Positions 1 through 64,000 of a DNA stretch of 64,000 nt are shown here, one piece after another (positions within the stretch are counted from its first letter, which is position 1; every line of letters begins with the position of its first letter). The notes below the pieces were generated by a model, which was not told the origin of the DNA, made no database searches, and saw only the letters and a program-made list of their open reading frames with translations. Both the position numbers and the translations under genes were made by a program. Location: NCBI RefSeq assembly GCF_004135345.1, contig NZ_CP035495.1, forward strand, positions 1,922,001 to 1,986,000, given 5' to 3'. Origin of the DNA: Xylanimonas allomyrinae (GTDB taxonomy: Bacteria; Actinomycetota; Actinomycetes; Actinomycetales; Cellulomonadaceae).

Positions 1-105
1 CTGCGCGAGCGGCGCAAGCTGTGTGACCTTGGCGAGCTTGTCCTCCACGTGGCGGCGGAAACGCTCCGGCACCTCCGTGTGCCTTCCGGCGACAACGATC
101 TCCAT
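1..105 (-). CDS. hpf: Ribosome hibernation promoting factor, N-terminus (partial)
   Basis: The reverse strand from the ATG at 105 reads MEIVVAGRHTEVPERFRRHV and continues to the window edge, so only the first 35 residues are present. This is the opening beta-alpha unit of the HPF/RaiA (YfiA) family, which binds the small ribosomal subunit in stationary phase and inactivates or dimerises ribosomes. A purine-rich GGGAGCT lies seven bases before the ATG. It follows comF on the same strand, which is the usual actinobacterial order. Whether it is the long, dimerising form cannot be seen here. Confidence 0.85.
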   Translation of the reverse strand, partial: MEIVVAGRHTEVPERFRRHVEDKLAKVTQLAPLAQ

Positions 106-127
106 CGTGTAGCTCCCTTCTTCGGGA

Positions 128-182
128 GGGCGCCCGCCCACGGGCGCCCGGTGTGGTTCGGCGGCATCCGGTCACCGGATGC
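128..182 (-). promoter_or_regulatory. Two perfect hairpins between comF and hpf
   Basis: The 193-base gap between comF and hpf holds two perfect inverted repeats. One (164-182) has an 8-bp stem GCATCCGG/CCGGATGC with a 3-base loop. The other (128-149) has a 9-bp stem GGGCGCCCG/CGGGCGCCC with a 4-base loop and ends 22 bases before the hpf start codon. Neither is followed by a T-run. The first could end the comF transcript; the second would sit in the 5' leader of hpf. No convincing promoter was found in the gap. Confidence 0.4.
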
Positions 183-298
183 CCGTGACGGCACCACCTC
201 CAAGACGCGCCCGAACTCGGGCCAGCGGCTGACCGTGGGTGTGGTTGGCACCCTCGGTGAGACCCCAGGCTAGCCCCGGTCACGGCTCTGCAACAGCG

Positions 299-1054
299 CT
301 ACGGGGCGCGTGGCGCATGCAGATCCGCGAAGCGCCCCGGCGGCGGTGTCGCGGCCAGCACGAACGCGCCGACGACGTCCGCCCCCACCGCCTCCAGGCA
401 TCGCTCCGAGGCGGCGAGCGTCGCGCCCGTGGTGACGACGTCGTCGACCAGCAGGCAGGCAGGTGCGCCACCGCGACCCGTGCGCCGGCCCGCGGCCGCG
501 AGCGCGCGGACGTCGGCCCTCACGGTCACGTTCGCCCCACGCGCCCTCGCGCCGAGCCCGACCTGGTCGGCCCCGCGACCCCGGCGCAGCGCGGGCGCGA
601 CGGCGCCGCCCACGGCCGCCGCGACCACGCGCGCGAGGGGCGCCAGGTGGTCACGCCCGCGGGCACGCCGCGAGGCGGGGCTCGACGGCGCCGGCACGAC
701 CAGCAGCGGACGGCGTCCGACGACGTCGTGCAGCGTGGGCGCAAGGCCCGCCGCGGCGCGGGCCGCGGCCCGCACCAGCACGGTGTCGAGGTCCGAGCGG
801 GCGCGGTCCTTCCACGCGACCACGACCCCGCGCACAGGACCTTCGTAGCGGGTGAGCGCCCACACGGGCAGCGGGCCGACGCCGTCGACGCGGTCGAGCC
901 GCGGCACGTCGCGCTCGACGCGGACCGGGTCCTGACCGAAGCTCTCGGCACACGGCCCGCACCACGGCACGTCGGTCGCGCCGCACCCGGGGCACTCGAC
1001 AGGGACGACGACGCGGGCGAGCTCGCGCAGCAGCGCGACGACGGGGCTGGGCAT
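299..1054 (-). CDS. comF: ComF family phosphoribosyltransferase-like protein
   Basis: 251 residues from the ATG at 1054; the open frame runs further upstream but that part looks antisense to lpqB. An N-terminal zinc ribbon is visible as CPGC (residues 21-24) and CGPC (32-35). A type I phosphoribosyltransferase fold follows, with the PRPP loop LLVDDVVTTGATL at about 201-213. ComF proteins are linked to DNA uptake in Firmicutes; their role in actinobacteria is unproven, so the name reflects family only. It lies between lpqB and hpf on the same strand, with a 68-base gap after lpqB. Confidence 0.88.
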   Translation of the reverse strand: MPSPVVALLRELARVVVPVECPGCGATDVPWCGPCAESFGQDPVRVERDVPRLDRVDGVGPLPVWALTRYEGPVRGVVVAWKDRARSDLDTVLVRAAARAAAGLAPTLHDVVGRRPLLVVPAPSSPASRRARGRDHLAPLARVVAAAVGGAVAPALRRGRGADQVGLGARARGANVTVRADVRALAAAGRRTGRGGAPACLLVDDVVTTGATLAASERCLEAVGADVVGAFVLAATPPPGRFADLHAPRAP

Positions 1055-1122
1055 GCACGCATCGTGGCGCCCCCGCGGCCCTCCCCGTGCGCCCTGTGGA
1101 CAACCCGTCCGGGTCGACCCGG

Positions 1123-2829
1123 TCAGCCCGGGAAGGCCGCCAGGGTCACGCCCTGCGCGACCACGGGCCAGACCGCCGAGGACTGGTGCAGGTACAGCAC
1201 CCCCTGGCCGTCGAGCGCAAGCACCGACCCCGTGCCGACGGTGGCGCTGAGCGACGTCGGCGAGCTCACCCCGCTCAGACGGCGAGCGAGACCGCCGGCC
1301 GAGCCGGCCAGACCGCCCACGCCCGCGAGGTACACCACGGCGCCGTCCTCCTGGCCCAGCAGCGCGAGGGCAGCCTCGTCCTGCCACACGGCCTGCGACA
1401 CGTCACCCACCGACTGCCCGACCGTCACGGGCGTCGCGAGCGCCGTCGGGACGCCGCGCTGGTCGCGCACGATGCCCGCGACCTGGACGGCAGGGCCGCC
1501 CGGTCCCGTCGAGACCACGGCCAGCCGGGCGCCGTCCGGTGCGACGCTCAGCGACGTCACGGTGCGGTCCTCGAGCCACGGCGCCGCCACCGAGTAGCGG
1601 CCACCGGTCGGCAGGACGGCCTCCACGGGCCCGGCGCGCTCACCGCTCCACGTCACCCCGAACCGGTCGACCGACGGCGCGAGCAGGTCCGCGCCCTCCA
1701 GCAGCACGGCACGGTCGCCCGTGACGCGCACGATGCGCGTCGACCCGTCGCGCACGACGACCGTGCTGGCGCCGGAGCCGAGCGCGAGCGCCGTCGGGTC
1801 GAGCCCGTCGAGGTTCGCCGCGACGTCGGACTCCACCAGCTCACGCCCCGCGAGCGACCAGAGCTTGCCGTCGCGCAGCACGAGCGCCTGCCCGGTGGTG
1901 CGCGGCAGGCTCGGCAGCTCGACGTCGTCGGGCGGCACGATCGGGCCGTTGCGGTCGAGCAGGGTGACGCCCACGCCCTCGCTCACGCCGTCGGAGAGCG
2001 TCGCGCGCAGCTGGGCCGCGAACAGCCCGCGCGCCTCGCCCGAGGCCTCGCCGACCTGCTCGGTGAGCGGGACCTGGAGGTTGCCGTCGGGTCCCTCGGT
2101 GACCGAGTTGAGCGCGAGCGCCGTGCCTGCCGGCAGCAGCGACGTGACGGCCGCCCCGAGCCACTCGGGCGGTCCCGCGAGGATCTCCTGGACGGCGTTG
2201 GTGCGCCACGTCTGCTGCGGGAACCAGCGCACGTCGGGCACCCAGTTCTTCAGGTCGGGCGTCGGGAAGTACAGGCGTGTGCGGTGGTAGGTCGCGTTGA
2301 ACACCTGGGCCGGCACCAGCAGGCCGTCCTCGAGCGAGGTGATGCGCCACTGACCGCCCTCGCGCGTCAGCTCGAACGTCGTGTCCTTGGTGGTCGGCAC
2401 GGGCTCCTCGGTGAACGCGCCGCGCTCGTCGAGCGAGGCCACGACCGTCCCCGAGGCGTGCACGACGGCACGATCGGGCTGCTGGTCGAGGCTCTCGGGC
2501 GTGCTCAGCTGCACGGGACCGTCGAGCACGACGACCTGGGCGTAGGGCCGCCACTCCGTCACCGCCGACGAGGCCAGGTACTCGCGCGCCACGCTGAACG
2601 GCGTCGTCGACGTCGGGCCGGCCTGCGCCGCGAGCAGGAAGCCCCGCACGATCGCGTCCGGGTCGGCGTCGAAGGCGGGACTCGTGGCGATGAAGCCGAC
2701 GTCGACGCCGCGGGAGACCTCGGAGCCACCGTCGCGGACCCGGCCCGCGACAGGAATCGTCGCGCACCCGGCCGCGAGCGCCGCCACGGCGATCCCCGCG
2801 GCCGCGGCCCGCACGCGCCGGCCGATCAC
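1123..2829 (-). CDS. lpqB: Lipoprotein LpqB
   Basis: 568 residues. A signal peptide ends in the lipobox LAAGC (Cys22), so the mature protein should be a lipid-anchored exported protein. A GerMN-type domain occupies roughly residues 60-300 and the C-terminal half resembles a beta-propeller-like region, the usual LpqB layout. In mycobacteria LpqB associates with the sensor MtrB and modulates MtrA phosphorylation and cell-envelope homeostasis. Its ATG overlaps the mtrB stop by four bases (ATGA), so it should be translationally coupled to mtrB and is the third gene of the mtrA-mtrB-lpqB operon. Confidence 0.93.
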   Translation of the reverse strand: MIGRRVRAAAAGIAVAALAAGCATIPVAGRVRDGGSEVSRGVDVGFIATSPAFDADPDAIVRGFLLAAQAGPTSTTPFSVAREYLASSAVTEWRPYAQVVVLDGPVQLSTPESLDQQPDRAVVHASGTVVASLDERGAFTEEPVPTTKDTTFELTREGGQWRITSLEDGLLVPAQVFNATYHRTRLYFPTPDLKNWVPDVRWFPQQTWRTNAVQEILAGPPEWLGAAVTSLLPAGTALALNSVTEGPDGNLQVPLTEQVGEASGEARGLFAAQLRATLSDGVSEGVGVTLLDRNGPIVPPDDVELPSLPRTTGQALVLRDGKLWSLAGRELVESDVAANLDGLDPTALALGSGASTVVVRDGSTRIVRVTGDRAVLLEGADLLAPSVDRFGVTWSGERAGPVEAVLPTGGRYSVAAPWLEDRTVTSLSVAPDGARLAVVSTGPGGPAVQVAGIVRDQRGVPTALATPVTVGQSVGDVSQAVWQDEAALALLGQEDGAVVYLAGVGGLAGSAGGLARRLSGVSSPTSLSATVGTGSVLALDGQGVLYLHQSSAVWPVVAQGVTLAAFPG

Positions 2830-4595
2830 GGGCGCACCTGCCCGATGTCGTCGAGCGGCAGCGCGCTCAGGTCCGGGATCGCCGTCGGCGTGGGGCCCTC
2901 GGCGGACACGACGACGGGGATCTGCCCCGTGGGCAGGTGGGGCAGCGCACGCGGTTCGGGCACGAGCGGCAGCGGCGGGTCGTCGACCGGCAGGCCCGCG
3001 CGGCGCGGCAGCGTGAGCCGGAAGCTCGCGCCCGCGCCGGGCTTGCCCCAGGCTTCGAGCCGGCCGGCGTGCAGGCGGGCGTCCTCGAGCGAGATCGCCA
3101 GCCCGAGGCCGGTCCCGCCCGAGGTGCGAGCGCGCGCCGGGTCGGCACGCCAGAACCTGTCGAACACGTGCGCCACCTCGTCGTGGGTCATGCCGATGCC
3201 GTGGTCGCGGACGACGACGGCCACCGCGTTGGCGTTGGCGCCCACCGTGATCTCCACGGGCTTGCCCTCCGCGTGCTCGACGGCGTTGACCACCAGGTTG
3301 CGCAGGATCCGCTCGACGCGTCGCGGGTCGACGTCGGCGACCGCCGGCTCCTCGGGCAACGTGACCGACAGGAACACGCCCTTGCGTTCCGCGAGCGGGG
3401 TGGCCGTGTCGACGACGGCCGCGACGACGCCCTCCAGGTCACGCTGCTCGACGTCGAGCACGGCTGCCCCGGCGTCGAACCGGGAGATCTCCAGAAGGTC
3501 GGCGAGCAGCTCCTCGAAGCGGTCGAGCTGTTGCTGGAGCAGCTCCGCGGAACGGCGCGCCCCGTCGTCGAGCTCGTCCCGCGAGGCGTGGATGACCTCG
3601 CCGGCGATGCGGATGGTGGTCAGCGGGGTGCGCAGCTCGTGCGAGACGTCGGAGACGAACCGCCGCTGGGCGGCGGACAGCTCCTCCATCCGGCGGATCT
3701 GGTCCTGCAGCGACGCGGCCATCTCGTTGAAGGTGCGCGCAAGGGTCGCCATCTCGTCGTAGCCCTTGCCCGGCATGCGCTCGGACAGGTGCCCGTCGGC
3801 GAGCCGCGCGGCCGTGGCCGCGGCACGCCGCACCGGGGTGACCGCCTGGCGGGTCACCAGCCAGGTGATGACGCCGATGAGCGCGAGGATCGCCAGGCCG
3901 CCGAGCGCGAGCGTGCGCTGCACGAACCGCAGCGTCTCCTGCTCGGGCTGGAGCGAGTAGAGCGTGTAGAAGCCGAACCGGCCGGCCGTCGGCACGTCGA
4001 CCACCGAGCCGAACACGACGCCCGGCTCGTCACGGCCCGAGTAGGCGAGATCGGCGGGGATGCGTACCGACTGCCACTTCTGGTGCTCCGACGTGAGCGT
4101 GGCGCTGCGCAGCTGCGACGAGACGAGCCCGCTGCGCGCCATGCCCTGCGGGAAGGCGATGTCGTTGAGCGCCGCTGCCGGGGTGTCTCCCGCCGAGGCG
4201 AACATCGAGCCGCGAGCGCTCGCGGCGCCGTTCCGCTGCGGGTCGGCGAGCGTGATGATCAGGGCCTGCACGTCGGCGCTCGACGTCACGGGCGACGACG
4301 CGAGCGCCTCGCGCACCGCGGCCGCCGAGCGCGCCGACTCGATGTCGAGCTGGGAGACACGCTGCTCGAAGAGTCCGTCGCGCACCGAGATCGACAGGAA
4401 CCCGCCGATGGCCGCGACCGCGACGACGCCGACGGCGAGCGCCGAGGTCACCACGCGCACCTGCATCGACGAGCGCCAGCGGTAGACCGTCGCCCGGGAC
4501 TGCCGGGCGACCGACACGCGCACCCGCCGCCACAGCACGCCGACGGCCCAGACGCGGCCCCGGGGCGATGCCGAGCCCGTCGCCGCCGCGGTCAC
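2826..4595 (-). CDS. mtrB: Sensor histidine kinase MtrB
   Basis: 589 residues from a GTG. Two membrane segments (about 47-70 and 229-249) bracket an extracytoplasmic sensor region; a HAMP domain (250-302) follows. The dimerisation/phosphoacceptor helix carries FVSDVSHELRTPLTTIR with the phosphorylatable His319. The ATPase domain has an N box (LRNLVVNAVEHA), DHGIGM and GGTGLGLAIS. It would phosphorylate MtrA, the essential actinobacterial regulator of cell-wall metabolism and division. The start overlaps the mtrA stop by four bases. The C-terminus ends in a proline-rich tail, as is common in this family. Confidence 0.95.
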   Translation of the reverse strand: MTAAATGSASPRGRVWAVGVLWRRVRVSVARQSRATVYRWRSSMQVRVVTSALAVGVVAVAAIGGFLSISVRDGLFEQRVSQLDIESARSAAAVREALASSPVTSSADVQALIITLADPQRNGAASARGSMFASAGDTPAAALNDIAFPQGMARSGLVSSQLRSATLTSEHQKWQSVRIPADLAYSGRDEPGVVFGSVVDVPTAGRFGFYTLYSLQPEQETLRFVQRTLALGGLAILALIGVITWLVTRQAVTPVRRAAATAARLADGHLSERMPGKGYDEMATLARTFNEMAASLQDQIRRMEELSAAQRRFVSDVSHELRTPLTTIRIAGEVIHASRDELDDGARRSAELLQQQLDRFEELLADLLEISRFDAGAAVLDVEQRDLEGVVAAVVDTATPLAERKGVFLSVTLPEEPAVADVDPRRVERILRNLVVNAVEHAEGKPVEITVGANANAVAVVVRDHGIGMTHDEVAHVFDRFWRADPARARTSGGTGLGLAISLEDARLHAGRLEAWGKPGAGASFRLTLPRRAGLPVDDPPLPLVPEPRALPHLPTGQIPVVVSAEGPTPTAIPDLSALPLDDIGQVRP

Positions 4596-5272
4596 GTGGG
4601 GGCGCCCGCCTTGTAGCCGACGCCGCGGACGGTCAGCACGATCTCCGGGTTCTCCGGGTCACGCTCGACCTTGGAGCGCAGGCGCTGCACGTGCACGTTG
4701 ACCAGGCGCGTGTCGGCCGAGTGCCGGTAGCCCCAGACCTTCTCCAGCAGCACCTCACGGGTGAAGACCTGCCACGGTTTGCGGGCCAGCGCGACGAGCA
4801 GGTCGAACTCCAGGGGCGTCAGGCTGATGCGGACGCCGTCGCGCGTCACGGCGTGGCCCGTCACGTCGATCTCGACGTCGCCGACCAGAAGCCGCTCGGG
4901 GCCCGGGTCCTCCGTGCGTCGCAGGCGTGCGCGGATGCGGGCGACGAGCTCCTTGGGCTTGAAGGGCTTGGGCACGTAGTCGTCGGCGCCCGACTCCAGG
5001 CCGAGCACGACGTCGACGGTGTCGCTCTTGGCCGTGAGCATGATGATCGGCACGCCCGACTCGGCGCGGATCTCGCGGCACACCTGGGTGCCGTCCCTCC
5101 CGGGGAGCATGAGGTCGAGCAGCACCACGTCGGGCTGCGTCGCGCGGAAGGCGGCGAGCGCACCGTCTCCGTCGGCGCAGAAGACCGGGTCGAATCCCTC
5201 GGCGCGCAGCACAATGCCGATCATCTCGGCCAGGGCGGTGTCATCATCGACCACAAGCACACGCGACTTCAT
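4592..5272 (-). CDS. mtrA: Response regulator MtrA
   Basis: 226 residues. The receiver domain has the acidic pocket DDD (residues 9-11), phosphoacceptor Asp53 (LLDLMLPG), Thr80 and Lys102. The C-terminal OmpR/PhoB winged-helix domain ends in RLRSKVERDPENPEIVLTVR, the typical recognition-helix and wing region. MtrA controls cell-wall hydrolase and division genes in actinobacteria. It is first in the mtrA-mtrB-lpqB operon. A NANNNT hexamer (CAGACT, 5279-5284) six bases before the ATG hints at a leaderless transcript, but this is weaker than the TANNNT cases elsewhere in the window. Confidence 0.96.
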   Translation of the reverse strand: MKSRVLVVDDDTALAEMIGIVLRAEGFDPVFCADGDGALAAFRATQPDVVLLDLMLPGRDGTQVCREIRAESGVPIIMLTAKSDTVDVVLGLESGADDYVPKPFKPKELVARIRARLRRTEDPGPERLLVGDVEIDVTGHAVTRDGVRISLTPLEFDLLVALARKPWQVFTREVLLEKVWGYRHSADTRLVNVHVQRLRSKVERDPENPEIVLTVRGVGYKAGAPT

Positions 5273-5330
5273 GTGGTCAGTCTGCCAGGCGAAGCCTGTG
5301 GACGGCGGCCGGTGACCTGGGGTGGCACGC

Positions 5331-5336
5331 TATCGT
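5331..5336 (+). promoter_or_regulatory. Candidate -10 element for the membrane/DUF4129 operon
   Basis: TATCGT fits the actinobacterial -10 pattern TANNNT. It lies 33 bases before the ATG at 5370 and leaves room for the ribosome binding site GGGGAGAG at 5361. No clear -35 is visible. The element is in the 97-base gap between the divergent mtrA and the 5370 gene. Confidence 0.35.
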
Positions 5337-5369
5337 GGCCGCACGACTGCACGTCCACACGGGGAGAGC

Positions 5370-7214
5370 ATGAGCACGCCGCAGCAACCTGACGACGTCC
5401 GACCAGTGCCGCCCGACCCTGGATCCGTCCCGCCGCCCGCCGGCTGGGGCGACGTGCCGCGCTACGGGCGCTACGGGGCGGCGTCGGCGCAGGCACGCTC
5501 GCCCTACGGCAGCCCGGCCGGACCGTCGCCCTACCGCCCTCCGGCCGACCGGCCCGGCATCGTCCCGCTGCGGCCTCTGACGCTTGGTGAGATCTACGAC
5601 GGCGCGTTCGGAGCGGTGCGGCACAACCCCGCCGTCATGCTCGGGCTGGCCTTCCTCGTCATCCTGGCCGCGACCGTCGTCGGCGTGCTCGTCGGCGAGC
5701 TGCTCGTCGCGCCGTTCACGCGCTTTCTCTCCCCGGTCTTCTCCGACCCGGGTCTGCGCGAGACGGAGGACCTCTTCGGCTTCGGCGCGGGCGAGGTGGC
5801 CCGCCTGTACGCGACGACGTCCGGGGCCGCCCTGGCGTTCCTTCTCGCCGGGCCGATCGTCAACGGCATCCTCACGGTCTCGGTGAGCCGCTCGGTGCTC
5901 GGCGAGAAGGCCAGCGTGCGTGACGTCTGGGCCCGCGTCGGGCCACGCGTGTGGCTGCTGCTCGCCTGGTCGCTCCTTCAGACCGTCGCGCTGCTCGTCG
6001 TCGGCTGCGTGCTGTTGTTCGTCACCTTCCTGCTGACCATCGCGGCGGAGCAGGCGTCGACCGCGCTCGCGGTGCTGGTCGTGATCCCCATGCTCCTGGG
6101 CACCGTCGCGGTGCTCGCATGGCTCGGCATACGGCTGCTGCTCGTCCCACCCGCGCTCGCGCTCGAACGCGCACCGCTGTGGGCGACCGTGCGCCGCGCC
6201 TGGATCCTGACGCGACGCTCGTTCTGGAGGACCTTCGGCATCTACCTGCTCGCCTACGTCATCGTCTCGGTGATCGCCCAGATCATCGCCGGGGCGCTGG
6301 GCGTCGTCGGCGGCGTCGCGTCCCTCTCGTCCCAGTCGGTGGGCATGGCGGTCTTCGTCACCACCGTCGTGACGACGGTGATCAGCACGGCCATCTCGAC
6401 GATCTTCCTCGCCGGCGTGGTCTCGCTGATGTACATCGACCTGCGCATGCGTCGCGAAGGTCTCGACGTCACGCTCGCGGCGACCGCCGCCGCCCGGGGG
6501 ACTGAGTCGGTGCGGGTGCCGCTCACTCTCGCCGGGATCGTCCTGACAGACGTGCCTGTCGTCCCCGACCGCGACACGGCGCGCCGCTGGCTGGTCGAGG
6601 AGCTGTCGCGGTCCGAGTACGCGACCGAGTCGTCGCTGCTCCGGCGGCTCTGGGAGTGGTTCATGGGGCTGTTCGACGGCATCCCGGCGCTCACCGCCCC
6701 CTCGTGGCCGGTGCTGCTGGGCACCGTCGTCGTCGTCGCAGCGGTGCTCCTGGTGGCCCGCTGGGTCACCGGACCCGTCCGGCTCGCGCGCACGCGCGCG
6801 AGTGCCGCGCCCCTGGTCGCGCCCGACGACACCCGCACCGCCGCCCAGCTGCGCGCGGCGGCCGACGCCGCAGCCGCACGCGGCGACTGGTCGACGGCCG
6901 TCGCCGACGGGTTCCGAGCCGTCGTGCGCGGGCTCGAGGAGCGCACGGTGCTCGACGTGCAGCCGGGCCGCACCGCGCAGGAGGCCGCACAGGCGGCCAC
7001 GGCCCGCCTGCCGGCACTCGACGCACCCCTGCACGCGGGCGCCACGCTGTTCGACGACGTCGTCTACGGGGAGCACGGCGCCGGGCCCGCCGACGCCGCG
7101 TCCGTGCGCGAGCTCGACGTCGCCGTCGGAGCCGCACGGGTGGGCCCTCTGCGCGCCACGGCCGACGCCCTGACCGGCGCAGGCGCGTCCCTGGACGGAC
7201 GGGGACCGACGTGA
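5370..7214 (+). CDS. Membrane protein with GDPD-type membrane domain fused to DUF4129
   Basis: 614 residues from the ATG at 5370, chosen because GGGGAGAG lies just upstream. A Pro/Gly-rich cytoplasmic start leads to LRPLTLGEIYDGAFGAV, the entry motif of the glycerophosphodiesterase membrane-domain family, with about six membrane helices to residue ~360. After ~380 the sequence becomes a DUF4129 protein: one membrane helix (~450) and the cytoplasmic C-terminal domain. These parts are commonly separate genes. One extra G in CCCGGGGG (6493-6500) would place a TGA at 6503-6505 and leave a GTG start at 6510 for DUF4129, so this may be two genes joined by one missing base. It is first in the MoxR-type cluster. 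Confidence 0.75.
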   Translation: MSTPQQPDDVRPVPPDPGSVPPPAGWGDVPRYGRYGAASAQARSPYGSPAGPSPYRPPADRPGIVPLRPLTLGEIYDGAFGAVRHNPAVMLGLAFLVILAATVVGVLVGELLVAPFTRFLSPVFSDPGLRETEDLFGFGAGEVARLYATTSGAALAFLLAGPIVNGILTVSVSRSVLGEKASVRDVWARVGPRVWLLLAWSLLQTVALLVVGCVLLFVTFLLTIAAEQASTALAVLVVIPMLLGTVAVLAWLGIRLLLVPPALALERAPLWATVRRAWILTRRSFWRTFGIYLLAYVIVSVIAQIIAGALGVVGGVASLSSQSVGMAVFVTTVVTTVISTAISTIFLAGVVSLMYIDLRMRREGLDVTLAATAAARGTESVRVPLTLAGIVLTDVPVVPDRDTARRWLVEELSRSEYATESSLLRRLWEWFMGLFDGIPALTAPSWPVLLGTVVVVAAVLLVARWVTGPVRLARTRASAAPLVAPDDTRTAAQLRAAADAAAARGDWSTAVADGFRAVVRGLEERTVLDVQPGRTAQEAAQAATARLPALDAPLHAGATLFDDVVYGEHGAGPADAASVRELDVAVGAARVGPLRATADALTGAGASLDGRGPT

Positions 7215-8380
7215 CCGCCGTCGTCGGGGATCGGACCACGGCCCTCGACCGCGCCGGGCGACGCTGGCGCCGCGTCCGCTGGACGCTGCTGGTGCTGGCA
7301 CTGTTCGCACTGGTGGTCGCCGTCCTCGCGGTCGCTCGCCCCACCACCACGACCGCGGCGTACTCGCCCGACTCGGTCGCACCCGACGGCTCGCGCGCGC
7401 TGGCGCAGGTGCTGCGGCGCCAGGGTGTGGACGTGCGGCACGTGACCACCGTCGACGAGGCCGTGCGCGCCGCCGCGCCGGGGACGACCCTCCTGGTCGC
7501 ACCCGCGCCGCTGCTGACCACCGAGCAGGCCGAGGCGATCGCGCAGGTGCCCGCCGACGTCGTGCTGGTCGCCCCCGGCGGAACCCTCCTCGACCTCGCG
7601 ACCGACGGCACCGTCGGCCTGTCGGTCCAGGCCGACGGCGGTGACCTCGCACCGGGCTGCGACGACCCCGCCGCCCAGGCGGCCGGAACGGTGCGCCTGT
7701 ACGCCCCGCTGCTGGTTCTCGACGAGACCGTGACCGCCTGCTATCCGGCCGGCGACGGCGTCGGCCTCGCGCACCTCGACGCCTCCCGCACGGGCCGCGG
7801 GAACGTGACCGCCGTCGGCGACCCGGCGCTGCTGCGCAACGACAGCGTGACCGCACAGGGCAATGCGGCGCTCGCGCTGCGGCTGCTCGGCGCGAACGAG
7901 CGCCTGGTGTGGTTCGTTCCCGATCCGTTCGACACCACCACCGGCGAGGGGGTGAGCGCGCAGGGCGGCGTCCTGCCCCGCTGGGCGGGCGTGATCGCGC
8001 TGTGGGCCCTGCTGTGCGCCGTGGTCGCCGCGGCATGGCGCGCGCGCAGGCTCGGACCGCTCGTCGCCGAAGACCTGCCCGTCGTCGTCCCGGCCGCCGA
8101 GACGACGCGCGGGCGCGGACGGCTGTACCGGCGAGCCCGGGCCCGCGGGCACGCCGCCGCCGCGCTGCGCGCCGCCGCAGCCGACCGCATGGCCGGACGT
8201 CTCGGCGTCTCGCGCGGCGCCGGAGCCACGACGCTCGTCGACGCCGTCGCGCAGGCGAGCACGCGCGACCCCCACGAAGTCCGGGACCTGATGTACGGAC
8301 CGCCACCCGCCGACGACGCCGCGCTCGCCGCGCTCGCACGCCGGCTCGACGACCTGGAGAGCGAGGTTCACCGACAGTGA
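7211..8380 (+). CDS. DUF4350 domain protein
   Basis: 389 residues from a GTG that overlaps the stop of the previous gene (GTGA). A membrane helix at about 24-42 is followed by an extracytoplasmic DUF4350 domain (YSPDSVAPDGSRALAQVLRR, then repeated LLVAP-type strands), and a second helix near residue 265. DUF4350 proteins occur beside MoxR ATPases and DUF58 proteins in actinobacteria; their biochemical role is not known. The arrangement suggests a membrane partner of the MoxR/DUF58 pair. The frame is intact and composition matches its neighbours. Confidence 0.85.
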   Translation: MTAVVGDRTTALDRAGRRWRRVRWTLLVLALFALVVAVLAVARPTTTTAAYSPDSVAPDGSRALAQVLRRQGVDVRHVTTVDEAVRAAAPGTTLLVAPAPLLTTEQAEAIAQVPADVVLVAPGGTLLDLATDGTVGLSVQADGGDLAPGCDDPAAQAAGTVRLYAPLLVLDETVTACYPAGDGVGLAHLDASRTGRGNVTAVGDPALLRNDSVTAQGNAALALRLLGANERLVWFVPDPFDTTTGEGVSAQGGVLPRWAGVIALWALLCAVVAAAWRARRLGPLVAEDLPVVVPAAETTRGRGRLYRRARARGHAAAALRAAAADRMAGRLGVSRGAGATTLVDAVAQASTRDPHEVRDLMYGPPPADDAALAALARRLDDLESEVHRQ

Positions 8381-9593
8381 CCACCCCCGACGAGTACATC
8401 ACCCGCCCGGCGGGCGGGCAGACCGACCCCAGCCGGCGCATCCGGGCGGACCCGTCACGGCACCGGCCGGCGTCCCGCCGACGGCAGCCACCGGCCCCGG
8501 GCCTGCCCCGGTGGCGCAGGCGCCCGCGCTCGCGCCGGTGGCACCGCCCGCCGGGCCGGTCGTCACAGGGCCCGTCGTCGCCGGGCCTGTCGTCGCCGGG
8601 CCTGTCGTCGCCGGACCTGTCGTCACCGGGCCGACGTCCGGCGAGCCCGACCTGCGGCGCGCTCTCACCGGGGTGCGCGCCGAGGTCGGCAAGGCCGTCG
8701 TCGGCCAGGACGGCGCCGTCACGAGCCTGCTGATCGCGCTGCTGTGCCAGGGCCACGTGCTGCTGGAGGGCGTGCCGGGCGTCGCCAAGACGCTGCTCGT
8801 CCGCGCCCTGGCCGCATCGCTCGACCTGGGCACCAAGCGCGTGCAGTTCACCCCCGACCTCATGCCGGGCGACGTCACCGGCTCGCTCGTCTACGACACG
8901 CGCACCGCGCAGTTCTCGTTCCGCGAGGGCCCCGTCTTCACGAACCTGCTGCTCGCCGACGAGATCAACCGCACACCTCCCAAGACGCAGGCGGCGCTGC
9001 TCGAGGCCATGGAGGAGCGTCAGGTCTCCGTCGACGGTCAGCCCCGGGCCCTGCCCGACCCGTTCGTGGTGGTCGCGACGCAGAACCCGGTCGAGTACGA
9101 GGGCACCTACCCGCTGCCTGAGGCACAGCTCGACCGTTTCCTGCTGAAGGTGGTGCTCAACGTCCCGCCGCGTGAGCAGGAGATCGAGGTCCTCGCCCGG
9201 CACGCCGCCGGCTTCGACCCGCGCGACCTGGCCGCGGCCGGGATCCGCCCCGTCGCGGGAGCGGGCGACCTTGCGGCCGCGCGCGCACAGGTGCGCCACG
9301 TCGCCGTCGCCCCCGAGGTGCTCGGCTACGCCGTCGACGTGTGCCGGGCCACGCGCCAGTCGCCGTCGCTCTCGCTGGGCGTCTCGCCACGCGGTGCCAC
9401 CGCGCTCCTGGCGACCTCACGCGCCTGGGCGTGGCTCAACCGGCGCGACTACGTCACGCCCGACGACGTCAAGGCGCTGGCTCACCCGACGCTGCGCCAC
9501 CGGGTCCAGCTTCGCCCCGAAGCCGAGCTGGAGGGCGTGACGGCCGAGACCATCCTGTCCTCGGTCCTGGCGACGGTCCCGGTACCCCGGTGA
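8377..9593 (+). CDS. MoxR family AAA ATPase (one frame break near the N-terminus)
   Basis: The AAA core is clear: Walker A GVPGVAKT (nt 8769-8792), Walker B LLLADEIN (nt 8946-8969), and the sensor region ending near 9590. MoxR ATPases act as chaperone-like factors, typically with VWA or DUF58 partners, here encoded next door. The open frame itself starts only at GTG 8511. However, a GTG at 8377 overlapping the previous stop (GTGA, as in both neighbours) opens with VTTPDEYITRPAGGQ, and one added C at 8442-8446 (CCGGG to CCCGGG) joins it to the core. Residues encoded by 8553-8627 form a GPVVA repeat. If the frame break is real, translation would have to start at 8511. Confidence 0.85.
8553..8627 (+). 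repeat. 15-bp tandem repeat, five units, inside the MoxR gene
   Basis: Five consecutive 15-base units of the form GGGCCTGTCGTCGCC with a few third-position changes. Each encodes Gly-Pro-Val-Val-Ala/Thr, giving a flexible linker in front of the AAA domain. Because the unit length is a multiple of three, copy-number change would alter linker length without breaking the frame. Confidence 0.85.
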
Positions 9594-10966
9594 CGATCAC
9601 CGGCCGGGCCGTGCTGCTCGCCGTCGCCGGGCTCGTGCCCGTGGCCCTGTGGCCCGTGCCGGGAACCGTCGTGGCGTGGGCCGGGTTCGTCGTCGTCGCC
9701 TGCGTCGCCGACGCCCTGATCGCCGCGTCCCCGCGGCGGGTCGAGCTGACGCGGCACGTCCCACCCTCCGTCCGGCTCGGGCAGGGTGCGACGTCCGAGA
9801 TCGCGGTGGTCAACCTGGGCGGGCGCACGCTGCGCGCGCTCGTGCGCGACGCGTGGCCGCCGTCGGTCGCCGTCGGCGCCGCGTCGGCCGAGGGCGGCGA
9901 CGCAGCAGGTGCCGCCGTCGGTGCCGCGGCCGCGAGAACCGTCCGCACCGCACGCCACCACGTCAGGCTGCGCGACGGGGACGGCGCCCGGCTCGCCACG
10001 CCGCTGCTGCCCACCCGGCGCGGTGACCGTGCCGCCGGACCCGTCACGGTGCGCTCCTTCGGCCCGCTCGGGCTGGCGGCACGGCAGGCCACGCTCGCGG
10101 TGCCCGCACGGCTGCGCGTCCTGCCCGAGTTCTCCTCCCGGCGCCACCTGCCTTCGCGGCTCGCACGGCTGCGCGAGATGGACGGCCGCTCCGCGGTGCA
10201 GGTGCGCGGTGAAGGCACCGAGTTCGACTCGCTGCGCGAGTACGTCGTCGGCGACGACGTGCGCTCGATCGACTGGCGGGCCACCGCGCGCCGCGCCGAC
10301 GTCGTCGTGCGCACCTGGCGGCCGGAGCGCGACCGGCGCGTGCTGATCGTGCTCGACTCGGGCCGCACCTCCGCCACGCGCATCGGCAGCGGGGCGGGTG
10401 GCACCGGCTCACCGCGCCTCGACGCGTCGATCGAGGCAGCGCTCCTGCTCGCCGCGCTCGCCGACCGGGCGGGCGACCGCGTCCAGGTTCTCGCGTTCGA
10501 CCGCACGCTGCGCGCCCGCGTCGCCGGCGCCTCGGGACGGCGCCTCCTGCCCGAGCTGGCCGACGCGCTCGCGGGCGTCGAGCCCCGGCTGCTGGAGACC
10601 GACTGGCCGGGGCTGGTCGGCCAGGTCCGCACGCACGTGTCGCAGCGGGCGCTCGTCGTGCTGCTCACCGCGCTCGACCCGGCGGCGGTCGAGAACGGGC
10701 TGCTCGGCGTCGTCGACCAGCTCGCAGGAACGCACCAGGTGGTGGTCGCGGGAGTTGCGGACGCCGAGGTGGCGGCGCTGCGCGCGGGCCGCGACTCGGT
10801 GTCGGTCTACGACGCCGCCGCCGCCGCCCGTGGCGACCTGGAGCACGCGGCCGTGGCGGCGGTGCTGCGCCGCCACGGCGCGCAGGTGGTGGAGGCTCTC
10901 CCGGAGACGCTGCCCCCCGCGCTGGCGGACACCTATCTGTCGCTGAAGGCGGCGGGTCGCCTGTGA
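9590..10966 (+). CDS. DUF58 domain protein
   Basis: 458 residues from a GTG overlapping the MoxR stop (GTGA). Two N-terminal membrane helices (about 8-45) precede a cytoplasmic DUF58 domain with the diagnostic stretch FDSLREYVVGDDVRSIDWR at about 215-235 and a VWA-like fold starting at VLIVLDSGRTS. DUF58 proteins are standard partners of MoxR ATPases, probably as adaptors or substrates. It is the last plus-strand gene of the cluster and converges on the SpoIIM-like gene seven bases downstream. Confidence 0.9.
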   Translation: MTITGRAVLLAVAGLVPVALWPVPGTVVAWAGFVVVACVADALIAASPRRVELTRHVPPSVRLGQGATSEIAVVNLGGRTLRALVRDAWPPSVAVGAASAEGGDAAGAAVGAAAARTVRTARHHVRLRDGDGARLATPLLPTRRGDRAAGPVTVRSFGPLGLAARQATLAVPARLRVLPEFSSRRHLPSRLARLREMDGRSAVQVRGEGTEFDSLREYVVGDDVRSIDWRATARRADVVVRTWRPERDRRVLIVLDSGRTSATRIGSGAGGTGSPRLDASIEAALLLAALADRAGDRVQVLAFDRTLRARVAGASGRRLLPELADALAGVEPRLLETDWPGLVGQVRTHVSQRALVVLLTALDPAAVENGLLGVVDQLAGTHQVVVAGVADAEVAALRAGRDSVSVYDAAAAARGDLEHAAVAAVLRRHGAQVVEALPETLPPALADTYLSLKAAGRL

Positions 10967-10973
10967 CGCGCGG

Positions 10974-11963
10974 TCAGCCCGCCGTCGGGGTCACCGCGCC
11001 CGCCTGATCCTGGCTCAGGTCGCCCGTCGCACCGGCCCGGACGGCACGGCGGCCGAGCAGCAGGACGTACGCCCAGAAGCCCGCGAGCGCGACCGTCCCG
11101 ATCGCGATCTTGAGCCACCACGCCAGGCCCGAGCCTGTGACGAAGCCCTCGATCAGTCCGGACACCGCGAGCGCCCCCGCGAGCCCGATCGCGCACGTCA
11201 CCAGCGCGCGGCCCTCCTGCGCGAGCGCGAGCGACCGCTTGCGCGGCCCGGGGTCGACGATCGCCCAGAAGGTCCTCAGCCCGGCCGCTCCCGCCACGAA
11301 CACCGCCGTCAGCTCCAGCTGCCCGTGCGGCGCGATGAGCTGGAGGAAGGTGTCGAGCTCGCCATAGGCGGCCATCATGCCGCCCGTCGCGCCGACGCTG
11401 ATCGCGTTCTCGGCCAGGACGTAGAGGGGGCCGATGCCCGTCACGCCGAGCGCGATCACCTGCGCGCTCAGCCAGGCGTTGTTGGTCCACACCATCGCCG
11501 CGAACGACGCACGTGGGTCGTAGTACGCCACGAAAGCTTCGCGCACGTACGCCTCGCGCTCGGCGGGGGTACCCATGGCGGCGAGCGCGTCAGGGTCGGT
11601 GGCGACGTGCACCCCCACGACGACGGCGACGGCCAGGCACGCGACGACGACGCCGAGCGTCCACCACCGCACCCGGTACAGTGCGGCCGGCACGGTCACG
11701 ACGGTGAAGCGCACGATGTCGGCCCACGCGGGCTCGTGAGCACCGGCGATGCGGGCGCGGGCGCGTGTGAGCAGGTCGCTCAGGCGTGTCACCAGCACGG
11801 GGTCGGGTGCGGCCGACCTGACGGTCGACAGGTGCGTGGCGACCTCCTGGTAGAGGCGCACCAGCTCGTCCGACTCGGCGCCGTCGAGACGCCGCCGGCG
11901 TACGAGGGCGGCGAGCCGGTCCCACGCCGGTGTGTGCACGGTGGAGAAGGCGTCGAGGTCCAC
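10974..11963 (-). CDS. SpoIIM-like (stage II sporulation protein M family) membrane protein
   Basis: 329 residues from GTG 11963 (VDLDAFSTVHTPAWDRL); the open frame extends upstream but without family-like sequence. A cytoplasmic N-terminal part of about 100 residues is followed by six or so membrane helices, with the family signature around MVWTNNAWLSAQVIALGVTG and GMMAAYGE. In non-sporulating actinobacteria this family accompanies RDD and MoxR clusters; function there is unknown. It is divergent from the RDD gene across 95 bases and convergent with DUF58. Confidence 0.88.
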   Translation of the reverse strand: MDLDAFSTVHTPAWDRLAALVRRRRLDGAESDELVRLYQEVATHLSTVRSAAPDPVLVTRLSDLLTRARARIAGAHEPAWADIVRFTVVTVPAALYRVRWWTLGVVVACLAVAVVVGVHVATDPDALAAMGTPAEREAYVREAFVAYYDPRASFAAMVWTNNAWLSAQVIALGVTGIGPLYVLAENAISVGATGGMMAAYGELDTFLQLIAPHGQLELTAVFVAGAAGLRTFWAIVDPGPRKRSLALAQEGRALVTCAIGLAGALAVSGLIEGFVTGSGLAWWLKIAIGTVALAGFWAYVLLLGRRAVRAGATGDLSQDQAGAVTPTAG

Positions 11964-12058
11964 GGCCGCTACCCTGCCACAGGACGTCCGGCTGCCGCGC
12001 CTGCGTGCACAGGCGGCCGAGGCGTGGAGCACGCGACAGCACGACGAGGGAGGCACGG

Positions 12059-12877
12059 GTGTACGACGGGATCCTCATCGGGGAGGGAGTGGTGCTCGAC
12101 GCGCGCCCGGCGTCGTTCGTCACGCGCGCGCTCGGTGGCCTGCTGGACGCGACGGCGACGTTCGTGGCGTTCCTGCTCATCGGGTTCTTCGGCGGCCTGA
12201 CCTTCGAGACGTTCGGTGCGCAGTGGGCCCAGGTGGGTGGCATCGTGCTCGTCGTCGTGATGTTCGTCGGTGTCCCCGTCACGGTCGAGACCCTCACCCG
12301 CGGCCGGTCCCTGGGCAAGCTCGCCACCGGCGTTCGCGTGGTACGCGACGACGGCGGCCCGGTCAGGTTCCGGCACGCGTTCATCCGGGCGATGGTCGGG
12401 GTGGCGGAGCTGTGGATGACCTTGGGGGGCGTGGCGCTGGTGGTGTCGCTCGCCAACGCCAAGGGCAAGCGCCTCGGCGACCTCGTGGCGGGCACGTATG
12501 CGATCCGCATCCGCGGCGGCAGGGGATGGCAGGTGCCGCTGCAGATGGCCCCCGAGCTCGCCGGTTGGGCCAGGGCCGCCGACATGCGTCGGCTGCCCGA
12601 CGGCCTCGCGCTTGCCGCGCGGCGCATGATCGACCGCGGCCCACGGCTGGCGCCCGGGTCGCGCATCGCGCTCGCCGACGACCTCGCCGGGCGTGTCGAG
12701 CCCTACGTCGCCCCCGCCCCACCCCCGGGGACGCCGCCCGAGGCATTCCTGCACGCGGTGCTGTTCGAGCGCCGGGACCGCGAGCTGGCGAGCGCCCTGA
12801 GTGAGCGCGAACGCGCCGGCGAGCAGGCGGCGGCTCTGCACCGCCTGCCCTACGCCATCCCCGATCCGCCCCACTGA
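12059..12877 (+). CDS. RDD family membrane protein
   Basis: 272 residues from GTG 12059, preceded by GAGGGAGG. The RDD domain covers about residues 15-155 with two to three membrane helices and the conserved TRGRSLGKLATGVRVVRDDG and KRLGDLVAGTY stretches. The remaining 115 residues are hydrophilic with a proline-rich stretch. RDD proteins are proposed transporters or membrane adaptors; no substrate can be inferred. It is divergent from the SpoIIM-like gene, a pairing often seen with MoxR clusters. Confidence 0.88.
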   Translation: MYDGILIGEGVVLDARPASFVTRALGGLLDATATFVAFLLIGFFGGLTFETFGAQWAQVGGIVLVVVMFVGVPVTVETLTRGRSLGKLATGVRVVRDDGGPVRFRHAFIRAMVGVAELWMTLGGVALVVSLANAKGKRLGDLVAGTYAIRIRGGRGWQVPLQMAPELAGWARAADMRRLPDGLALAARRMIDRGPRLAPGSRIALADDLAGRVEPYVAPAPPPGTPPEAFLHAVLFERRDRELASALSERERAGEQAAALHRLPYAIPDPPH

Positions 12878-12904
12878 GGCGCGGTCCGCTGCGCGGCGGC
12901 GGCC

Positions 12905-14131
12905 TCAGGCGCGCAGCGAGCGCCCCCGCCGGGACTCGAACCGGCCGAATACGCGCACGAGGCCCCACAGGGCCAGCGCGAACGCGCCGAACCAGACCGG
13001 CCGGGTGGACCACCAGTCGGTGCTCCACGGCTCCGGGAGCCGTTCGTGCAGCCCGAGCATCACCCCGGCGACGACGGCGAACATCGCGGTGAGGTGCCAC
13101 AGGTAGACGGTCATCGCCCGGCGCGCCAGCGTGTCGACGACGCGGCGGCCGCGCCCGGTCGCCCACCGGGTGATCGCCTCCCGTGCGAGCAGCACGACGG
13201 CGACCTGCATGACGGACTGGGCCACGACGGGCGCCGTCGGCGGTGCGAGGTTGGAGATCGCGTCGCCGGGCATGCCGATCAGGCTCGGCGGGTAGGGGCC
13301 GAGCACGACCAGGGCGCAGAGCGCGGCGAACGCGAGCACGGCGGTGGCGCCGAGCGCGAGCCGGCGTGCCGGGGCCGGTGCGGTACGCCGGGCGCGGCCG
13401 GTTCCCGCGTCGGCGTACGCCGCTCCGGCGAGGAACGGCACGGCCCACACGAGGATCACGTTGGCCCAGCCGAGGGCGTCGATCCCGGCGCCGAAGCGCA
13501 GCAGGTCGACCAGGAGCGGCGCGGCGACCGCGACGCCCAGCGCGCCCCACCGCCAGCGTCGCCAGGCCCGCAGCAGCGCGGGGGTGAGCGCGACGAGCAC
13601 CACCCACACCCCGAGGAACCACAGGAGCTGCGGCGCCATCGTCGCCAGGCGCCAGACCGCGCCGTCGGGCACGCCGGAGACGAGCAGCGCGCCGACCGCG
13701 GCAGCCCACGCCACGGCGAACGCGCCCACGGGCCGGGCGACGCAGCGCAGCCGCGCGCCGAGCACGCGGCCCCACCCGATCCCGGGCAGGCGGGTGTGCT
13801 GGTAGGCGGCCGAGGCGCCCGCGGCGAAGAAGAGCAGCGGCAGGACCTGCAGCACCCAGGTGATCGTCCATGCGCTCCCGTGGCCGAGGGCGTTGCCGAT
13901 CCCCAGGGTCTGCCCGTCCCACGTGGCCTCGGGCATGAGCCAGTGCACGGCGACGATCCCGAGCGTCGCCAGCGCCCGCACGCCGTCGACGAACCGGTCG
14001 CGCCGGCCGGCGGCGCCCGGTGCCGGCCGGGGCTGGACGACGTCGGGCGCCGGCCGCGGGCGGACGACGTCGGGCGCCGGCCGGGGCTGGACGACGGCGC
14101 CGAGGACGGGCGGGGTCAGGGTGACGGCCAT
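12905..14131 (-). CDS. Membrane acyltransferase, acyltransferase-3 family
   Basis: 408 residues from ATG 14131 (AGGAGCC just upstream), in preference to an ATG 60 bases earlier. After a repetitive Pro-rich start, about ten membrane helices carry the acyltransferase-3 features: DRFVDGVRALATLGIVAVHWL with the active-site-type His in the first helix, and LPLLFFAAGASAAYQHTR. Such proteins O-acylate surface sugars or lipids. Its promoter region (14132-14266) contains a 15-mer shared with the promoter region of the neighbouring sensor kinase, so control by that two-component system is possible. Confidence 0.85.
   Translation of the reverse strand: MAVTLTPPVLGAVVQPRPAPDVVRPRPAPDVVQPRPAPGAAGRRDRFVDGVRALATLGIVAVHWLMPEATWDGQTLGIGNALGHGSAWTITWVLQVLPLLFFAAGASAAYQHTRLPGIGWGRVLGARLRCVARPVGAFAVAWAAAVGALLVSGVPDGAVWRLATMAPQLLWFLGVWVVLVALTPALLRAWRRWRWGALGVAVAAPLLVDLLRFGAGIDALGWANVILVWAVPFLAGAAYADAGTGRARRTAPAPARRLALGATAVLAFAALCALVVLGPYPPSLIGMPGDAISNLAPPTAPVVAQSVMQVAVVLLAREAITRWATGRGRRVVDTLARRAMTVYLWHLTAMFAVVAGVMLGLHERLPEPWSTDWWSTRPVWFGAFALALWGLVRVFGRFESRRGRSLRA
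14022..14097 (-). repeat. 27-bp tandem repeat in the acyltransferase gene
   Basis: Just under three copies of a 27-base unit (starts at 14022, 14049, 14076) encode the 9-residue repeat VVQPRPAPD / VVRPRPAPD / VVQPRPAPG in the cytoplasmic N-terminus of the acyltransferase. Unit length is a multiple of three, so length variation would keep the frame. Confidence 0.9.
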
Positions 14132-14242
14132 CGGTGGGCTCCTGGCTGGTGGGGAACGAGTCCCCTCCAGCCTCCTGACCTGCGTGTTCATCCGGGAGCC
14201 GGTGGGCCTCCGCGGCCGGGGCGGCCTCCCCCGGCGCCGGGC

Positions 14243-14257
14243 GGGGGTTGTCCCCCC
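14243..14257. promoter_or_regulatory. 15-mer GGGGGTTGTCCCCCC, copy 1 (candidate operator)
   Basis: GGGGGTTGTCCCCCC sits between the response regulator stop and the acyltransferase start, 112 bases upstream of the latter. The same 15-mer occurs inverted at 16388-16402, upstream of the sensor kinase. The near-palindromic G5-N4-C6 form suits a dimeric LuxR-type regulator. Binding is inferred, not shown. Confidence 0.5.
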
Positions 14258-14266
14258 ACCGGGCGG

Positions 14267-14947
14267 TCAGGCGCCCAGGTACCGCAGCACCGCCAGGACG
14301 CGCCGGTGGTCCGCGGCGTCGGCCTCCAGACCGAGCTTGGCGAAGATCGAGGCGACGTTCTTCTCGACCGCGCCGTACGACAGGTACAGCCGCTCGGCGA
14401 TCGCGCCGTTGGAGCGGCCCTCGGCCATCAGCCCGAGCACCTCGCGCTCGCGTGGCGTCAGGCGTGCGAGCCCCGGGTCCCCCGCCGACGACGCCCCCAT
14501 GAGCTGGGTGACCACCTCGGGGTCCAGCACGGTCTGGCCGTCCGCGACCCGGCCGAGCGCGTCGAGGAAGTCACGCACGTCGGCGACGCGTTCCTTGAGC
14601 AGGTAGCCGACACCTCCCGCGCCGGCGGCCAGGAGCTGGCCGGCGTACCGGGTCTCGATGTACTGGGAGAAGACGAGCACGGGCAGGCCGGGGTGCGCCG
14701 CGCGCAGCGCCGTCGCGGCACGCATGCCCTCGTCGGTGAACGTCGGCGGCATGCGGATGTCGGTGACGACGACGTCGGGCAGCGACCCGGCTGTGGCCTG
14801 CTGCTCGACCTCGCGCACGAGGGCCTCGCCGTCGCCCACCGCCGACACCTCGTGCCCGCGGCGCGCGAGCAGGGCGACGAGCCCGTCGCGCAGGATCGCC
14901 GAGTCCTCGGCGACCACGACGCGCAGCGTCGGCGCGCCGTCGTTCAC
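14267..14947 (-). CDS. Response regulator, NarL/LuxR family
   Basis: 226 residues. The receiver domain has the acidic pair E15/D16, phosphoacceptor Asp63 (VVTDIRMPP) and the conserved Lys near residue 115 (LLKERV). The LuxR-type helix-turn-helix covers about residues 155-215, with LTPREREVLGLMAEGRSN and the recognition helix around SYGAVEKNVASIFAKL. It lies 61 bases downstream of the sensor kinase on the same strand, so the two form one operon. Target genes probably include its own operon and the acyltransferase, given the shared 15-mer. Confidence 0.93.
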   Translation of the reverse strand: MNDGAPTLRVVVAEDSAILRDGLVALLARRGHEVSAVGDGEALVREVEQQATAGSLPDVVVTDIRMPPTFTDEGMRAATALRAAHPGLPVLVFSQYIETRYAGQLLAAGAGGVGYLLKERVADVRDFLDALGRVADGQTVLDPEVVTQLMGASSAGDPGLARLTPREREVLGLMAEGRSNGAIAERLYLSYGAVEKNVASIFAKLGLEADAADHRRVLAVLRYLGA

Positions 14948-15008
14948 GCCCGTGCCCGGTGCGCGGACGCCCTCGTCCCCTCGCCGGGCACGGCTGCCTG
15001 CGGTGGGG

Positions 15009-16330
15009 TCATGGGCGCGTCTGGGTCGGCAGTGTCACGTCGACCACGGTAGGGCCATCGGGCGGGCTGGTCAGGTGGAACGCGCCGTCGACCGTCGCGA
15101 CGCGCTCGGTGAGCCCGGCCAGGCCGGTGCGGCGTCCGTCGGTCCCGCCGGTGACGACGACGGCGCCGCCGCACCCGTCGTCGCGCACGCGCAGGTGCAG
15201 CGTGTGCGGGTCGGGGAGGTCGACGAGCACGTAGGCCCCGCTCGCCCCGGCGTGCTTGACGATGTTCGTCAGCAGCTCGGCGACCGTGTAGTAGGCGATC
15301 GACCGCACCGCAGGGGACAGCACGCCGGGGGTCTCGACGGCCGGGTCGACGTCGACCGTGACGGGCAGCGGGGTGCGCGCGGCGAGCGTCTCGAGCGCGA
15401 CGGCGAGGCCGTCGTCGAGGGCCGGCGGGTGGATGCCCGGGCGATCTCGCGCAGCTCGGTGAGCGCGTCCTTGGTGGAGGTGTGGGCGGTGTCGATCAGC
15501 CCCGCGGCGAGCGCCGGGTCGCCGCCCGGTGCCAGGTGCTCGCGTGCCTCGCCCAGCTGCATGGCGACCGCGACCAGGCGGGCCTGCGTGCCGTCGTGCA
15601 GGTCGCGTTCGATGCGGCGCAGCCTGGCCTCGGCGTCCTCGACGGCGGCGGCGCGCGAGGCGCGCAGCTGGGCGACACGGATCGAGCCCGCCGTCGGGCC
15701 GAGCAGCCCGCGCGACAGCAGGCGGAACAGGCTGGCGAAGCCGCGGTTGAGGAACGGCCAGATGACGAGGAACGCGAGCCCGCCGAGCGCGACGACGCCG
15801 ATCCGCGGGGGTGTGTCGGCGAACCAGTACCAGTCACCCGCCATGATCGAGAAGCCGCGGTGCTGCGTGCCGTCCGTCATGGTCTGCAACGGCAAGAACC
15901 GCCACCACACCCCGTAGGTGAGCCCGCCCAGGCCGACCGCGAGGAACGTGGTCGAGATGACGAAGGCCGGGATCGACAGCGGGAACACCACGATCAGGAA
16001 CAGCAGCGCCCGCCACCCGGTGCCGTCGAACAGCATCGCGCTCAGCGAGCGCCAGAAGCCGCGCGGCCGCACGAACGGGGGCGGGTCGGCGATCGGCTCG
16101 TCCAGCATGCCGGCGGCCAGGCCCCGGTAGGCGGCGGCCCAGCCCCGGGCGCCGAGCACCAGCCCGCCGGGGGCGAACAGTCCCGCCACCGTGACGACCA
16201 GGCCCGAGGCGGTCGCGGGCACGAGCAGGAAGTACGCCAGCCCGAACGGCGCGAGCAGCAGCGCGAGCCACAGATACCCGTACTCGCGCCAGGTGCGGCC
16301 GGACAGGGCGGTGGGGATCATCGTGTTCAC
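15009..16330 (-). CDS. Sensor histidine kinase with PF13796-type sensor domain (one frame break)
   Basis: Start GTG 16330 is chosen because GGGGAGG lies eight bases upstream; an in-frame ATG is at 16321. Residues ~15-200 form a four-helix membrane sensor of the 'putative sensor' (PF13796) type. The HisKA_3 helix has LRRIERDLHDGTQARLVAVAM with the phosphoacceptor His. The frame breaks after LREIAR: adding one G to CCCGGG at 15436-15441 restores GIHPPALDDGLAVALETL and joins the ATPase domain (VAELLTNIVKHAG, DDGCGG, TGLAGL) ending at 15009. With that base it is a complete NarX-type kinase paired with the regulator just downstream. Confidence 0.88.
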
Positions 16331-16387
16331 CCTGCCAGCCTCCCCGATTCGCCTCCCGCGCAGCACGGGGAGCGCCGCCGCGCTGGA

Positions 16388-16402
16388 GGGGGGACAACCC
16401 CC
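16388..16402. promoter_or_regulatory. 15-mer GGGGGACAACCCCC region, copy 2 (candidate operator)
   Basis: GGGGGGACAACCCCC is the exact reverse complement of the 15-mer at 14243-14257. It lies 58 bases upstream of the kinase start codon, a normal position for an operator. The rest of the 268-base gap 16331-16598, between ahcY and the kinase, shows no gene and no clear promoter. Confidence 0.5.
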
Positions 16403-16598
16403 GTCGCTCCGGTCACCCCGCCTCCGCTCCCGCCGCGCTCATCGTCGGCAGGCCGGGTCTCCCCCGGCCTGCCGGACCCGCGGCGGCCGCGTCAGGATGT
16501 CAGCGCGCCCCGAGGACGACGACGCGGCCCGGGCGCGCACGCAGGCGGCGGCCCCAGGCGTCGACACCCCCAGGGCCGGCCTCGAACAGCCGCGCGGG

Positions 16599-18140
<1,542 letters not shown>

Positions 18141-18209
18141 GGAGAACCTCCGGGAACGGTCTGGGGGTGGTCTGCGGTGCGCTGGGGGCTCCCGTGTGCG
18201 CGTGACCTC

Positions 18210-18215
18210 AGCCTA
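18210..18215 (-). promoter_or_regulatory. Candidate -10 element for ahcY
   Basis: Reverse-strand TAGGCT would start transcription about 60 bases before the ahcY GTG, leaving a leader with a good ribosome binding site. No convincing -35 was found, and no SAH-riboswitch fold was recognised in the leader. The 235-base divergent gap 18141-18375 is noticeably less GC-rich near 18220-18370 than the surrounding genes. Confidence 0.35.
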
Positions 18216-18375
18216 ACGGGCGAGACAAGTAGTCACCCCACGACACAGGTGCGCCAGACCGCGCAACTCGCACCACGGAAACGCAAATGACGGCAACACT
18301 GCGGGGCATCCGCGTATCGCCTCGGCAATGCGCACTCGTCGAGCCCTATGTACACCGAGTTCAGGAGTTGAATCC

Positions 18376-18933
18376 ATGCCCCACCTCCGCAGGTTGAGCA
18401 CCCTCGTTCTGGCCGGAGCGCTCGCCACGGTGCCCGTCGCGAGCGCCGTCGCCGACACCTACCCCGCGACCGAGTACAACGCCACCGTCTCCGACTCGGC
18501 TCCCTCCGTCGGCACGCCATTCACCGTGACCGCCACCGGCCCCGTCGGCAACCACGAGCTGACGCTGACCATCACGAGCTCGACACTGACCGACTCGCAG
18601 ATCCAGATCGCCGGGACCAAGTCGCTGACCAAGCCGGCCGTCAACGGCGTCGCCACGTTCCAGGTCACCCTGGCGGCCGAGGGCACGTGCGACCTTGCCG
18701 TCTACGACGCCGCCGGCAAGGAGATCAGCCGCCAGACGATCACCACGGACGGTGCCGCTGCGGCCGCCAAGGGCGCCGCGGCCGGCACGAACGCGTCCGC
18801 GGCTGGTGACGCCCTGCCCAGGACGGGTGCGCCGAGCCTTGAGCTCGCCGGACTGGCCGGAGCGCTCGCGCTGGCCGGCGCCGGCGCCGTCGGCCTCGCG
18901 TCCGCCCGGCGTCGCCGCTTCGCGCGCGCCTGA
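18376..18933 (+). CDS. Small LPXTG-anchored surface protein
   Basis: 185 residues from ATG 18376 with CAGGAG ten bases upstream. A signal peptide (residues 1-26, cleavage near VASA/VAD) leads into a single Ig-like beta domain (~30-125) rich in Thr/Ser/Val. An Ala-rich linker then leads to LPRTG (147-151), a hydrophobic helix and RRRRFARA, a complete sortase cell-wall sorting signal. It should therefore be covalently attached to peptidoglycan. Its binding partner is unknown; no sortase is encoded in the window. A strong hairpin follows, so it is probably monocistronic. Confidence 0.85.
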   Translation: MPHLRRLSTLVLAGALATVPVASAVADTYPATEYNATVSDSAPSVGTPFTVTATGPVGNHELTLTITSSTLTDSQIQIAGTKSLTKPAVNGVATFQVTLAAEGTCDLAVYDAAGKEISRQTITTDGAAAAAKGAAAGTNASAAGDALPRTGAPSLELAGLAGALALAGAGAVGLASARRRRFARA

Positions 18934-18945
18934 CGACCGACCACC

Positions 18946-18990
18946 GATGCCTGGGCCCTGGCGGTCGTCGACCGCCAGGGCCCAGGCATC
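18946..18990 (+). terminator. 21-bp perfect hairpin after the LPXTG gene
   Basis: Left arm 18946-18966 and right arm 18970-18990 are perfect complements with a 3-base loop. It begins 13 bases after the stop codon. There is no T-run, which is common for actinobacterial terminators. It separates the LPXTG gene from the polysaccharide locus that starts 35 bases later. Confidence 0.8.
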
Positions 18991-19024
18991 GCGCTGTGCC
19001 GCCTAAGTCGACGGGGGATCACAT

Positions 19025-20516
19025 ATGGGGGCAATGACCGACGCCGAGGCGAACAGGGCTGCATCGCTGCTGCCGCACGGGGTACGGGGTGGGCGGGCGC
19101 AGGGCGTCGCCCGTCCCGCATGGGAGCGGTCGATCAGTCGGCGCGCCATGGCGGCCGACGCCCTGGCGATCGCCGTCGCCGTCACGATGGCCTACCTGGT
19201 GCGCTTCGACCTGCTCGCCCGGGCGACTACCTCATGTCGGGTACGAGCGCCGACTACGTCGTCGTCTCGGTGTGCCTCGGCGTGCTCTGGTTCGTCGCGC
19301 TCAGCATCGCCGACACGCGCGACCCGCGCCTCATGGGCACCGGCATGGACGAGTACGCCCTCGTCGTGAACGTGACCCTCGGCTTCTTCGGTCTGATCGC
19401 GGTCGTCTCCTACCTGACCAAGTTCGAGCTCGCCCGCGGATACGTCGCGCTGGCGCTGCCTGCCGGCTGCGCGCTGCTGGTGGTGTGGCGATGGGCCGTG
19501 CGGCAGACGCTCGTCACCGAGCGCACCCAGGGCCGAGCCCGCACCCGCGCACTGGTCGTCGGAGGGCACGGCACGGTCACCCACATCGTCAACGAGCTCA
19601 CACGCAACGCGTGGGCTCCCTACCACGTGGTGGGGGCCTGCGTGCCGGACGGCGACGAGGACGCGCTCGCGGGGCGCGTACCCATCGTGGGCACCATCGC
19701 CGACGCCGCCCGCGCGGCGCGCGAGGCCAACGTCGAAGCCGTCCTCGTCACCGGCTCCGACGAGATCACCCCCGCGATCCTCAAACGGCTCGCGTGGGAC
19801 CTCGAACCCACCGGGACCGACCTGCTGCTCGCCTCGGCACTCACCGACGTCGCCGGCTCGCGTGTGCACCGGCGCCCGGCACCCGGGCTCTCCTTGCAGT
19901 ACGTCGAGGCGCCGCGCTTCGCCGGTGCCGAGCTCGCGCTCAAGCGCACCTTCGACATCGTTGTCGGGATGCTCCTCGTCGTGGTGACCTCGGTGCCGCT
20001 GGTCGTGACCGCCGTCGCGGTCAAGGCGACCAGCAAAGGGCCTGTGCTGTTCCGGCAGCAGCGTGTGGGCCAGGACGGCCGGCCCTTCACGATGCTGAAG
20101 TTCCGCTCCATGGCCGCCGACGCCGAGGCGCGGCTCGCCGAGGTGCTCGGCGGCGAGGTCGGGGTGTTCTACAAGCCCAAGCACGACCCCGGGTGACGGC
20201 CGTGGGGCGGGTCATCCGCAAGTACTCGCTCGACGAGCTGCCGCAGCTCTTCAACGTCGTGGGCGGGTCGATGTCCCTGGTCGGTCCCCGCCCGCAGGTG
20301 CCCCTGGAGGTCGCGCAGTACGACGCCGAGATCGGCCGCCGGCTGCTCGTGAAGCCGGGCATGACCGGCCTGTGGCAGGTGAGCGGACGCAACGACCTCA
20401 CGCTCGAGGAGAGCGTGCGGCTGGACCTGTACTACGTGGAGAACTGGTCGATGGCGACCGACCTGATCATCCTCGCCAAGACGTTCCGAGCGGTGGTGGG
20501 GCATGGCGCCTACTAA
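19025..20516 (+). CDS. Polyprenyl-phosphate sugar-1-phosphate transferase (two frame breaks)
   Basis: The start ATG 19025 follows GGGGGAT. The N-terminal part has several membrane helices; the C-terminal bacterial sugar transferase domain has [53 protein letters not shown] and [14 protein letters not shown]. Such enzymes load the first sugar phosphate on undecaprenyl phosphate and start polysaccharide assembly. Two breaks disrupt the frame, both fixed by one base at CCCGGG: 19218-19223 (restores RFDLLARGDYLMSG) and 20187-20193 (restores [13 protein letters not shown]). With both repaired the protein is about 497 residues and complete, so sequence error is more likely than decay. Confidence 0.88.
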
Positions 20517-21626
20517 AGGTCTTCTGGTGCACGAGTGGATCGAGAAGACGGGCGGATCGGAGAACGTCCTGGATCAGTTCGCCGCAGTCTTCCCCGAAGC
20601 ACCGCTGCTCTGTCTCTGGGACAACTCAGGTGGGCGTTTCGCCGCCACGCGCGTGATCGAGTCGCCCCTCGCCCGAACGCTCCTGCGCGGGCGCAAGGCA
20701 CTGTCGCTGCCTGCCATGCCAGCCGTCTGGCACGGCGGCTGGGTCACGCCCGGCGACGTCGACTGGGTGCTCGTGAGCTCGCACTCCTTCGCCCACCACG
20801 TGTGCGGCAACCCGCGGATCCGCGCTGCCCGAACGCTGGCATACGTCCACACGCCCGCGAGATACCTCTGGGCTACCGAGCATGATCCCCGCGGAAGCCG
20901 CTGGGTCGTGCGGCCCGTCGCGCCCACGCTGCGCCGCCTGGACAGACATCGGGCCGCCCACGTCAGCGAGGTGGCGGTCAACAGCGCCTTCGTCCAGGAG
21001 CGCGTGCGTCATGCCTGGGAGCGCGACGCGCAGGTGATCTATCCCCCGGTCGCCGTGGAGGCCATCGCCGCCGTCCCGGACTGGCGAACCGAGCTCACGG
21101 AGGACGAGCTCGCGACCCTCGACTCGCTCCCGGATCAGTTTCTCCTCGGCGCTTCGCGTCTGGTGGAGTACAAGAGGCTCGACGCTGTCATCACGGCCGG
21201 CGAAGCGACGGGCCTGCCTGTCGTCATCGCAGGCGCTGGGCCCCAGGCGAAGGCCCTCCGTCATCAGGCGGAGCACACGCCCGTCGAGGTTCGGCTTCTC
21301 GGCCACGTCAGCGACGCGATGCTCCGCGCGCTGATGCAGGCCGCACTGGTGTACGTGTTCCCCCGGTCGAGGACTTCGGCATCATGCCGGTCGAGGCGAT
21401 GGCCCTCGGGACCCCGGTCGTGGTCAACCGCGTCGGTGGCGCACGAGAAAGCGTCGAGCGGTTGGGGCTGGGTGCCGTCACGGCGTCGCTCGGCAGGCAT
21501 GACCTCAGAGCCGCCGTCGAGCAGGCCGCCGAGCGTGAGGTCCCGGACGTGCGCGACGCCGCCGTCGCCACCTTCGGAGAGTCCCGCTTCCGTCACCAGA
21601 TCCGAGAATGGGTGAACCGTGGCTAG
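20503..21626 (+). CDS. GT4-type glycosyltransferase (one frame break)
   Basis: The start overlaps the end of the sugar transferase by 14 bases. The N-terminal GT-B domain opens with [20 protein letters not shown] and the donor-binding half has LGASRLVEYKRLDAVI. The frame breaks at VYVFP; one added C in the run 21360-21364 gives VYVFPPVEDFGIMPVEA followed by MALGTPVVVNRVGGA, the conserved E-x7-E donor site of family 4. The repaired protein has about 374 residues. It would add a sugar from a nucleotide donor to the lipid-linked repeat unit; donor and linkage cannot be predicted. Confidence 0.85.
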
Positions 21627-22863
21627 CGCACACGAGACGAGCGGGCGCCGCCCCTGCCCGGTCGTGATTCTTTCGACCGCCGACTTCGACAGCCCGGTGT
21701 GGACCAACAAGCAGCACCTGGCTCGCGGGCTCGCAGCCTCGCGGGACGTGTACTACATCGAGTCGCTGGGACTGCGGGCTCCGCGCCTGCGCGCCGCCGA
21801 CATCCGCCGGGCGCTCGACCGCCTTCGCGGACGCCGGTCGTCGGCTCTGCGGCACCACAGGCCTAAAGGACTCGTGGTGCTCTCTCCGCTCGTCATCCCC
21901 TTCCATGGACTGAGAGCCGTCCGAACGATCAACCGCCTCCTCCTGCGGATGTTCGTGACCTCCCGCCTCCCGAAGGGCGCGGTGTTCTGGACGTTCTCAC
22001 CGGTCGACTATGAAATGGGTGACGAGTTCTCAGGACTCGTCTACCACTCGGTCGACCTCGTCCACGAGACTCCCGGCACGCCACGCGACACCCTTCTCGC
22101 GTCGGAGCGTTCTCTGATCGAGCGGGCCGACGCAGTCGTCGCCAGCTCCAAGGTGGTGGCCGAGCACCTGGCTCACCTCGGGGCCGCCGACGTGCACCTG
22201 TGGGAGAACGTCGCGCAGACGGAACTGTTCTCCGCCGTTCACCGGGAGCGCGAGGATCGCGCGGTCTTCGCCGGCAACCTGACTCCCGTCAAGGTGGACT
22301 TCGATCTGCTGCTCGGCGTACTCGACTCGGGCGTGAAGCTCGACCTGGCCGGCCCCATCTCCATCGACGGGCAGGGCCTCGGCGCGGCCGGCGAGAAGGT
22401 TCTGGCCCACCCGAACGCCCGCTATCGGGGCCTGCTCTCGCTCGACGAGCTCGCGGACCTCTTCGCGCGGGCCAGGGTCGGGCTGATCCCCTACGAGCTC
22501 AACAGGTACACGGACGGCGTCTTCCCCATGAAGGTCTACGAGTACCTCTCTGCCGGGCTGCGCGTGGTCGCCACGCCCCTGCCGAGCCTCGCCGGTCTCG
22601 AAGCCAAGGGCCTTGAGACCGCGCCCCGAGAACAGTTCGGCGACCGCGTCCTCGACGCGATGAACGACCGAGACGTACGCAATGCAGAGCTGCGTTCGCA
22701 GGCAGCACAGGCCCGGTCGTGGACGCACCGGACAGCCCAGGCCGACGAGCTCGTCGAGGCACTGGCCGCTCGAGCGGCCAGAAGGCCCGTCCCAGGAGAG
22801 GCGGGGGCCTCCCGTCGCCTCTCCCGTCACGGGCGCGCGCTCGGCAAGACCGGTGAGTCGTGA
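21619..22863 (+). CDS. GT-B glycosyltransferase
   Basis: 414 residues from a GTG that overlaps the previous stop by eight bases. The sequence has the GT-B two-domain plan: an acceptor half with WTNKQHLARGLAASRDVYYIE, and a donor half with AVFAGNLTPVKVDFDLL and RARVGLIPYELNRYTDGVFP-MKVYEYLSAGL. It resembles the TuaH/GT1-like glycosyltransferases that recur in capsule loci. Acceptor and donor sugars are unknown. It is translationally linked to the genes on both sides. Confidence 0.8.
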   Translation: MASAHETSGRRPCPVVILSTADFDSPVWTNKQHLARGLAASRDVYYIESLGLRAPRLRAADIRRALDRLRGRRSSALRHHRPKGLVVLSPLVIPFHGLRAVRTINRLLLRMFVTSRLPKGAVFWTFSPVDYEMGDEFSGLVYHSVDLVHETPGTPRDTLLASERSLIERADAVVASSKVVAEHLAHLGAADVHLWENVAQTELFSAVHREREDRAVFAGNLTPVKVDFDLLLGVLDSGVKLDLAGPISIDGQGLGAAGEKVLAHPNARYRGLLSLDELADLFARARVGLIPYELNRYTDGVFPMKVYEYLSAGLRVVATPLPSLAGLEAKGLETAPREQFGDRVLDAMNDRDVRNAELRSQAAQARSWTHRTAQADELVEALAARAARRPVPGEAGASRRLSRHGRALGKTGES

Positions 22864-24140
22864 GGATGGCGACCGAACGACGTACGGCACCCACGTGGGT
22901 GCAGTTCCGCGGCATCATCGCCTACAGCCTCGGGCCCGTTCTTGGACTGGCGAGCGGGCCGATCCTCGCTCGGGTCATGGGGCCCGAGGGACGCGGGGAG
23001 TTCGCCACGATCATGCAGCCGCTGACGGTCGCGGGCGCCCTCGCCGGGCTGGGGGTCCCGGCCGCGACGACGTACTTCATCGCGAGCCGCAGGAACTCGC
23101 CCACCGCCGCATATCGGCGCGGGCTGTGCGTCGTCAGCGTGCCGAGCCTGGCCGTGTTCGCCTTCATGGTCTGGTACTCCGGCGTCGTCTCCGAGACGCA
23201 ACCGATCGCCCGCTACATCCTGGTGCTCGCCTGGACACAGGTGGTCGCGCAGGCGGTCGTCTCCGTCCGCCGGGGCTACTGGCAAGGTCTCGCAGGCTGG
23301 GCGGTCCTCGACCGCGAACGGTCGGTCTTCGCGGTGCTGCGCTTCGCAGCCATCGCCGTCCTGGCACTGATCGGGGTCAGTGCCGCAAGCCTCTTCGCCG
23401 CGGGAGCGCTGGCGGCGTTCGTGGTGGCTGCGGCGCTCCTCTGGTCTCCCGTCCCGAACGTGCCGGCGCGGGCACCCGCGCGCGGGGCCGGACCCACCAG
23501 TGAGAGCGATGGCTTGCGACCGTTCTTGCTCTACTCGCTTGCGACGTCTGCAGGGACGATCTGTATCGCTGCGAACAGCAGGCTGGACCAGATGCTCATG
23601 CCTGGTCAGGTCTCGAGCCGCGAGATCGGCCTGTATGCGGTCGCCGTCACGGTGGCCGAGGTCCCTCTCATCCTCGCCACGCTCGCCGGTCGCGACGCTC
23701 TGCAGATGTCCGGTGCAGGGGCCTCGGCACGTGACATCGCCCGTCACTCCGCCCTTCACCTTGGCCTGATGGCAGGGCTCGCACTGCTCCTCGGGACGTG
23801 CGGCGCCTGGTACGTCCCGATCGTCTTCGGGCGCGGTTTCGAAGCCGCCGTGCCCGTCGTGACGGTTCTGAGCATCGCATCGGTCCTCAACGGTGTCGCA
23901 GTCGTCATCGGGGCGGTCATCAACGGACGTGGGCGTCCCACCCTCGGGTCCGCCATCCCGATTGCGGGGCTGCTCGTCACCCTGGTCGGTTTCGCCTCGA
24001 TGTGGGGCCACGTCGACGCCTGGGTCAGCGGGCTGATCGGACTGGCGAGCCAGGGTGTCAGCGCGGCCGTCGCGCTGGTCGTCCTCGCGACTCCGCGACG
24101 AACACGCGTACGACAGAAAGACAAAGGGGTCCCAGCATGA
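22860..24140 (+). CDS. Polysaccharide flippase-like membrane protein (Wzx/MATE superfamily)
   Basis: 426 residues from GTG 22860 (GTGA overlap with the previous stop). About twelve membrane helices are visible, starting with FRGIIAYSLGPVLGLASGPI and the motif ILARVMGPEGRGEFATIMQP that is typical of O-antigen/teichuronic flippases. It would move lipid-linked oligosaccharide repeat units to the outer face of the membrane. Its place between glycosyltransferases and the polymerase-like gene supports this. Confidence 0.85.
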   Translation: MRMATERRTAPTWVQFRGIIAYSLGPVLGLASGPILARVMGPEGRGEFATIMQPLTVAGALAGLGVPAATTYFIASRRNSPTAAYRRGLCVVSVPSLAVFAFMVWYSGVVSETQPIARYILVLAWTQVVAQAVVSVRRGYWQGLAGWAVLDRERSVFAVLRFAAIAVLALIGVSAASLFAAGALAAFVVAAALLWSPVPNVPARAPARGAGPTSESDGLRPFLLYSLATSAGTICIAANSRLDQMLMPGQVSSREIGLYAVAVTVAEVPLILATLAGRDALQMSGAGASARDIARHSALHLGLMAGLALLLGTCGAWYVPIVFGRGFEAAVPVVTVLSIASVLNGVAVVIGAVINGRGRPTLGSAIPIAGLLVTLVGFASMWGHVDAWVSGLIGLASQGVSAAVALVVLATPRRTRVRQKDKGVPA

Positions 24141-25264
24141 GGATCGCGGTGATCGCACGTTCGCTTCCTGCGCACGGCGGCGGCGGGATGGAGCGGGTCA
24201 CGGAAGACCTGGTCACGCGGTGGGCTCGCACCGGCCACAGCGTGACCGTCGTGACCACTCCCTTCTCGGTGAAACCTGGGGACGGCTCCTCGGACCCGTA
24301 TCCCGGCCTTCTGGACGTGGTGACCCTCCCTGGCCGGCCCGGGCGCTACAGCTCACGCTGGGGCAAGGCGCTGGCGAGGCTCAGCTTCGACGAGTTCGAC
24401 GTCGTCTTCTCGGTCAGTTCTGCCGCGCGCACTCTCCTCGGAGCGAAGACCACCAGACCGGTCGTCCTTCAGGCGCACGGGACGTCGCTCGACGAGATCC
24501 GCGCCAAGATCGCCAACCGATCCGTCCGCAGTCTGGTACGCCTGCCGAAGAACCTGTTCTGGCTGGGCCGCGACCTTCACGACTACGCCCGTTACGACGC
24601 CGTCGTCGGGGTCGGCCCTGCCGTGACGCAGACGCTCACGCGAACCCTGCCCCGCCGGTTCCGGCCCCGCACCTACATCGAACTGGGCAACGGGGTGCCG
24701 AAGTCGGCCGAGGACTCCGAAGGTGCGATCCGCGCGGGGGCCGTGTTCGTGGGGCGACTGCACCGCGAGAAGGGCGTGGACCTTGCCGTGCGCGCCGCGG
24801 TCTCGGCGGGCGTCCCCCTGCTGATCTGCGGCGACGGACCAGAACGTCACAGACTGGAGAGGCTGCGAGACCGTCTGGGAAGCACCAGCCCCGTCGAGTT
24901 TGCCGGGCATCTGGCGCCGCCAGAGGTGCGCCGAGCGGTCCGCCGGGCGGCCGTCATGCTCGTGCCTTCGCGCCGCCGCGAGGTGGGTCTGAACCTGGCC
25001 GTGCTCGAAGCGCTGACCGAAGGCACCCCGGTCGTCATCAGCCGGGCCCTCGCCGAGAGCTTCGGCGGCGACCTTCCGACAGGCGTCACCATGGCGGATG
25101 GCGTCGCCGACCTCACCGCGGCACTGCGCAGGACTGTCGACGGCACGGTCGACAACGCGCTCATCGCCGCCGGCGCGGTCGGGTTCGACGTCGATCGAGT
25201 GGCAGAGCGCTACATCGATGCCTTCCGCGAGGTCGTCGCTCACGCCCAGGAGGGCCAGGCGTGA
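24137..25264 (+). CDS. GT4 glycosyltransferase
   Basis: 375 residues from ATG 24137 (ATGA overlap with the flippase). MRIAVIARSLPAHGGGGMERV is the typical start of the GT-B acceptor domain; the donor half shows AVFVGRLHREKGVDLAVRA, LLICGDGPERHRLERL and the E-x7-E region EVGLNLAVLEALTEGTPVV. It is an intact retaining glycosyltransferase of family 4. Its sugar specificity cannot be read from sequence. Confidence 0.88.
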   Translation: MRIAVIARSLPAHGGGGMERVTEDLVTRWARTGHSVTVVTTPFSVKPGDGSSDPYPGLLDVVTLPGRPGRYSSRWGKALARLSFDEFDVVFSVSSAARTLLGAKTTRPVVLQAHGTSLDEIRAKIANRSVRSLVRLPKNLFWLGRDLHDYARYDAVVGVGPAVTQTLTRTLPRRFRPRTYIELGNGVPKSAEDSEGAIRAGAVFVGRLHREKGVDLAVRAAVSAGVPLLICGDGPERHRLERLRDRLGSTSPVEFAGHLAPPEVRRAVRRAAVMLVPSRRREVGLNLAVLEALTEGTPVVISRALAESFGGDLPTGVTMADGVADLTAALRRTVDGTVDNALIAAGAVGFDVDRVAERYIDAFREVVAHAQEGQA

Positions 25265-26391
25265 GCACCCTGAAGGTCGCCTTCTTCCGACACACCGTCT
25301 TCCTTCCGTCCGAGCCGTTCATCCCGCTGCAGATGCGGACCGTCTCGGACGACACCGTGCTGATCGCGCGAGACCCCGTGCAACGACCGGTCGACGACAT
25401 CCCTGTCATCACGCTGAGCGATCAGGGGCGAACCGCGCGGGCGGCCCACATGCTGGGCCGGTCCCGACCGCTGCGGTCCGCTCTCCGCGTGGCTGATGCG
25501 GATGTGCTCCATGCGCAGTTCGGAGTAGAGGGCCTGTACTCGATCGCCGCGGCCCGACGGGAGGGGATCGCGCACTTCACGACGTTCCACGGATACGACG
25601 CCGCACTGGACCGCAACGCCCTCCTGCGAGCCAGGAAGGTGGCTTGGGTCCGGTACGCCGCCCAGAGACGCGCTCTGCTGCGGTCGGAGTCGCACCTGCT
25701 GGCGGTGTCCGAATACGTGGCCCGGAACCTGGTGCGTCACGGTGCACGGCCGGATCGCGTCCGAGTTCACTTCCTGGGCACGGACGTCGACGCGGTCACG
25801 CAGTCGCCGGTTCCCGAAGCCCCGACCATCGTGCACGTGGCCCGCCTGGCCGAGGTCAAGGGCGGCGTCTACCTGTTGCGGGCCATGCGTCACGTGCTGC
25901 GCGCAGTACCCGATGCCACGCTGCGGCTCGTCGGAAGCGGACCCCTGGAGCACGACCTGCGGACGTTGGCGGACGAGCTGGGGATCAGCTCGTCCGTCAC
26001 CTTCGAGGGTGCGCTCCCCCACGACGAGGCCATCGACAGCATCCGGTCGGCTCGTGTCGCCGTGTTGCCAAGCATCACCAGCGGAGCCGGACAGGCCGAG
26101 GCCGCGTCGCAGGTGCTGCAGGAGGCCGCCGCCCTCGGACGTCCCGTCGTGGCCACTCGGAGCGGCGGCATCCCCGAGGTGGTGGTCGACGGCGTGACGG
26201 GCCTGCTCGTGCCCGAGCGCGATGTCGGCGCCCTCGCGGAGAGGATCACCCACCTGCTTCAGTCCCCGGTCGACGCTCAGAAGCTGGGCAGCGCAGGACG
26301 ACGGTACGCGGAGCAGCACTTCAACGCCCGGGTCCAGGGTGCCCTCCTTGCGGGGCTCTATCGCCGCGCCCTGGACGGGAGAGCACTGTGA
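25261..26391 (+). CDS. GT4 glycosyltransferase
   Basis: 376 residues from GTG 25261 (GTGA overlap). The acceptor half contains DVLHAQFGVEGLYSIAAAR and FTTFHGYDA, the donor half IVHVARLAEVKGGVYLLRA, LRLVGSGPLEHDLRTLA and QAEAASQVLQEAAALGRPVV followed by a GG-IPE-VVVDG motif. This pattern (HAQFG, FHGYD) is common in capsular and exopolysaccharide family 4 enzymes. Frame intact; acceptor unknown. Confidence 0.88.
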   Translation: MSTLKVAFFRHTVFLPSEPFIPLQMRTVSDDTVLIARDPVQRPVDDIPVITLSDQGRTARAAHMLGRSRPLRSALRVADADVLHAQFGVEGLYSIAAARREGIAHFTTFHGYDAALDRNALLRARKVAWVRYAAQRRALLRSESHLLAVSEYVARNLVRHGARPDRVRVHFLGTDVDAVTQSPVPEAPTIVHVARLAEVKGGVYLLRAMRHVLRAVPDATLRLVGSGPLEHDLRTLADELGISSSVTFEGALPHDEAIDSIRSARVAVLPSITSGAGQAEAASQVLQEAAALGRPVVATRSGGIPEVVVDGVTGLLVPERDVGALAERITHLLQSPVDAQKLGSAGRRYAEQHFNARVQGALLAGLYRRALDGRAL

Positions 26392-27743
26392 GGCCCGTCC
26401 TGCTCGCAGTCGCGGGACTGGCGTACCTCGTCGTGCTGTGGTCGCTCCACCCACGGCTCCAAGCGTGGTGGCTTGCCTTCCTCATGGTGCCGCAGGTCTA
26501 TCTCCCTGGCCTGCCCCTGACCCTGGCCGAGGCCACCGCGGCCGCCGTCGTGGTTCAGGCGCTCGGCCGCCAGCGACGCGCGATGAGCAACCGACCCGTC
26601 GTCGCCGGTGCCGTCGTCTGTGCGCTCGCCTCGTTGATCGCCGCGGCATACTCGCCGGACCGCAACGCCGCCCTGTCGACGGCCTTCCGGTTCGCTCTCT
26701 TCGCCGGCCTGATCCACGCGAGCGCCTCACTGTTTCCGGAACGGTCCGATCGCCTCAGGGCGATGTGGGCGTTGGCACCCTGGATCGCCCTGGAGGCGGC
26801 GCTCGCCATCTACTTCCGCGCCCGGCCCGAACAAGAGCTCGTCTTCATGCGGACCCGCGTCGCCGACACCATCGTCGGCCCCTGGGCAGCCGGGCTCTTC
26901 GATGGTCAGGTGAACAACGTCCTCGACCCGCTCAAGTCCGGAGGGCTCTTCGTCAACGGAAACGTCGCCTCCATGTTTCTCGGCGCTTCGATGTTCTTCT
27001 GCCTGCTCCTGTTCCGGCTGTCACGGCGGCGTGCCGCCCTCTTCCTTGCGTGCCTGTCAGGCGTCGCGGCGATCGCGACCGGATCGAAGACCGGCGCGGT
27101 TCTCACCGTCGTGCTGCTCGTCGTGGCCGCATTGCTTCAGTGGGCGAGAACGTGGTCGCGGCTGGCGTTCGTGCTGGCACTGCTGCCGCTGCTCCTGCTG
27201 ATCGCCGTGCAAGGGGCGAACAGGCTCGAGCGTGCGATCCCGGTGTTCGGCAAGGAAAGCCTCGACTCGCTCGACTCACGGCTACCGCTGTGGCGCCTCG
27301 TCGAGCAGGTGTTCTTCGCCCATCCCACGCTCGGGCTCGGCTATGGCGGTTGGCAGGAGGCCGCTCAGACCACCCTTCCACCCCACAACCTCCTGATCGC
27401 CGCATGGGCGAACGGGGGTCTTCTCCTGCTCGGAGGGGTGCTGCTGACCATCGGTGCCGTGCTCCGGAAGTGCCTGCAGGCACTGGGTGACGCGCGCGTC
27501 CCCCGGCTGGCCGGAACCGCGGCCACCTGCATCTTCACATGGGTGTTCCTGCACGGGATGGCCGACAACACCGCGATCTACGGCGAGTCCAAGACGATGA
27601 TCTTGCTGGTGCTCGCACTCTCGTGGGTCACACCTGCCCGCGAGACCAGCGAGGAAGGGCCGGCGGCGAACGAGCCCCGGTCCGTGGTCACGGACGCGGG
27701 TCGACGCTCCCTCGTGCCGTCGCTGGAGGGCGCGTGCGTGTGA
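26388..27743 (+). CDS. O-antigen ligase/polymerase-like membrane protein (Wzy-type)
   Basis: 451 residues from GTG 26388 (GTGA overlap). Ten to twelve membrane helices with a large loop between about residues 290 and 340 that contains SRLPLWRLVEQVFFAHPTLGLGYG and PPHNLLIAAWANGG, the signature of the Wzy_C/O-antigen ligase superfamily. It would polymerise flipped repeat units into the surface polysaccharide. A hydrophilic, acidic C-terminal tail of about 35 residues is cytoplasmic. It is the last gene before a 96-base gap. Confidence 0.82.
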   Translation: MRPVLLAVAGLAYLVVLWSLHPRLQAWWLAFLMVPQVYLPGLPLTLAEATAAAVVVQALGRQRRAMSNRPVVAGAVVCALASLIAAAYSPDRNAALSTAFRFALFAGLIHASASLFPERSDRLRAMWALAPWIALEAALAIYFRARPEQELVFMRTRVADTIVGPWAAGLFDGQVNNVLDPLKSGGLFVNGNVASMFLGASMFFCLLLFRLSRRRAALFLACLSGVAAIATGSKTGAVLTVVLLVVAALLQWARTWSRLAFVLALLPLLLLIAVQGANRLERAIPVFGKESLDSLDSRLPLWRLVEQVFFAHPTLGLGYGGWQEAAQTTLPPHNLLIAAWANGGLLLLGGVLLTIGAVLRKCLQALGDARVPRLAGTAATCIFTWVFLHGMADNTAIYGESKTMILLVLALSWVTPARETSEEGPAANEPRSVVTDAGRRSLVPSLEGACV

Positions 27744-27839
27744 CAAGACCGCTTCGCGCCCAGCCCTCTCACTGCAACAACGACGCGCCCGCGTCTCAGA
27801 TCGAACCGGCAGACGCCGAGAACGAGGGAAACAGTCTCG

Positions 27840-29219
27840 ATGGAACTCAGTGACATTCTCGCCCTGCTGCGGAAGCGATGGATCACCGTCGCCGTCGTCG
27901 GGATGCTCGGGATCACCGTCGGTCTCGCACTCTCGTTGTTGACGACACCGAGGTACTCGGCCACCTCGCAGGTCTTCGTGTCCGTACGGGGCTCGGACAG
28001 CACAACGGACCTGCTGCAGGGATCGAACTTCACGGTGCGCCAGGTGAAGTCGTACACGGAACTCATCTCATCGCCCCGGGTGCTCCAGCCAGTGATCGAC
28101 GACCTCGGGCTCTCCATGAACGCCTCCGCTCTCGCCGAACAGGTCCACGCCGACTCACCGACCGACACCGTCCTCATCAATGTGAAGGTCAGCGACGCAT
28201 CACCGGAGAAGGCCGCCGCGATCTCGAACGCCGTCGCCGGCTCGCTCGCCACGGTGGTGAGCGAGCTCGAGACACCGCCTGGCGGCGGCAACTCTCCCGT
28301 CCAGCTCTCGACGGTCCGGCAGGCATCCGTTCCGATCTCGCCGACGTCCCCGAACCTGAAGCTGGACATCGTCGTCGGACTTCTCGCCGGGGTGGGCGTC
28401 GGCGTGGCGCTGGCCATCCTTCGGGATCTTCTGGACACGCGCGTACGCAGCCGCTCCGACGTCGAGAACATCGCGTCCGACTTCCCGTTGCTCGGCGTCA
28501 TCGGACTTGAGCCGGGCATCGCGAACCGCCCCCTCGTCATCCAGGACTCGCCCCACTCGCTGCGCGCCGAGGCGCTACGGCGCCTGCGGACCAACCTGCA
28601 GTTCCTCAGCACCGGGAGTCACGACCACACCTTCGTGATCACGTCCTCGCTGCCTTCCGAGGGCAAGTCGACGACGTCGATCAATCTCGCGATCACCCAG
28701 GCCGAGGCTGGTGCGCGGGTCGTGCTGGTCGACGCCGACCTCAGGCGCCCGTCGGTCGCGAGCTACCTCGGCATCGAGGGATCCGTCGGGCTGACGACGG
28801 TGCTGATCGGCCGCGCAGGGATCGACGACGTCGTGCAGCCGTGGGGCAACGGGAACCTCGACGTCATCACGGCTGGCCAGATCCCGCCGAACCCGTCCGA
28901 GCTGCTCGGCTCGCAGGCGATGTCGGACTTCCTCGCCGACCTGAGGCGGCGGTACGACGTCGTGATCGTCGACACCGCCCCCCTGCTGCCCGTCACCGAC
29001 GGCGCGATCCTCGCCCGTCTCGCCGGAGGGGCGATCATCGTCGTCGGCGCCGACACCGTGCACCGGCAGCAGCTTGAGGCCGCGCTCACCACGCTCGGGA
29101 CGGTCGGCGCGCCCGTGCTGGGCCTCGTGCTCAACCGTGCGCGGGCGCGCGCGACGGGCAGCGAGTACGGGTACTACGAGTACACCTCGTCGGGGGGCAC
29201 GACCGTTCCGGCCAGGTGA
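27840..29219 (+). CDS. Chain-length determinant/tyrosine kinase fusion (BY-kinase)
   Basis: 459 residues; GAGGGA lies 12 bases upstream. A Wzz-type domain has membrane helices at ~15-35 and ~175-195 around an external loop. The cytoplasmic kinase part carries Walker A SSLPSEGKSTT (269-279), Walker A' VLVDADLRRP (295-304) and Walker B VVIVDTA (374-380). The C-terminus has a tyrosine cluster YGYYEY (Tyr443, 445, 446, 448), the usual autophosphorylation site. Such kinases regulate polysaccharide polymerisation and export. A single-polypeptide form is usual in actinobacteria. No cognate phosphatase is in the window. A 96-base gap (27744-27839) upstream may hold its own promoter. Confidence 0.92.
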   Translation: MELSDILALLRKRWITVAVVGMLGITVGLALSLLTTPRYSATSQVFVSVRGSDSTTDLLQGSNFTVRQVKSYTELISSPRVLQPVIDDLGLSMNASALAEQVHADSPTDTVLINVKVSDASPEKAAAISNAVAGSLATVVSELETPPGGGNSPVQLSTVRQASVPISPTSPNLKLDIVVGLLAGVGVGVALAILRDLLDTRVRSRSDVENIASDFPLLGVIGLEPGIANRPLVIQDSPHSLRAEALRRLRTNLQFLSTGSHDHTFVITSSLPSEGKSTTSINLAITQAEAGARVVLVDADLRRPSVASYLGIEGSVGLTTVLIGRAGIDDVVQPWGNGNLDVITAGQIPPNPSELLGSQAMSDFLADLRRRYDVVIVDTAPLLPVTDGAILARLAGGAIIVVGADTVHRQQLEAALTTLGTVGAPVLGLVLNRARARATGSEYGYYEYTSSGGTTVPAR

Positions 29220-29308
29220 AGCACAAGAGGCGGCGCAAGAAGAACCAGCGGCGTGGTGCCGGCACGCCGCCGGAGATGGCGGGCGCACGCGGTCACGGGC
29301 GTTCCTGA
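29216..29308 (+). CDS. Candidate 30-residue highly basic small protein
   Basis: A GTG overlaps the kinase stop codon (GTGA) and opens a 30-codon frame beginning VKHKRRRKKNQRRG, with 12 Lys/Arg in the first 13-14 residues, and ending in TGA one base before the next ATG at 29310. The perfect start-stop couplings on both sides, as in the rest of the operon, argue that it is translated. No family is recognised. It may bind nucleic acid or the anionic polymer or membrane, or be only a coupling peptide; it could also be chance. It is too short for a statistical coding test by eye. Confidence 0.4.
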   Translation: MKHKRRRKKNQRRGAGTPPEMAGARGHGRS

Positions 29309-29309
29309 C

Positions 29310-29807
29310 ATGCCCGGACCGCGAGCGTTCTGGGCCGGCGCCCTCGTGCCGACGGCGGCGCTGGTCGCGCTGTGCGGCGCGTGCGCCCCTGCACCCGCGC
29401 CGGCCACGGCGCCGCCGACGCCGGCCGATCCCGTCGCCTACGCCTCCGCGCTGGTGCAGGCCACCAACGAGGCGCGGGCCGCTGAGCGCCTGCCCGCGCT
29501 GCGCACCTCCTCGTGCGCCACCGACCAGGCACGCCAGCGCCTGGGGCCTCTGCTGGGCGGGCGCAAGCTCACCCATGCCTCGCTCGTGCCCGTCACCCAC
29601 GCGTGCGCTCCCCCGTCGGGCATGTCCGCCGAGAACCTCAGCCGTGCCGCGGCCTCCCCCGGCGCGGTCGTCGACGCCTGGCTCGCATCCCCCGGTCACC
29701 GTGCGAACCTCCTCGACCCCGACCTCACCGAGGTGGGTGTCGCGTGCACCGCCGACGGGGACCGCGCCGATGCACCGATGCTGTGCTCCCAGGTCTTCCT
29801 CGGCTGA
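29310..29807 (+). CDS. Secreted CAP/SCP-domain protein
   Basis: 165 residues from ATG 29310; an upstream GTG at 29253 is possible but would add an unlikely basic stretch before the signal peptide. A hydrophobic signal segment (residues 8-25) contains CGAC and may be cleaved; a canonical lipobox is not present. The mature part has the CAP fold: VQATNEARAAERLPALRTS, SAENL and SPGHRANLLDPDLTEVGVAC. CAP proteins are secreted or wall-located, with unclear biochemical role in bacteria. It ends the kinase operon; the 164 bases after it hold no gene. Confidence 0.82.
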   Translation: MPGPRAFWAGALVPTAALVALCGACAPAPAPATAPPTPADPVAYASALVQATNEARAAERLPALRTSSCATDQARQRLGPLLGGRKLTHASLVPVTHACAPPSGMSAENLSRAAASPGAVVDAWLASPGHRANLLDPDLTEVGVACTADGDRADAPMLCSQVFLG

Positions 29808-29971
29808 GCCGTGCCCCGTGGCGGCGTCCCGGTGCCTCGGTGCCCTCACGCGACGTCGGCGGCGCGGTTTTCGCTCTTGGTCGAACGGCGACATCCGCGG
29901 CCCCTCGCGTCTGGGGCCGTCCACTATTGCCACGTGCCGTGAGCGCGGCGCGGGTCTGACGAGGGAGAACG

Positions 29972-31822
29972 ATGGCTCACGACGGCTGGGGAGACGGGTG
30001 GTCGGACGTTGCCGTCGGCCGGGCACCGAGACGCCCGCTCGCCGAGACGGCCGAGTTCCGTCGGACGCGGCGTCGTCGGCGCCTGTGGGTCGTCTCCGGG
30101 ATCGTTGCCGTCGTCATCGGCGTGGCGGCCTATGGCGCGTGGCTCGCGTCCGACGTGCTCCGCGCACGCGACGCCCTGGACCAGGTCGCGGCCGCCGTGC
30201 CCGGCCTCGAGCGGCAGCTGCGCGAGGACCCGCAGGCCGCCGAGGCCGCACTGGCCGACGTCCAGCGCTCCGCTCACACGGCCAGCGCCGCCACGCACGG
30301 CCCGCAGTGGACGCTGGCCTCCGCCCTGCCCTGGGTGGGTGACGACGCACGGGCCCTGGGCACGTTGTCGACGAGCGTGGACCACCTCGTCACCGACGTG
30401 CTGCCGCGCCTCTCGGCTGCGGCCGAGGCGGTACGCCCCGACGCCGTGACCCCCCGCGACGGCCGCCTCGACCTCGCGCCGCTGATCGCGGTGAGGGACG
30501 ACGTCGTGTCCGCCGACACGACGGTCAAGGGCGAGCTCGACGCGGTGAGCAGCCTCGATCGCGACGGGCTGATGGGACCGCTCGCGCAGGCCACCGCCCA
30601 GGTGGAGGACCAGCTGCGCTCGGTGCATTCGGTGACGGCGACGGCGGCACGCGCCGCGGTGCTGCTGCCGGCGATGCTCGGGGCCGACGGTCCGCGCGAC
30701 TGGCTGGTGATCGCGCAGAACAACGCCGAACCTCGCGCCACGGGCGGCATCCCCGGCGCGATCCTGCACGTGCGGGCGGACGACGGACGCCTGACGGTCG
30801 TCGAGCACGTGGCGGCCGGGAGCCTCGGACCGTTCGACCAGCCCGTCCTGGCGCTCGACGACAGCGAGGAGGCGCTGTTCGGCACCCAGCTCGGCCGGTG
30901 GAGCCAGGACGTGACGCTGACGCCCGACTTCCCGCGAGCTGCGACGCTGCTTCAGGCCATGTGGACGAGCGCGGGGCATCCGGACGTCTCGGGCGTGCTC
31001 TCCGTCGACCCGGTCCTGCTCCAGTCGCTGCTCGCAGCGTCCGCACCGGTCTCGTTCACCGACCCGGACGGGGAGTCGGTCACGCTGGACGGCACGAACA
31101 CCGCGCAGTACCTCATGGCGGACGTGTATGCGGCCTTCCCCGATCCCGCCGAGCAGGACGCCGTGTTCGGCCTGGCCAGCGAGGCCGTTCTCACGCAGTT
31201 CCAGACGGGGACCAGCGACGGCGGAGCGCTGATCGACGCGCTGGCCGAGGGCGCCCGCCAGGGTCGCCTGACGGTCTGGTCGGCCGATCCCCAGGAGCAG
31301 AAGCTCGTGCACGGCACGGTCCTGTCCGGCGAGCTGCGTGGCGTGGTCCCCGTCGGCGAGACCAACGCGCCTCTCGTCGGCGTCTACCTCAACATGACGA
31401 CGGCGGGCAAGACGGGCTACTACCTGAGCACCGAGGCCGAGGTGACGGACGCCGCACCTCTCGACAACGCCGCGCAGGCCCTCACCGTGCGGGTCCGGCT
31501 GACCAACCGCCTCTCGCCCGCACAGGCCGCTCACCTGCCTGCCTACGTGCTCGGCGACGGGCCGTCCGACGGGACCGTCCGAGTCAACGTGCTCGTGTAC
31601 GCGCCGGCGAGCGGCGCCGTGGACTCCGTCACGCTCGTCGCGGACGGCAGCACCGGCGTCTTCGCCCAGGAGCAGGACGGGCTCGACGTCGGCGCCCGTA
31701 CGGTCACCATCGCGCCGGGGCAGACGCAGGAGCTGGAGGTTCGCCTGCGCACGGGGCCGGGCCAGCCGCTCACCCCGCACCTGCGTGTCACGCCGGGCGT
31801 GCTCCAGGGCACGGCCCCGTAG
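29972..31822 (+). CDS. DUF4012 domain protein
   Basis: 616 residues from ATG 29972 with GAGGGAGAA upstream. A basic cytoplasmic start (RRTRRRRR, ~31-38) precedes one membrane helix (~39-62); the rest is extracytoplasmic. The DUF4012 core includes QNNAEPRATGGIPGAILHV at about 245-263, a motif diagnostic of the family. DUF4012 proteins accompany actinobacterial exopolysaccharide loci; their activity is not established, although relatives resemble LytR-type context. It closes the polysaccharide region and converges on the P-type ATPase 33 bases away. Confidence 0.88.
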   Translation: MAHDGWGDGWSDVAVGRAPRRPLAETAEFRRTRRRRRLWVVSGIVAVVIGVAAYGAWLASDVLRARDALDQVAAAVPGLERQLREDPQAAEAALADVQRSAHTASAATHGPQWTLASALPWVGDDARALGTLSTSVDHLVTDVLPRLSAAAEAVRPDAVTPRDGRLDLAPLIAVRDDVVSADTTVKGELDAVSSLDRDGLMGPLAQATAQVEDQLRSVHSVTATAARAAVLLPAMLGADGPRDWLVIAQNNAEPRATGGIPGAILHVRADDGRLTVVEHVAAGSLGPFDQPVLALDDSEEALFGTQLGRWSQDVTLTPDFPRAATLLQAMWTSAGHPDVSGVLSVDPVLLQSLLAASAPVSFTDPDGESVTLDGTNTAQYLMADVYAAFPDPAEQDAVFGLASEAVLTQFQTGTSDGGALIDALAEGARQGRLTVWSADPQEQKLVHGTVLSGELRGVVPVGETNAPLVGVYLNMTTAGKTGYYLSTEAEVTDAAPLDNAAQALTVRVRLTNRLSPAQAAHLPAYVLGDGPSDGTVRVNVLVYAPASGAVDSVTLVADGSTGVFAQEQDGLDVGARTVTIAPGQTQELEVRLRTGPGQPLTPHLRVTPGVLQGTAP

Positions 31823-31855
31823 GTCGCGGGGCGTCCGTCGCAGGCCTCTCGCCCC

Positions 31856-34346
31856 TCACGACGGCCCAGGCTTGGGGCCCGGCGGCCGCCCGCGCGGCGG
31901 CGCGCCGCTCCCCGCCGCGCGGGCGGCGGCGCGGGCGGCGGCACGGGCAGTGACCCGGTGCACCACCTCCACGAGTGCCGCCCCGGCCGCCCCGACGACG
32001 ACGGCGACGGCGAGGCGGGCCGGCGTCACGGCCAGCAGGAACAGGTGCCGGGCGACCGGAGGGACGAGCACGGCCGCGGCGCCGGCGGCGGCCAGGCCCA
32101 GCACGAGCAGCGCCTTCCACCGGTTGAACGGTCGCGCGAGCACACCCACCGTCCACAACCCGATCAGCAGCACGACGATCGTCGACACGGTGCGCGCGTG
32201 CACGGGAGTCGTCCCCGGCTCGACCACCTGGGCCACCCGGAACCCCGTGTAGGCCGCCGCAGCGACGAGCACGCCGACGGGTACCGCGAAACGCAGCACG
32301 CGGCGCAGGAACCCTGGCACGTACCGCCGGTCGTTCGGCGCGAGCGCCAGGAAGAAGCCGGGCACCCCGATCGTCAGCGCCGAGATCAGCGTGAGCTGGA
32401 TCGGCTCGAGCGGGAACGTGCTGCCGGTGACGGCCACGCTGAGCGCGAGGACCAGCGAGTACACGTTCTTGGTCAGGAAGAGGTTGGCGGCCCGCTCGAT
32501 GTTGGCGATGACGCGCCGCCCCTCGGCCACGACCTGCGGCAGGTGGGCGAAGCGGCCGTCCAGGAGGACGAGCTGCGCGACGGCCTTGGTCGCGGCCGAG
32601 CCCGACCCCATCGCGACGCCGATGTCGGCGTCCTTGAGGGCGAGGGCGTCGTTGACCCCGTCTCCCGTCATCGCCACGACGTGGCCGCGGCTCTGGAGCG
32701 CCCCGACCATCGCGCGCTTCTGCTGCGGTGTCACGCGACCGAAGACGGAGTGCCGTTCGAGCACGTCGGCGAGGGCGTCGACGTCGTCCGGGAGGGTCGT
32801 GGCGTCGACGGCGTCGTCGGGCCCGGACACCCCGGGCACCCCGACGCGCGCGGCGACCGCCCCCACGGTCCGCGGGTTGTCGCCCGAGATGACCTTGAGG
32901 GCGACCCCCTGGCGGGTGAAGTACGCGAGGGTCTGCGCGGCGTCGGGCCGCAGACGCTCGGCGAGCACGACCAGCGCCACCGGGTCCAGGCCCCCGGGCA
33001 GCGTCGCCCCGGCCGAGGCGTCCACCGCGAGCGCCGAGGCCGTCCGCGCCAGGACGAGGACCCGGCTGCCCCCCGACGCGATCTCGTGGGCGCGCGCGAG
33101 CATCGTGTGCGCGCGCTCGCCCTCCGGCGCGACGAGCACCCGCTCGGGCGCTCCGAGCACCCACGTCGCGTCGGCGACCGACACGGCGGCCCACTTGCGC
33201 ACCGAGGAGAACGGGATCGTCGCCACGACCTCCCACGGGCTCGGGTCGAACGCGTCGGCGACGGCCGCGCCGGTCGCGTTCGGCTCGTCCCGGAACAGTC
33301 CGAGCGCCGCCCCGACCACGCCCGCCCCGACCACGTCCGCCCCGACCACGTCCGCCCCATCGGGTCCGACGGCCTCGACCCTGTCGAACACGATGTCACC
33401 GTGGGTGAGCGTCCCGGTCTTGTCCAGGCACACGACGTCGACCCGTGCGAGCCCTTCCACGGCCGGCAGCTCCTGGACGAGCGTGCTGCGCCGCGCGAGC
33501 GTGATCACGCCGAGCACGAAGGCCAGCGACGTCAGCAGCACGAGCCCCTCCGGCACCATGCCGACGAGCGCGGCGACCACCGCGGTGAGCGCGTCACGCC
33601 ACCCGTGGTTGGCAGCGCTGCGCATCTGGCTCCACACGAGGACGGGCGCCACGGCCACCATGAGCAGCGAGATCCAGCGCAGCAACCGGTTGGTGCCGGC
33701 CTGCAGCTCGGAGCGGGTCAGCGAGAACCGGCGCGCCTCGGCGGCGATCCGCGCCGCGTACGAGTCGGCGCCGACGCGCGTCACCTGGACCCGGCCCTGC
33801 CCGGCGACGACGATCGAGCCCGACCGCACGTCGTCGCCGGGTGGCTTCGGCACCGGGTCGGACTCCCCGGTCAGGAGCGACTCGTCGATCTCCAGGCCCG
33901 CGCTCACGCGCACCACGCCGTCCGCGGGACCTGGTCGCCCGCCCGCAGCTCCAGCAGGTCGTCGAGCACCACCGCCTCGACGGGTCCGGCCGCGACGACG
34001 CCGTCGCGCACGGTGCGCGCCGTGGGCGTGGTGAGCATCGCGAGCCGGTCGAGCGTGCGCTTGGCGCGGATCTCCTGGACGATCCCGACCACCGAGTTCG
34101 CCACGACGACGCCGACGAACAGGCCGTTCTGCCAGCGCCCGGTCGCCAGGACGACGCCGAAGAGCCCGACGAGCAGCGCGTTGAACGGCGTCAGGACGTT
34201 GGCTCGGACGATCTGCCCGAACGTGCGGCTCGGCAGCTGGGCCGTGTCGTTGGCCCGGCCGTCGGCGACGCGCTGGGCGACCTGCGCGGCCGTCAGCCCC
34301 CGGGCGGGGTCAGGCTCCCGGCTGGCAACGCGTCGGCTCGATCCAC
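31856..34346 (-). CDS. P-type cation-transporting ATPase, CtpE-like (two frame breaks)
   Basis: Catalytic landmarks are complete: LLTGES in the actuator domain (near 33860), the phosphorylation motif DKTGTLTHG (near 33420) and GDGVNDALALKDADIGVAMG in the hinge (near 32640). The last motif matches the HAD-IC group that includes mycobacterial CtpE, reported as a calcium importer/exporter; the ion here is inference. Start GTG 34346 is chosen because TAGGTT lies six bases before it. This needs one base at CCCCCGGG (34297-34304) to join LTPPRGLTAAQVAQRV. A second base at 33922-33928 restores AGDQVPADGVVRVSAG. The C-terminus ends in Ala/Arg and Pro/Gly repeats. Confidence 0.85.
33312..33356 (-). 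repeat. 15-bp tandem repeat, three units, in the P-type ATPase gene
   Basis: Three 15-base units (CCGACCACGTCCGCC on the plus strand, first unit with one change) encode the GADVV-type repeat in the nucleotide-binding domain region. It is the third gene in the window with an in-frame minisatellite. Confidence 0.8.
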
Positions 34347-34352
34347 GACCCG

Positions 34353-34358
34353 AACCTA
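34353..34358 (-). promoter_or_regulatory. -10 element of the P-type ATPase, leaderless start
   Basis: Reverse-strand TAGGTT followed by CGGGTC and then GTG: six bases between hexamer and start codon, so transcription would begin at the GTG. The same geometry recurs at other genes in the window and is the reason the start at 34346 is preferred over GTG 34404. Confidence 0.55.
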
Positions 34359-34428
34359 CCGACCTGCACGCGCCGCGCACCCGACGACGTCGGGATTCGG
34401 CCACAGGTGATGCGTGCTGCGGATGACG

Positions 34429-34611
34429 TCAGTGCGGCAGCGGCCGCGCGTCCGACTCCAGCAGCACGGGGATGCCCTCGCGCACCGGGTAGGCCAGCGG
34501 GCGCTGCGGGTCGGTCGAGTGCAGCTCGGGCTCGCCCGCCGGGCTCACGCCGTCGACCAGCGTGGCGCCGGTCACCGGGCAGCGCAGCAGGTCACGCACC
34601 CACGGGTCCAT
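34429..34611 (-). CDS. Trm112-like small protein
   Basis: 60 residues from ATG 34611. The pattern DLLRCPVTGATL near the start and YPVREGIPVLLESDARPL at the end is that of the Trm112/YcaR family. Only one cysteine of the expected zinc ribbon remains, which is usual in this actinobacterial branch. Eukaryotic Trm112 activates methyltransferases; the bacterial role is unknown. It lies 11 bases after pmm on the same strand, as in mycobacteria (next to manB), so the two are cotranscribed. Confidence 0.85.
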   Translation of the reverse strand: MDPWVRDLLRCPVTGATLVDGVSPAGEPELHSTDPQRPLAYPVREGIPVLLESDARPLPH

Positions 34612-34622
34612 CGCGACGCCGC

Positions 34623-36086
34623 TCACGCCGGCTCGCCCCCGTCCTGGCGCACGAGCGCCAGCACGTCGTCGCGCACCTTCTCCATGACGTCGGCGTCGGC
34701 GGCCTCGACGTTCAGGCGCAGCAGCGGCTCGGTGTTCGAGGCGCGCAGGTTGAACCACCAGCGCGGCTGGCCCTCCCAGTGCGAGACGGTCGCGCCGTCG
34801 AGCTCGTCCACCTCGACGCCGGGGTAGGCCGCCCGGTACGCGTCGAGCACGCGCGCGCGGGCCGCGGGCACGTCGGCGACGCGCGAGTTGATCTCACCCG
34901 AGGCGACGTACGGCTCGTACATCTCCGCCAGCGCCGACATCGGGTGCTCCTGCCCGCCGAGCGCGGCCAGCACGTGCATCGCTGCCAGCATGCCCGTGTC
35001 GGCGAACCAGAAGTCGCGGAAGTAGTAGTGCGCGCTGTGCTCGCCGCCGAACACGGCCCCGTGCTCGGCCATCTGCGCCTTGATGAAGGAGTGGCCCACC
35101 CGGGTGCGCACCGTCGTCGCGCCCGCGGCCGTCAGCAGCTCGGGCACGGCGCGCGAGGTGATGAGGTTGTGGATGACGGTCACCGGCTGCCCGTCCGCGA
35201 GGCCCGCCGCCTGCTCCTTGGCGAGCTCGCGCAGCCCCACGAGCGCCGTCACGGCCGACGGCGAGACGGCGCGGCCGTTCTCGTCGACCACGAAGCACCG
35301 GTCGGCGTCGCCGTCGAACGCCAGGCCCAGGTCGGCCCCGTGCTCGACCACGGCCTTCTGCAGGTCCACCAGGTTGGCGGGCTCGAGCGGGTTGGCCTCG
35401 TGGTTGGGGAACGAGCCGTCGAGCTCGAAGTACAGCGGCACGACGTCGAGCGGCAGCGCGGGCAGGCCCGCGCCCGTGCCCAGCACGGCCGGCACGGTGT
35501 GGCCGCCCATGCCGTTGCCGGCGTCGACGACGACCTTGAGCGGGCGGATCCCCGACAGGTCGACGAGGGAGCGCAGGAACGCCGCGTAGTCGCCCAGCAG
35601 GTCGACCTCGCTCACCGTCCCGGGCACCTCGACCGCGGCAGGCAGGCCCTCGTCGAGGAAGGTCTGCGCGAGCTCGCGCACCTGCGCCAGGCCCGTCTCC
35701 TCGCCCACCGGGCGCGCTCCGGGGCGGCACAGCTTGATGCCGTTGTAGATCGCCGGGTTGTGCGACGCGGTGAACATCGCGCCCGGCACGTTGCGCGCAC
35801 CCGACGCGTAGTACAGGCCGTCGGTCGAGCACAGGCCGATGCGGACGACGTCGACGCCCGCCGCGGTGAGCCCGCGCGCGAACGCCTCGACCAGCGCGGG
35901 CCCGGAGTCGCGCATGTCGTTGCCGATGACGACCTCGGGCCGGACGCCCTCGACCGCTCCGGGGAGCACGACGACGCGCGCGAACGCCGCACCGACCGCC
36001 TCGGCCACCGCGGGAGAGAAGGGGTCCGGGACGGTCCCGCGGACGTCGTAGGCCTTGATGATCGTCGAAAGGTCGATGCTCGCCAC
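34623..36086 (-). CDS. manB: Phosphomannomutase/phosphoglucomutase
   Basis: 487 residues from GTG 36086. The alpha-D-phosphohexomutase signatures are all present: catalytic serine loop TASHNP (Ser108), metal loop DGDADR (258-263), sugar-specificity loop GGEHSAHYYF (347-356, the mannose/glucose type) and the phosphate-binding C-terminal RASNTEPLLRLNVEA. It interconverts mannose-6-P and mannose-1-P (and probably the glucose forms), linking ManA to ManC in GDP-mannose synthesis. It is divergent from manA across 98 bases, and both genes appear leaderless. Confidence 0.95.
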   Translation of the reverse strand: MASIDLSTIIKAYDVRGTVPDPFSPAVAEAVGAAFARVVVLPGAVEGVRPEVVIGNDMRDSGPALVEAFARGLTAAGVDVVRIGLCSTDGLYYASGARNVPGAMFTASHNPAIYNGIKLCRPGARPVGEETGLAQVRELAQTFLDEGLPAAVEVPGTVSEVDLLGDYAAFLRSLVDLSGIRPLKVVVDAGNGMGGHTVPAVLGTGAGLPALPLDVVPLYFELDGSFPNHEANPLEPANLVDLQKAVVEHGADLGLAFDGDADRCFVVDENGRAVSPSAVTALVGLRELAKEQAAGLADGQPVTVIHNLITSRAVPELLTAAGATTVRTRVGHSFIKAQMAEHGAVFGGEHSAHYYFRDFWFADTGMLAAMHVLAALGGQEHPMSALAEMYEPYVASGEINSRVADVPAARARVLDAYRAAYPGVEVDELDGATVSHWEGQPRWWFNLRASNTEPLLRLNVEAADADVMEKVRDDVLALVRQDGGEPA

Positions 36087-36092
36087 GCCGCC

Positions 36093-36098
36093 AGGCTA
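36093..36098 (-). promoter_or_regulatory. -10 element of pmm, leaderless start
   Basis: Reverse-strand TAGCCT, then GGCGGC, then the pmm GTG: a six-base spacer that places the transcript start at the start codon. No ribosome binding site is present, consistent with leaderless translation. No TTGACA-like -35 is visible. Confidence 0.6.
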
Positions 36099-36172
36099 CC
36101 GGTCTGGTTCGAGGCGGGCCGCCACGGGTGGCGGCTTCTGACGTCCGACGCCTGCGGCGAGGCGCCTGCGTC

Positions 36173-36178
36173 TATCCT
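36173..36178 (+). promoter_or_regulatory. -10 element of manA, leaderless start
   Basis: TATCCT, then GACTCG, then the manA GTG at 36185, again with a six-base spacer and no ribosome binding site. It supports GTG 36185 over the upstream ATG at 36128. Confidence 0.6.
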
Positions 36179-36184
36179 GACTCG

Positions 36185-37411
36185 GTGTCTCGTGTCGTCC
36201 CGCCTCGCCCGCTGCGCCTGACCAACACCGTGCAGCGCTACGACTGGGGATCGGTCGACGCCATCCCCGCGCTGCTGGGTGTCGCGGCGGACGGGGGCCC
36301 GATGGCGGAGCTGTGGCTCGGCGGGCACCCGAGCGCGCCGTCCTTCGCAGACGTCGACGGCGCATCGGTCGACCTGCCCACCCTCATCCGTGAGGCACCG
36401 TCGGCGATGCTCGGCCGCCGGATCGCCGACGAGTTCGGCCCACGACTGCCCTATCTGCTCAAGGTTCTGGCAGCGAGTCGTGCCCTGTCGCTGCAGGTCC
36501 ACCCCAAGCCTCACGCGGCGCGCGAGGGCTTCAACCACGAGAACGCGCTGGGGCTGCCCGTCGGCTCGCCCAAGCGGTCGTTCCACGACGACCAGCACAA
36601 GCCGGAGATGGTCGTCGCGCTGTCCCAGTTCGAGGGCCTCGCGGGGTTCCGGTCGCCGCGCACGATCCTGGCGATCCTGGAAGGCCTCGACGGACGGCTC
36701 GTCGAGGCGGTCCGCGCACGGCTGCGTGCCGACCGGAGCGACGCCAGCATGCGCCAGGCCTTCCAGGTCCTCCTCGGTGCGCGCAGCGAGGCGACCTGCC
36801 GAGACGACATCGACGTGACCGTGGCGGCCGTCGGCGAGCGCCTCGCGTCCGGATCGCCCTTCGCGCGGGCCGACAGCACCGTCGTCGAGCTCGCACAGCA
36901 GCACCCGGGCGACCCGGGGGCGATCGCCTCGCTCATGCTCAACCGGGTCACCCTGGAGCCCGGCGAGTCGATGTTCACCCCGGCCGGTGAGGTCCACGCG
37001 TACCTGTCGGGCCTCGGCATCGAGGTCATGGCGAGCTCGGACAACGTGCTCCGCGCCGGCCTGACCACCAAGCTCGTGGACGAGGAGGCCCTCGTGCGCT
37101 GTGCGTCGTTCGCACCGCGCATGCCGGTGCTCCCGCAGGTGCACACGTCGGGCAGCCGCGGCCAGGTGCAGACCTACCGTGCCCCCGTGCGCGAGTTCGC
37201 CCTCACGACCGCCGACGTCGACCCCTCCGAGGAGGTCGCGCTTCCGGTCGAGGGCCCTCGCGTCGTCCTGTGCCTGGACGGCCAGATCGACCTGCGCACG
37301 GCGTCGGGCACCGTCAGTGCGAGACATGGGCAGTCCGTGTTCGTCCCCCACGCTGCCGGTCCCGTGGCCGTCGCGGGCACGGGACACCTCGTGTGCTCGT
37401 GGGTTCCGTGA
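36185..37411 (+). CDS. manA: Mannose-6-phosphate isomerase, class I
   Basis: 408 residues from GTG 36185. The type I PMI fold is clear: RLTNTVQRYDWGS at the start, the zinc-site region LQVHPKPHAAREGFNHENA, the HKPEM ligand motif, and the C-terminal PAGEVHAYLSGLGIEVMA with NVLRAGLT. The enzyme interconverts fructose-6-P and mannose-6-P, the first step to GDP-mannose. It is divergent from pmm. Frame intact and length typical. Confidence 0.95.
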   Translation: MSRVVPPRPLRLTNTVQRYDWGSVDAIPALLGVAADGGPMAELWLGGHPSAPSFADVDGASVDLPTLIREAPSAMLGRRIADEFGPRLPYLLKVLAASRALSLQVHPKPHAAREGFNHENALGLPVGSPKRSFHDDQHKPEMVVALSQFEGLAGFRSPRTILAILEGLDGRLVEAVRARLRADRSDASMRQAFQVLLGARSEATCRDDIDVTVAAVGERLASGSPFARADSTVVELAQQHPGDPGAIASLMLNRVTLEPGESMFTPAGEVHAYLSGLGIEVMASSDNVLRAGLTTKLVDEEALVRCASFAPRMPVLPQVHTSGSRGQVQTYRAPVREFALTTADVDPSEEVALPVEGPRVVLCLDGQIDLRTASGTVSARHGQSVFVPHAAGPVAVAGTGHLVCSWVP

Positions 37412-37416
37412 CGGCG

Positions 37417-37468
37417 TGATGCCGTCGTAGATCGCCGGGTCGTGCGACGCGGTGAACATCGCGCCCGG
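37417..37468 (-). repeat. 52-bp second copy of the pmm active-site segment
   Basis: 37417-37468 matches 35735-35786 inside pmm at 50 of 52 bases by eye, in the same orientation. It encodes the catalytic loop, read on the minus strand as MFTASHDPAIYDGI instead of MFTASHNPAIYNGI. No other part of a mutase is recognisable around it. It looks like a leftover of a second phosphohexomutase gene or an ectopic recombination product. Confidence 0.8.
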
Positions 37469-37470
37469 GC

Positions 37471-37897
37471 GTGTCCGTCGTCAGGACCGCGCAGGACGGG
37501 TTCTTCCGCGCGGCATTCCGGGTCGTGGTCGACGAGCCCTTCGAGGACGAGTGGGGCGCCCCCTGCCGTCACCCAGACGCTCAGCGTGCCGTGGGCGATG
37601 AGCGCCGACCTGGGCTCCGACTCCGGACGGAAGGTCACGTTCTCCGCGACCTCGGCCGAGGCCCTGGTCACCGTCTGGATGACTGCCGGGCTGATCACGC
37701 TCGGGATCCTCGCGCTGCTCCTGCTCGTCGTGGCCGGACTCGCCGTCGTGCTCCGCGGGCGGATCGCACGTCGGCGGCGTGCGGCAGCGGATCACCTGCG
37801 GCAGGCCAGGGCCAACCGCACCTCCGCGCCGGTGGGCGCCTGGTCGAGCGACGCGCAAGCGGCGGTCACGGGGTGGACAGAGGCAGACCTGCAATGA
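37471..37897 (+). pseudogene. Remnant of a membrane protein gene, C-terminal part
   Basis: Two reading frames must be joined: 37471 onward reads SVVRTAQDGFFRAAFRVVVD and EPFEDEWGAP, and from about 37560 a second frame reads VTQTLSVPWAMSADLGSDSG, then a membrane helix (about 37675-37750), a basic stop-transfer RGRIARRRR and a short cytoplasmic tail ending at 37897. Unlike the other breaks in the window this one needs a base removed or two added at CCCCC (37559-37563). No start with a ribosome site exists and the left end abuts the duplicated pmm segment, so it is probably a truncated type I membrane protein gene. Family not recognised. Confidence 0.45.
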
Positions 37898-37913
37898 CCA
37901 GGCCATGCGCGAG

Positions 37914-37948
37914 CAGGCGCTCGGGAGCTCTCCGCCCCCGAGCGCCTG
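37914..37948 (-). terminator. 12-bp hairpin downstream of the DUF3499 gene
   Basis: CAGGCGCTCGGG (37914-37925) and CCCGAGCGCCTG (37937-37948) form a perfect 12-bp stem with an 11-base loop, five bases past the DUF3499 stop on its strand. No T-run. It could serve both converging directions. Confidence 0.6.
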
Positions 37949-37952
37949 GCTG

Positions 37953-38309
37953 CTACTCCGCTTCGGTCCGCAGCACCCGCAGGTGCCCGCGTCGCGTCGT
38001 CTCGACGGCTCCGACCTCGGGCTCGACCGGGCGCCGCACCCGCCCGGCCTCACGCACGGCCTCGGCGAGCGCCGACAGGTCGTCGGGTGTGGGGCCGGCG
38101 TCGGCGTACTGCGGGCTCAGGCGCACCACTTCCCAGCCACGAGGCGCCGTCAGCCGCTCGGCATGCTCGGCGCACAGGTCGTAGCTGTGCGGCTCGGCGT
38201 GCTGCGCCAGCGGCCCGAGGACCGCCGTCGAGTCCGCGTACACGTAGGTGAGGGTCGCGACGGCAGCGCGCTGGCACGCCGTCCGCGAACACTGCCTGAC
38301 CGATCTCAC
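37953..38309 (-). CDS. DUF3499 domain protein
   Basis: 118 residues from GTG 38309. The family signature is seen as CSRTACQRAAVATLTYVYAD near the start and YDLCAEHAERLTAPRGWEV in the middle; three cysteines and a histidine (Cys7, Cys12, Cys46, His49 approximately) could bind zinc. DUF3499 is an actinobacteria-specific protein of unknown function kept beside pmm and whiB2 (Rv3258c in M. tuberculosis). It is divergent from the zincin-like gene, and both have leaderless-type promoters. Confidence 0.9.
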   Translation of the reverse strand: MRSVRQCSRTACQRAAVATLTYVYADSTAVLGPLAQHAEPHSYDLCAEHAERLTAPRGWEVVRLSPQYADAGPTPDDLSALAEAVREAGRVRRPVEPEVGAVETTRRGHLRVLRTEAE

Positions 38310-38315
38310 GCCGTG

Positions 38316-38321
38316 ACCTTA
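38316..38321 (-). promoter_or_regulatory. -10 element of the DUF3499 gene, leaderless start
   Basis: Reverse-strand TAAGGT, then CACGGC, then GTG 38309; six-base spacer and no ribosome binding site. Confidence 0.55.
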
Positions 38322-38404
38322 CGCCCCCGCGCCACCGCGCCTGCCGCCCCACGCCGCGCCGTGACCGGACCGTGTCCCGCGCCGGACGGTCGGGCGGTCG
38401 CAGG

Positions 38405-38410
38405 TAGGCT
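38405..38410 (+). promoter_or_regulatory. -10 element of the zincin-like gene, leaderless start
   Basis: TAGGCT, then CGCCGA, then GTG 38417; six-base spacer. It faces away from the DUF3499 element 84 bases to the left. Confidence 0.55.
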
Positions 38411-38416
38411 CGCCGA

Positions 38417-38947
38417 GTGGGATTCTTCGGCTCGTCACGCGGTGCGGCCCCGTCACCGCGACCGCACGGCCACTCCCGGCGCCTGCGGACAGGCCCCGGT
38501 GCTCTCCCCGAGGTCGGCGACCCGGCGCCGGCGCTGCCGACGCGCCGCCGCGACCGGCGCGGCCGTGGACTGCGTGGACCGCTCCTGCCGGCGGTCCTGC
38601 CCGCGCACCGCACGCGCGCCGAGGTGTTCGACGACCTCGTGCTCGACGCCGTCGAGGACCTGGAGCGGGGCTGGGCGCGCGAGCTGGCCGGCACGGAGTT
38701 CGCGGTCGAGGACGTGCCGCCGTCGGACCCCGCGCCGTGGGAGTCGGGCGGTGCGCCCCTGGGCCGCTGCTACCCGGAGGACTCGGGGCGGGCCGCGCGC
38801 GTCGTCGTCTACCGCCGCCCGGTCGAGCTGCGTGCCGAGGATCCCGACGACCTCGCGGACCTGGTGCACGACGTCGTCGTCGAGCAGGTGGCACACCTGC
38901 TCGCGCGGACGCCGGAGGAGATCGACCCCCACTTCGAGGGGCGCTGA
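38417..38947 (+). CDS. Zincin-like metallopeptidase family protein (degenerate active site)
   Basis: 176 residues from GTG 38417. A basic, low-complexity first 60 residues lead into the zincin-1 (PF06262-like) domain with RTRAEVFDDLVLDAVEDLER and VVVYRRPVELRAEDPDDLAD. At the place of the HExxH zinc motif the sequence reads VVVEQVAHLL, so the first histidine is absent and catalysis by a standard mechanism is doubtful. The gene is conserved next to DUF3499 in actinobacteria (Rv3259 in M. tuberculosis). Function unknown. Confidence 0.85.
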   Translation: MGFFGSSRGAAPSPRPHGHSRRLRTGPGALPEVGDPAPALPTRRRDRRGRGLRGPLLPAVLPAHRTRAEVFDDLVLDAVEDLERGWARELAGTEFAVEDVPPSDPAPWESGGAPLGRCYPEDSGRAARVVVYRRPVELRAEDPDDLADLVHDVVVEQVAHLLARTPEEIDPHFEGR

Positions 38948-39028
38948 GGGCGGACGCTCGGGCCCGGCGGCCGCGACGTCGCCGACGCCGGCACGGCCAG
39001 CCGGCACCGCGTGGGCTCTCGGTGGGCC

Positions 39029-40615
39029 CTAGCCCCGCACGTCGACCTCGCGCACGTGCGCGGCCCCCGGCGCGGGAACCGACGCCGTCGGCGCGATGGA
39101 CGCCACCAGACGGTCGTGCTCGGCGCTGCCGTCCTCGGCGGTGAGCTCGACGGCCCACGCGACCTGTGCACCCGCGGCGGCATCGACGCTGACCAGTGCG
39201 GGCGTGCCGCCCGCGGCGAGGGAGCCGACGGCGACACGCGCGACGGTTCCGGCGTGCACGGTCAGCGTCTTCTCCCCCAGCGCCGTCCCGTCGGCGCCGT
39301 ACACGCGCACGACTGCCTTCGCGGTGCCGGCCGGTGCCGCGGACCCGCGTTCGGCCGGCACCGCGGTCAGCGACACGACGGCCGAGGTCCCTCCGGGCAG
39401 TGCCGCCTGGGCACCCTGGCCGGGCTCGGGAAGCGGCTGTCCGCTCACCCACGCGATGTCGTACGGCTGCCCCTGGACGACGGCGTCGGCCGGGATGGGC
39501 GCGCTGCGGCTGAAGCTCGCGGCCGCGACCACGGGGACGTCGGCGTCGATCACGATGCCGTAGCCGCCCGCTGCCAGGCCGCCGAGGGGCAGGTCGATGA
39601 CCGCGCCGGGCTGCAGGTCCACGGTCTCGGCGCCGCGGAGCCGTGCGATGCCGTCGGCGCCGTAGATCGTCACATGGGCCGTGCCGGCCGACTCTCCGGG
39701 CGCGAGGATCCTCAGCACCGGGGCGCGCGGGTCGTCGAGAGTCTCGCCCGCCGAGAGCAGCCCGGGGACGGCGACCGACGTCGCGGGGGCGGCGCCGGGC
39801 GTCAGGATGTCGACGCCCTGCGGCACCAGGCCGTCGAGGCGCTGCACCTGAAGGCTGGCCGCGACGCGTGCCCCGGTCGAGGTGACGTGGACGGCGACGC
39901 GGCGCTGGTCCGGGGCCACGGCCTCGATGCGCGTCGTGCTGCTCTGCCCAGGCCCGAGCACGAAGGTGCCCTGGCTGCCGAGAGCGACCTGACCCGAAGG
40001 GCCGAAGACGTCGAGCGCGACGGTCGCGGTGCTCTGGCTCGGGTTCTGCACGGTGAGCACGGCCGTCGATCCCACCTCGGTGCCGCCACCGACGATCCAC
40101 TGCGAGATCGCGGGCGCGGTGCACGGCGCCGCGGCGAGCCCGCGCAGGTCGCCGCCCGTGGTGACGGACGCCGTCGCGCCCGCGGCGCGGAACGCCTCCT
40201 CGGCGACGGGCTGGGCCTGCAGGACGCTGCCCTCCGGGCCAGGATCGCCGACACGGACGGCGGCGCCCCTCCCCGCGGTCAGCGCTCCCGGCTGGCCGCC
40301 GAGCGCGCCCCAGGCCGCCGAGGTGTCCGCCGCGCCGAGCACGCCGGCGGCGAGCTGCGTCGTCGTCGTCACGGGAGTCGCGGAGAACTGCGAGTCGCCG
40401 ACGTCGGCACCCTCGGGGAGCGCGGCCGCCGGCGGGCACGCGAGCAGCGAGGGCGCCGGAGTCACGCCGACGGAGCGCACCGGGTCGGTGGCGACGCCGG
40501 TCCCGGTGAGCGCGGTGGCCCACGGGCCGGCGAACAACGCGGCGGCGGCGGTGGCGCCGACCACGACGACACCGGTGGACGTCGCGCCGAGCACACGAAG
40601 GAACGAGCGGGCCAT
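39029..40615 (-). CDS. DUF5719 family exported protein
   Basis: 528 residues from ATG 40615, with a very strong GGGGGAGG eight bases upstream. An N-terminal hydrophobic helix (about 12-35) acts as signal or anchor; the rest is extracytoplasmic, Ala/Val/Thr-rich, with repeated beta-sandwich-like strands such as VLTVQNPSQSTATVALDVFG. This matches DUF5719, which in actinobacteria follows a large membrane glycosyltransferase, as here (two-base gap). The pair probably works together at the envelope; activity is unknown. Confidence 0.88.
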   Translation of the reverse strand: MARSFLRVLGATSTGVVVVGATAAAALFAGPWATALTGTGVATDPVRSVGVTPAPSLLACPPAAALPEGADVGDSQFSATPVTTTTQLAAGVLGAADTSAAWGALGGQPGALTAGRGAAVRVGDPGPEGSVLQAQPVAEEAFRAAGATASVTTGGDLRGLAAAPCTAPAISQWIVGGGTEVGSTAVLTVQNPSQSTATVALDVFGPSGQVALGSQGTFVLGPGQSSTTRIEAVAPDQRRVAVHVTSTGARVAASLQVQRLDGLVPQGVDILTPGAAPATSVAVPGLLSAGETLDDPRAPVLRILAPGESAGTAHVTIYGADGIARLRGAETVDLQPGAVIDLPLGGLAAGGYGIVIDADVPVVAAASFSRSAPIPADAVVQGQPYDIAWVSGQPLPEPGQGAQAALPGGTSAVVSLTAVPAERGSAAPAGTAKAVVRVYGADGTALGEKTLTVHAGTVARVAVGSLAAGGTPALVSVDAAAGAQVAWAVELTAEDGSAEHDRLVASIAPTASVPAPGAAHVREVDVRG

Positions 40616-40617
40616 GG

Positions 40618-43600
40618 TCACCTCCCCCGCCGGCGCCCGGTGGGCAGGGCCAGCAGCACATACACCAGCAGGACGACGCCGGCGCCGGCGAACCACCACG
40701 GCTGGCGCGGGTCGACGTGCTCGACGGAGAGCCGGCCACCCTCGGCCGGCAGGGCGAACGCCTGCAAGCCGTCGGCGTCGACCACGGGAAGGCGCTGCCC
40801 GTCGAGCGTGGCGCGCCAGCCGGAGTCGGCGACCGCGGCGAGCACGAGGGTGCGCTCCTGGTCGGGACTCGCGGCCGGCGGCACCCGGTCGTGCACCTCG
40901 ACGCCTTGCGACGGCAGGACGGCGAGCGTCGTCGGGCGCCGGTCGGCGGTCGGCGCCGCGTCGGTCACGCGCGCCCAGCCGGGCGCCGGCTCACCGGCGA
41001 CGGCGACGCGCCACAGCCGTGTGCCCTGCCCCTCGGTGACGCTCTCGAGCCCGGCCACCATGTCGAGCGTCGTCACGAGGTCGCGGTCGGCGCCCGGCGG
41101 CGTCTGCACGGCGCCCACGCCGACGTCGGCCAGCCGCGCCGCGAGATCGGTCGCCTGCCCGGTGCCGAGCTCGGCCACGAGCGAGTCGAGGCGGTCGCGA
41201 CCGGCGCGCTCGGGAGCGTCGACGGTGCCCGCGTCCCTCCCCGCACGATCACGGAGGAGTCGATGAGCGAGGTGCCGTCGGCACGCATGAGGGCGTAGTC
41301 GAGCACGCCGTCGTCGCCGCGGTCGACCTGAAGGACCCGCGCGCTGCGGCCGGTGTCCTGCATCTGCCGCCCGACGGCGGGCACGGCGGCGACCGCCGTC
41401 GCCCGCAGGTCGCCGACGTCGCGGCCGTCGACGACGGCGAGCGCCCACGAGGCCGCACCCGCGCCGGGCAGCAGCACGAGCGCGCCGACGGCGGCGAGCG
41501 CGCCGGCCGTCCGCACGCGGGAGCGTCGTGCCCCGTCGTCGTTCGCGGCGGCCTCGCGCCCCGCGGGCGCTCCGAGCAGCGCGGCTCCCCGAGACCGAGC
41601 AGGACGACGCTCACGCCGACGCCGGGCCAGGTGCCGAGCGCGACGGCGAGCAGGCTCGCGGCGAGCCCGATCGCCGCCAGCGCCCAGGCGGCGCGGACCG
41701 CGCCGAGGACGCCGGGCCGCACGAGGGCGACGAGAGCGAGGACGACGACGATCCCGCCGAACACCCACGGCGCCACGCCGGCCGCCGTCGCGAGCCAGGC
41801 GTGCGCGTCGCCCGCGGCGCCGAACCAGGCGCCGGGCACCTGGGCGTGGCCGAGCAGCAGCTGCCACCCGGCCGGCGCCTCCCCGGGGGCCACGGGGACG
41901 CCCGGCTCGGCGAGCAGCAGCCGCCAGCCGCCGTCGGTCCAGGTGCGCGCGACGTACGCCCAGAAGGGCGCGGCGACGGCGAGCGCGGGGACGAGCGTCA
42001 GCGGCAGGTAGCGGCGGTCGCGAGGCGCGGCCATGATCCCGACGATCACGCCGACGGCCGCGACCGGCAGCAGCACCGGCGCGCCGCACACGGCCACGGC
42101 GAGCAGCAGCCCCGCCGCACCGGTCGCGCCGAGCGATCCGCGGCGCGGGCGTTCCGGGCGCCAGCGCTGACGGCCTCGGGCCACGGCGTCGGGGTGCTCC
42201 GACTCGGGCACGTCGATCTCGTCGCGCGCCTGGGCGCCGACGGCGCGCACGAGCGCGAGCGCGGCCCACGGCAGTGCCAGGTGGGCGAGCAGCGCACCGA
42301 GCCGGCCGGACTGCAGCGCGCCGAGCAGCGCGGGCGACCCGGCCCACGCGAGGGCGGCGACGGTGCGCGCACTGGTCGAGCGGGTCACGGCTCCGGCAGC
42401 GAACCACGCCCCGAGCGCGGCCAGCGGCAGAGCGGCGACCACGAGCAGGTTGACGGCCGTCTGGAGCGAGCCGCCTGCCAGCCAGGCGAGCACGGTCAGC
42501 GGCAGGAGGATCGGGTCGCCGGGGGCGCGCGCGCCGAGTCCGCCGTCGACCCACCCCGACGTCGCGGCCTCCCACACCGCGCCCGCCCCGGCGGGCGCGG
42601 GCAGCAGCGCGCCGCCGACGACGCGCCCGCCCTGGGCGAGCACGCCCTGCCAGCCTCCGAAGATGGCGACGGCGAGCCCGGCGGTCGCGAGCAGCGCGAC
42701 CGCCAGCCCGGCGCGGCGGCGCGCCGCGAGCCGGCGCAGCTCGACGCGCTCGAGCTCGCTCGGCGCCCAGCGGGTGCGGTTCGCCTCGGCCCGGGACAGG
42801 CGGGCGTCGCGGCGCTCGGCGTACACCTGGCGCCAGCTCGCCAGCAGCGGGTGCAGCACGCGGCGTGGCAGGGTCGACGTGCGTGCGACGCGACGCCGTG
42901 CTCGGACGAGCGGTCCGACGCGTACGGCGTTCCACAGCGCGGCGACGATCTCGTCACGCGCCTCGCCGGGGCGTTTGAGCGCGAGCCGGTGCATCGCGGC
43001 GAAAGGCGCCCACAGCAGCATCCCGATCACGGCCGGCAGCACCAGCGGTGAGGGCACGTGCACGAGGCGGTGGTGGAGCTGGGAGCGCCGCCGCGGCCCG
43101 TACGACGCGGCCTCCTCCGGCGCGCGGCCGCGCCCGTCGCGCAGTCCCAGCAGCCCGGCCTGGGCATGGTGCACGACGGCCCGCGGCACGACGACGACGC
43201 GGTGCCCGGCGCGCCGCGCGCGGCGGCACAGGTCGAGTCCGTCGCCGAAGGCCCCGTACTCGGGGTCGGTGCCGCCGAGCTCGCGCCAGACGCGAGTGCG
43301 CACGAGTGCGCCCACGAGACCGACGGCGAGCACGTCCTCGCGCGCGTCGTGCTGCCCCTGGTCGATCTCGGTGTCGTCGACGCCCGTCATGCGGCGCCCT
43401 AGCGGAGACACCGTGTGGCCGACCTCGACGAGCACGCCGCCGTCGCGCGCGGTGCGTGCGTCGAGCGGCGTCCCGTCCTCGGCGACCGCCCACCGGCGCT
43501 GCTTGCAGCCCGCGATCGCGACGGCCTGCGTGTGCTCGACGGCGCGCAGCAGCGCGGCGAGCGCGCCGGGTTCGGGTGCGGCGTCGTCGTGCAGGAGCCA

Positions 43601-43890
43601 CATCCAGCCGTCGGGGGGACGACGCCCGCACCGAGCGCGACGTCGACGGCCTCGCCGAACGTGCGCGCGCCCTCGGCGGCGACGAACCGGGCGCCGTCGA
43701 GGCGCAGCCCGAGCGTCGATCCGGTGGACCGTGGTGCATCCACGTCGATGACGACGACGTCGTCGGGCATGCGCTCCTGGTTGCCGAGCGCGGTCAGCGC
43801 GGCCTGGAGGAACGGGCTGCGCCCGCGCGTGACGACGACCGCCGTCACGGTCACGACCTGCGGGATCGCCCCGGTGAGGGCGTGCACCAC
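40618..43890 (-). CDS. Very large membrane glycosyltransferase, family 2 (three or four frame breaks)
   Basis: About 1,090 residues once repaired. The N-terminal GT2 domain starts TVTAVVVTRGRSPFLQAALT, has MWLLHDDAAPEPGALAALL with the metal-binding DD, and YGAFGDGLDLCRRARRAG. Roughly twelve membrane helices and an exported C-terminal region follow, ending in a last helix at ~40650. Single-base losses break the frame at 43613-43618 (G6), 41587-41590 (C4) and 41235-41242; each repair gives continuous family-like sequence. A further base at 43915-43918 would extend the start to an ATG near 43964. Such proteins precede DUF5719 genes in actinobacteria and probably glycosylate a cell-wall polymer. 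Confidence 0.85.
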
Positions 43891-44035
43891 GTCGAGCGCG
43901 GCGCCCCTGGCCGAGGGGTCATCGGGGGCAGGCCGCGAGCCTGGGTCATGTCGAGAGGAGTCATCGCGTGTCGATCATCGGCCGCAGCGCGCTCGGATCG
44001 CGGGATTTCGGCGCGTCGGCGGGTCGGGGCGGCCC

Positions 44036-44041
44036 TACCCT
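44036..44041 (+). promoter_or_regulatory. -10 element of the 44048 gene, leaderless start
   Basis: TACCCT, then GAGCGC, then GTG 44048; six-base spacer with no ribosome binding site. Confidence 0.55.
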
Positions 44042-44047
44042 GAGCGC

Positions 44048-45655
44048 GTGCCAGACAGCGCCGCCACGGGTGGCCTCCCCCGCATCCGGCGCGCGGGCGT
44101 GCCCGCGGCGGTCTGGCTCGTCGTGCTTCTTCAGGTCACCGTGTGCCTGCTCCAGACGGCCGTGTTCCCGAACGGCCGCTCGCCCGACGAGGCCAAGCAG
44201 GTCGACCTCGTCGTCCAGGTCGCCGAGGGCACCGCGTGGCCGTGGCCGTCGCCGGGCACGCTCGCCACGACGGCGGGCGTGCGGGCCGGTGCGGTCCTGC
44301 CCCCGGACCGGCTCCACGGTGCCGCGCACCTGGCGGACCGCGACTTCCGGCCGCGCGGTGAGCGCCCGTCGTGGGCGCAGGCGGGCGGTGCGGCGCCGTG
44401 GCTTGCCGACGGTGCGCCGCTCAACAACCAGCTCGTCCAGCATCCGCCGCTGTACTACGTGCTCGGCGCGGCCGTCGTTCAGGCCGTGCCCGGCTGGCAC
44501 GACCTGCCGTTCGACCGAGTGTGGATGGTCTTGCGCTGGGTCAACATCCTGCTCGCGGCCCCGCTGCCGCTGCTCGCGTGGGCGACCGCGCGGCGGCTGC
44601 GCCTGCCCGACCCGCTGCCGCTGGCCGCGGCGGGCGCCGTCGTCGCGATCCCCGAGCTCACGCACATCGCATCGTCGGTCAACAACGACAACCTGCTCGT
44701 GCTGCTCGGCGCGGCGGCGACCTGGCTCGTGGCGCGCGTGCTCACCGGCGACCACACCGCGCGCACCGCGCTCGCCCTGGGCGGCGTGACGTCGCTGGCG
44801 CTCGCGACCAAGGGGTTCGCACTCCTCCTTCCGGCCTGGGTTGCCGCCGCCTACGCTGCCGCCTGGTGGCACGGGCGGCGCACGCGCGGGTCGGCGCACG
44901 GCACGCTCGCGGCGTCGCTGTGGGCGCTGGCCGCGATGCTGCCCGGGCTCTCCTGGTGGGCACGCAACCTCGTGCTCTTCGGAGCGCTCCAGCCGCACGG
45001 CACCCATGCCGACCAGGGGTACCTGCAGTCGGGCGAGCGCTACACGTGGGCCGACGGCGGGGCGGCATGGCTGCACCGGCTCGTCGACCGGCTGATCACC
45101 CTGTTCTTCGTGCAGGACCAGGCTGCGCACCTCCGCCACGACGCCTCATGGTGGGCGTCCAGGGCGGGGCTCGCCGCGCTTGCCGTCGGCATCGGCGTCG
45201 CGCTGGTGCGCGGGCCGCTGCGGCGGCTCGACGCGCTCGTGCTGCTGGCGCCCGCCGCGGCGCTCACGGCGATCGTCGCCAAGGGCTCGTACGAACAGTT
45301 CGTCGCGTTCCGCAACCTGGGTGCCGCGCAGCAGGGGCGGTACCTCTACCTGGCGGTGGTGGCGATCGTCGTGGTCGCGGTCGCAGGGGCGGTACGGGCG
45401 CGCCGCTGGGCGCCCGCGATCGTGCTGGTGCTCGGACTGGGCCTCCACGCAGCCTTCCAGGCTGACGCGTGGGCGGTTCTGTGGCTCCCGGAAGGGCCGG
45501 GGTCACCGGCCGCGATCGGCGCGGCGGCCGGCGCGATGGTTCGGCTGCACCCCTTCGGGTGGGCGGCGCTCGGGCCCGCCGCGATCGTGACGACGGCGGG
45601 CCTCGCCGTGGCCACGGCCGTGGCGGTGAGCCAGATCAGACGGCGCGGCGCTTGA
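44048..45655 (+). CDS. DUF2142-type polytopic membrane protein (copy 1)
   Basis: 535 residues from GTG 44048. About eleven membrane helices. The first external loop contains NGRSPDEAKQVDLVVQ and later HPPLYYVLGAAV, and helix 4 region has SSVNNDNLLVLLGAAATWL, the DUF2142 signature set (PDE, PPLYY, NND) that places it among GT-C-like membrane glycosyltransferases. It would use a polyprenyl-phosphate sugar donor on the outer membrane face; donor unknown. Its 3' end overlaps the convergent whiB gene by 20 bases. Confidence 0.85.
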   Translation: MPDSAATGGLPRIRRAGVPAAVWLVVLLQVTVCLLQTAVFPNGRSPDEAKQVDLVVQVAEGTAWPWPSPGTLATTAGVRAGAVLPPDRLHGAAHLADRDFRPRGERPSWAQAGGAAPWLADGAPLNNQLVQHPPLYYVLGAAVVQAVPGWHDLPFDRVWMVLRWVNILLAAPLPLLAWATARRLRLPDPLPLAAAGAVVAIPELTHIASSVNNDNLLVLLGAAATWLVARVLTGDHTARTALALGGVTSLALATKGFALLLPAWVAAAYAAAWWHGRRTRGSAHGTLAASLWALAAMLPGLSWWARNLVLFGALQPHGTHADQGYLQSGERYTWADGGAAWLHRLVDRLITLFFVQDQAAHLRHDASWWASRAGLAALAVGIGVALVRGPLRRLDALVLLAPAAALTAIVAKGSYEQFVAFRNLGAAQQGRYLYLAVVAIVVVAVAGAVRARRWAPAIVLVLGLGLHAAFQADAWAVLWLPEGPGSPAAIGAAAGAMVRLHPFGWAALGPAAIVTTAGLAVATAVAVSQIRRRGA

Positions 45656-45962
45656 GCTTGCGGCGCTCGCGCTCCGACAGACCGCCCCAGATGCCGAAGC
45701 GCTCGTCGTTCGCGAGCGCGTACTCCAGGCATTCGGCGCGTACCTCGCAGCCGGCGCAAACCTTCTTCGCGTCACGCGTCGAGCCGCCCTTCTCGGGGAA
45801 GAACGCCTCCGGGTCGGTCTGGGCGCACAGCGCCTTGTCCTGCCAGCCCAGGAGCGTCTCGTCCTCGACCGGCGTACCGAAGAGCGGGAGCACAGGGGCA
45901 ACGCGCTCCGGTGCGCGCTGGGCATCGGACGCGAAGTCGTCCTCGTCGAGCAGATTCCACAT
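45636..45962 (-). CDS. whiB2: WhiB family transcriptional regulator, WhiB2/WhmD type
   Basis: 108 residues. Four cysteines for the [4Fe-4S] cluster are at 46, 69, 72 and 78 (CAGC-x5-C), followed by the GIWGG turn (90-94) and a basic tail SERERRKLKRRAV for DNA or sigma-factor interaction. By neighbourhood (DUF3499, pmm, rml genes) it is the WhiB2/WhmD orthologue, needed for division and septation in mycobacteria. AGGAGG lies eight bases before the ATG and a good promoter upstream. It overlaps the end of the convergent DUF2142 gene. Confidence 0.95.
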   Translation of the reverse strand: MWNLLDEDDFASDAQRAPERVAPVLPLFGTPVEDETLLGWQDKALCAQTDPEAFFPEKGGSTRDAKKVCAGCEVRAECLEYALANDERFGIWGGLSERERRKLKRRAV

Positions 45963-46002
45963 GGCGGGTCCTCCTGGGCTTTACGGAAACCGCATAAGTG
46001 GA

Positions 46003-46031
46003 ATTACACGCGTGTCTTTCGGACGCGTCAA
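46003..46031 (-). promoter_or_regulatory. SigA-type promoter of whiB
   Basis: On the minus strand TTGACG (46026-46031) and TGTAAT (46003-46008) are separated by exactly 17 bases. This is the best -35/-10 pair in the window. The start would lie about 35 bases before the ATG, leaving the AGGAGG site (45970-45975) in the leader. The 141-base divergent gap is visibly less GC-rich than its surroundings. Confidence 0.75.
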
Positions 46032-46091
46032 GCCGGATTGTGCTAGCGAGGCCGCCCTCACACAACCTCTCCCGCATTTACACGATGCTTA

Positions 46092-46097
46092 TACCCT
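46092..46097 (+). promoter_or_regulatory. -10 element of the TIGR03089 gene, leaderless start
   Basis: TACCCT (within TTATACCCT), then GTCCTC, then GTG 46104; six-base spacer and no ribosome binding site. Confidence 0.55.
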
Positions 46098-46103
46098 GTC
46101 CTC

Positions 46104-46877
46104 GTGAACACCGCGACCGCAGGGCCCAGGACGATCGACGCGCTGATGAACGTGCTGGTCAGCGACCCAGGGCGGCCGCGCCTGACCTGGTACGGCGACG
46201 ACGGCGAGCGCGTCGAGCTGTCCGGCGCGGTCCTCGCGAACTGGGTGAACAAGACCACCAATCTGCTCGTGGAGGAGTTCGACGCTGGCGCAGGACGACG
46301 CATCCTGATCGACCTCGTGCCGCACTGGCGTTCGGCGGTCTGGGTTCTGGGCGCGCTGCGCTGCGGCGCGACCGCGGTGCTGGCCGGCCCCGGCGGGCGC
46401 ACCCCGGACGGCCACGACCCCGACGTGACGATCACGACGCGCCCCGCCGCGCACACCGGCGACGTCGTCGCCGTCGCGCTCCCGGCGCTCGCACGCCGCT
46501 TCGACGGCGACCTGCCCCCGGGCACGATCGACGCCGCCTCTGCCGTCATGACCTACGCGGACACGGTCGGTTGGGCCCCCGCGACGGACCCGGGCGAGCC
46601 GGCGATCGTCGCCCCGGCGGCGACGGCGCCCGTGCAGGGCGTGCTGTTCGGGGACCTGTTCGGGTGGGCCTCAGGGGCCGAGCCGCGCGGCCGCGTGCTG
46701 CTGGACGGGCGTGCGCCGCTGGTCGAGACGCTGCGCTCGATGCTGGGCGCCTGGTCGGCCGGGGGTTCGGTGGTACTCACCTCCGCGGCGACCGCCACCG
46801 CCTTGGCGGGCGACCCCGCCCGCCTGACCCGGCTCGTGGCACAGGAGGGCGTCACCGTCACGCCGTCCGGCCGCTGA
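46104..46877 (+). CDS. TIGR03089 family protein
   Basis: 257 residues from GTG 46104. It matches the actinobacterial TIGR03089 family: TIDALMNVLVSDPGRPRLTW near the start and LIDLVPHWRSAVWVLGALRC in the middle. The sequence resembles the N-terminal part of AMP-binding (acyl-CoA synthetase-like) enzymes but lacks the P-loop-like TSGTTGKPK motif and the C-terminal domain, so adenylation activity is unlikely. Function unknown. It stands beside whiB in several actinobacteria and converges on the methyltransferase with a 3-base gap. Confidence 0.85.
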   Translation: MNTATAGPRTIDALMNVLVSDPGRPRLTWYGDDGERVELSGAVLANWVNKTTNLLVEEFDAGAGRRILIDLVPHWRSAVWVLGALRCGATAVLAGPGGRTPDGHDPDVTITTRPAAHTGDVVAVALPALARRFDGDLPPGTIDAASAVMTYADTVGWAPATDPGEPAIVAPAATAPVQGVLFGDLFGWASGAEPRGRVLLDGRAPLVETLRSMLGAWSAGGSVVLTSAATATALAGDPARLTRLVAQEGVTVTPSGR

Positions 46878-46880
46878 GCC

Positions 46881-47624
46881 TCAGCGCGGAGCCGTCCCCC
46901 AGCCGATCAGCCCCGTCCCGTGCTGCGGGAACGCGCGCTGCACGAGCCGGAAGGGCCACGTCCCCGCGGCGATGACGGCTCCCTGGACCGTGGTCGACGG
47001 CTGGAACAGCCGTCCGCTGCGTGCCGTCCGGTCGGCCACGGCGTCCTCCCGCACATCGAGGCGCCGCGACGCGATCCGGTTGCGCACCGCCTCGAGCGCG
47101 TAGCCGAGCGGCATCCCGTACAGGCGGGTGCCGACGTCGCCCAGGCCCGCGCCCGCGAGCAGGGCCGCCAGCCGCACGGGCTCGTAGCGGCGGAAGTGCC
47201 CGACCGCGTCGTCCATCGCCCCGAATCGCGACGGCCAGGCCGGGGTCGAGACCAGCAGGAGCCCACCCGGCCGCAGCCGGGCGGCCCACTCGGCGAGCGC
47301 CGCGGCGTCGTCCTCGATGTGCTCGACGACCTCGAACGCGCACACGAGGTCGAAGCCCGACGCGTCGATCGAGTCGAGCGGGCCGTGGACGAGCGTCGCG
47401 TCGACGCCCGCGGCCGCCGCGCGTCCGCGGGCGGCCGCGAGGCTCGCGCCGTCGAGCTCGACCCCGGTGTAGCGGTGCCGCTGCGCGAGCCGGACCCCGA
47501 CGGCGCCCTGACCGCAGCCGACCTCGAGCACGCGGGCGCCCTCTGCGGGCAGCGCGCGTGCGACGAGGCGGGACGCGACGTCCCAGCGCAGCCGAGCGTA
47601 GGGGGTCAGCGGCGGCAGCGGCAC
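46881..47624 (-). CDS. Class I SAM-dependent methyltransferase
   Basis: 247 residues from GTG 47624; the open frame extends upstream into the UPF0104 gene but that part is antisense-like. SAM motif I is VLEVGCGQGA (32-41), with ELDGASLAAARGRA as the acidic-loop strand, FDLVCAFEVVEHIEDD as motif II (UbiG/methyltransf_11 type) and LRPGGLLLVSTPAWP as motif III. The FRRYEP stretch is often seen in polysaccharide- or lipid-linked methyltransferases. It sits ten bases after the UPF0104 gene in a glycosylation operon, so an envelope sugar or lipid is a likely substrate (inference). Confidence 0.85.
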   Translation of the reverse strand: MPLPPLTPYARLRWDVASRLVARALPAEGARVLEVGCGQGAVGVRLAQRHRYTGVELDGASLAAARGRAAAAGVDATLVHGPLDSIDASGFDLVCAFEVVEHIEDDAAALAEWAARLRPGGLLLVSTPAWPSRFGAMDDAVGHFRRYEPVRLAALLAGAGLGDVGTRLYGMPLGYALEAVRNRIASRRLDVREDAVADRTARSGRLFQPSTTVQGAVIAAGTWPFRLVQRAFPQHGTGLIGWGTAPR

Positions 47625-47634
47625 GGCGCGCAGC

Positions 47635-48578
47635 CTAGCGGCTCCTCGCGGGACGGACCAGCATGCCCACGGCCGCGAAGACGAGGTCCACCACGGTGAG
47701 CAGCGCACGCGTGAGCAGCACGACCAGCAGCACCGCGGCGTGCGGAAGGGCGCCGGCGAGGAGCGCGAGCAGCACCGCCTCACGCACCCCGGCGCCCGCG
47801 GGCACGAACACGACGACGAACCCGGCGACCCACGCGAGCGCGTACCCGCCGACGAGCATGACGAGCGTGCGCCCGGTCGCGTCCAGGCCGAGGCCTGTCG
47901 CCAGCAGCCACACGTGGACGCCCGCGACCACCCAGCTCAGCACCGACCAGCCGACCGCGACGCCCAGGCCGCCCCAGCTCAGCGGCCGCTCCAGCGGGGG
48001 CGTCGCAGCAGCCGCAGCCCGACGCCCACCAGGCGCCCCAGCACCGCCGGAACCAGCAGCACCAGCAGCAAGGGAGCGACCCACGCCAGCCACCCCCAGC
48101 CGTGCAGGTCTCCCGCTCCGGCGACCGACAGGCACACGGCCGCCGTCACCGTGCCCGAGACCACCCCGAGCAGCACCGCCAGCGCCATCGCCGCGAGCGA
48201 CCGGGCTCGCGGCACCTTGTGGTCGGCCCCGATCTCTGCCGCGGCCACGACGTTCCAGACCCCGCCGGGCACGTACTTGCCGATCTGGCTCACGCCGAAC
48301 ACGGCGACCGCCGGTCGCAGCGGCAGCGGCGAGCCGAGGTCGGCGAGCAGCGCCCGCCACGACAGGAAGGTGCACCACACGTAGACGAGCCCGGCGGCAC
48401 CGGCCCCGGCCAGGTGGGCGCCCGGCATGCGCCGCGCGGCCACGGCGAGCTCGTCCCACGACGCCGCGACCGCGACGACCGCGAGCGCGACGGCCGCCAC
48501 GAGGAACACCCACCTCACGACGGGCGAGCGCAGCACGGCCAGCGCACGGCGGGCCGACGGGCGGGCCGCGGTGGTCAT
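47635..48578 (-). CDS. UPF0104/lysylphosphatidylglycerol synthase-type flippase domain protein (one frame break)
   Basis: Start ATG 48578 overlaps the stop of the preceding glycosyltransferase (ATGA). About eight membrane helices; the family motif KYVPGGVWNVVAAAEIG is at about residues 103-119. The frame breaks after RLLRRP; one added C (G on the plus strand) at 47996-48000 gives RRPPLERPLSWGGLGVAVGW and continues through VPAGAGVREAVLLALLAG to 47635. The repaired length is about 314 residues, normal for the family. Relatives flip lipids or accompany polysaccharide synthesis; specificity is unknown. Confidence 0.85.
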
Positions 48579-49708
48579 GCCGCCGCGCTTCCGAGGCTGG
48601 CGGCGAGCCGGCCCAGCAGCGGCGCGACGACGACGGCGGGCCGCACCTCGTCGCGGCCGGCCCTCGCCCGCGCTGCCGCGGCGGCGTAGCGGGCCGGGTC
48701 CGCGAGCTCGGCGAGGCGGGCCGCGAGCGCCGCCGCGTCCGCCGGTGGTACGAGCTCGAGGTGCTCGCCGAGCGCCCGGCGCTGCGGAGCGGTGTCGGAG
48801 GTGACGACGACGCGCCCGGCCGCCAAGCCTTGGTACACCTTGTTGGGCACGACGCGCAGCCCCTTGGGCGTGGCGGAGAAGATGCCGAGGCACACGTGGT
48901 GGGAGGCGACGATCCCGGGCAGCGCGGCCGGGTCGATCCACTCGTGCCAGGTCACGCGCACCGAGCCGGCGGTGCCCGACGGCGCGGCGGCCCGGGTCGC
49001 GGCGAGGTCCTGGCCGCTGCCGACCATCGTCACGTCGAGCGGCGTCCCGGCGGCGGCCGCGAGCGTGAGCGCCGCTCCGATGACGGGCGCGCCCTGGAGC
49101 GGGGTGAACAGGCCGAAGAAGACGACGCGCAGCGGCTCGCCGTCGGCGGGACCCGCCGCGGCCGCGTCGGGCTCGCCCGCCGCGAGCCACGCGTCGGGTG
49201 CCCCGACCGGCACGACGACGCCCTTGCCGGGGTCGCGAAGCATCGCCAGGTGCTCGGCGGTGTCGACGAGCACGACGTCGGCGGCCCGCGTCGCCGCGCG
49301 GTCCAGCAGCCCCAGCACGCGCACGCGCAGGCCGCGGGCCCCCCGGTCGAGCGCGGTGTCGGCGGCGAAGACCAGGTGGTCGAGCACGAGCGTGGTGCGC
49401 GGGTACAGGACGCGCGCGAGCAGCACGTCGAAGTGCCCGAGGTACCCGACGAGCACGGCTGCGGGCGTGCCGCGGCGGGCGCGCAGTGTGACGGCGGCGG
49501 CGGTCAGGCGCGCCCAGCACGTGAGCATCCGCACGAGCAGCACGGGCAGGCGCCACGGCTCGCGCAGCATGCGCACGCGTTCGGCCGTGGTGAAGCCGAG
49601 CGGGCGGTTGACCTCGACGACCTCACGCCCGTGGGCGCGCAGCCCCGCGACCAGGATCCCGGCGCGCGGGTGACGCGCGGCGTCGTACGTCCCGAAGGCG
49701 ACGATCAC
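48575..49708 (-). CDS. Glycosyltransferase, GT-B fold
   Basis: 377 residues from GTG 49708 (GTGA overlap with the preceding gene); the open frame continues upstream but only as antisense. The protein starts VIVAFGTYDAARHPRAGILV; the donor half shows RVVFFGLFTPLQGAPVIGAA, VTMVGSGQDL and PNKVYQGLAAGRVVVTSDT, which fits family 4-like enzymes. It lies in an operon 52388-46881 with a dolichol-phosphate-type GT2, a DUF2142 protein, a UPF0104 protein and a methyltransferase. Confidence 0.82.
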   Translation of the reverse strand: MIVAFGTYDAARHPRAGILVAGLRAHGREVVEVNRPLGFTTAERVRMLREPWRLPVLLVRMLTCWARLTAAAVTLRARRGTPAAVLVGYLGHFDVLLARVLYPRTTLVLDHLVFAADTALDRGARGLRVRVLGLLDRAATRAADVVLVDTAEHLAMLRDPGKGVVVPVGAPDAWLAAGEPDAAAAGPADGEPLRVVFFGLFTPLQGAPVIGAALTLAAAAGTPLDVTMVGSGQDLAATRAAAPSGTAGSVRVTWHEWIDPAALPGIVASHHVCLGIFSATPKGLRVVPNKVYQGLAAGRVVVTSDTAPQRRALGEHLELVPPADAAALAARLAELADPARYAAAAARARAGRDEVRPAVVVAPLLGRLAASLGSAAA

Positions 49709-50748
49709 GGGCGGCTCTCCGGGGCGTCGGCCGGCCGGGGCGTCGTCGGCGAGGTCCTGGCCGTGCCGTTGGCGGCGTCGCGGCCGGGATCGCGCACGAG
49801 CTCGGGTGCGGGCCCGTACTGGAGCTCCTTGGTGCGTTCGAGGATCTCCTCCGACAGTGTCCGGTTGGTGCTCAGCAGGTCGGCGATGACCAGGAGCGCG
49901 AAGCACAGCAGCGAGCCGACCAGCATGGTGGTGCCGAACACGACGGACTGCACGTGCCCGGCCCCGTGCCCCTCGGTCCACAGGACGAGGAACCGCACGA
50001 GCGGCACGATGCCCGCGACCCCGAACACGGCCCCGAGCGTGAGGAACACGCCGTACGGCTTGTACATCACGTAGCTGCGGGCGATGGCCTTGCCCGACTG
50101 GCCCATGTGCTGCCAGATGTTCTTGAACAGCCGCGACGGGCGCGTCCTGGCGTTGGTGGTGATGGGCACCGAGGCGATCCGCAGTCGCTTGTTGCCCGCC
50201 TGGATGATGGTCTCCATCGTGTAGCTGAACTGCGTCAGCACGCTCAGCCGCATGAGCGCGGCACGCGAGTACGCGCGGAAGCCCGATGCGGCGTCGGGCA
50301 GCGACGTGCCCGCGGCGACCGACACGACGCGTGACCCGACGCGCTGCATGAGCTTCTTGAACGGCGAGAAGTGCGCGATGGTCGCCGTCTGCCGGTCGCC
50401 GATGGCGATGTCGGCCTCACGCCGCAGCAAGGGCCCCACCAGCGCCGGGATCATCTCCTGCGGGTACTGGTTGTCGCCATCGGTGTTCACAACGATGTCG
50501 GCGCCGTGCCGCAGCGCATAGTCGATGCCGTCACGGAACGAGCGCGCCAGGCCTATGTTGCGCGTGTGCCGAACGACGTGCTCGACGCCGAGCGCGCGCG
50601 CGACCTCGACCGTGCGGTCCGTCGAGCCGTCGTCGATGACGACGACGTGCACCTCGTCGATCCCGGGGATCTCTCGCGGGATCGACGCCAGAACGAGGGG
50701 CAGCGTGGCCTCCTCGTTGAGGCACGGGATCTGCACGAACAGCTTCAT
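49705..50748 (-). CDS. Polyprenyl-phosphate glycosyltransferase, GT2
   Basis: 347 residues from ATG 50748 (ATGA overlap). The GT2 domain has FVQIPCLNEEATLPLVL, VVIDDGSTDRTVEVA, the metal motif NTDGDNQYPQEMIPALV and RQTATIAHFSPFKKLMQ, typical of dolichyl-phosphate mannose/glucose synthase-like enzymes. Two C-terminal membrane helices (about 245-270 and 285-305) anchor it. It would make a polyprenyl-phosphate sugar, the very donor type that the adjacent DUF2142 (GT-C-like) proteins use. Confidence 0.9.
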   Translation of the reverse strand: MKLFVQIPCLNEEATLPLVLASIPREIPGIDEVHVVVIDDGSTDRTVEVARALGVEHVVRHTRNIGLARSFRDGIDYALRHGADIVVNTDGDNQYPQEMIPALVGPLLRREADIAIGDRQTATIAHFSPFKKLMQRVGSRVVSVAAGTSLPDAASGFRAYSRAALMRLSVLTQFSYTMETIIQAGNKRLRIASVPITTNARTRPSRLFKNIWQHMGQSGKAIARSYVMYKPYGVFLTLGAVFGVAGIVPLVRFLVLWTEGHGAGHVQSVVFGTTMLVGSLLCFALLVIADLLSTNRTLSEEILERTKELQYGPAPELVRDPGRDAANGTARTSPTTPRPADAPESRP

Positions 50749-52388
50749 CGACGGCCTCCAGCCTCGGGAACGGGGGAACTCCGCCGTGCGACGACGGCGC
50801 TGCGTACGACGACGGCGACGGCTCCCACGGCGAGCGCCGCGGCGGCACCGACGGTCGCCGCCAGCCAGCCTGGGCTCAGCGGGCTCCACGCCGCCCAACG
50901 CGCGAGGGCGTCACCGAAGGTGTCATCCGCACAACGGTAGAACGCCCCAAACGCCCAGGCGAGCCCGCTGGCGCCGGAAAGCAGCCCGAGCCCGGTCACG
51001 ACGACGAGCGTCACCCGCGCGCGGTCCTCACGCCGCCTGACCGTGTGCCACAGCCCCACGGCGAGCAGCGCGCCGAGCGCGGCCAGGCCACCGTAGACGT
51101 ACCGCCCGTGCAGCGCGACGAGGCGGTCGGTGTCTCGCCAGAACTGCCACGCGTTGAAGATCACCCCGAACGTCAGCCCAGCGGGCAGCGCGGCGAGCAC
51201 CAGCGCTCCGCGGCGCGTTCCAGGGACGGTCAGCGCGACGACGCCCGCGGCCGCGAGCAGCACCGATCCCAGCACCACGAGCCGCAGGTCGAGCCAGATC
51301 TCGAGCCACGAGAGGTGACCCCAGAACGACTGTGCGACACGCCGCACCGCCGTGGGCAGCACGTCGGCCGCGGGCACGATGTCCAGCCGGGACACGTCCC
51401 GCGGGCGCCCCACGGGCTGCACCGCACCGAGCACGAGCACGTTGCGCACCCACCACCATCCGCCCGCGGCGAGGGCGGTTCCCAGCGCGGTCGCGCACCG
51501 CGCTGCGCGCGGCCAGAACGTGCCCCGCCAGTCGACCCGCCAGGGGCGCGGCGCGGGCCGCCCTCCCCAGGGGGCGAGCGCGTAGGCCGCGACGACGCCG
51601 GGCACGGCGAACGCCGGCATGACCTTGCCGAGCAGCCCGAGCCCGAGCACGACGCCGAGCGCCACGGCCGTGCGCCAGCGCGTGTCACCCGTGACGACGC
51701 GCACGCTGAGCCAGGTCACGACGGCGAGAGCGATGACCACGATCGCGTCGTTGTTGGCCGAGCCGAGGATGTTGCCCACCCCGGGCGCGAACAGCGGCAG
51801 CGGCGCGGCCACGAGCGCCGCGGGCCACGACCCGGTGAGCCGCCGCGCGGAAGCGGCCGCGAACGGCACGGCGGCGGCGAGCATGGCGACGTCCATGAGC
51901 CGCAGCGCGAGCAGCGCCTGGTCCCAGCGTGCGTCGGCGAGGCCTGTGACGCGCAGCAGCGCGGCGCCGACGGCGTACCAGCCGGGCGGGTGCTGGGTCA
52001 TCTGGTCGACGACGGCGTCGGCGGGCGGCGGCGTCGGGGTCACGGCGTTGCCGGCGTCGATGCGTGTGCGTTCGGCGCGCACCGACGGCGTCCGGTCGAC
52101 GAACTGCGGCTTGCCGGGCCGCACGATGCGCCGTCCTGGCAGGTCACCGGGCCAGCCGGCCTCACGCTCGGCGTCGGCGACGATGGGCGGCACATACGCC
52201 TCGCCCGGCGGGGGCCACCCTCCGCCGTAGGCGATCCGCAGCACGGAGCCCAGGTGCGTCTGCTCGTCGGGTGAGCGGAAGGGTGGGGTGAGCACCGCCC
52301 AGCAGACCCCCCATGCGGCCACGAGCACGAGCAGCGCGGCCAGAGCGCGTCGCCAGGCGACGTCGCTCCTCGCGTCCTGAGTTCTCAT
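50745..52388 (-). CDS. DUF2142-type polytopic membrane protein (copy 2)
   Basis: 547 residues from ATG 52388; the open frame continues much further upstream as antisense to copy 3. About twelve membrane helices. LTPPFRSPDEQTHLGSVLRI (first loop), QHPPGWYAVGAAL and LGSANNDAIVVIALAVV carry the PDE, PP and NND family motifs. Strong similarity by eye to copy 3 (both have TPPxRxPDExxHLxSVLRxAYGGGW) points to a tandem duplication. Probable GT-C-like glycosyltransferase using polyprenyl-linked sugar. Confidence 0.85.
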   Translation of the reverse strand: MRTQDARSDVAWRRALAALLVLVAAWGVCWAVLTPPFRSPDEQTHLGSVLRIAYGGGWPPPGEAYVPPIVADAEREAGWPGDLPGRRIVRPGKPQFVDRTPSVRAERTRIDAGNAVTPTPPPADAVVDQMTQHPPGWYAVGAALLRVTGLADARWDQALLALRLMDVAMLAAAVPFAAASARRLTGSWPAALVAAPLPLFAPGVGNILGSANNDAIVVIALAVVTWLSVRVVTGDTRWRTAVALGVVLGLGLLGKVMPAFAVPGVVAAYALAPWGGRPAPRPWRVDWRGTFWPRAARCATALGTALAAGGWWWVRNVLVLGAVQPVGRPRDVSRLDIVPAADVLPTAVRRVAQSFWGHLSWLEIWLDLRLVVLGSVLLAAAGVVALTVPGTRRGALVLAALPAGLTFGVIFNAWQFWRDTDRLVALHGRYVYGGLAALGALLAVGLWHTVRRREDRARVTLVVVTGLGLLSGASGLAWAFGAFYRCADDTFGDALARWAAWSPLSPGWLAATVGAAAALAVGAVAVVVRSAVVARRSSPVPEAGGRR

Positions 52389-52429
52389 CGTGCCCGTCTG
52401 ACGCCTCTGTTCTCTCCACCAGGTGCGGC

Positions 52430-54100
52430 CTATCGGCGCACAGTCTCGCAGAGTGCGGCGGCATCTCCCTGCGTGACGGGCGCCCTCGGTCGCCGCGCCG
52501 CCTGCGCGACCGCGGCAGCGAGCGTGACCGCACCGACGACGGACGTCGCGGCGCCCACGGTCGCGAGCGCCGCTGGCCCCACGGGGCTCAGCACCTCCCA
52601 GCGCTCCCAGGCACGCGCCACGGTCCACCCCGCCGGCCGGAAGAAGCCCTCGAACGCGAACCACAGCCCGTAGGCGGTGATCGCGAGCCCGCCCAGCAGC
52701 ACCACGGGAACAGCGACCCGCATGCGCGCCTCCAGCCCGCCGACCAGTCGCAGCACGGCGACCGCGACGACCACCGCCAGTGCCGCCAGCGCACCGGACA
52801 GGTAGCGCCCCTGGAGGCCGACCATCATCCCGTGCTGGTGGTAGTAGCCCCATGCGTTGGCGATGATCGCGCCGGTGAGGATGGTGGGCAGCGCGATCAG
52901 GACGAGGGCGGCCCGCCAGGTCCGGCGCGAGGTGAGCGCGACCACGCCCAGCGCGAGCAGCACCAGGGTGGCCGTCAGCCAGAACGCCTGCGGGGTGCGC
53001 AGGTCGAGCCACCCGAAGTCTCCGAAGAACGACAGTGCCAGGGTCCGCCACGCCTTGACGACGTACGTCGTCGCGGGCCGTACCACCAGGTCCACGGGCA
53101 CACGGTCCATCCCGACGGGCTGCACCGTGCCGTAGACGACGACGTTGCGCACCCACCACCAGCCCCCGACGGCGAGCGCGACCCCGCCGGCCAGCAGCAC
53201 CCGGCCGACGTCCGCGCCCAGGGCGCGCCTGCGCCCGACGGTGCGCGGCCCCAGCACGCCTCCCGGCGCGGTCAGGTACGCCAGCGCCACGACCGGAAGC
53301 AGGAACGCGGCCATGACCTTGGTCAGCAGCCCGATGCCGACGACGACGCCGATGACCGTGGCCGTGCGCAGGCTCCGGTCCCCGGTCAGCACCTTGACCA
53401 CCAGGGCGGTGACCACCGCCCCGACCAGGGTGACGAGAGCGTCGTTGTTGACCGCCCCGAGGATGTGCTGCATCTGGGGCACGAGCAGCGGGAACGTCGC
53501 GGCGACCGCTCCCGCCGCGACCGACCCGGTCAGCCGCCGGGCCGACCAGGCGGCGAGCGGCACGAGCGGCGCGAGCAGCGCGACGTCGAGCAGGCGCAGT
53601 GCGAGCACCTGCTGGTCCCAGCGCGCGTCGACGAGGCCGGTGGCGTGCAGCACGGCGGCGCCGAGCGCGTAGTAGAGGGGCGGGTGCTGGCTCATCTGGT
53701 CGACGTCCTCGGGCCGCGTCGCCGGCCCCCGCGGCAGCGCCGTGGCCGCGTCGACCCGGGCGCGCTCGGCGGCCGGGACGATCACCGCGTCCGCGAACTG
53801 CGGCACCGCGATCCGGTCGGTGAACCGGCCGGGGACGTCGGTCTCCAGCGCGACGTCGATGCGCGCCTGCTGGACCGCCGGTGCCATGACGGCGTCGCCT
53901 GGCTGCGGCCAGCCTCCGCCGTAGGCGAGGCGCAGCACGCTGTTGAGGTGCTGGGGCTCGTCGGGTGCGCGCAACGGTGGCGTGAGCAACGCCCAGGTCG
54001 CGGCGACTCCCACCACCAGCAGGGTCAGCAGGAGGTCGAGGCGCCGGTGGCCGCGCACCTGGCCGACGCTCGACCCCGGCACAAGTCCGGTCAGGTCCAT
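52430..54100 (-). CDS. DUF2142-type polytopic membrane protein (copy 3)
   Basis: 556 residues from ATG 54100; an upstream GTG at 54133 is less likely. About twelve helices, with LTPPLRAPDEPQHLNSVLRL, SQHPPLYYALGAAVLHATG and LGAVNNDALVTLVGAVV. It is the closest relative of copy 2, from which it is separated by 41 bases. A CAGACT hexamer seven bases before the ATG may be a weak leaderless promoter. It is first in the minus-strand operon that runs to the methyltransferase. Confidence 0.85.
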   Translation of the reverse strand: MDLTGLVPGSSVGQVRGHRRLDLLLTLLVVGVAATWALLTPPLRAPDEPQHLNSVLRLAYGGGWPQPGDAVMAPAVQQARIDVALETDVPGRFTDRIAVPQFADAVIVPAAERARVDAATALPRGPATRPEDVDQMSQHPPLYYALGAAVLHATGLVDARWDQQVLALRLLDVALLAPLVPLAAWSARRLTGSVAAGAVAATFPLLVPQMQHILGAVNNDALVTLVGAVVTALVVKVLTGDRSLRTATVIGVVVGIGLLTKVMAAFLLPVVALAYLTAPGGVLGPRTVGRRRALGADVGRVLLAGGVALAVGGWWWVRNVVVYGTVQPVGMDRVPVDLVVRPATTYVVKAWRTLALSFFGDFGWLDLRTPQAFWLTATLVLLALGVVALTSRRTWRAALVLIALPTILTGAIIANAWGYYHQHGMMVGLQGRYLSGALAALAVVVAVAVLRLVGGLEARMRVAVPVVLLGGLAITAYGLWFAFEGFFRPAGWTVARAWERWEVLSPVGPAALATVGAATSVVGAVTLAAAVAQAARRPRAPVTQGDAAALCETVRR

Positions 54101-54198
54101 GGTGACCAGTCTGACGCGATCCCCCGCCCGCACGGCAAGTGCCGGACCCCACCGACGGCCGACCGCCAGTTTGGCAGCGAGCGCTCAGATCGCACGGC

Positions 54199-54204
54199 TA
54201 GGCT
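54199..54204 (+). promoter_or_regulatory. -10 element of the rhamnosyltransferase-like gene
   Basis: TAGGCT lies nine bases before ATG 54214, so the leader would be two or three bases at most. The 113-base divergent gap to copy 3 holds nothing else. Confidence 0.45.
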
Positions 54205-54213
54205 CGGGTCCCG

Positions 54214-55118
54214 ATGTCCCAGCACCCTTCCGCCGCACCGTCCGGCGCCCTAATCCGCGTCGTGTGCGTCGTCTTCAACCCCGGCGACGAGCTCCGCTCG
54301 TTCGTTTCGTCGCTCGCCCTGGCGACGCGGCTGCCGTACGAGCTGGTGATCGTCGACAACGGCGAGTCCACCGACGTCGTCGACGAGCTCGATGCGGCCG
54401 GCGAGGCACGGGTCGTGCGCCATCCCGGTGGCAACGTCGGCTATGGTCGCGCCGCCAACGAGGGCGCGGCAGGGACGACGGCACCGTGGCTCGTCGTCGC
54501 GAACCCCGACGTCGTCTGGGAGCCCGGCTCGCTCGACCGGCTGGTCGAGGCCGCGACCGCCGACCCGGGCGCCGGAAGCCTGGGGCCGCGCATCCTGAAC
54601 ACGGATGGGACGACGTACCCGTCGGCGCGCTCGCTCCCGTCGCTGACCGTCGGCGCAGGCCACGCCCTGCTGCACACCGTCTGGCCCTCCAACCCGTGGA
54701 CGCGCGAGTACCGCCAGAGCGAGGCCATCGTCTCGGCGGACGCCCCGCGCGCAGCGGGCTGGCTCTCGGGGGCCTGCCTTCTGCTGCGCCCCGCCGCGTT
54801 CACCCAGGTCGGCGGGTTCGACGAGCGCTACTTCATGTTTTTCGAGGACGTCGACCTCGGCGACCGGCTCGGGCGCGCCGGCTGGCGCAACCTCTACGTG
54901 CCGGCCGCTCGCGTGACGCACCTACAGGGCGTGTCGTGGAAGCACTCGCCCGCGCCGATGATCCGCGCCCATCACGCGAGCGCGAAGCGGTACCTGTTCG
55001 ACCGGTGGGGGCGTGGTGGCAGGCGCCGGTGCGGCTGGTCATGGGCGTCGGGCTCTGGGTGCGGGAACGGGCCGAGGTCGCGCTGTCGGAGCGCGAACGA
55101 CGCCGCGAATCGCGGTAG
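54214..55118 (+). CDS. Rhamnosyltransferase-like GT2 enzyme, WbbL type (one frame break)
   Basis: ATG 54214. The GT2 core reads [67 protein letters not shown] and [18 protein letters not shown]. The ANPD and EDVDL motifs fit WbbL, which adds rhamnose to polyprenyl-linked GlcNAc in the mycolata wall linker. Read literally the frame runs into rmlA as a 602-residue fusion; one added G at 55007-55011 gives [20 protein letters not shown] and a stop at 55118. The fusion is therefore an artefact. Neighbouring rmlA, rmlD and rmlC supply dTDP-rhamnose; wbbL lies next to manB and rmlD in M. tuberculosis. Confidence 0.85.
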
Positions 55119-55158
55119 CGCGACGCGGGCCGCCGCGACTGCGGCACAATGGGGAACC

Positions 55159-56022
55159 ATGCGCGGAATCATCCTCGCCGGCGGCTCCGGCACCCGACTG
55201 CACCCCATCACCATGGGCGTGAGCAAGCAGCTCGTGCCCGTCTACGACAAGCCGATGATCTACTACCCGCTCTCGACGCTGATCCTCGCGGGCATCCGGG
55301 ACATCCTCGTCATCACCACCCCGCACGACGCCGAGCAGTTCCACCGCCTGCTCGGCGACGGCTCGCAGTTCGGCGTCTCCATCAGCTACACGGTGCAGGC
55401 CGAGCCCAACGGTCTCGCGCAGGCTTTCGTTCTCGGCGCCGACTTCGTGGGCACCGACTCGGTCTCGCTGGTGCTGGGCGACAACATCTTCTACGGCCCC
55501 GGCCTGGGCAGCACGCTCATGCGCTTCCACGACATCGACGGCGGCGCCGTCTTCGCCTACCGCGTGTCCGACCCGACCGCCTATGGCGTGGTGGAGTTCG
55601 ACGCGAGTTTCAAGGCGCTCTCCCTGGAGGAGAAGCCGGCGCACCCGAAGTCGAACTACGCCGTGCCCGGCCTGTACTTCTACGACAACGACGTCGTCGA
55701 GATCGCCAAGAACCTCAAGCCGTCGCCCCGCGGTGAGTACGAGATCACGGACGTCAATCGTCGCTACCTCGAGGCGGGCAAGCTGCAGGTCGAGGTGCTG
55801 CCCCGCGGCACCGCGTGGCTCGACACGGGCACGTTCGACTCGCTTCTCGAGGCCAGCGACTACGTGCGCACCATCGAGAACCGCCAGGGCCTGAAGATCG
55901 GCAGCCCCGAGGAGGTCGCGTGGCGCCGCGGCTTCCTGTCCGACGACGAGCTGCGCGCCCGTGCGCAGAAGCTCACCAAGTCGGGGTACGGGACCTACTT
56001 GCTGGGTCTGCTGGATCAGTGA
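55159..56022 (+). CDS. rmlA: Glucose-1-phosphate thymidylyltransferase
   Basis: 287 residues from ATG 55159 with GGGGAA upstream. The nucleotide-binding loop [11 protein letters not shown] (6-16), [18 protein letters not shown], the GDNIFYG metal region, [20 protein letters not shown] and [17 protein letters not shown] are all as in RmlA. It makes dTDP-glucose, the first step to dTDP-rhamnose. Length equals the family norm. It is 40 bases downstream of the rhamnosyltransferase-like gene and ends in a strong hairpin. Confidence 0.96.
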
Positions 56023-56076
56023 CGACGTGCGAGAGCCCTCCCCGCCGCGCCGGCGGGGAGGGCTCTCGCACGTCGT
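56022..56076. terminator. 25-bp perfect hairpin between rmlA and rmlD
   Basis: Arms 56022-56046 and 56052-56076 are perfect complements around a 5-base loop GCGCC. The left arm begins at the last base of the rmlA stop codon and the right arm ends ten bases from the rmlD stop, so it can act as a bidirectional terminator for the two converging genes. No T-run. Confidence 0.85.
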
Positions 56077-56086
56077 CGGGCGGTGC

Positions 56087-56959
56087 TCAGGCCAGGACGA
56101 CGGGCGCCGCGACCTTCCAGCGGTCGGCCCAGTCCCCGATCGGCTCGACGCCGACGGCCCGCAGCGCGTCGTGGCCGAGCACCGAGTAGGCGGGCCGTGG
56201 CGCCTTCGCGGCGAAGGCCGCCGAGCTCACCGGGTCGACGCGCGCGCTCAGCCCGGCGGCGGCCATGATCTGCTTCGCGAACCCGTTCCAGGTCACCTCG
56301 CCCGATGACGTGCCGTGGTACGTGCCTGACGGCACCGCGGCCGCCACGAGCCGCACGATGAGGTCGGCCAGGTCGACCGTCCAGGTCGGCTGGCCCTTCT
56401 GGTCGTCGACGACGGTCAGCACGTCGCGCTCCGCCCCGAGGCGTGCCATGGTCTTGGGGAAGTTGGGCCCGCCGGCGCCGTAGAGCCAGGCGGTGCGGAC
56501 GATCAGGTGGTCCGGGTTGCCCGCCCGTACCGCCCACTCCCCCGCAGCCTTGGTGCGTCCGTACGCCGACGCGGGCGCCATCGGTGCGTCCTCCGCGTAG
56601 GGCGAGGTGCCGTGCCCCTCGAAGACGTAGTCGGTCGAGATCTGCACGATCTTCGCATCGGCTGCGGCCGCGGCCCTCGCCAGGTTGTGCGGCCCGACGG
56701 CGTTGACCGCGAACGCGGCGGCCTCCTGGTCCTCCGCCGCGTCGACGGCGGTCCACGCGGCACAGTTCACGACGACGTCGTAGCCACGCACCCCCGCGAG
56801 GGCGGCGGCAGCGTCGGTGATGTCGAGGTGCTCGCGGTCGACGGCGTCGACATCGGCACCGGCGGCGCGGGCGGCGGCCACCACGTCCTGGCCGAGCATG
56901 CCGTGCGCGCCGACGACGAGCCAGCGGCCCGTGAGGGAGGGATTCGCGGAGGAGTTCAC
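56087..56959 (-). CDS. rmlD: dTDP-4-dehydrorhamnose reductase
   Basis: 290 residues from GTG 56959. NAD(P)H loop GAHGMLG (17-23), STDYVF (108-113) and the catalytic Tyr133-x3-Lys137 (YGRTK) identify the RmlD short-chain reductase. VVNCAAWTAVDAAE and PTWTVDLADLIVRLV complete the pattern. It carries out the last step of dTDP-L-rhamnose synthesis. It is divergent from rmlC, with -10 elements sharing one palindrome. Confidence 0.95.
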   Translation of the reverse strand: MNSSANPSLTGRWLVVGAHGMLGQDVVAAARAAGADVDAVDREHLDITDAAAALAGVRGYDVVVNCAAWTAVDAAEDQEAAAFAVNAVGPHNLARAAAAADAKIVQISTDYVFEGHGTSPYAEDAPMAPASAYGRTKAAGEWAVRAGNPDHLIVRTAWLYGAGGPNFPKTMARLGAERDVLTVVDDQKGQPTWTVDLADLIVRLVAAAVPSGTYHGTSSGEVTWNGFAKQIMAAAGLSARVDPVSSAAFAAKAPRPAYSVLGHDALRAVGVEPIGDWADRWKVAAPVVLA

Positions 56960-56962
56960 GCG

Positions 56963-56972
56963 TAGGATCCTA
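56963..56972. promoter_or_regulatory. Palindrome TAGGATCCTA holding both rmlD and rmlC -10 elements
   Basis: TAGGATCCTA reads as a -10 (TAGGAT) on both strands. On the minus strand it is seven bases before the rmlD GTG, giving a leaderless start. On the plus strand it would start transcription about 38 bases before the rmlC ATG, leaving room for the GAGGAG ribosome site. The two elements overlap by two bases, so simultaneous use by two polymerases is impossible. Confidence 0.5.
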
Positions 56973-57012
56973 GAGCCCGCGTCCCGCCCTTCCGACGAGG
57001 AGACGTTTCCCG

Positions 57013-57627
57013 ATGCAGATCCGCGAACTTGCCGTGCCCGGCGCCTTGGAGATCACCCCGAGACAGCTCGGCGACCCGCGCGGCGTGTTCCTCGAGTGGT
57101 TCAAGGCGCCGGTGTTCGAGGAGGCCGTGGGGCATCCGCTCGACCTGCAGCAGGTGAACTGCTCCGTCTCGGCAGCCGGCGTGCTGCGCGGCATCCACTT
57201 CGCCGACGTCCCCCCGGGCCAGGCCAAGTATGTGATGTGCACCAAGGGCGCGGTGCTCGACGTCGTCGTGGACATCCGCGTCGGCTCGCCGACGTTCGGC
57301 CGCTGGGACACCGTCCTGCTCGACGACGCCGACCGCCGGGCGATCTACCTCGCCGAGGGTCTCGGCCACGCGTTCATGTCGCTCGAGGACGACTCGACGG
57401 TCATGTACCTGTGCTCGGCCGGCTACAACCCGGGCCACGAGCACGGTGTGCACCCGCTCGATCCGGCCGTCGGGATCGAGTGGCCGACGACGGACCGCCA
57501 CGGCAACGCGCTCGAGCCGCTGCTGTCCGAGAAGGACGCGACGGCCCCGACGCTCGCCGAGGCCGCCGCGCAGGGCCTCCTGCCCGACTACGCCGCGGTG
57601 CAGGCGTACGTCGAGTCGCTCGCCTGA
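57013..57627 (+). CDS. rmlC: dTDP-4-dehydrorhamnose 3,5-epimerase
   Basis: 204 residues from ATG 57013 with GAGGAG upstream. The cupin epimerase has the substrate-binding GVFLEWFK, catalytic RGIHF (His62), KYVMCTKGAVLDVVVDIRVG, EGLGHAFMSLEDDS and Tyr138 in AGYNPGHEHGV. It converts dTDP-4-keto-6-deoxyglucose to the rhamno form, between RmlB and RmlD. Length and motifs are standard. It converges on manC with a 39-base gap that shows no terminator. Confidence 0.95.
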   Translation: MQIRELAVPGALEITPRQLGDPRGVFLEWFKAPVFEEAVGHPLDLQQVNCSVSAAGVLRGIHFADVPPGQAKYVMCTKGAVLDVVVDIRVGSPTFGRWDTVLLDDADRRAIYLAEGLGHAFMSLEDDSTVMYLCSAGYNPGHEHGVHPLDPAVGIEWPTTDRHGNALEPLLSEKDATAPTLAEAAAQGLLPDYAAVQAYVESLA

Positions 57628-57666
57628 CGCCGTCGGCGTCGACCTCGATCGCTGCCTGCCACGCGG

Positions 57667-58794
57667 TCAGAGCAGCTCGTCCAGGCCCGCCTCGCGGACG
57701 GCGTCCACGACGGACTTGACCTGCTGCGCGCGCGCCCGCGTGGTCACGAGCAGCGCGTCGGGCGTGTCGACGACGACGAGGTCGTCGACACCCAGCAGCG
57801 TGATCACGCGCCCCGTCCCCGGCACGACGACGGTGCCGCCGACCTCGATCCGTACGACGTCGGACCCGTCGCCCACGACCTTGTTGCCGGAGTCGTCGAC
57901 GCTCGGCAGCAGCGCCGCGAGCGAGTTGAAGTCGCCGATGTCGTCCCAGGCGAAGATCCCGGGTACGACGGCCACGCCGCCGGCGGCCGCGACGGGCTCG
58001 GCGATCGCGTGGTCGATCGCGATCTTCTCCAGGCTCGGCCACACTCGCGCCATGACCTCGTCCCGCGCGCCGGTGTCCCACGCGGCGGCGATCTCGGTCA
58101 GGCCGGCGTGCAGCGCGGGGCGCTGTTGCGCGAGGTGGCCCAGCAGCACCGAGGTGCGGACGACGAAGATGCCGGCGTTCCAACGGTAGTCGCCGGACGA
58201 CACGTACTCGCGCGCCGTGGTGGCGTCCGGCTTCTCGGTGAACCCGAGCGCGTGCAGCGCCGACGGTGCGCCTGCCACGCCCAGCGGGCCGCCCGACTGC
58301 ACGTAGCCGAACGCGACGGACGGACGCGACGCGGCGATGCCGATCGTGACGACGTACCCCTCGCGCGCGGCGGCGACCGCCTCACGCACGGTGCCCTCGA
58401 ACGCTGCCTTGCCGTTGATCACCTGGTCGGCGGCGAACGACCCGACGACGACGTCGCCGTGCCGCCGCTGGAGGACTGCCGCGGCCAGGCCGATCGCGGC
58501 CATGGAGTCGCGGGGGGCGGGTTCCGCGAGGACGTCGGCCTCGGCGAGCTGCGGGAGCTGCGCGCGGCAGGCGGCGACATGCTTCTCGCCGGTGACCAGC
58601 ATCTGGCCCCGGGCGATCGGCGCCAGGCGGGCGAAGGTCTGCTGGATGAGGGTCTGACCCGCACCGGTGAGGTCGTGGAGGAACTTCGGCGCGCCCTGCC
58701 GAGACAGCGGCCACAGGCGGGTGCCTGCGCCGCCCGCCGGGATGATCGCGTAGAAGTCGTCGATCGGGCCCCCGGGAACCTGCTGCTCAGTCAT
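57667..58794 (-). CDS. manC: Mannose-1-phosphate guanylyltransferase
   Basis: 375 residues. The nucleotidyltransferase loop GGAGTRLWPLSR is at 21-32, followed by KFLHDLTGAGQTLIQQTF; later FTEKPDATTAREYV and WNAGIFVVR are typical of the ManC/ManB(Rv3264c) type, and FAWDDIGDFNSLAALLPS closes the active site. It makes GDP-mannose from mannose-1-P and GTP, completing the ManA-Pmm-ManC path found in this window. No fused isomerase domain. Leaderless-type promoter upstream. Confidence 0.94.
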   Translation of the reverse strand: MTEQQVPGGPIDDFYAIIPAGGAGTRLWPLSRQGAPKFLHDLTGAGQTLIQQTFARLAPIARGQMLVTGEKHVAACRAQLPQLAEADVLAEPAPRDSMAAIGLAAAVLQRRHGDVVVGSFAADQVINGKAAFEGTVREAVAAAREGYVVTIGIAASRPSVAFGYVQSGGPLGVAGAPSALHALGFTEKPDATTAREYVSSGDYRWNAGIFVVRTSVLLGHLAQQRPALHAGLTEIAAAWDTGARDEVMARVWPSLEKIAIDHAIAEPVAAAGGVAVVPGIFAWDDIGDFNSLAALLPSVDDSGNKVVGDGSDVVRIEVGGTVVVPGTGRVITLLGVDDLVVVDTPDALLVTTRARAQQVKSVVDAVREAGLDELL

Positions 58795-58800
58795 GCACCG

Positions 58801-58806
58801 AGCATA
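58801..58806 (-). promoter_or_regulatory. -10 element of manC, leaderless start
   Basis: Reverse-strand TATGCT, then CGGTGC, then ATG 58794; six-base spacer and no ribosome binding site. Confidence 0.6.
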
Positions 58807-58848
58807 GGAGACGACGTCCCTCGCCCCGGCGTGACGGCGCTGCGGACG

Positions 58849-59976
58849 TCACGGCCTCCGGTGTGCTGCAACGTCGTAGGCCTCCACGTGGGCGGCGGCG
58901 GCAGCCTCCCAGGTGAACGATCCTGCGCGCTCGACTGCTGCCGTGGCGAGCCGGGACCGGCGCTCACCGTCGTCGATCAGCGCGCGCAGCTCGGCGCCGA
59001 TCGACGCGTCGTCCGTGCCGCAGTAGGCGACGGCGTCGCCGCCGACCTCGGGCAGCGAGAGCTCGCGCGTCGTCAGGACGGTGGCTCCGCACGCCATGGC
59101 TTCGAGCACGGGAAGGCCGAACCCCTCGCCCAGGCTCGGGTAGGCCAGGACGGTGGCCCCGGCCAGGAACCCGGGCAGGTCGTCGAGCGGCAGGTACCCG
59201 GGCCGGCGCACCGTCAGGCGGGCGGGCACGGCGGCGACGGCGGCGTCGATCGCGTCGTCCCAGCCCTTGCCCCCGGCGAGCACGAGCGCCGGCGGGTCGT
59301 CGAGGTCCGCGCACGCCCGCACCCAGCCCCGGACGAGCGCGGGAACGTTCTTGCGCGGCTCGAGCGTGCCCAGGAAGCCGACATAGGCGGCGTCCCCGAT
59401 GTCGAGCGTCGCCCGGACGCGCGCCGCGTCGGCGGCGGGCACCGCGTGGAAGCGGTCGTGGTCGACCCCGTGATACGCGACATGGAAGCGCGCAGGGTCG
59501 GCCCCGACGAGCCGCACGACCTCGTCGCGTGTGGCCTTGCTGGGCGTCACCAGGGCGGCCGCGCGCCGTGCCGCGACGCGGATCGCGTTGCGGAAGAACA
59601 CCGCCTTGGACCGCAGGTGCAGCTCGGGCGTCGTGAAGAAGGTCGCGTCGTGCAGCGTGACGACGACGGGAACCCGCGTGGCGAGCGGCATCGTGTAGTG
59701 CGGGCTGTGCACGACGTCGGGGCGCACGCGGCGGGCCAGCGCGGGCAGCCCCGTCTGCTCCCAGAGCATGCGCCGGGCGCGGCTCTCGAGCGTGGCGGGG
59801 ACCGCGACGACGTCCCCCCGTGGAGCGATGCGGCCGAAGAGCTCCGCGTCGCGGGCCTGGGCGGCGATCGTCAGCCTGATCCCGCTTCGGTCGAGCTCGG
59901 GCACCAGCTCGTCGACGTAGCGGCCGACGCCGCCCCGGTCGGCGGGGACGGCGGTGGCGTCGAGCAGGACGTGCAT
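58849..59976 (-). CDS. GT4 glycosyltransferase (mannosyl/rhamnosyltransferase-like)
   Basis: 375 residues from ATG 59976, with CTGGAG nine bases upstream. It begins MHVLLDATAVPADRGGVGRY, has VVVTLHDATFFTTPELH and PSKATRDEVVRL in the acceptor half, and YVGFLGTLEPRKNVPALVRG, VLAYPSLGEGFGLPVLEAM in the donor half (E-x7-E). This subgroup of family 4 is commonly mannosyl- or rhamnosyl-specific, matching the GDP-mannose and dTDP-rhamnose genes around it; exact donor is inference. It follows manC upstream on the same strand as a separate unit. Confidence 0.88.
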   Translation of the reverse strand: MHVLLDATAVPADRGGVGRYVDELVPELDRSGIRLTIAAQARDAELFGRIAPRGDVVAVPATLESRARRMLWEQTGLPALARRVRPDVVHSPHYTMPLATRVPVVVTLHDATFFTTPELHLRSKAVFFRNAIRVAARRAAALVTPSKATRDEVVRLVGADPARFHVAYHGVDHDRFHAVPAADAARVRATLDIGDAAYVGFLGTLEPRKNVPALVRGWVRACADLDDPPALVLAGGKGWDDAIDAAVAAVPARLTVRRPGYLPLDDLPGFLAGATVLAYPSLGEGFGLPVLEAMACGATVLTTRELSLPEVGGDAVAYCGTDDASIGAELRALIDDGERRSRLATAAVERAGSFTWEAAAAAHVEAYDVAAHRRP

Positions 59977-60008
59977 CCAGGACTCCAGGTGGTTCGGCGG
60001 GCCGTACG

Positions 60009-60014
60009 AGGCTA
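60009..60014 (-). promoter_or_regulatory. Candidate -10 element of the 59976 glycosyltransferase
   Basis: Reverse-strand TAGCCT would give a leader of about 25 bases carrying CTGGAG. It lies in the 109-base divergent gap shared with the next gene. Confidence 0.4.
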
Positions 60015-60072
60015 CCGTGCCGACGGCGCCACGACCGCGGCCGCCTGTCTCGGATGCGTCGGCGCGCACGGC

Positions 60073-60078
60073 TAGGCT
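60073..60078 (+). promoter_or_regulatory. -10 element of the 60086 glycosyltransferase, leaderless start
   Basis: TAGGCT, then seven bases, then GTG 60086. It supports GTG 60086 over the longer open frame. Confidence 0.55.
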
Positions 60079-60085
60079 CAGGGCC

Positions 60086-61216
60086 GTGCGCGCCTCCGAC
60101 ATCCTCGACGTGGCCATGACGGTGGAGCAGCTGTGGCAGCCCGTCCCCGGGGGCTCTGGGACGTATATCCGCGAGCTTGCCGCGGAGCTCGCCGAGCGCG
60201 GCGACGTCGTGCTCACGGGGGTACGCGCACGAGGCTCCGACGACGACCTGCGCGGCTTGCCCGGGTCGATGACGCTGCGCCGCTCCCGGCTGCCCCGGGC
60301 CGTCCTCTACGAGGCGTGGACGCGGTGGCGGCGCCCCGCCGTCCCCGGCCCCCGCCCGGCCGTGCTGCACGCCACGACGTGGGCCGTACCGCCGCGCACC
60401 GCCCCGATGACGGTCACCATCCACGACGTCGCCTTCCGCCGCAGCCCTGAGCACTTCACCAGGCGCGGCGTCTCCTTCTTCGAGCGTGCTCTGGAGATCG
60501 CACGGCGCGAGGCCGACTCGATCGTGGTCCCGTCGATCGCCACCCGGGAGGACTGCGTCGCCGCGGGCATCGACCCCGCGAGGATCCACGTGGCACCGCA
60601 CGGGGTCACGGCGCATTCGGTCGATGACGCCCAGGTCGCAGCCTTCCGCGGGCGCCACCGCATCGAGCGCCCCTACGTCATGTGGTGCGGGGCCATCGAG
60701 CCGCGCAAGAATCTCGGGGTGCTTCTGGAGGCGTTCGCCGGCGTGGTCGGCGACACCGATCTCGACCTGGTGCTGGTCGGCCCTGACGGCTGGGGCCGTG
60801 CGGCCGACGATCTCCGAGCGCGTCTCGACACACTGCCCGCCGAGCGTGTCCACGTCCTGGGCGCACTGAGCTGGCGCGAGCTGCACGAGGCCTACGCTGC
60901 CGCCCACGTGTTCTGCTTCCCGTCCCTCTGGGAGGGCTTCGGCATGCCCGTCCTCGAGGCGCAGGCCCACGGTGTTCCCGTGGTCACCTCCCGCGCGACG
61001 GCGATGGAGGAGGTGGGGGGCGAGGGCGTGGTGCTCATCGACCCGCGCGATCCGCACGACGTCGCGGCCGGCCTGCGCGAGGCGGCGGGCCCCCGGCACG
61101 CCGCGCTCTCCGCCGCGGGCCAGGTCAACGCCAGCCGCTACACGTGGGCACGTTCGGCCGAGCGGCACATCGGCGCGTACCGCGCGGCACTCGACCACGC
61201 GGGCGAGAGGGCATGA
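60086..61216 (+). CDS. GT4 glycosyltransferase
   Basis: 376 residues from GTG 60086. It resembles the divergent neighbour: TVTIHDVAFRRSPEHFTRRG, PSIATREDCVAAGI, MWCGAIEPRKNLGVLLEAF and VFCFPSLWEGFGMPVLEAQA. These shared motifs suggest the two divergent genes are paralogues that add related sugars. It is coupled to the following GT2 gene by an ATGA overlap. Confidence 0.88.
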   Translation: MRASDILDVAMTVEQLWQPVPGGSGTYIRELAAELAERGDVVLTGVRARGSDDDLRGLPGSMTLRRSRLPRAVLYEAWTRWRRPAVPGPRPAVLHATTWAVPPRTAPMTVTIHDVAFRRSPEHFTRRGVSFFERALEIARREADSIVVPSIATREDCVAAGIDPARIHVAPHGVTAHSVDDAQVAAFRGRHRIERPYVMWCGAIEPRKNLGVLLEAFAGVVGDTDLDLVLVGPDGWGRAADDLRARLDTLPAERVHVLGALSWRELHEAYAAAHVFCFPSLWEGFGMPVLEAQAHGVPVVTSRATAMEEVGGEGVVLIDPRDPHDVAAGLREAAGPRHAALSAAGQVNASRYTWARSAERHIGAYRAALDHAGERA

Positions 61217-62223
61217 GCGGCCCCAGGGTGCGCGCCGTCGTCGTCACCTGGAACGGCGCACACCTGCTGCCCGCGTGCCTTGACTCCTTGCTCGCTCAGG
61301 ACCTCGGCCCAGAGGTCCTGGAAGTCCTCGTGGTCGACAACGCGAGCTCGGACGGGACGGCACGCCTGCTGGCCGAGCGCTACCCGAGCGTGCGCGTCCT
61401 GACCCTCGGCGCGAACCTCGGTTTCGCCGGAGGCGTCGCCGCCGGCACCGCTGACCTGCTCGATGCGGCCGCCGGCGGACGACCCGAGTACGTGGCCCTG
61501 CTGAACAACGACGCACGCTTCGAACCGGACGCCGTGCGCCTCCTTGTCAAGGCGGCAGACGCCGCCGCTCTGGCGGGCGAGCACGTCGGAGCCGTCACGG
61601 CGACGGTGCTGCTCGAAGAGCGCGACAGCATGGGCAGGGTCCTGGTGAACTCCACCGGCAACGTGCTGACCGGCACCGGCGCGGCCGCCGACCGCGACTA
61701 CCGCGTCCCGCTCGACGAGGTACGCCCGGAGCGGGAGGTCTTCGGTTTCAACGGGGGCGCCTGCCTGCTGCGCACCGACGCGCTGCGCGAGGCCGGCGGC
61801 TTCGACCCGAGCCTGTTCCTCTACTACGAGGACACGGACCTGTCGTGGAAGCTCCGCGAGCACGGCTGGACGGTGATCCATGAACACGCAGCCCGCGCCC
61901 ACCATCGCCACATGGCCTCGACCCAGGGCGGGGTGAGCCCGACGTTCCGGTACTACAACACCCGCAACTCGCTCGTCGTCATGGCGAGGCACGCTCCCGC
62001 GCGCCGCGTGCTCGCCAGCTACGTCAGGCAGTCTGCCGGCGCTGTACGCCGCACGGTGCTCGGCGGCGAGGACCGCCGCGTCACGCTAGCGCGCTGGCGC
62101 GGCCTGCGCGATGCTCTCGTCCCCGCTCTCAGAGGGGTCCTGCGTGCCTCCCGCGTCCGGGATGTCCGGAAGGTCCGAGCCTCGCACCAGGAACAAGCCG
62201 ATCACCAGGATCGCGAAGCCTAG
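61213..62223 (+). CDS. Rhamnosyltransferase-like GT2 enzyme
   Basis: 336 residues from ATG 61213 (ATGA overlap). The GT2 core has VRAVVVTWNGAHLLPACLDS, VLVVDNASSDGTARLLA, LGANLGFAGGVAAGTADL, LLNNDARFEPDAVRLLV and LFLYYEDTDLSWKLREHGW. The NNDA and EDTDL motifs are shared with rhamnosyltransferases such as WbbL and RfbF. The last 46 codons overlap the convergent DUF2142 gene by 138 bases and are basic and low in hydrophobics, so the true end may be earlier and the frame extended by a missed base. Confidence 0.85.
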   Translation: MSGPRVRAVVVTWNGAHLLPACLDSLLAQDLGPEVLEVLVVDNASSDGTARLLAERYPSVRVLTLGANLGFAGGVAAGTADLLDAAAGGRPEYVALLNNDARFEPDAVRLLVKAADAAALAGEHVGAVTATVLLEERDSMGRVLVNSTGNVLTGTGAAADRDYRVPLDEVRPEREVFGFNGGACLLRTDALREAGGFDPSLFLYYEDTDLSWKLREHGWTVIHEHAARAHHRHMASTQGGVSPTFRYYNTRNSLVVMARHAPARRVLASYVRQSAGAVRRTVLGGEDRRVTLARWRGLRDALVPALRGVLRASRVRDVRKVRASHQEQADHQDREA

Positions 62224-63666
62224 GCTGCCCAGCACCAGCGTGGCCATCGGTGAGACCGGGGAGGCCCACCACTCGACGTTCCAGTCCAGGTTGAAGTAGG
62301 GCGCGTCGAGACCCGTGACGAATCGCCGGATCTGCGTGTGCAGCGCGGCAGCGTTCGCCACGACGAGCGCAACCGCGACGACGAGGGTCTGCACTCGGGT
62401 CAGCCGGTCGACCCCGTTGCGGATCGGGTTCCACAGGGCCGTCATGACGATCACGGGAACGATCGGCGTCAGGTACCGGCCCTGCACCTCGGCACCGACG
62501 GGCGCCCCAGAGACCTGGAGCAGCAGGAGCGGGAGCGCGCAGAAGGCCACGACCATTCCCAGCAGCGCGATTCCCTTGCGCCAGTTCATCGACTGCAGGC
62601 CCCAGAACACCAGGGCCGTGGCGAGCATCGTGACGGGAACCCACGTGATCGCGGGCATCGGGGTGTCGAGCCAGTTGAGGGGACCGGTCAGCGAGTCGAG
62701 CAGGAGCGCGGGCAGGGCTCGGATGTTGCTCAGGAGCAGCCCGAGGTCGCCTGGCGGATAGTCGGTCAGACCGCTGGACACCGCCGAGCTCTGCGTGCCG
62801 GACAGGAAGCCGGCCACGCCGATCGCCGCGACCACCACGGGTGCGGCGACGCGCTTGAGGTCGGCGCGGATCCGGTCCAGGTGCAGCACCGTGGCGGCCA
62901 CGGCGACCAGGGCGGCGAACGCTCCTGCGTCGCCGCGCGACGCGGCAGCAAGCACGGCCCCGAACGCGGCGAGGCCGGCCAGCGTGTAGCGCCGCCAGGC
63001 CTGCGACTCGGTGAAGAACCCGTGCAGGCCGATCCAGGCGGCTGCCACACCGGTGATCGCCCAGCCCGACGGGTTGATGGAGGCAACGAGGTAGACGACC
63101 ATGGGCGCGGCGACGACGAGACCGCCATAGGCGACAAGGCGTCGGTTCCCGGGTGACAGCAATGCGACGAGCGCGCCCAGGAGCGCTACCCCGAGCGTGC
63201 CGTTGACCAGCCGCATCATCATGACCGACGCCGTCATGTCCCCGCCGACGAACCAGTGCATCACGTCGTAGAAGCCGCCCGGGTAGGCACCGTTGTCGAC
63301 CCGGTTGGTCCAGGCCGGCTCCGTGCCGAGACCGTCGACGCAGGCGCCCGAAGCCGCAGGGTTGAAGGCCGTGCAGGCGGCGGCCGACACGATCTTCTGC
63401 GGCACCTTGACGGACGTCGTCTGGTCGTCGTTGACCTTCGTGGAACATGCCCCGTCCAGCGGCGTCGGGCACCAGATCGAGGCGAGGTGCCAGTCCTCGT
63501 CGGGCGACGACCCCGGAGGTGACGCCGTGGCCCAGCTGAAGACGAAGAGGAGCGCACCGATCACGGTGACCGCCGCTGCCCCGGCCCGCCAGGCCCGGGA
63601 GGAACGCACCGGCCCTCGCCCGGACGGCGACCGAGCGCCGCTGCGGCGTGCGTGGCGGTCGTTCAC
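62086..63666 (-). CDS. DUF2142-type polytopic membrane protein (copy 4)
   Basis: 526 residues from GTG 63666 (GTGA overlap with the DUF2304 gene). Eleven or so helices; SPPGSSPDEDWHLASIWCP in the first loop is the canonical PDE motif, and unlike copies 1-3 the loop has cysteines (CPTPLDGAC, ACTAFNPAASGAC) that could form disulphides outside the cell. INPSGWAITGVAAAW replaces the NND region. It is closer to the common actinobacterial DUF2142 than the other three. The last 30 residues are acidic and disordered and overlap the convergent GT2 gene. Confidence 0.88.
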   Translation of the reverse strand: MNDRHARRSGARSPSGRGPVRSSRAWRAGAAAVTVIGALLFVFSWATASPPGSSPDEDWHLASIWCPTPLDGACSTKVNDDQTTSVKVPQKIVSAAACTAFNPAASGACVDGLGTEPAWTNRVDNGAYPGGFYDVMHWFVGGDMTASVMMMRLVNGTLGVALLGALVALLSPGNRRLVAYGGLVVAAPMVVYLVASINPSGWAITGVAAAWIGLHGFFTESQAWRRYTLAGLAAFGAVLAAASRGDAGAFAALVAVAATVLHLDRIRADLKRVAAPVVVAAIGVAGFLSGTQSSAVSSGLTDYPPGDLGLLLSNIRALPALLLDSLTGPLNWLDTPMPAITWVPVTMLATALVFWGLQSMNWRKGIALLGMVVAFCALPLLLLQVSGAPVGAEVQGRYLTPIVPVIVMTALWNPIRNGVDRLTRVQTLVVAVALVVANAAALHTQIRRFVTGLDAPYFNLDWNVEWWASPVSPMATLVLGSLGFAILVIGLFLVRGSDLPDIPDAGGTQDPSESGDESIAQAAPAR

Positions 63667-64000
63667 CGCGCTGAGTCCTTCGTCAGGAAGTCCCGCTCGG
63701 CGTTCTCGATCGCGACCGCACGAGCCAGGAGCGTGGTTCGGCGCGCGCCTTCAGTGGCGCGACGTGAGTTCATCGCGAGGCTGCCCACGAAGACGACCAC
63801 GAGCACGTAGAGCACGAGGTCGGTGCCGCGACCGATACCGACGAGGTCGGCGAGCGCCTGCACCCACGACGGGAACAGGATGGCGAGGACGGCGACGACC
63901 AGGAAGGCGATGAGGAACAGCCGCCGGAACGCAATGTTCCGCGACGACGTCGTGATCCGTCCGAGCAGGAACGTGACCACCACCATTCCGGCGACCAGGA
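63663..64000 (-). CDS. DUF2304 domain protein (partial, start outside window)
   Basis: The frame is open to the window edge, reading LVAGMVVVTFLLGRI and on, so the ATG at 63986 is probably internal. Membrane helices around 63930-63980 and 63880-63925, then FPSWVQALADLVGIGRGTDLVLYVLVV, the DUF2304 signature, and a cytoplasmic helical tail ending in an acidic-basic KDSAR. DUF2304 proteins accompany polyprenyl-phosphate GT2 enzymes and DUF2142 proteins in actinobacterial glycan loci, as here. Confidence 0.88.
   Translation of the reverse strand, partial: LVAGMVVVTFLLGRITTSSRNIAFRRLFLIAFLVVAVLAILFPSWVQALADLVGIGRGTDLVLYVLVVVFVGSLAMNSRRATEGARRTTLLARAVAIENAERDFLTKDSAR

Follow-up and report, generated by a model that had tools for sequence, protein, structure and literature searches.

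TANNNT boxes at a fixed distance from the start codon point to leaderless mRNAs in Xylanimonas allomyrinae

About one fifth of the sampled genes that come first in their transcription unit seem to begin their mRNA right at the start codon in the actinobacterium Xylanimonas allomyrinae. Ahead of these genes lies the hexamer TANNNT at a fixed spacing and in a fixed frame, in genome-wide excess, with no -35 signal and with Shine-Dalgarno (SD) sites scarce, and several of the sites are conserved. An initial annotation had proposed a shared leaderless-start architecture from ten genes of one stretch of DNA, and this is supported by the enrichment at fixed spacing, a peak in relatives, the lack of five-base SD matches, the complete absence of the pattern from 80 overlapping genes and the conserved sites. 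Principal-sigma promoters, with a TANNNT -10 box fused to the coding sequence and an mRNA starting on the start codon, are very probably responsible. In this scheme TANNNT would be where RNA polymerase melts the DNA, and the first nucleotide of the transcript, six to eight bases further on, would be the start codon's own A or G, so that the mRNA lacks a 5′ leader. This placement of +1 is likely by analogy, as the same geometry has been mapped in mycobacteria (PMC3898074; PMC4633059). The ribosome would then start on the 5′-terminal AUG or GUG without SD contact. The identity of the sigma factor and leaderless translation from a 5′-terminal A/GUG are what we infer from this arrangement.

The window, a stretch of 64,000 nt (GCF_004135345.1, NZ_CP035495.1, positions 1,922,001-1,986,000, forward strand), holds the following sites, listed with hexamer, spacer and start codon.

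34344..34358, minus strand, P-type ATPase: TAGGTT, 6 bases, GTG 34346; start set by comparison with the relative G009
36084..36098, minus strand, pmm phosphomannomutase: TAGCCT, 6 bases, GTG 36086
36173..36187, plus strand, manA: TATCCT, 6 bases, GTG 36185
38307..38321, minus strand, DUF3499: TAAGGT, 6 bases, GTG 38309
38405..38419, plus strand, zincin-like metallopeptidase: TAGGCT, 6 bases, GTG 38417
44036..44050, plus strand, membrane glycosyltransferase-like protein (weak PMT match, under Pfam's cut-off): TACCCT, 6 bases, GTG 44048
46092..46106, plus strand, AMP-binding-like protein (under Pfam's cut-off; labelled TIGR03089 in the initial annotation): TACCCT, 6 bases, GTG 46104
54199..54216, plus strand, GT2 glycosyltransferase, a looser, near-leaderless case: TAGGCT, 9 bases, ATG 54214
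56957..56972, minus strand, rmlD: TAGGAT, 7 bases, GTG 56959
58792..58806, minus strand, manC: TATGCT, 6 bases, ATG 58794
60073..60088, plus strand, glycosyltransferase: TAGGCT, 7 bases, GTG 60086

All ten sites first described as TANNNT, six or seven bases and GTG or ATG were found where their hexamers had been placed. The spacer is exactly six bases in eight of them and seven in rmlD and gene 60086, the start codon is GTG in nine and ATG in one, and the looser case at 54199 does have nine bases between hexamer and ATG. The hexamer, spacer and GTG of the P-type ATPase are present, but reading from GTG 34346 meets a stop after 17 codons; the ATPase is split over frames in this assembly, with pieces in the two frames other than that of the GTG. 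In G009, the sole relative with an ATPase match, TAGGTT-N6-GTG is followed by 809 open codons. The claim that no ribosome site is present stands: five-base SD matches are absent from all ten sites between positions -20 and -4. A four-base AGGT or AGGA precedes the ATPase, DUF3499, zincin and rmlD genes. Divergent arrangement applies to eight of the ten (seven if the small call at 45636-45962 is not real), but not to the ATPase or manC. The coupled GTGA/ATGA starts also described are real, with 12 four-base overlaps within the window (10 GTGA and 2 ATGA). In the window the gene caller alone placed TANNNT at spacing 6-7 before 8 of 35 unit-first genes, with one out-of-frame match at spacing 6. 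A methyltransferase gene preceded by TAGGCT-N7-GTG (47637, minus strand) was considered as an eleventh site and rejected, because the upstream gene call (47635-47943) ends with this very TAG as its stop codon, and the site is absent from G009, the only relative with a match.

The enrichment anticipated by the initial annotation is seen across the genome. Forty 20-kb stretches from outside the window, with gene starts set by a codon-based gene caller and not by annotation, contained 333 unit-first genes, and in-frame TANNNT occurred 33, 23 and 7 times at spacings 6, 7 and 8. Every other spacing from 0 to 25 had 0-5 matches each, and the two wrong frames combined gave 1, 0 and 1 at spacings 6, 7 and 8. 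Against a shuffled control (300 dinucleotide shuffles), 41 matches were observed at the called start compared with 1.6 (s.d. 1.2, maximum 6). The mirror hexamer TNNNAT gave 8, 5 and 1 at spacings 6, 7 and 8, inside its own range of 0-9 over spacings 0-30. Among 708 unit-first genes of relatives, TANNNT was found 130, 76 and 10 times at these spacings versus 0-12 at each other one, counts that are raised because the stretches were partly centred on anchor genes, some of them leaderless (DUF3499, tmk and aroQ; hrcA is SD-led). Ten stretches of G009 (L281-L290) were chosen by position alone.

A minority of sites could depart from this scheme in that the -10 box is real but +1 lies one to five bases upstream of the codon, leaving a tiny leader. 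Alongside the main reading this is unlikely, though the least unlikely of the alternatives. Larger spacings do exist: 8 bases in 7 of the 77 leaderless-like genes of the sample and in 46 of 80 named DUF3499 loci, and 9 at the glycosyltransferase gene 54214. Codons at +2 to +5 are also reported to be used less efficiently than those at +1 (PMC4633059). Against it, spacing 6 is the commonest both in this genome and in the relatives, and the base at -1 fits a start on the codon. A pyrimidine occupies -1 in 26 of 40 genes with spacing 6 versus 36 of 37 with spacing 7-8 (p = 3e-4), an excess to be expected if polymerase must skip the bases that come before the start codon. In relatives the contrast is smaller (69 of 84 genes with spacing 6, 47 of 52 with spacing 7). 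Leaderless-like genes differ modestly from SD-led ones in the same respect (62 of 77 versus 156 of 238, p = 0.015; versus 81 of 118 for genes with stronger SD sites, p = 0.07).

In a second alternative the box serves another process, for instance binding of a regulator at start codons, or else translation uses a longer transcript that comes from a second promoter further upstream. Additional upstream promoters are possible, and CANNNT and GANNNT likewise exceed expectation at spacings 6-8 (30 versus 7.4 and 18 versus 9.9, respectively); the box is therefore not strict. Strict TATAAT-N6-GTG has no match in the whole genome, so the box differs from the full consensus. A TTGACA-like element some 17 bases ahead of the -10 box (at least 4 of 6 matches) was found in 7 of 77 leaderless-like genes versus 27 of 308 control positions, and the -35 half of a classical -35/-10 sigma-70 promoter is accordingly missing from the set. 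The pattern nonetheless equals the actinobacterial -10 (PMC3160421; PMC3898074). SD sites are scarce: an SD 4-mer or longer precedes 9 of 77 leaderless-like genes compared with 111 of 270 other unit-first genes in the sampled stretches. Many unrelated genes carry the box, unlike one regulon, and this alternative is very improbable.

The position of the genes agrees with fused, leaderless promoters. The pattern was present in 41 of 155 divergent genes versus 22 of the 178 genes that follow another on the same strand after a gap of at least 40 (p = 0.0012), and in none of the 80 genes with a four-base overlap. Most of the 77 leaderless-like genes (63) are unit-first; the other 14 comprise 8 with a gap below 20 (of 155 such same-strand genes) and 6 with a gap of 20-39 (of 29). 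Genes of the TANNNT leaderless class are unit-first and uncoupled, and so are most of those found here; genes inside units mostly rely on GTGA/ATGA overlaps and SD sites.

Conservation differs from gene to gene. DUF3499 has TANNNT at 6-8 followed by GTG in all 80 named loci kept and in 20 of 20 relatives. For pmm, every one of the 17 relatives that gave a match in the fetched stretches carries the motif, as do 23 of 69 evaluable named loci, the remaining 46 not being leaderless-like. manA has it in 3 of 38 evaluable named loci, with mixed presence among the relatives' matches listed. For the zincin gene, TANNNT at 6-7 appears in 19 of 19 relatives with a match under a wide search window that admits more chance matches, and a narrower rule gives 5 of 10 evaluable loci out of 77 found, so few being evaluable because the filter acted on the variable N-terminus. 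Among relatives with a match, the motif precedes gene 44048 in 4 of 4 and gene 46104 in 14 of 15 at spacing 6-7 (9 in one); GT2 gene 54214 has spacing 7-9 in 6 of 8. In rmlD the spacing is 7 in G009 and 8 in G010; the other three of the five relatives that gave a match lack the motif. Glycosyltransferase 60086 has spacing 7 in G009, its sole match, and manC had no relative match in the fetched stretches. Seven clearly leaderless families with 141 members contained 120 leaderless genes, 12 with both signals, 5 with SD and 3 with neither (1 dropped at a contig edge), compared with 3 leaderless calls out of 320 in SD families. Leaderless status by family is near all-or-none. These families, together with the contrast between DUF3499 and the frequent loss in pmm and manA, form a gene set for asking what selection keeps leaderlessness. 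TANNNT fixes just three bases, and the sites might be products of chance, AT-richer upstream DNA or codon bias, but the sharp dependence on spacing and frame, the shuffles, the mirror control, the relatives' peak and the unbroken DUF3499 series leave that explanation a negligible probability.

The sites are of the TAnnnT leaderless class already published for Actinobacteria (PMC3160421; PMC3898074; PMC4633059), and the leaderless habit, clear in this G+C-rich actinobacterium, is yet ordinary for its group. TA-led actinobacterial genes were described as carrying TAnnnT about 10 bp before the start codon in about 20% of genes (Zheng et al., 2011; PMC3160421). Motif position, gene fraction and high G+C content are common to that work and this one; unlike it, the present analysis follows individual sites in one genome of a Promicromonosporaceae-like lineage, controls for spacing and frame, and adds ortholog footprints. 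In Mycobacterium tuberculosis, mapped 5′ ends revealed a TANNNT -10, no -35 motif, a purine at +1 and C at -1, with 26% of genes that have a primary start site being leaderless and both GTG and ATG in use (Cortes et al., 2013; PMC3898074). The TANNNT geometry, the lack of a -35 and the use of both GTG and ATG are alike here, but 5′ ends were measured there and are deduced here. An RTG at +1 was held necessary and sufficient for leaderless translation in mycobacteria, which also have RTGA-coupled genes and often share leaderless status between two species (Shell et al., 2015; PMC4633059). Those two mycobacteria were measured, whereas sharing is deduced here from 30-locus panels of one family and from one gene with 80 named loci. 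In Deinococcus-Thermus, another phylum, a -10 box adjoins the open reading frame and yields leaderless mRNA, tested with vectors and reporters according to the section headings (Zhong et al., 2025; PMC12340547). No leaderless survey of this lineage was recognised in literature on Micrococcales or Cellulomonas, judged by title and abstract opening. A reading of ten sites in raw sequence recovers a known genome-wide expression habit, and the spacing rule helps settle start codons that would otherwise be ambiguous in DNA of such high G+C content.

The preference for GTG suggested by nine of the ten window sites was not borne out in the genome sample, where the 77 leaderless-like genes start with GTG (42), ATG (35) and TTG (0); the lack of TTG says little, as this codon starts just 11 of the 333 unit-first genes. 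Within families, start-codon freezing in leaderless genes is a lead. In some leaderless families the codon seems fixed as GTG (DUF3499, 80 of 80; tmk, all 29 evaluable of 30; pmm, 16 of 17 relatives), in others less so (aroQ, 23 ATG versus 3 GTG; etfB, 6 GTG versus 4 ATG), and the SD-led families hrcA (13 GTG, 16 ATG and 1 TTG) and yajQ (12 GTG and 18 ATG) are mixed. Because the RNA would begin with the start codon's own first base, the choice between GTG and ATG may be held by transcription, through initiation with GTP or ATP, and not by translation. We consider this unlikely. If true, start codon identity would link whole gene families to GTP/ATP levels, for instance in the stringent response. 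Among families with at least 7 calls, two members had different start codons with a mean probability of 0.21 in 8 leaderless sets versus 0.39 in 16 SD sets (p = 0.075; p = 0.032 with DUF3499 and zincin added); the anchor families were picked for their leaderless or SD-led state in this genome, and etfB is counted in both sets. Against freezing, start codons are mixed in the leaderless families zincin, etfB, TIGR03089-like and one more, and slightly in aroQ. Several SD families are near-fixed: one, dnaJ-like by eye, has GTG in 15 of 15, and three others have ratios of 13 to 1, 16 to 1 and 16 to 2.

TANNNT hexamers stand 6-8 bases ahead of many start codons in the sampled genome of Xylanimonas allomyrinae. 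Gene calling relied on codon usage and covered the window plus 40 further 20-kb stretches of the same genome; these 40 gave 517 usable genes, 333 of them first in a transcription unit (a divergent neighbour or a gap of at least 40 bases). When TANNNT was counted before in-frame ATG, GTG or TTG codons near the called start, 33, 23 and 7 of the 333 carried it at spacings of 6, 7 and 8 bases, and every other spacing from 0 to 25 yielded 0-5. At the called start alone, 41 were observed versus 1.6 in dinucleotide shuffles, so the genome-wide enrichment on which the initial annotation had staked its leaderless reading is present. The two wrong frames pooled gave 1, 0 and 1 at the same three spacings, and a mirrored hexamer 8, 5 and 1, inside its own range of 0-9. 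Among 708 unit-first genes from 20 relatives the counts were 130, 76 and 10, and the remaining spacings between 0 and 30 each gave 0-12, about 4 on average. Many of the sampled regions had a leaderless gene at their centre, a choice that inflates the counts without creating the spacing peak. At the called start, CANNNT (30 vs 7.4 expected) and GANNNT (18 vs 9.9) likewise exceed expectation, so counting TANNNT only is probably an undercount.

All ten sites initially annotated as TANNNT followed by a start codon can be read in the window. The spacing is exactly six at eight of them (pmm, manA, DUF3499, zincin-like, 44048, TIGR03089-like, manC and the proposed ATPase start) and seven at rmlD and 60086.

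Features and domain matches in the window
31856-33916, minus strand: P-type ATPase E1-E2 and hydrolase domains (Pfam)
33904-34404, minus strand: P-type ATPase N-terminal piece in another frame, without Pfam match; 84% identity to the gene of G009, a same-genus relative
37953-38309: DUF3499 gene, DUF3499, above the Pfam cut-off
pmm: PGM_PMM, above cut-off
manA: phosphomannose isomerase, above cut-off
Zincin-like gene: Zincin_1, above cut-off
rmlD: RmlD, above cut-off
manC: NTP_transferase with ManC helix, above cut-off
Glycosyltransferase genes: glycosyltransferase domains, above cut-offs
46104 gene (named TIGR03089 in the initial annotation): AMP-binding, below cut-off
44048 gene: PMT, below cut-off

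The ATPase gene is split over frames (31856-34404, minus strand), and from the GTG at 34346 the reading frame runs for just 17 codons. The G009 orthologue begins TAGGTT-N6-GTG and stays open for 809 codons; the proposed start is therefore right by comparison, while this assembly carries an interrupted copy, a result of either sequencing or assembly error or decay.

Outside the window, 77 of 517 genes are leaderless-like (TANNNT 6-8 bases before an in-frame start codon). They start with GTG (42) or ATG (35), never TTG, and nine carry a Shine-Dalgarno 4-mer or longer. Their share is higher among divergent genes (41/155) than among same-strand genes with wide gaps (22/178; p = 0.0012); 14 of the 77 lie less than 40 bases from a same-strand neighbour, and four-base overlaps include none (0/80). 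Coupled GTGA/ATGA starts, as initially proposed, occur at twelve overlaps in the window, including 48575, 49705 and 50745 within the polysaccharide run. A -35 signal was sought and not found (7/77 leaderless-like genes vs 27/308 control positions). A pyrimidine immediately precedes the start codon in 26/40 genes at spacing 6 and 36/37 at spacing 7-8 (p = 3e-4), a difference that is weaker in relatives (69/84 vs 47/52) and fits a polymerase initiating at the first good purine.

The evidence fits principal-sigma promoters whose -10 box would be fused to the coding sequence, with RNA beginning on the start codon; from this we infer +1 on that codon and leaderless translation. The TANNNT leaderless class is already in print. 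Actinobacteria are reported to carry TAnnnT signals, with about 20% of their genes leaderless (PMC3160421), and mapped 5′ ends of M. tuberculosis show TANNNT, no -35, a purine at +1 and C at -1 (PMC3898074). The present genome adds another clear member to the class, with 5′ ends mapped in M. tuberculosis and deduced here.

Among relatives this close, leaderless status largely goes with the gene family, as panels of 30 loci per anchor gene (this genome's locus among them) and family counts indicate. It was found in 29/30 tmk loci (the remaining one not evaluable), 26/30 for aroQ (one partial), 10/30 for etfB and 0/30 each for hrcA and yajQ; a wider scoring rule added a single yajQ locus. Of the 24 families in which seven or more members were classified, 13 had no leaderless call and seven stood at 88-100%. 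This agrees with the distance-dependent signal exchange (PMC3160421) and the sharing of leaderless status between two mycobacteria (PMC4633059) reported earlier. A start-codon freezing test on leaderless families (p = 0.075; p = 0.032 with two families added) is suggestive of a GTG/ATG choice frozen because the start-codon base is also the first RNA base.

In fetched relatives the leaderless pattern recurs at pmm (17/17 with a match), DUF3499 (20/20), the zincin-like gene (19/19), 44048 (4/4) and rmlD (2/5), and the TIGR03089-like gene keeps spacing 6-7 in 14/15; manC had no match in the fetched stretches. DUF3499 was present in 26/60 genomes of a wider phylum draw scored for presence only. 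Named genomes hold at least 360 confirmed DUF3499 loci, the best matches lying in Promicromonospora, Antribacter and Cellulosimicrobium, which would place the present genome in a Promicromonosporaceae-like lineage. The best 80 of these range from Promicromonospora, Cellulomonas and Isoptericola to Streptomyces, Pseudonocardia, Kribbella and Nocardiopsis, and all 80 have a GTG start with TANNNT at 6-8 (6/7/8 = 25/9/46). Across several orders, then, these 80 loci of a gene of unknown function have GTG fused to the -10 box. Other genes do turn over, since in the same loci the pattern is found at pmm in 23/69 evaluable cases and at manA in 3/38.

A looser site had been noted at 54199 (54199-54216, plus strand), where TANNNT does precede the start of a GT2 gene, at nine bases rather than six or seven. 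Spacings of 7-9 recur in 6/8 relatives, so a leader of 1-3 bases before this gene (54214) may be conserved. An ARAGORN tRNA-Gly (gcc) call at 52013-52093 (plus strand) lies within an opposite-strand coding call (50745-52328) and is probably a false positive. The single 602-codon frame at 54214-56022 (plus strand) oddly joins a GT2 domain (16-142) to a nucleotidyltransferase domain (318-551); the joint is perhaps a frame change ending the first gene rather than a genuine fusion.
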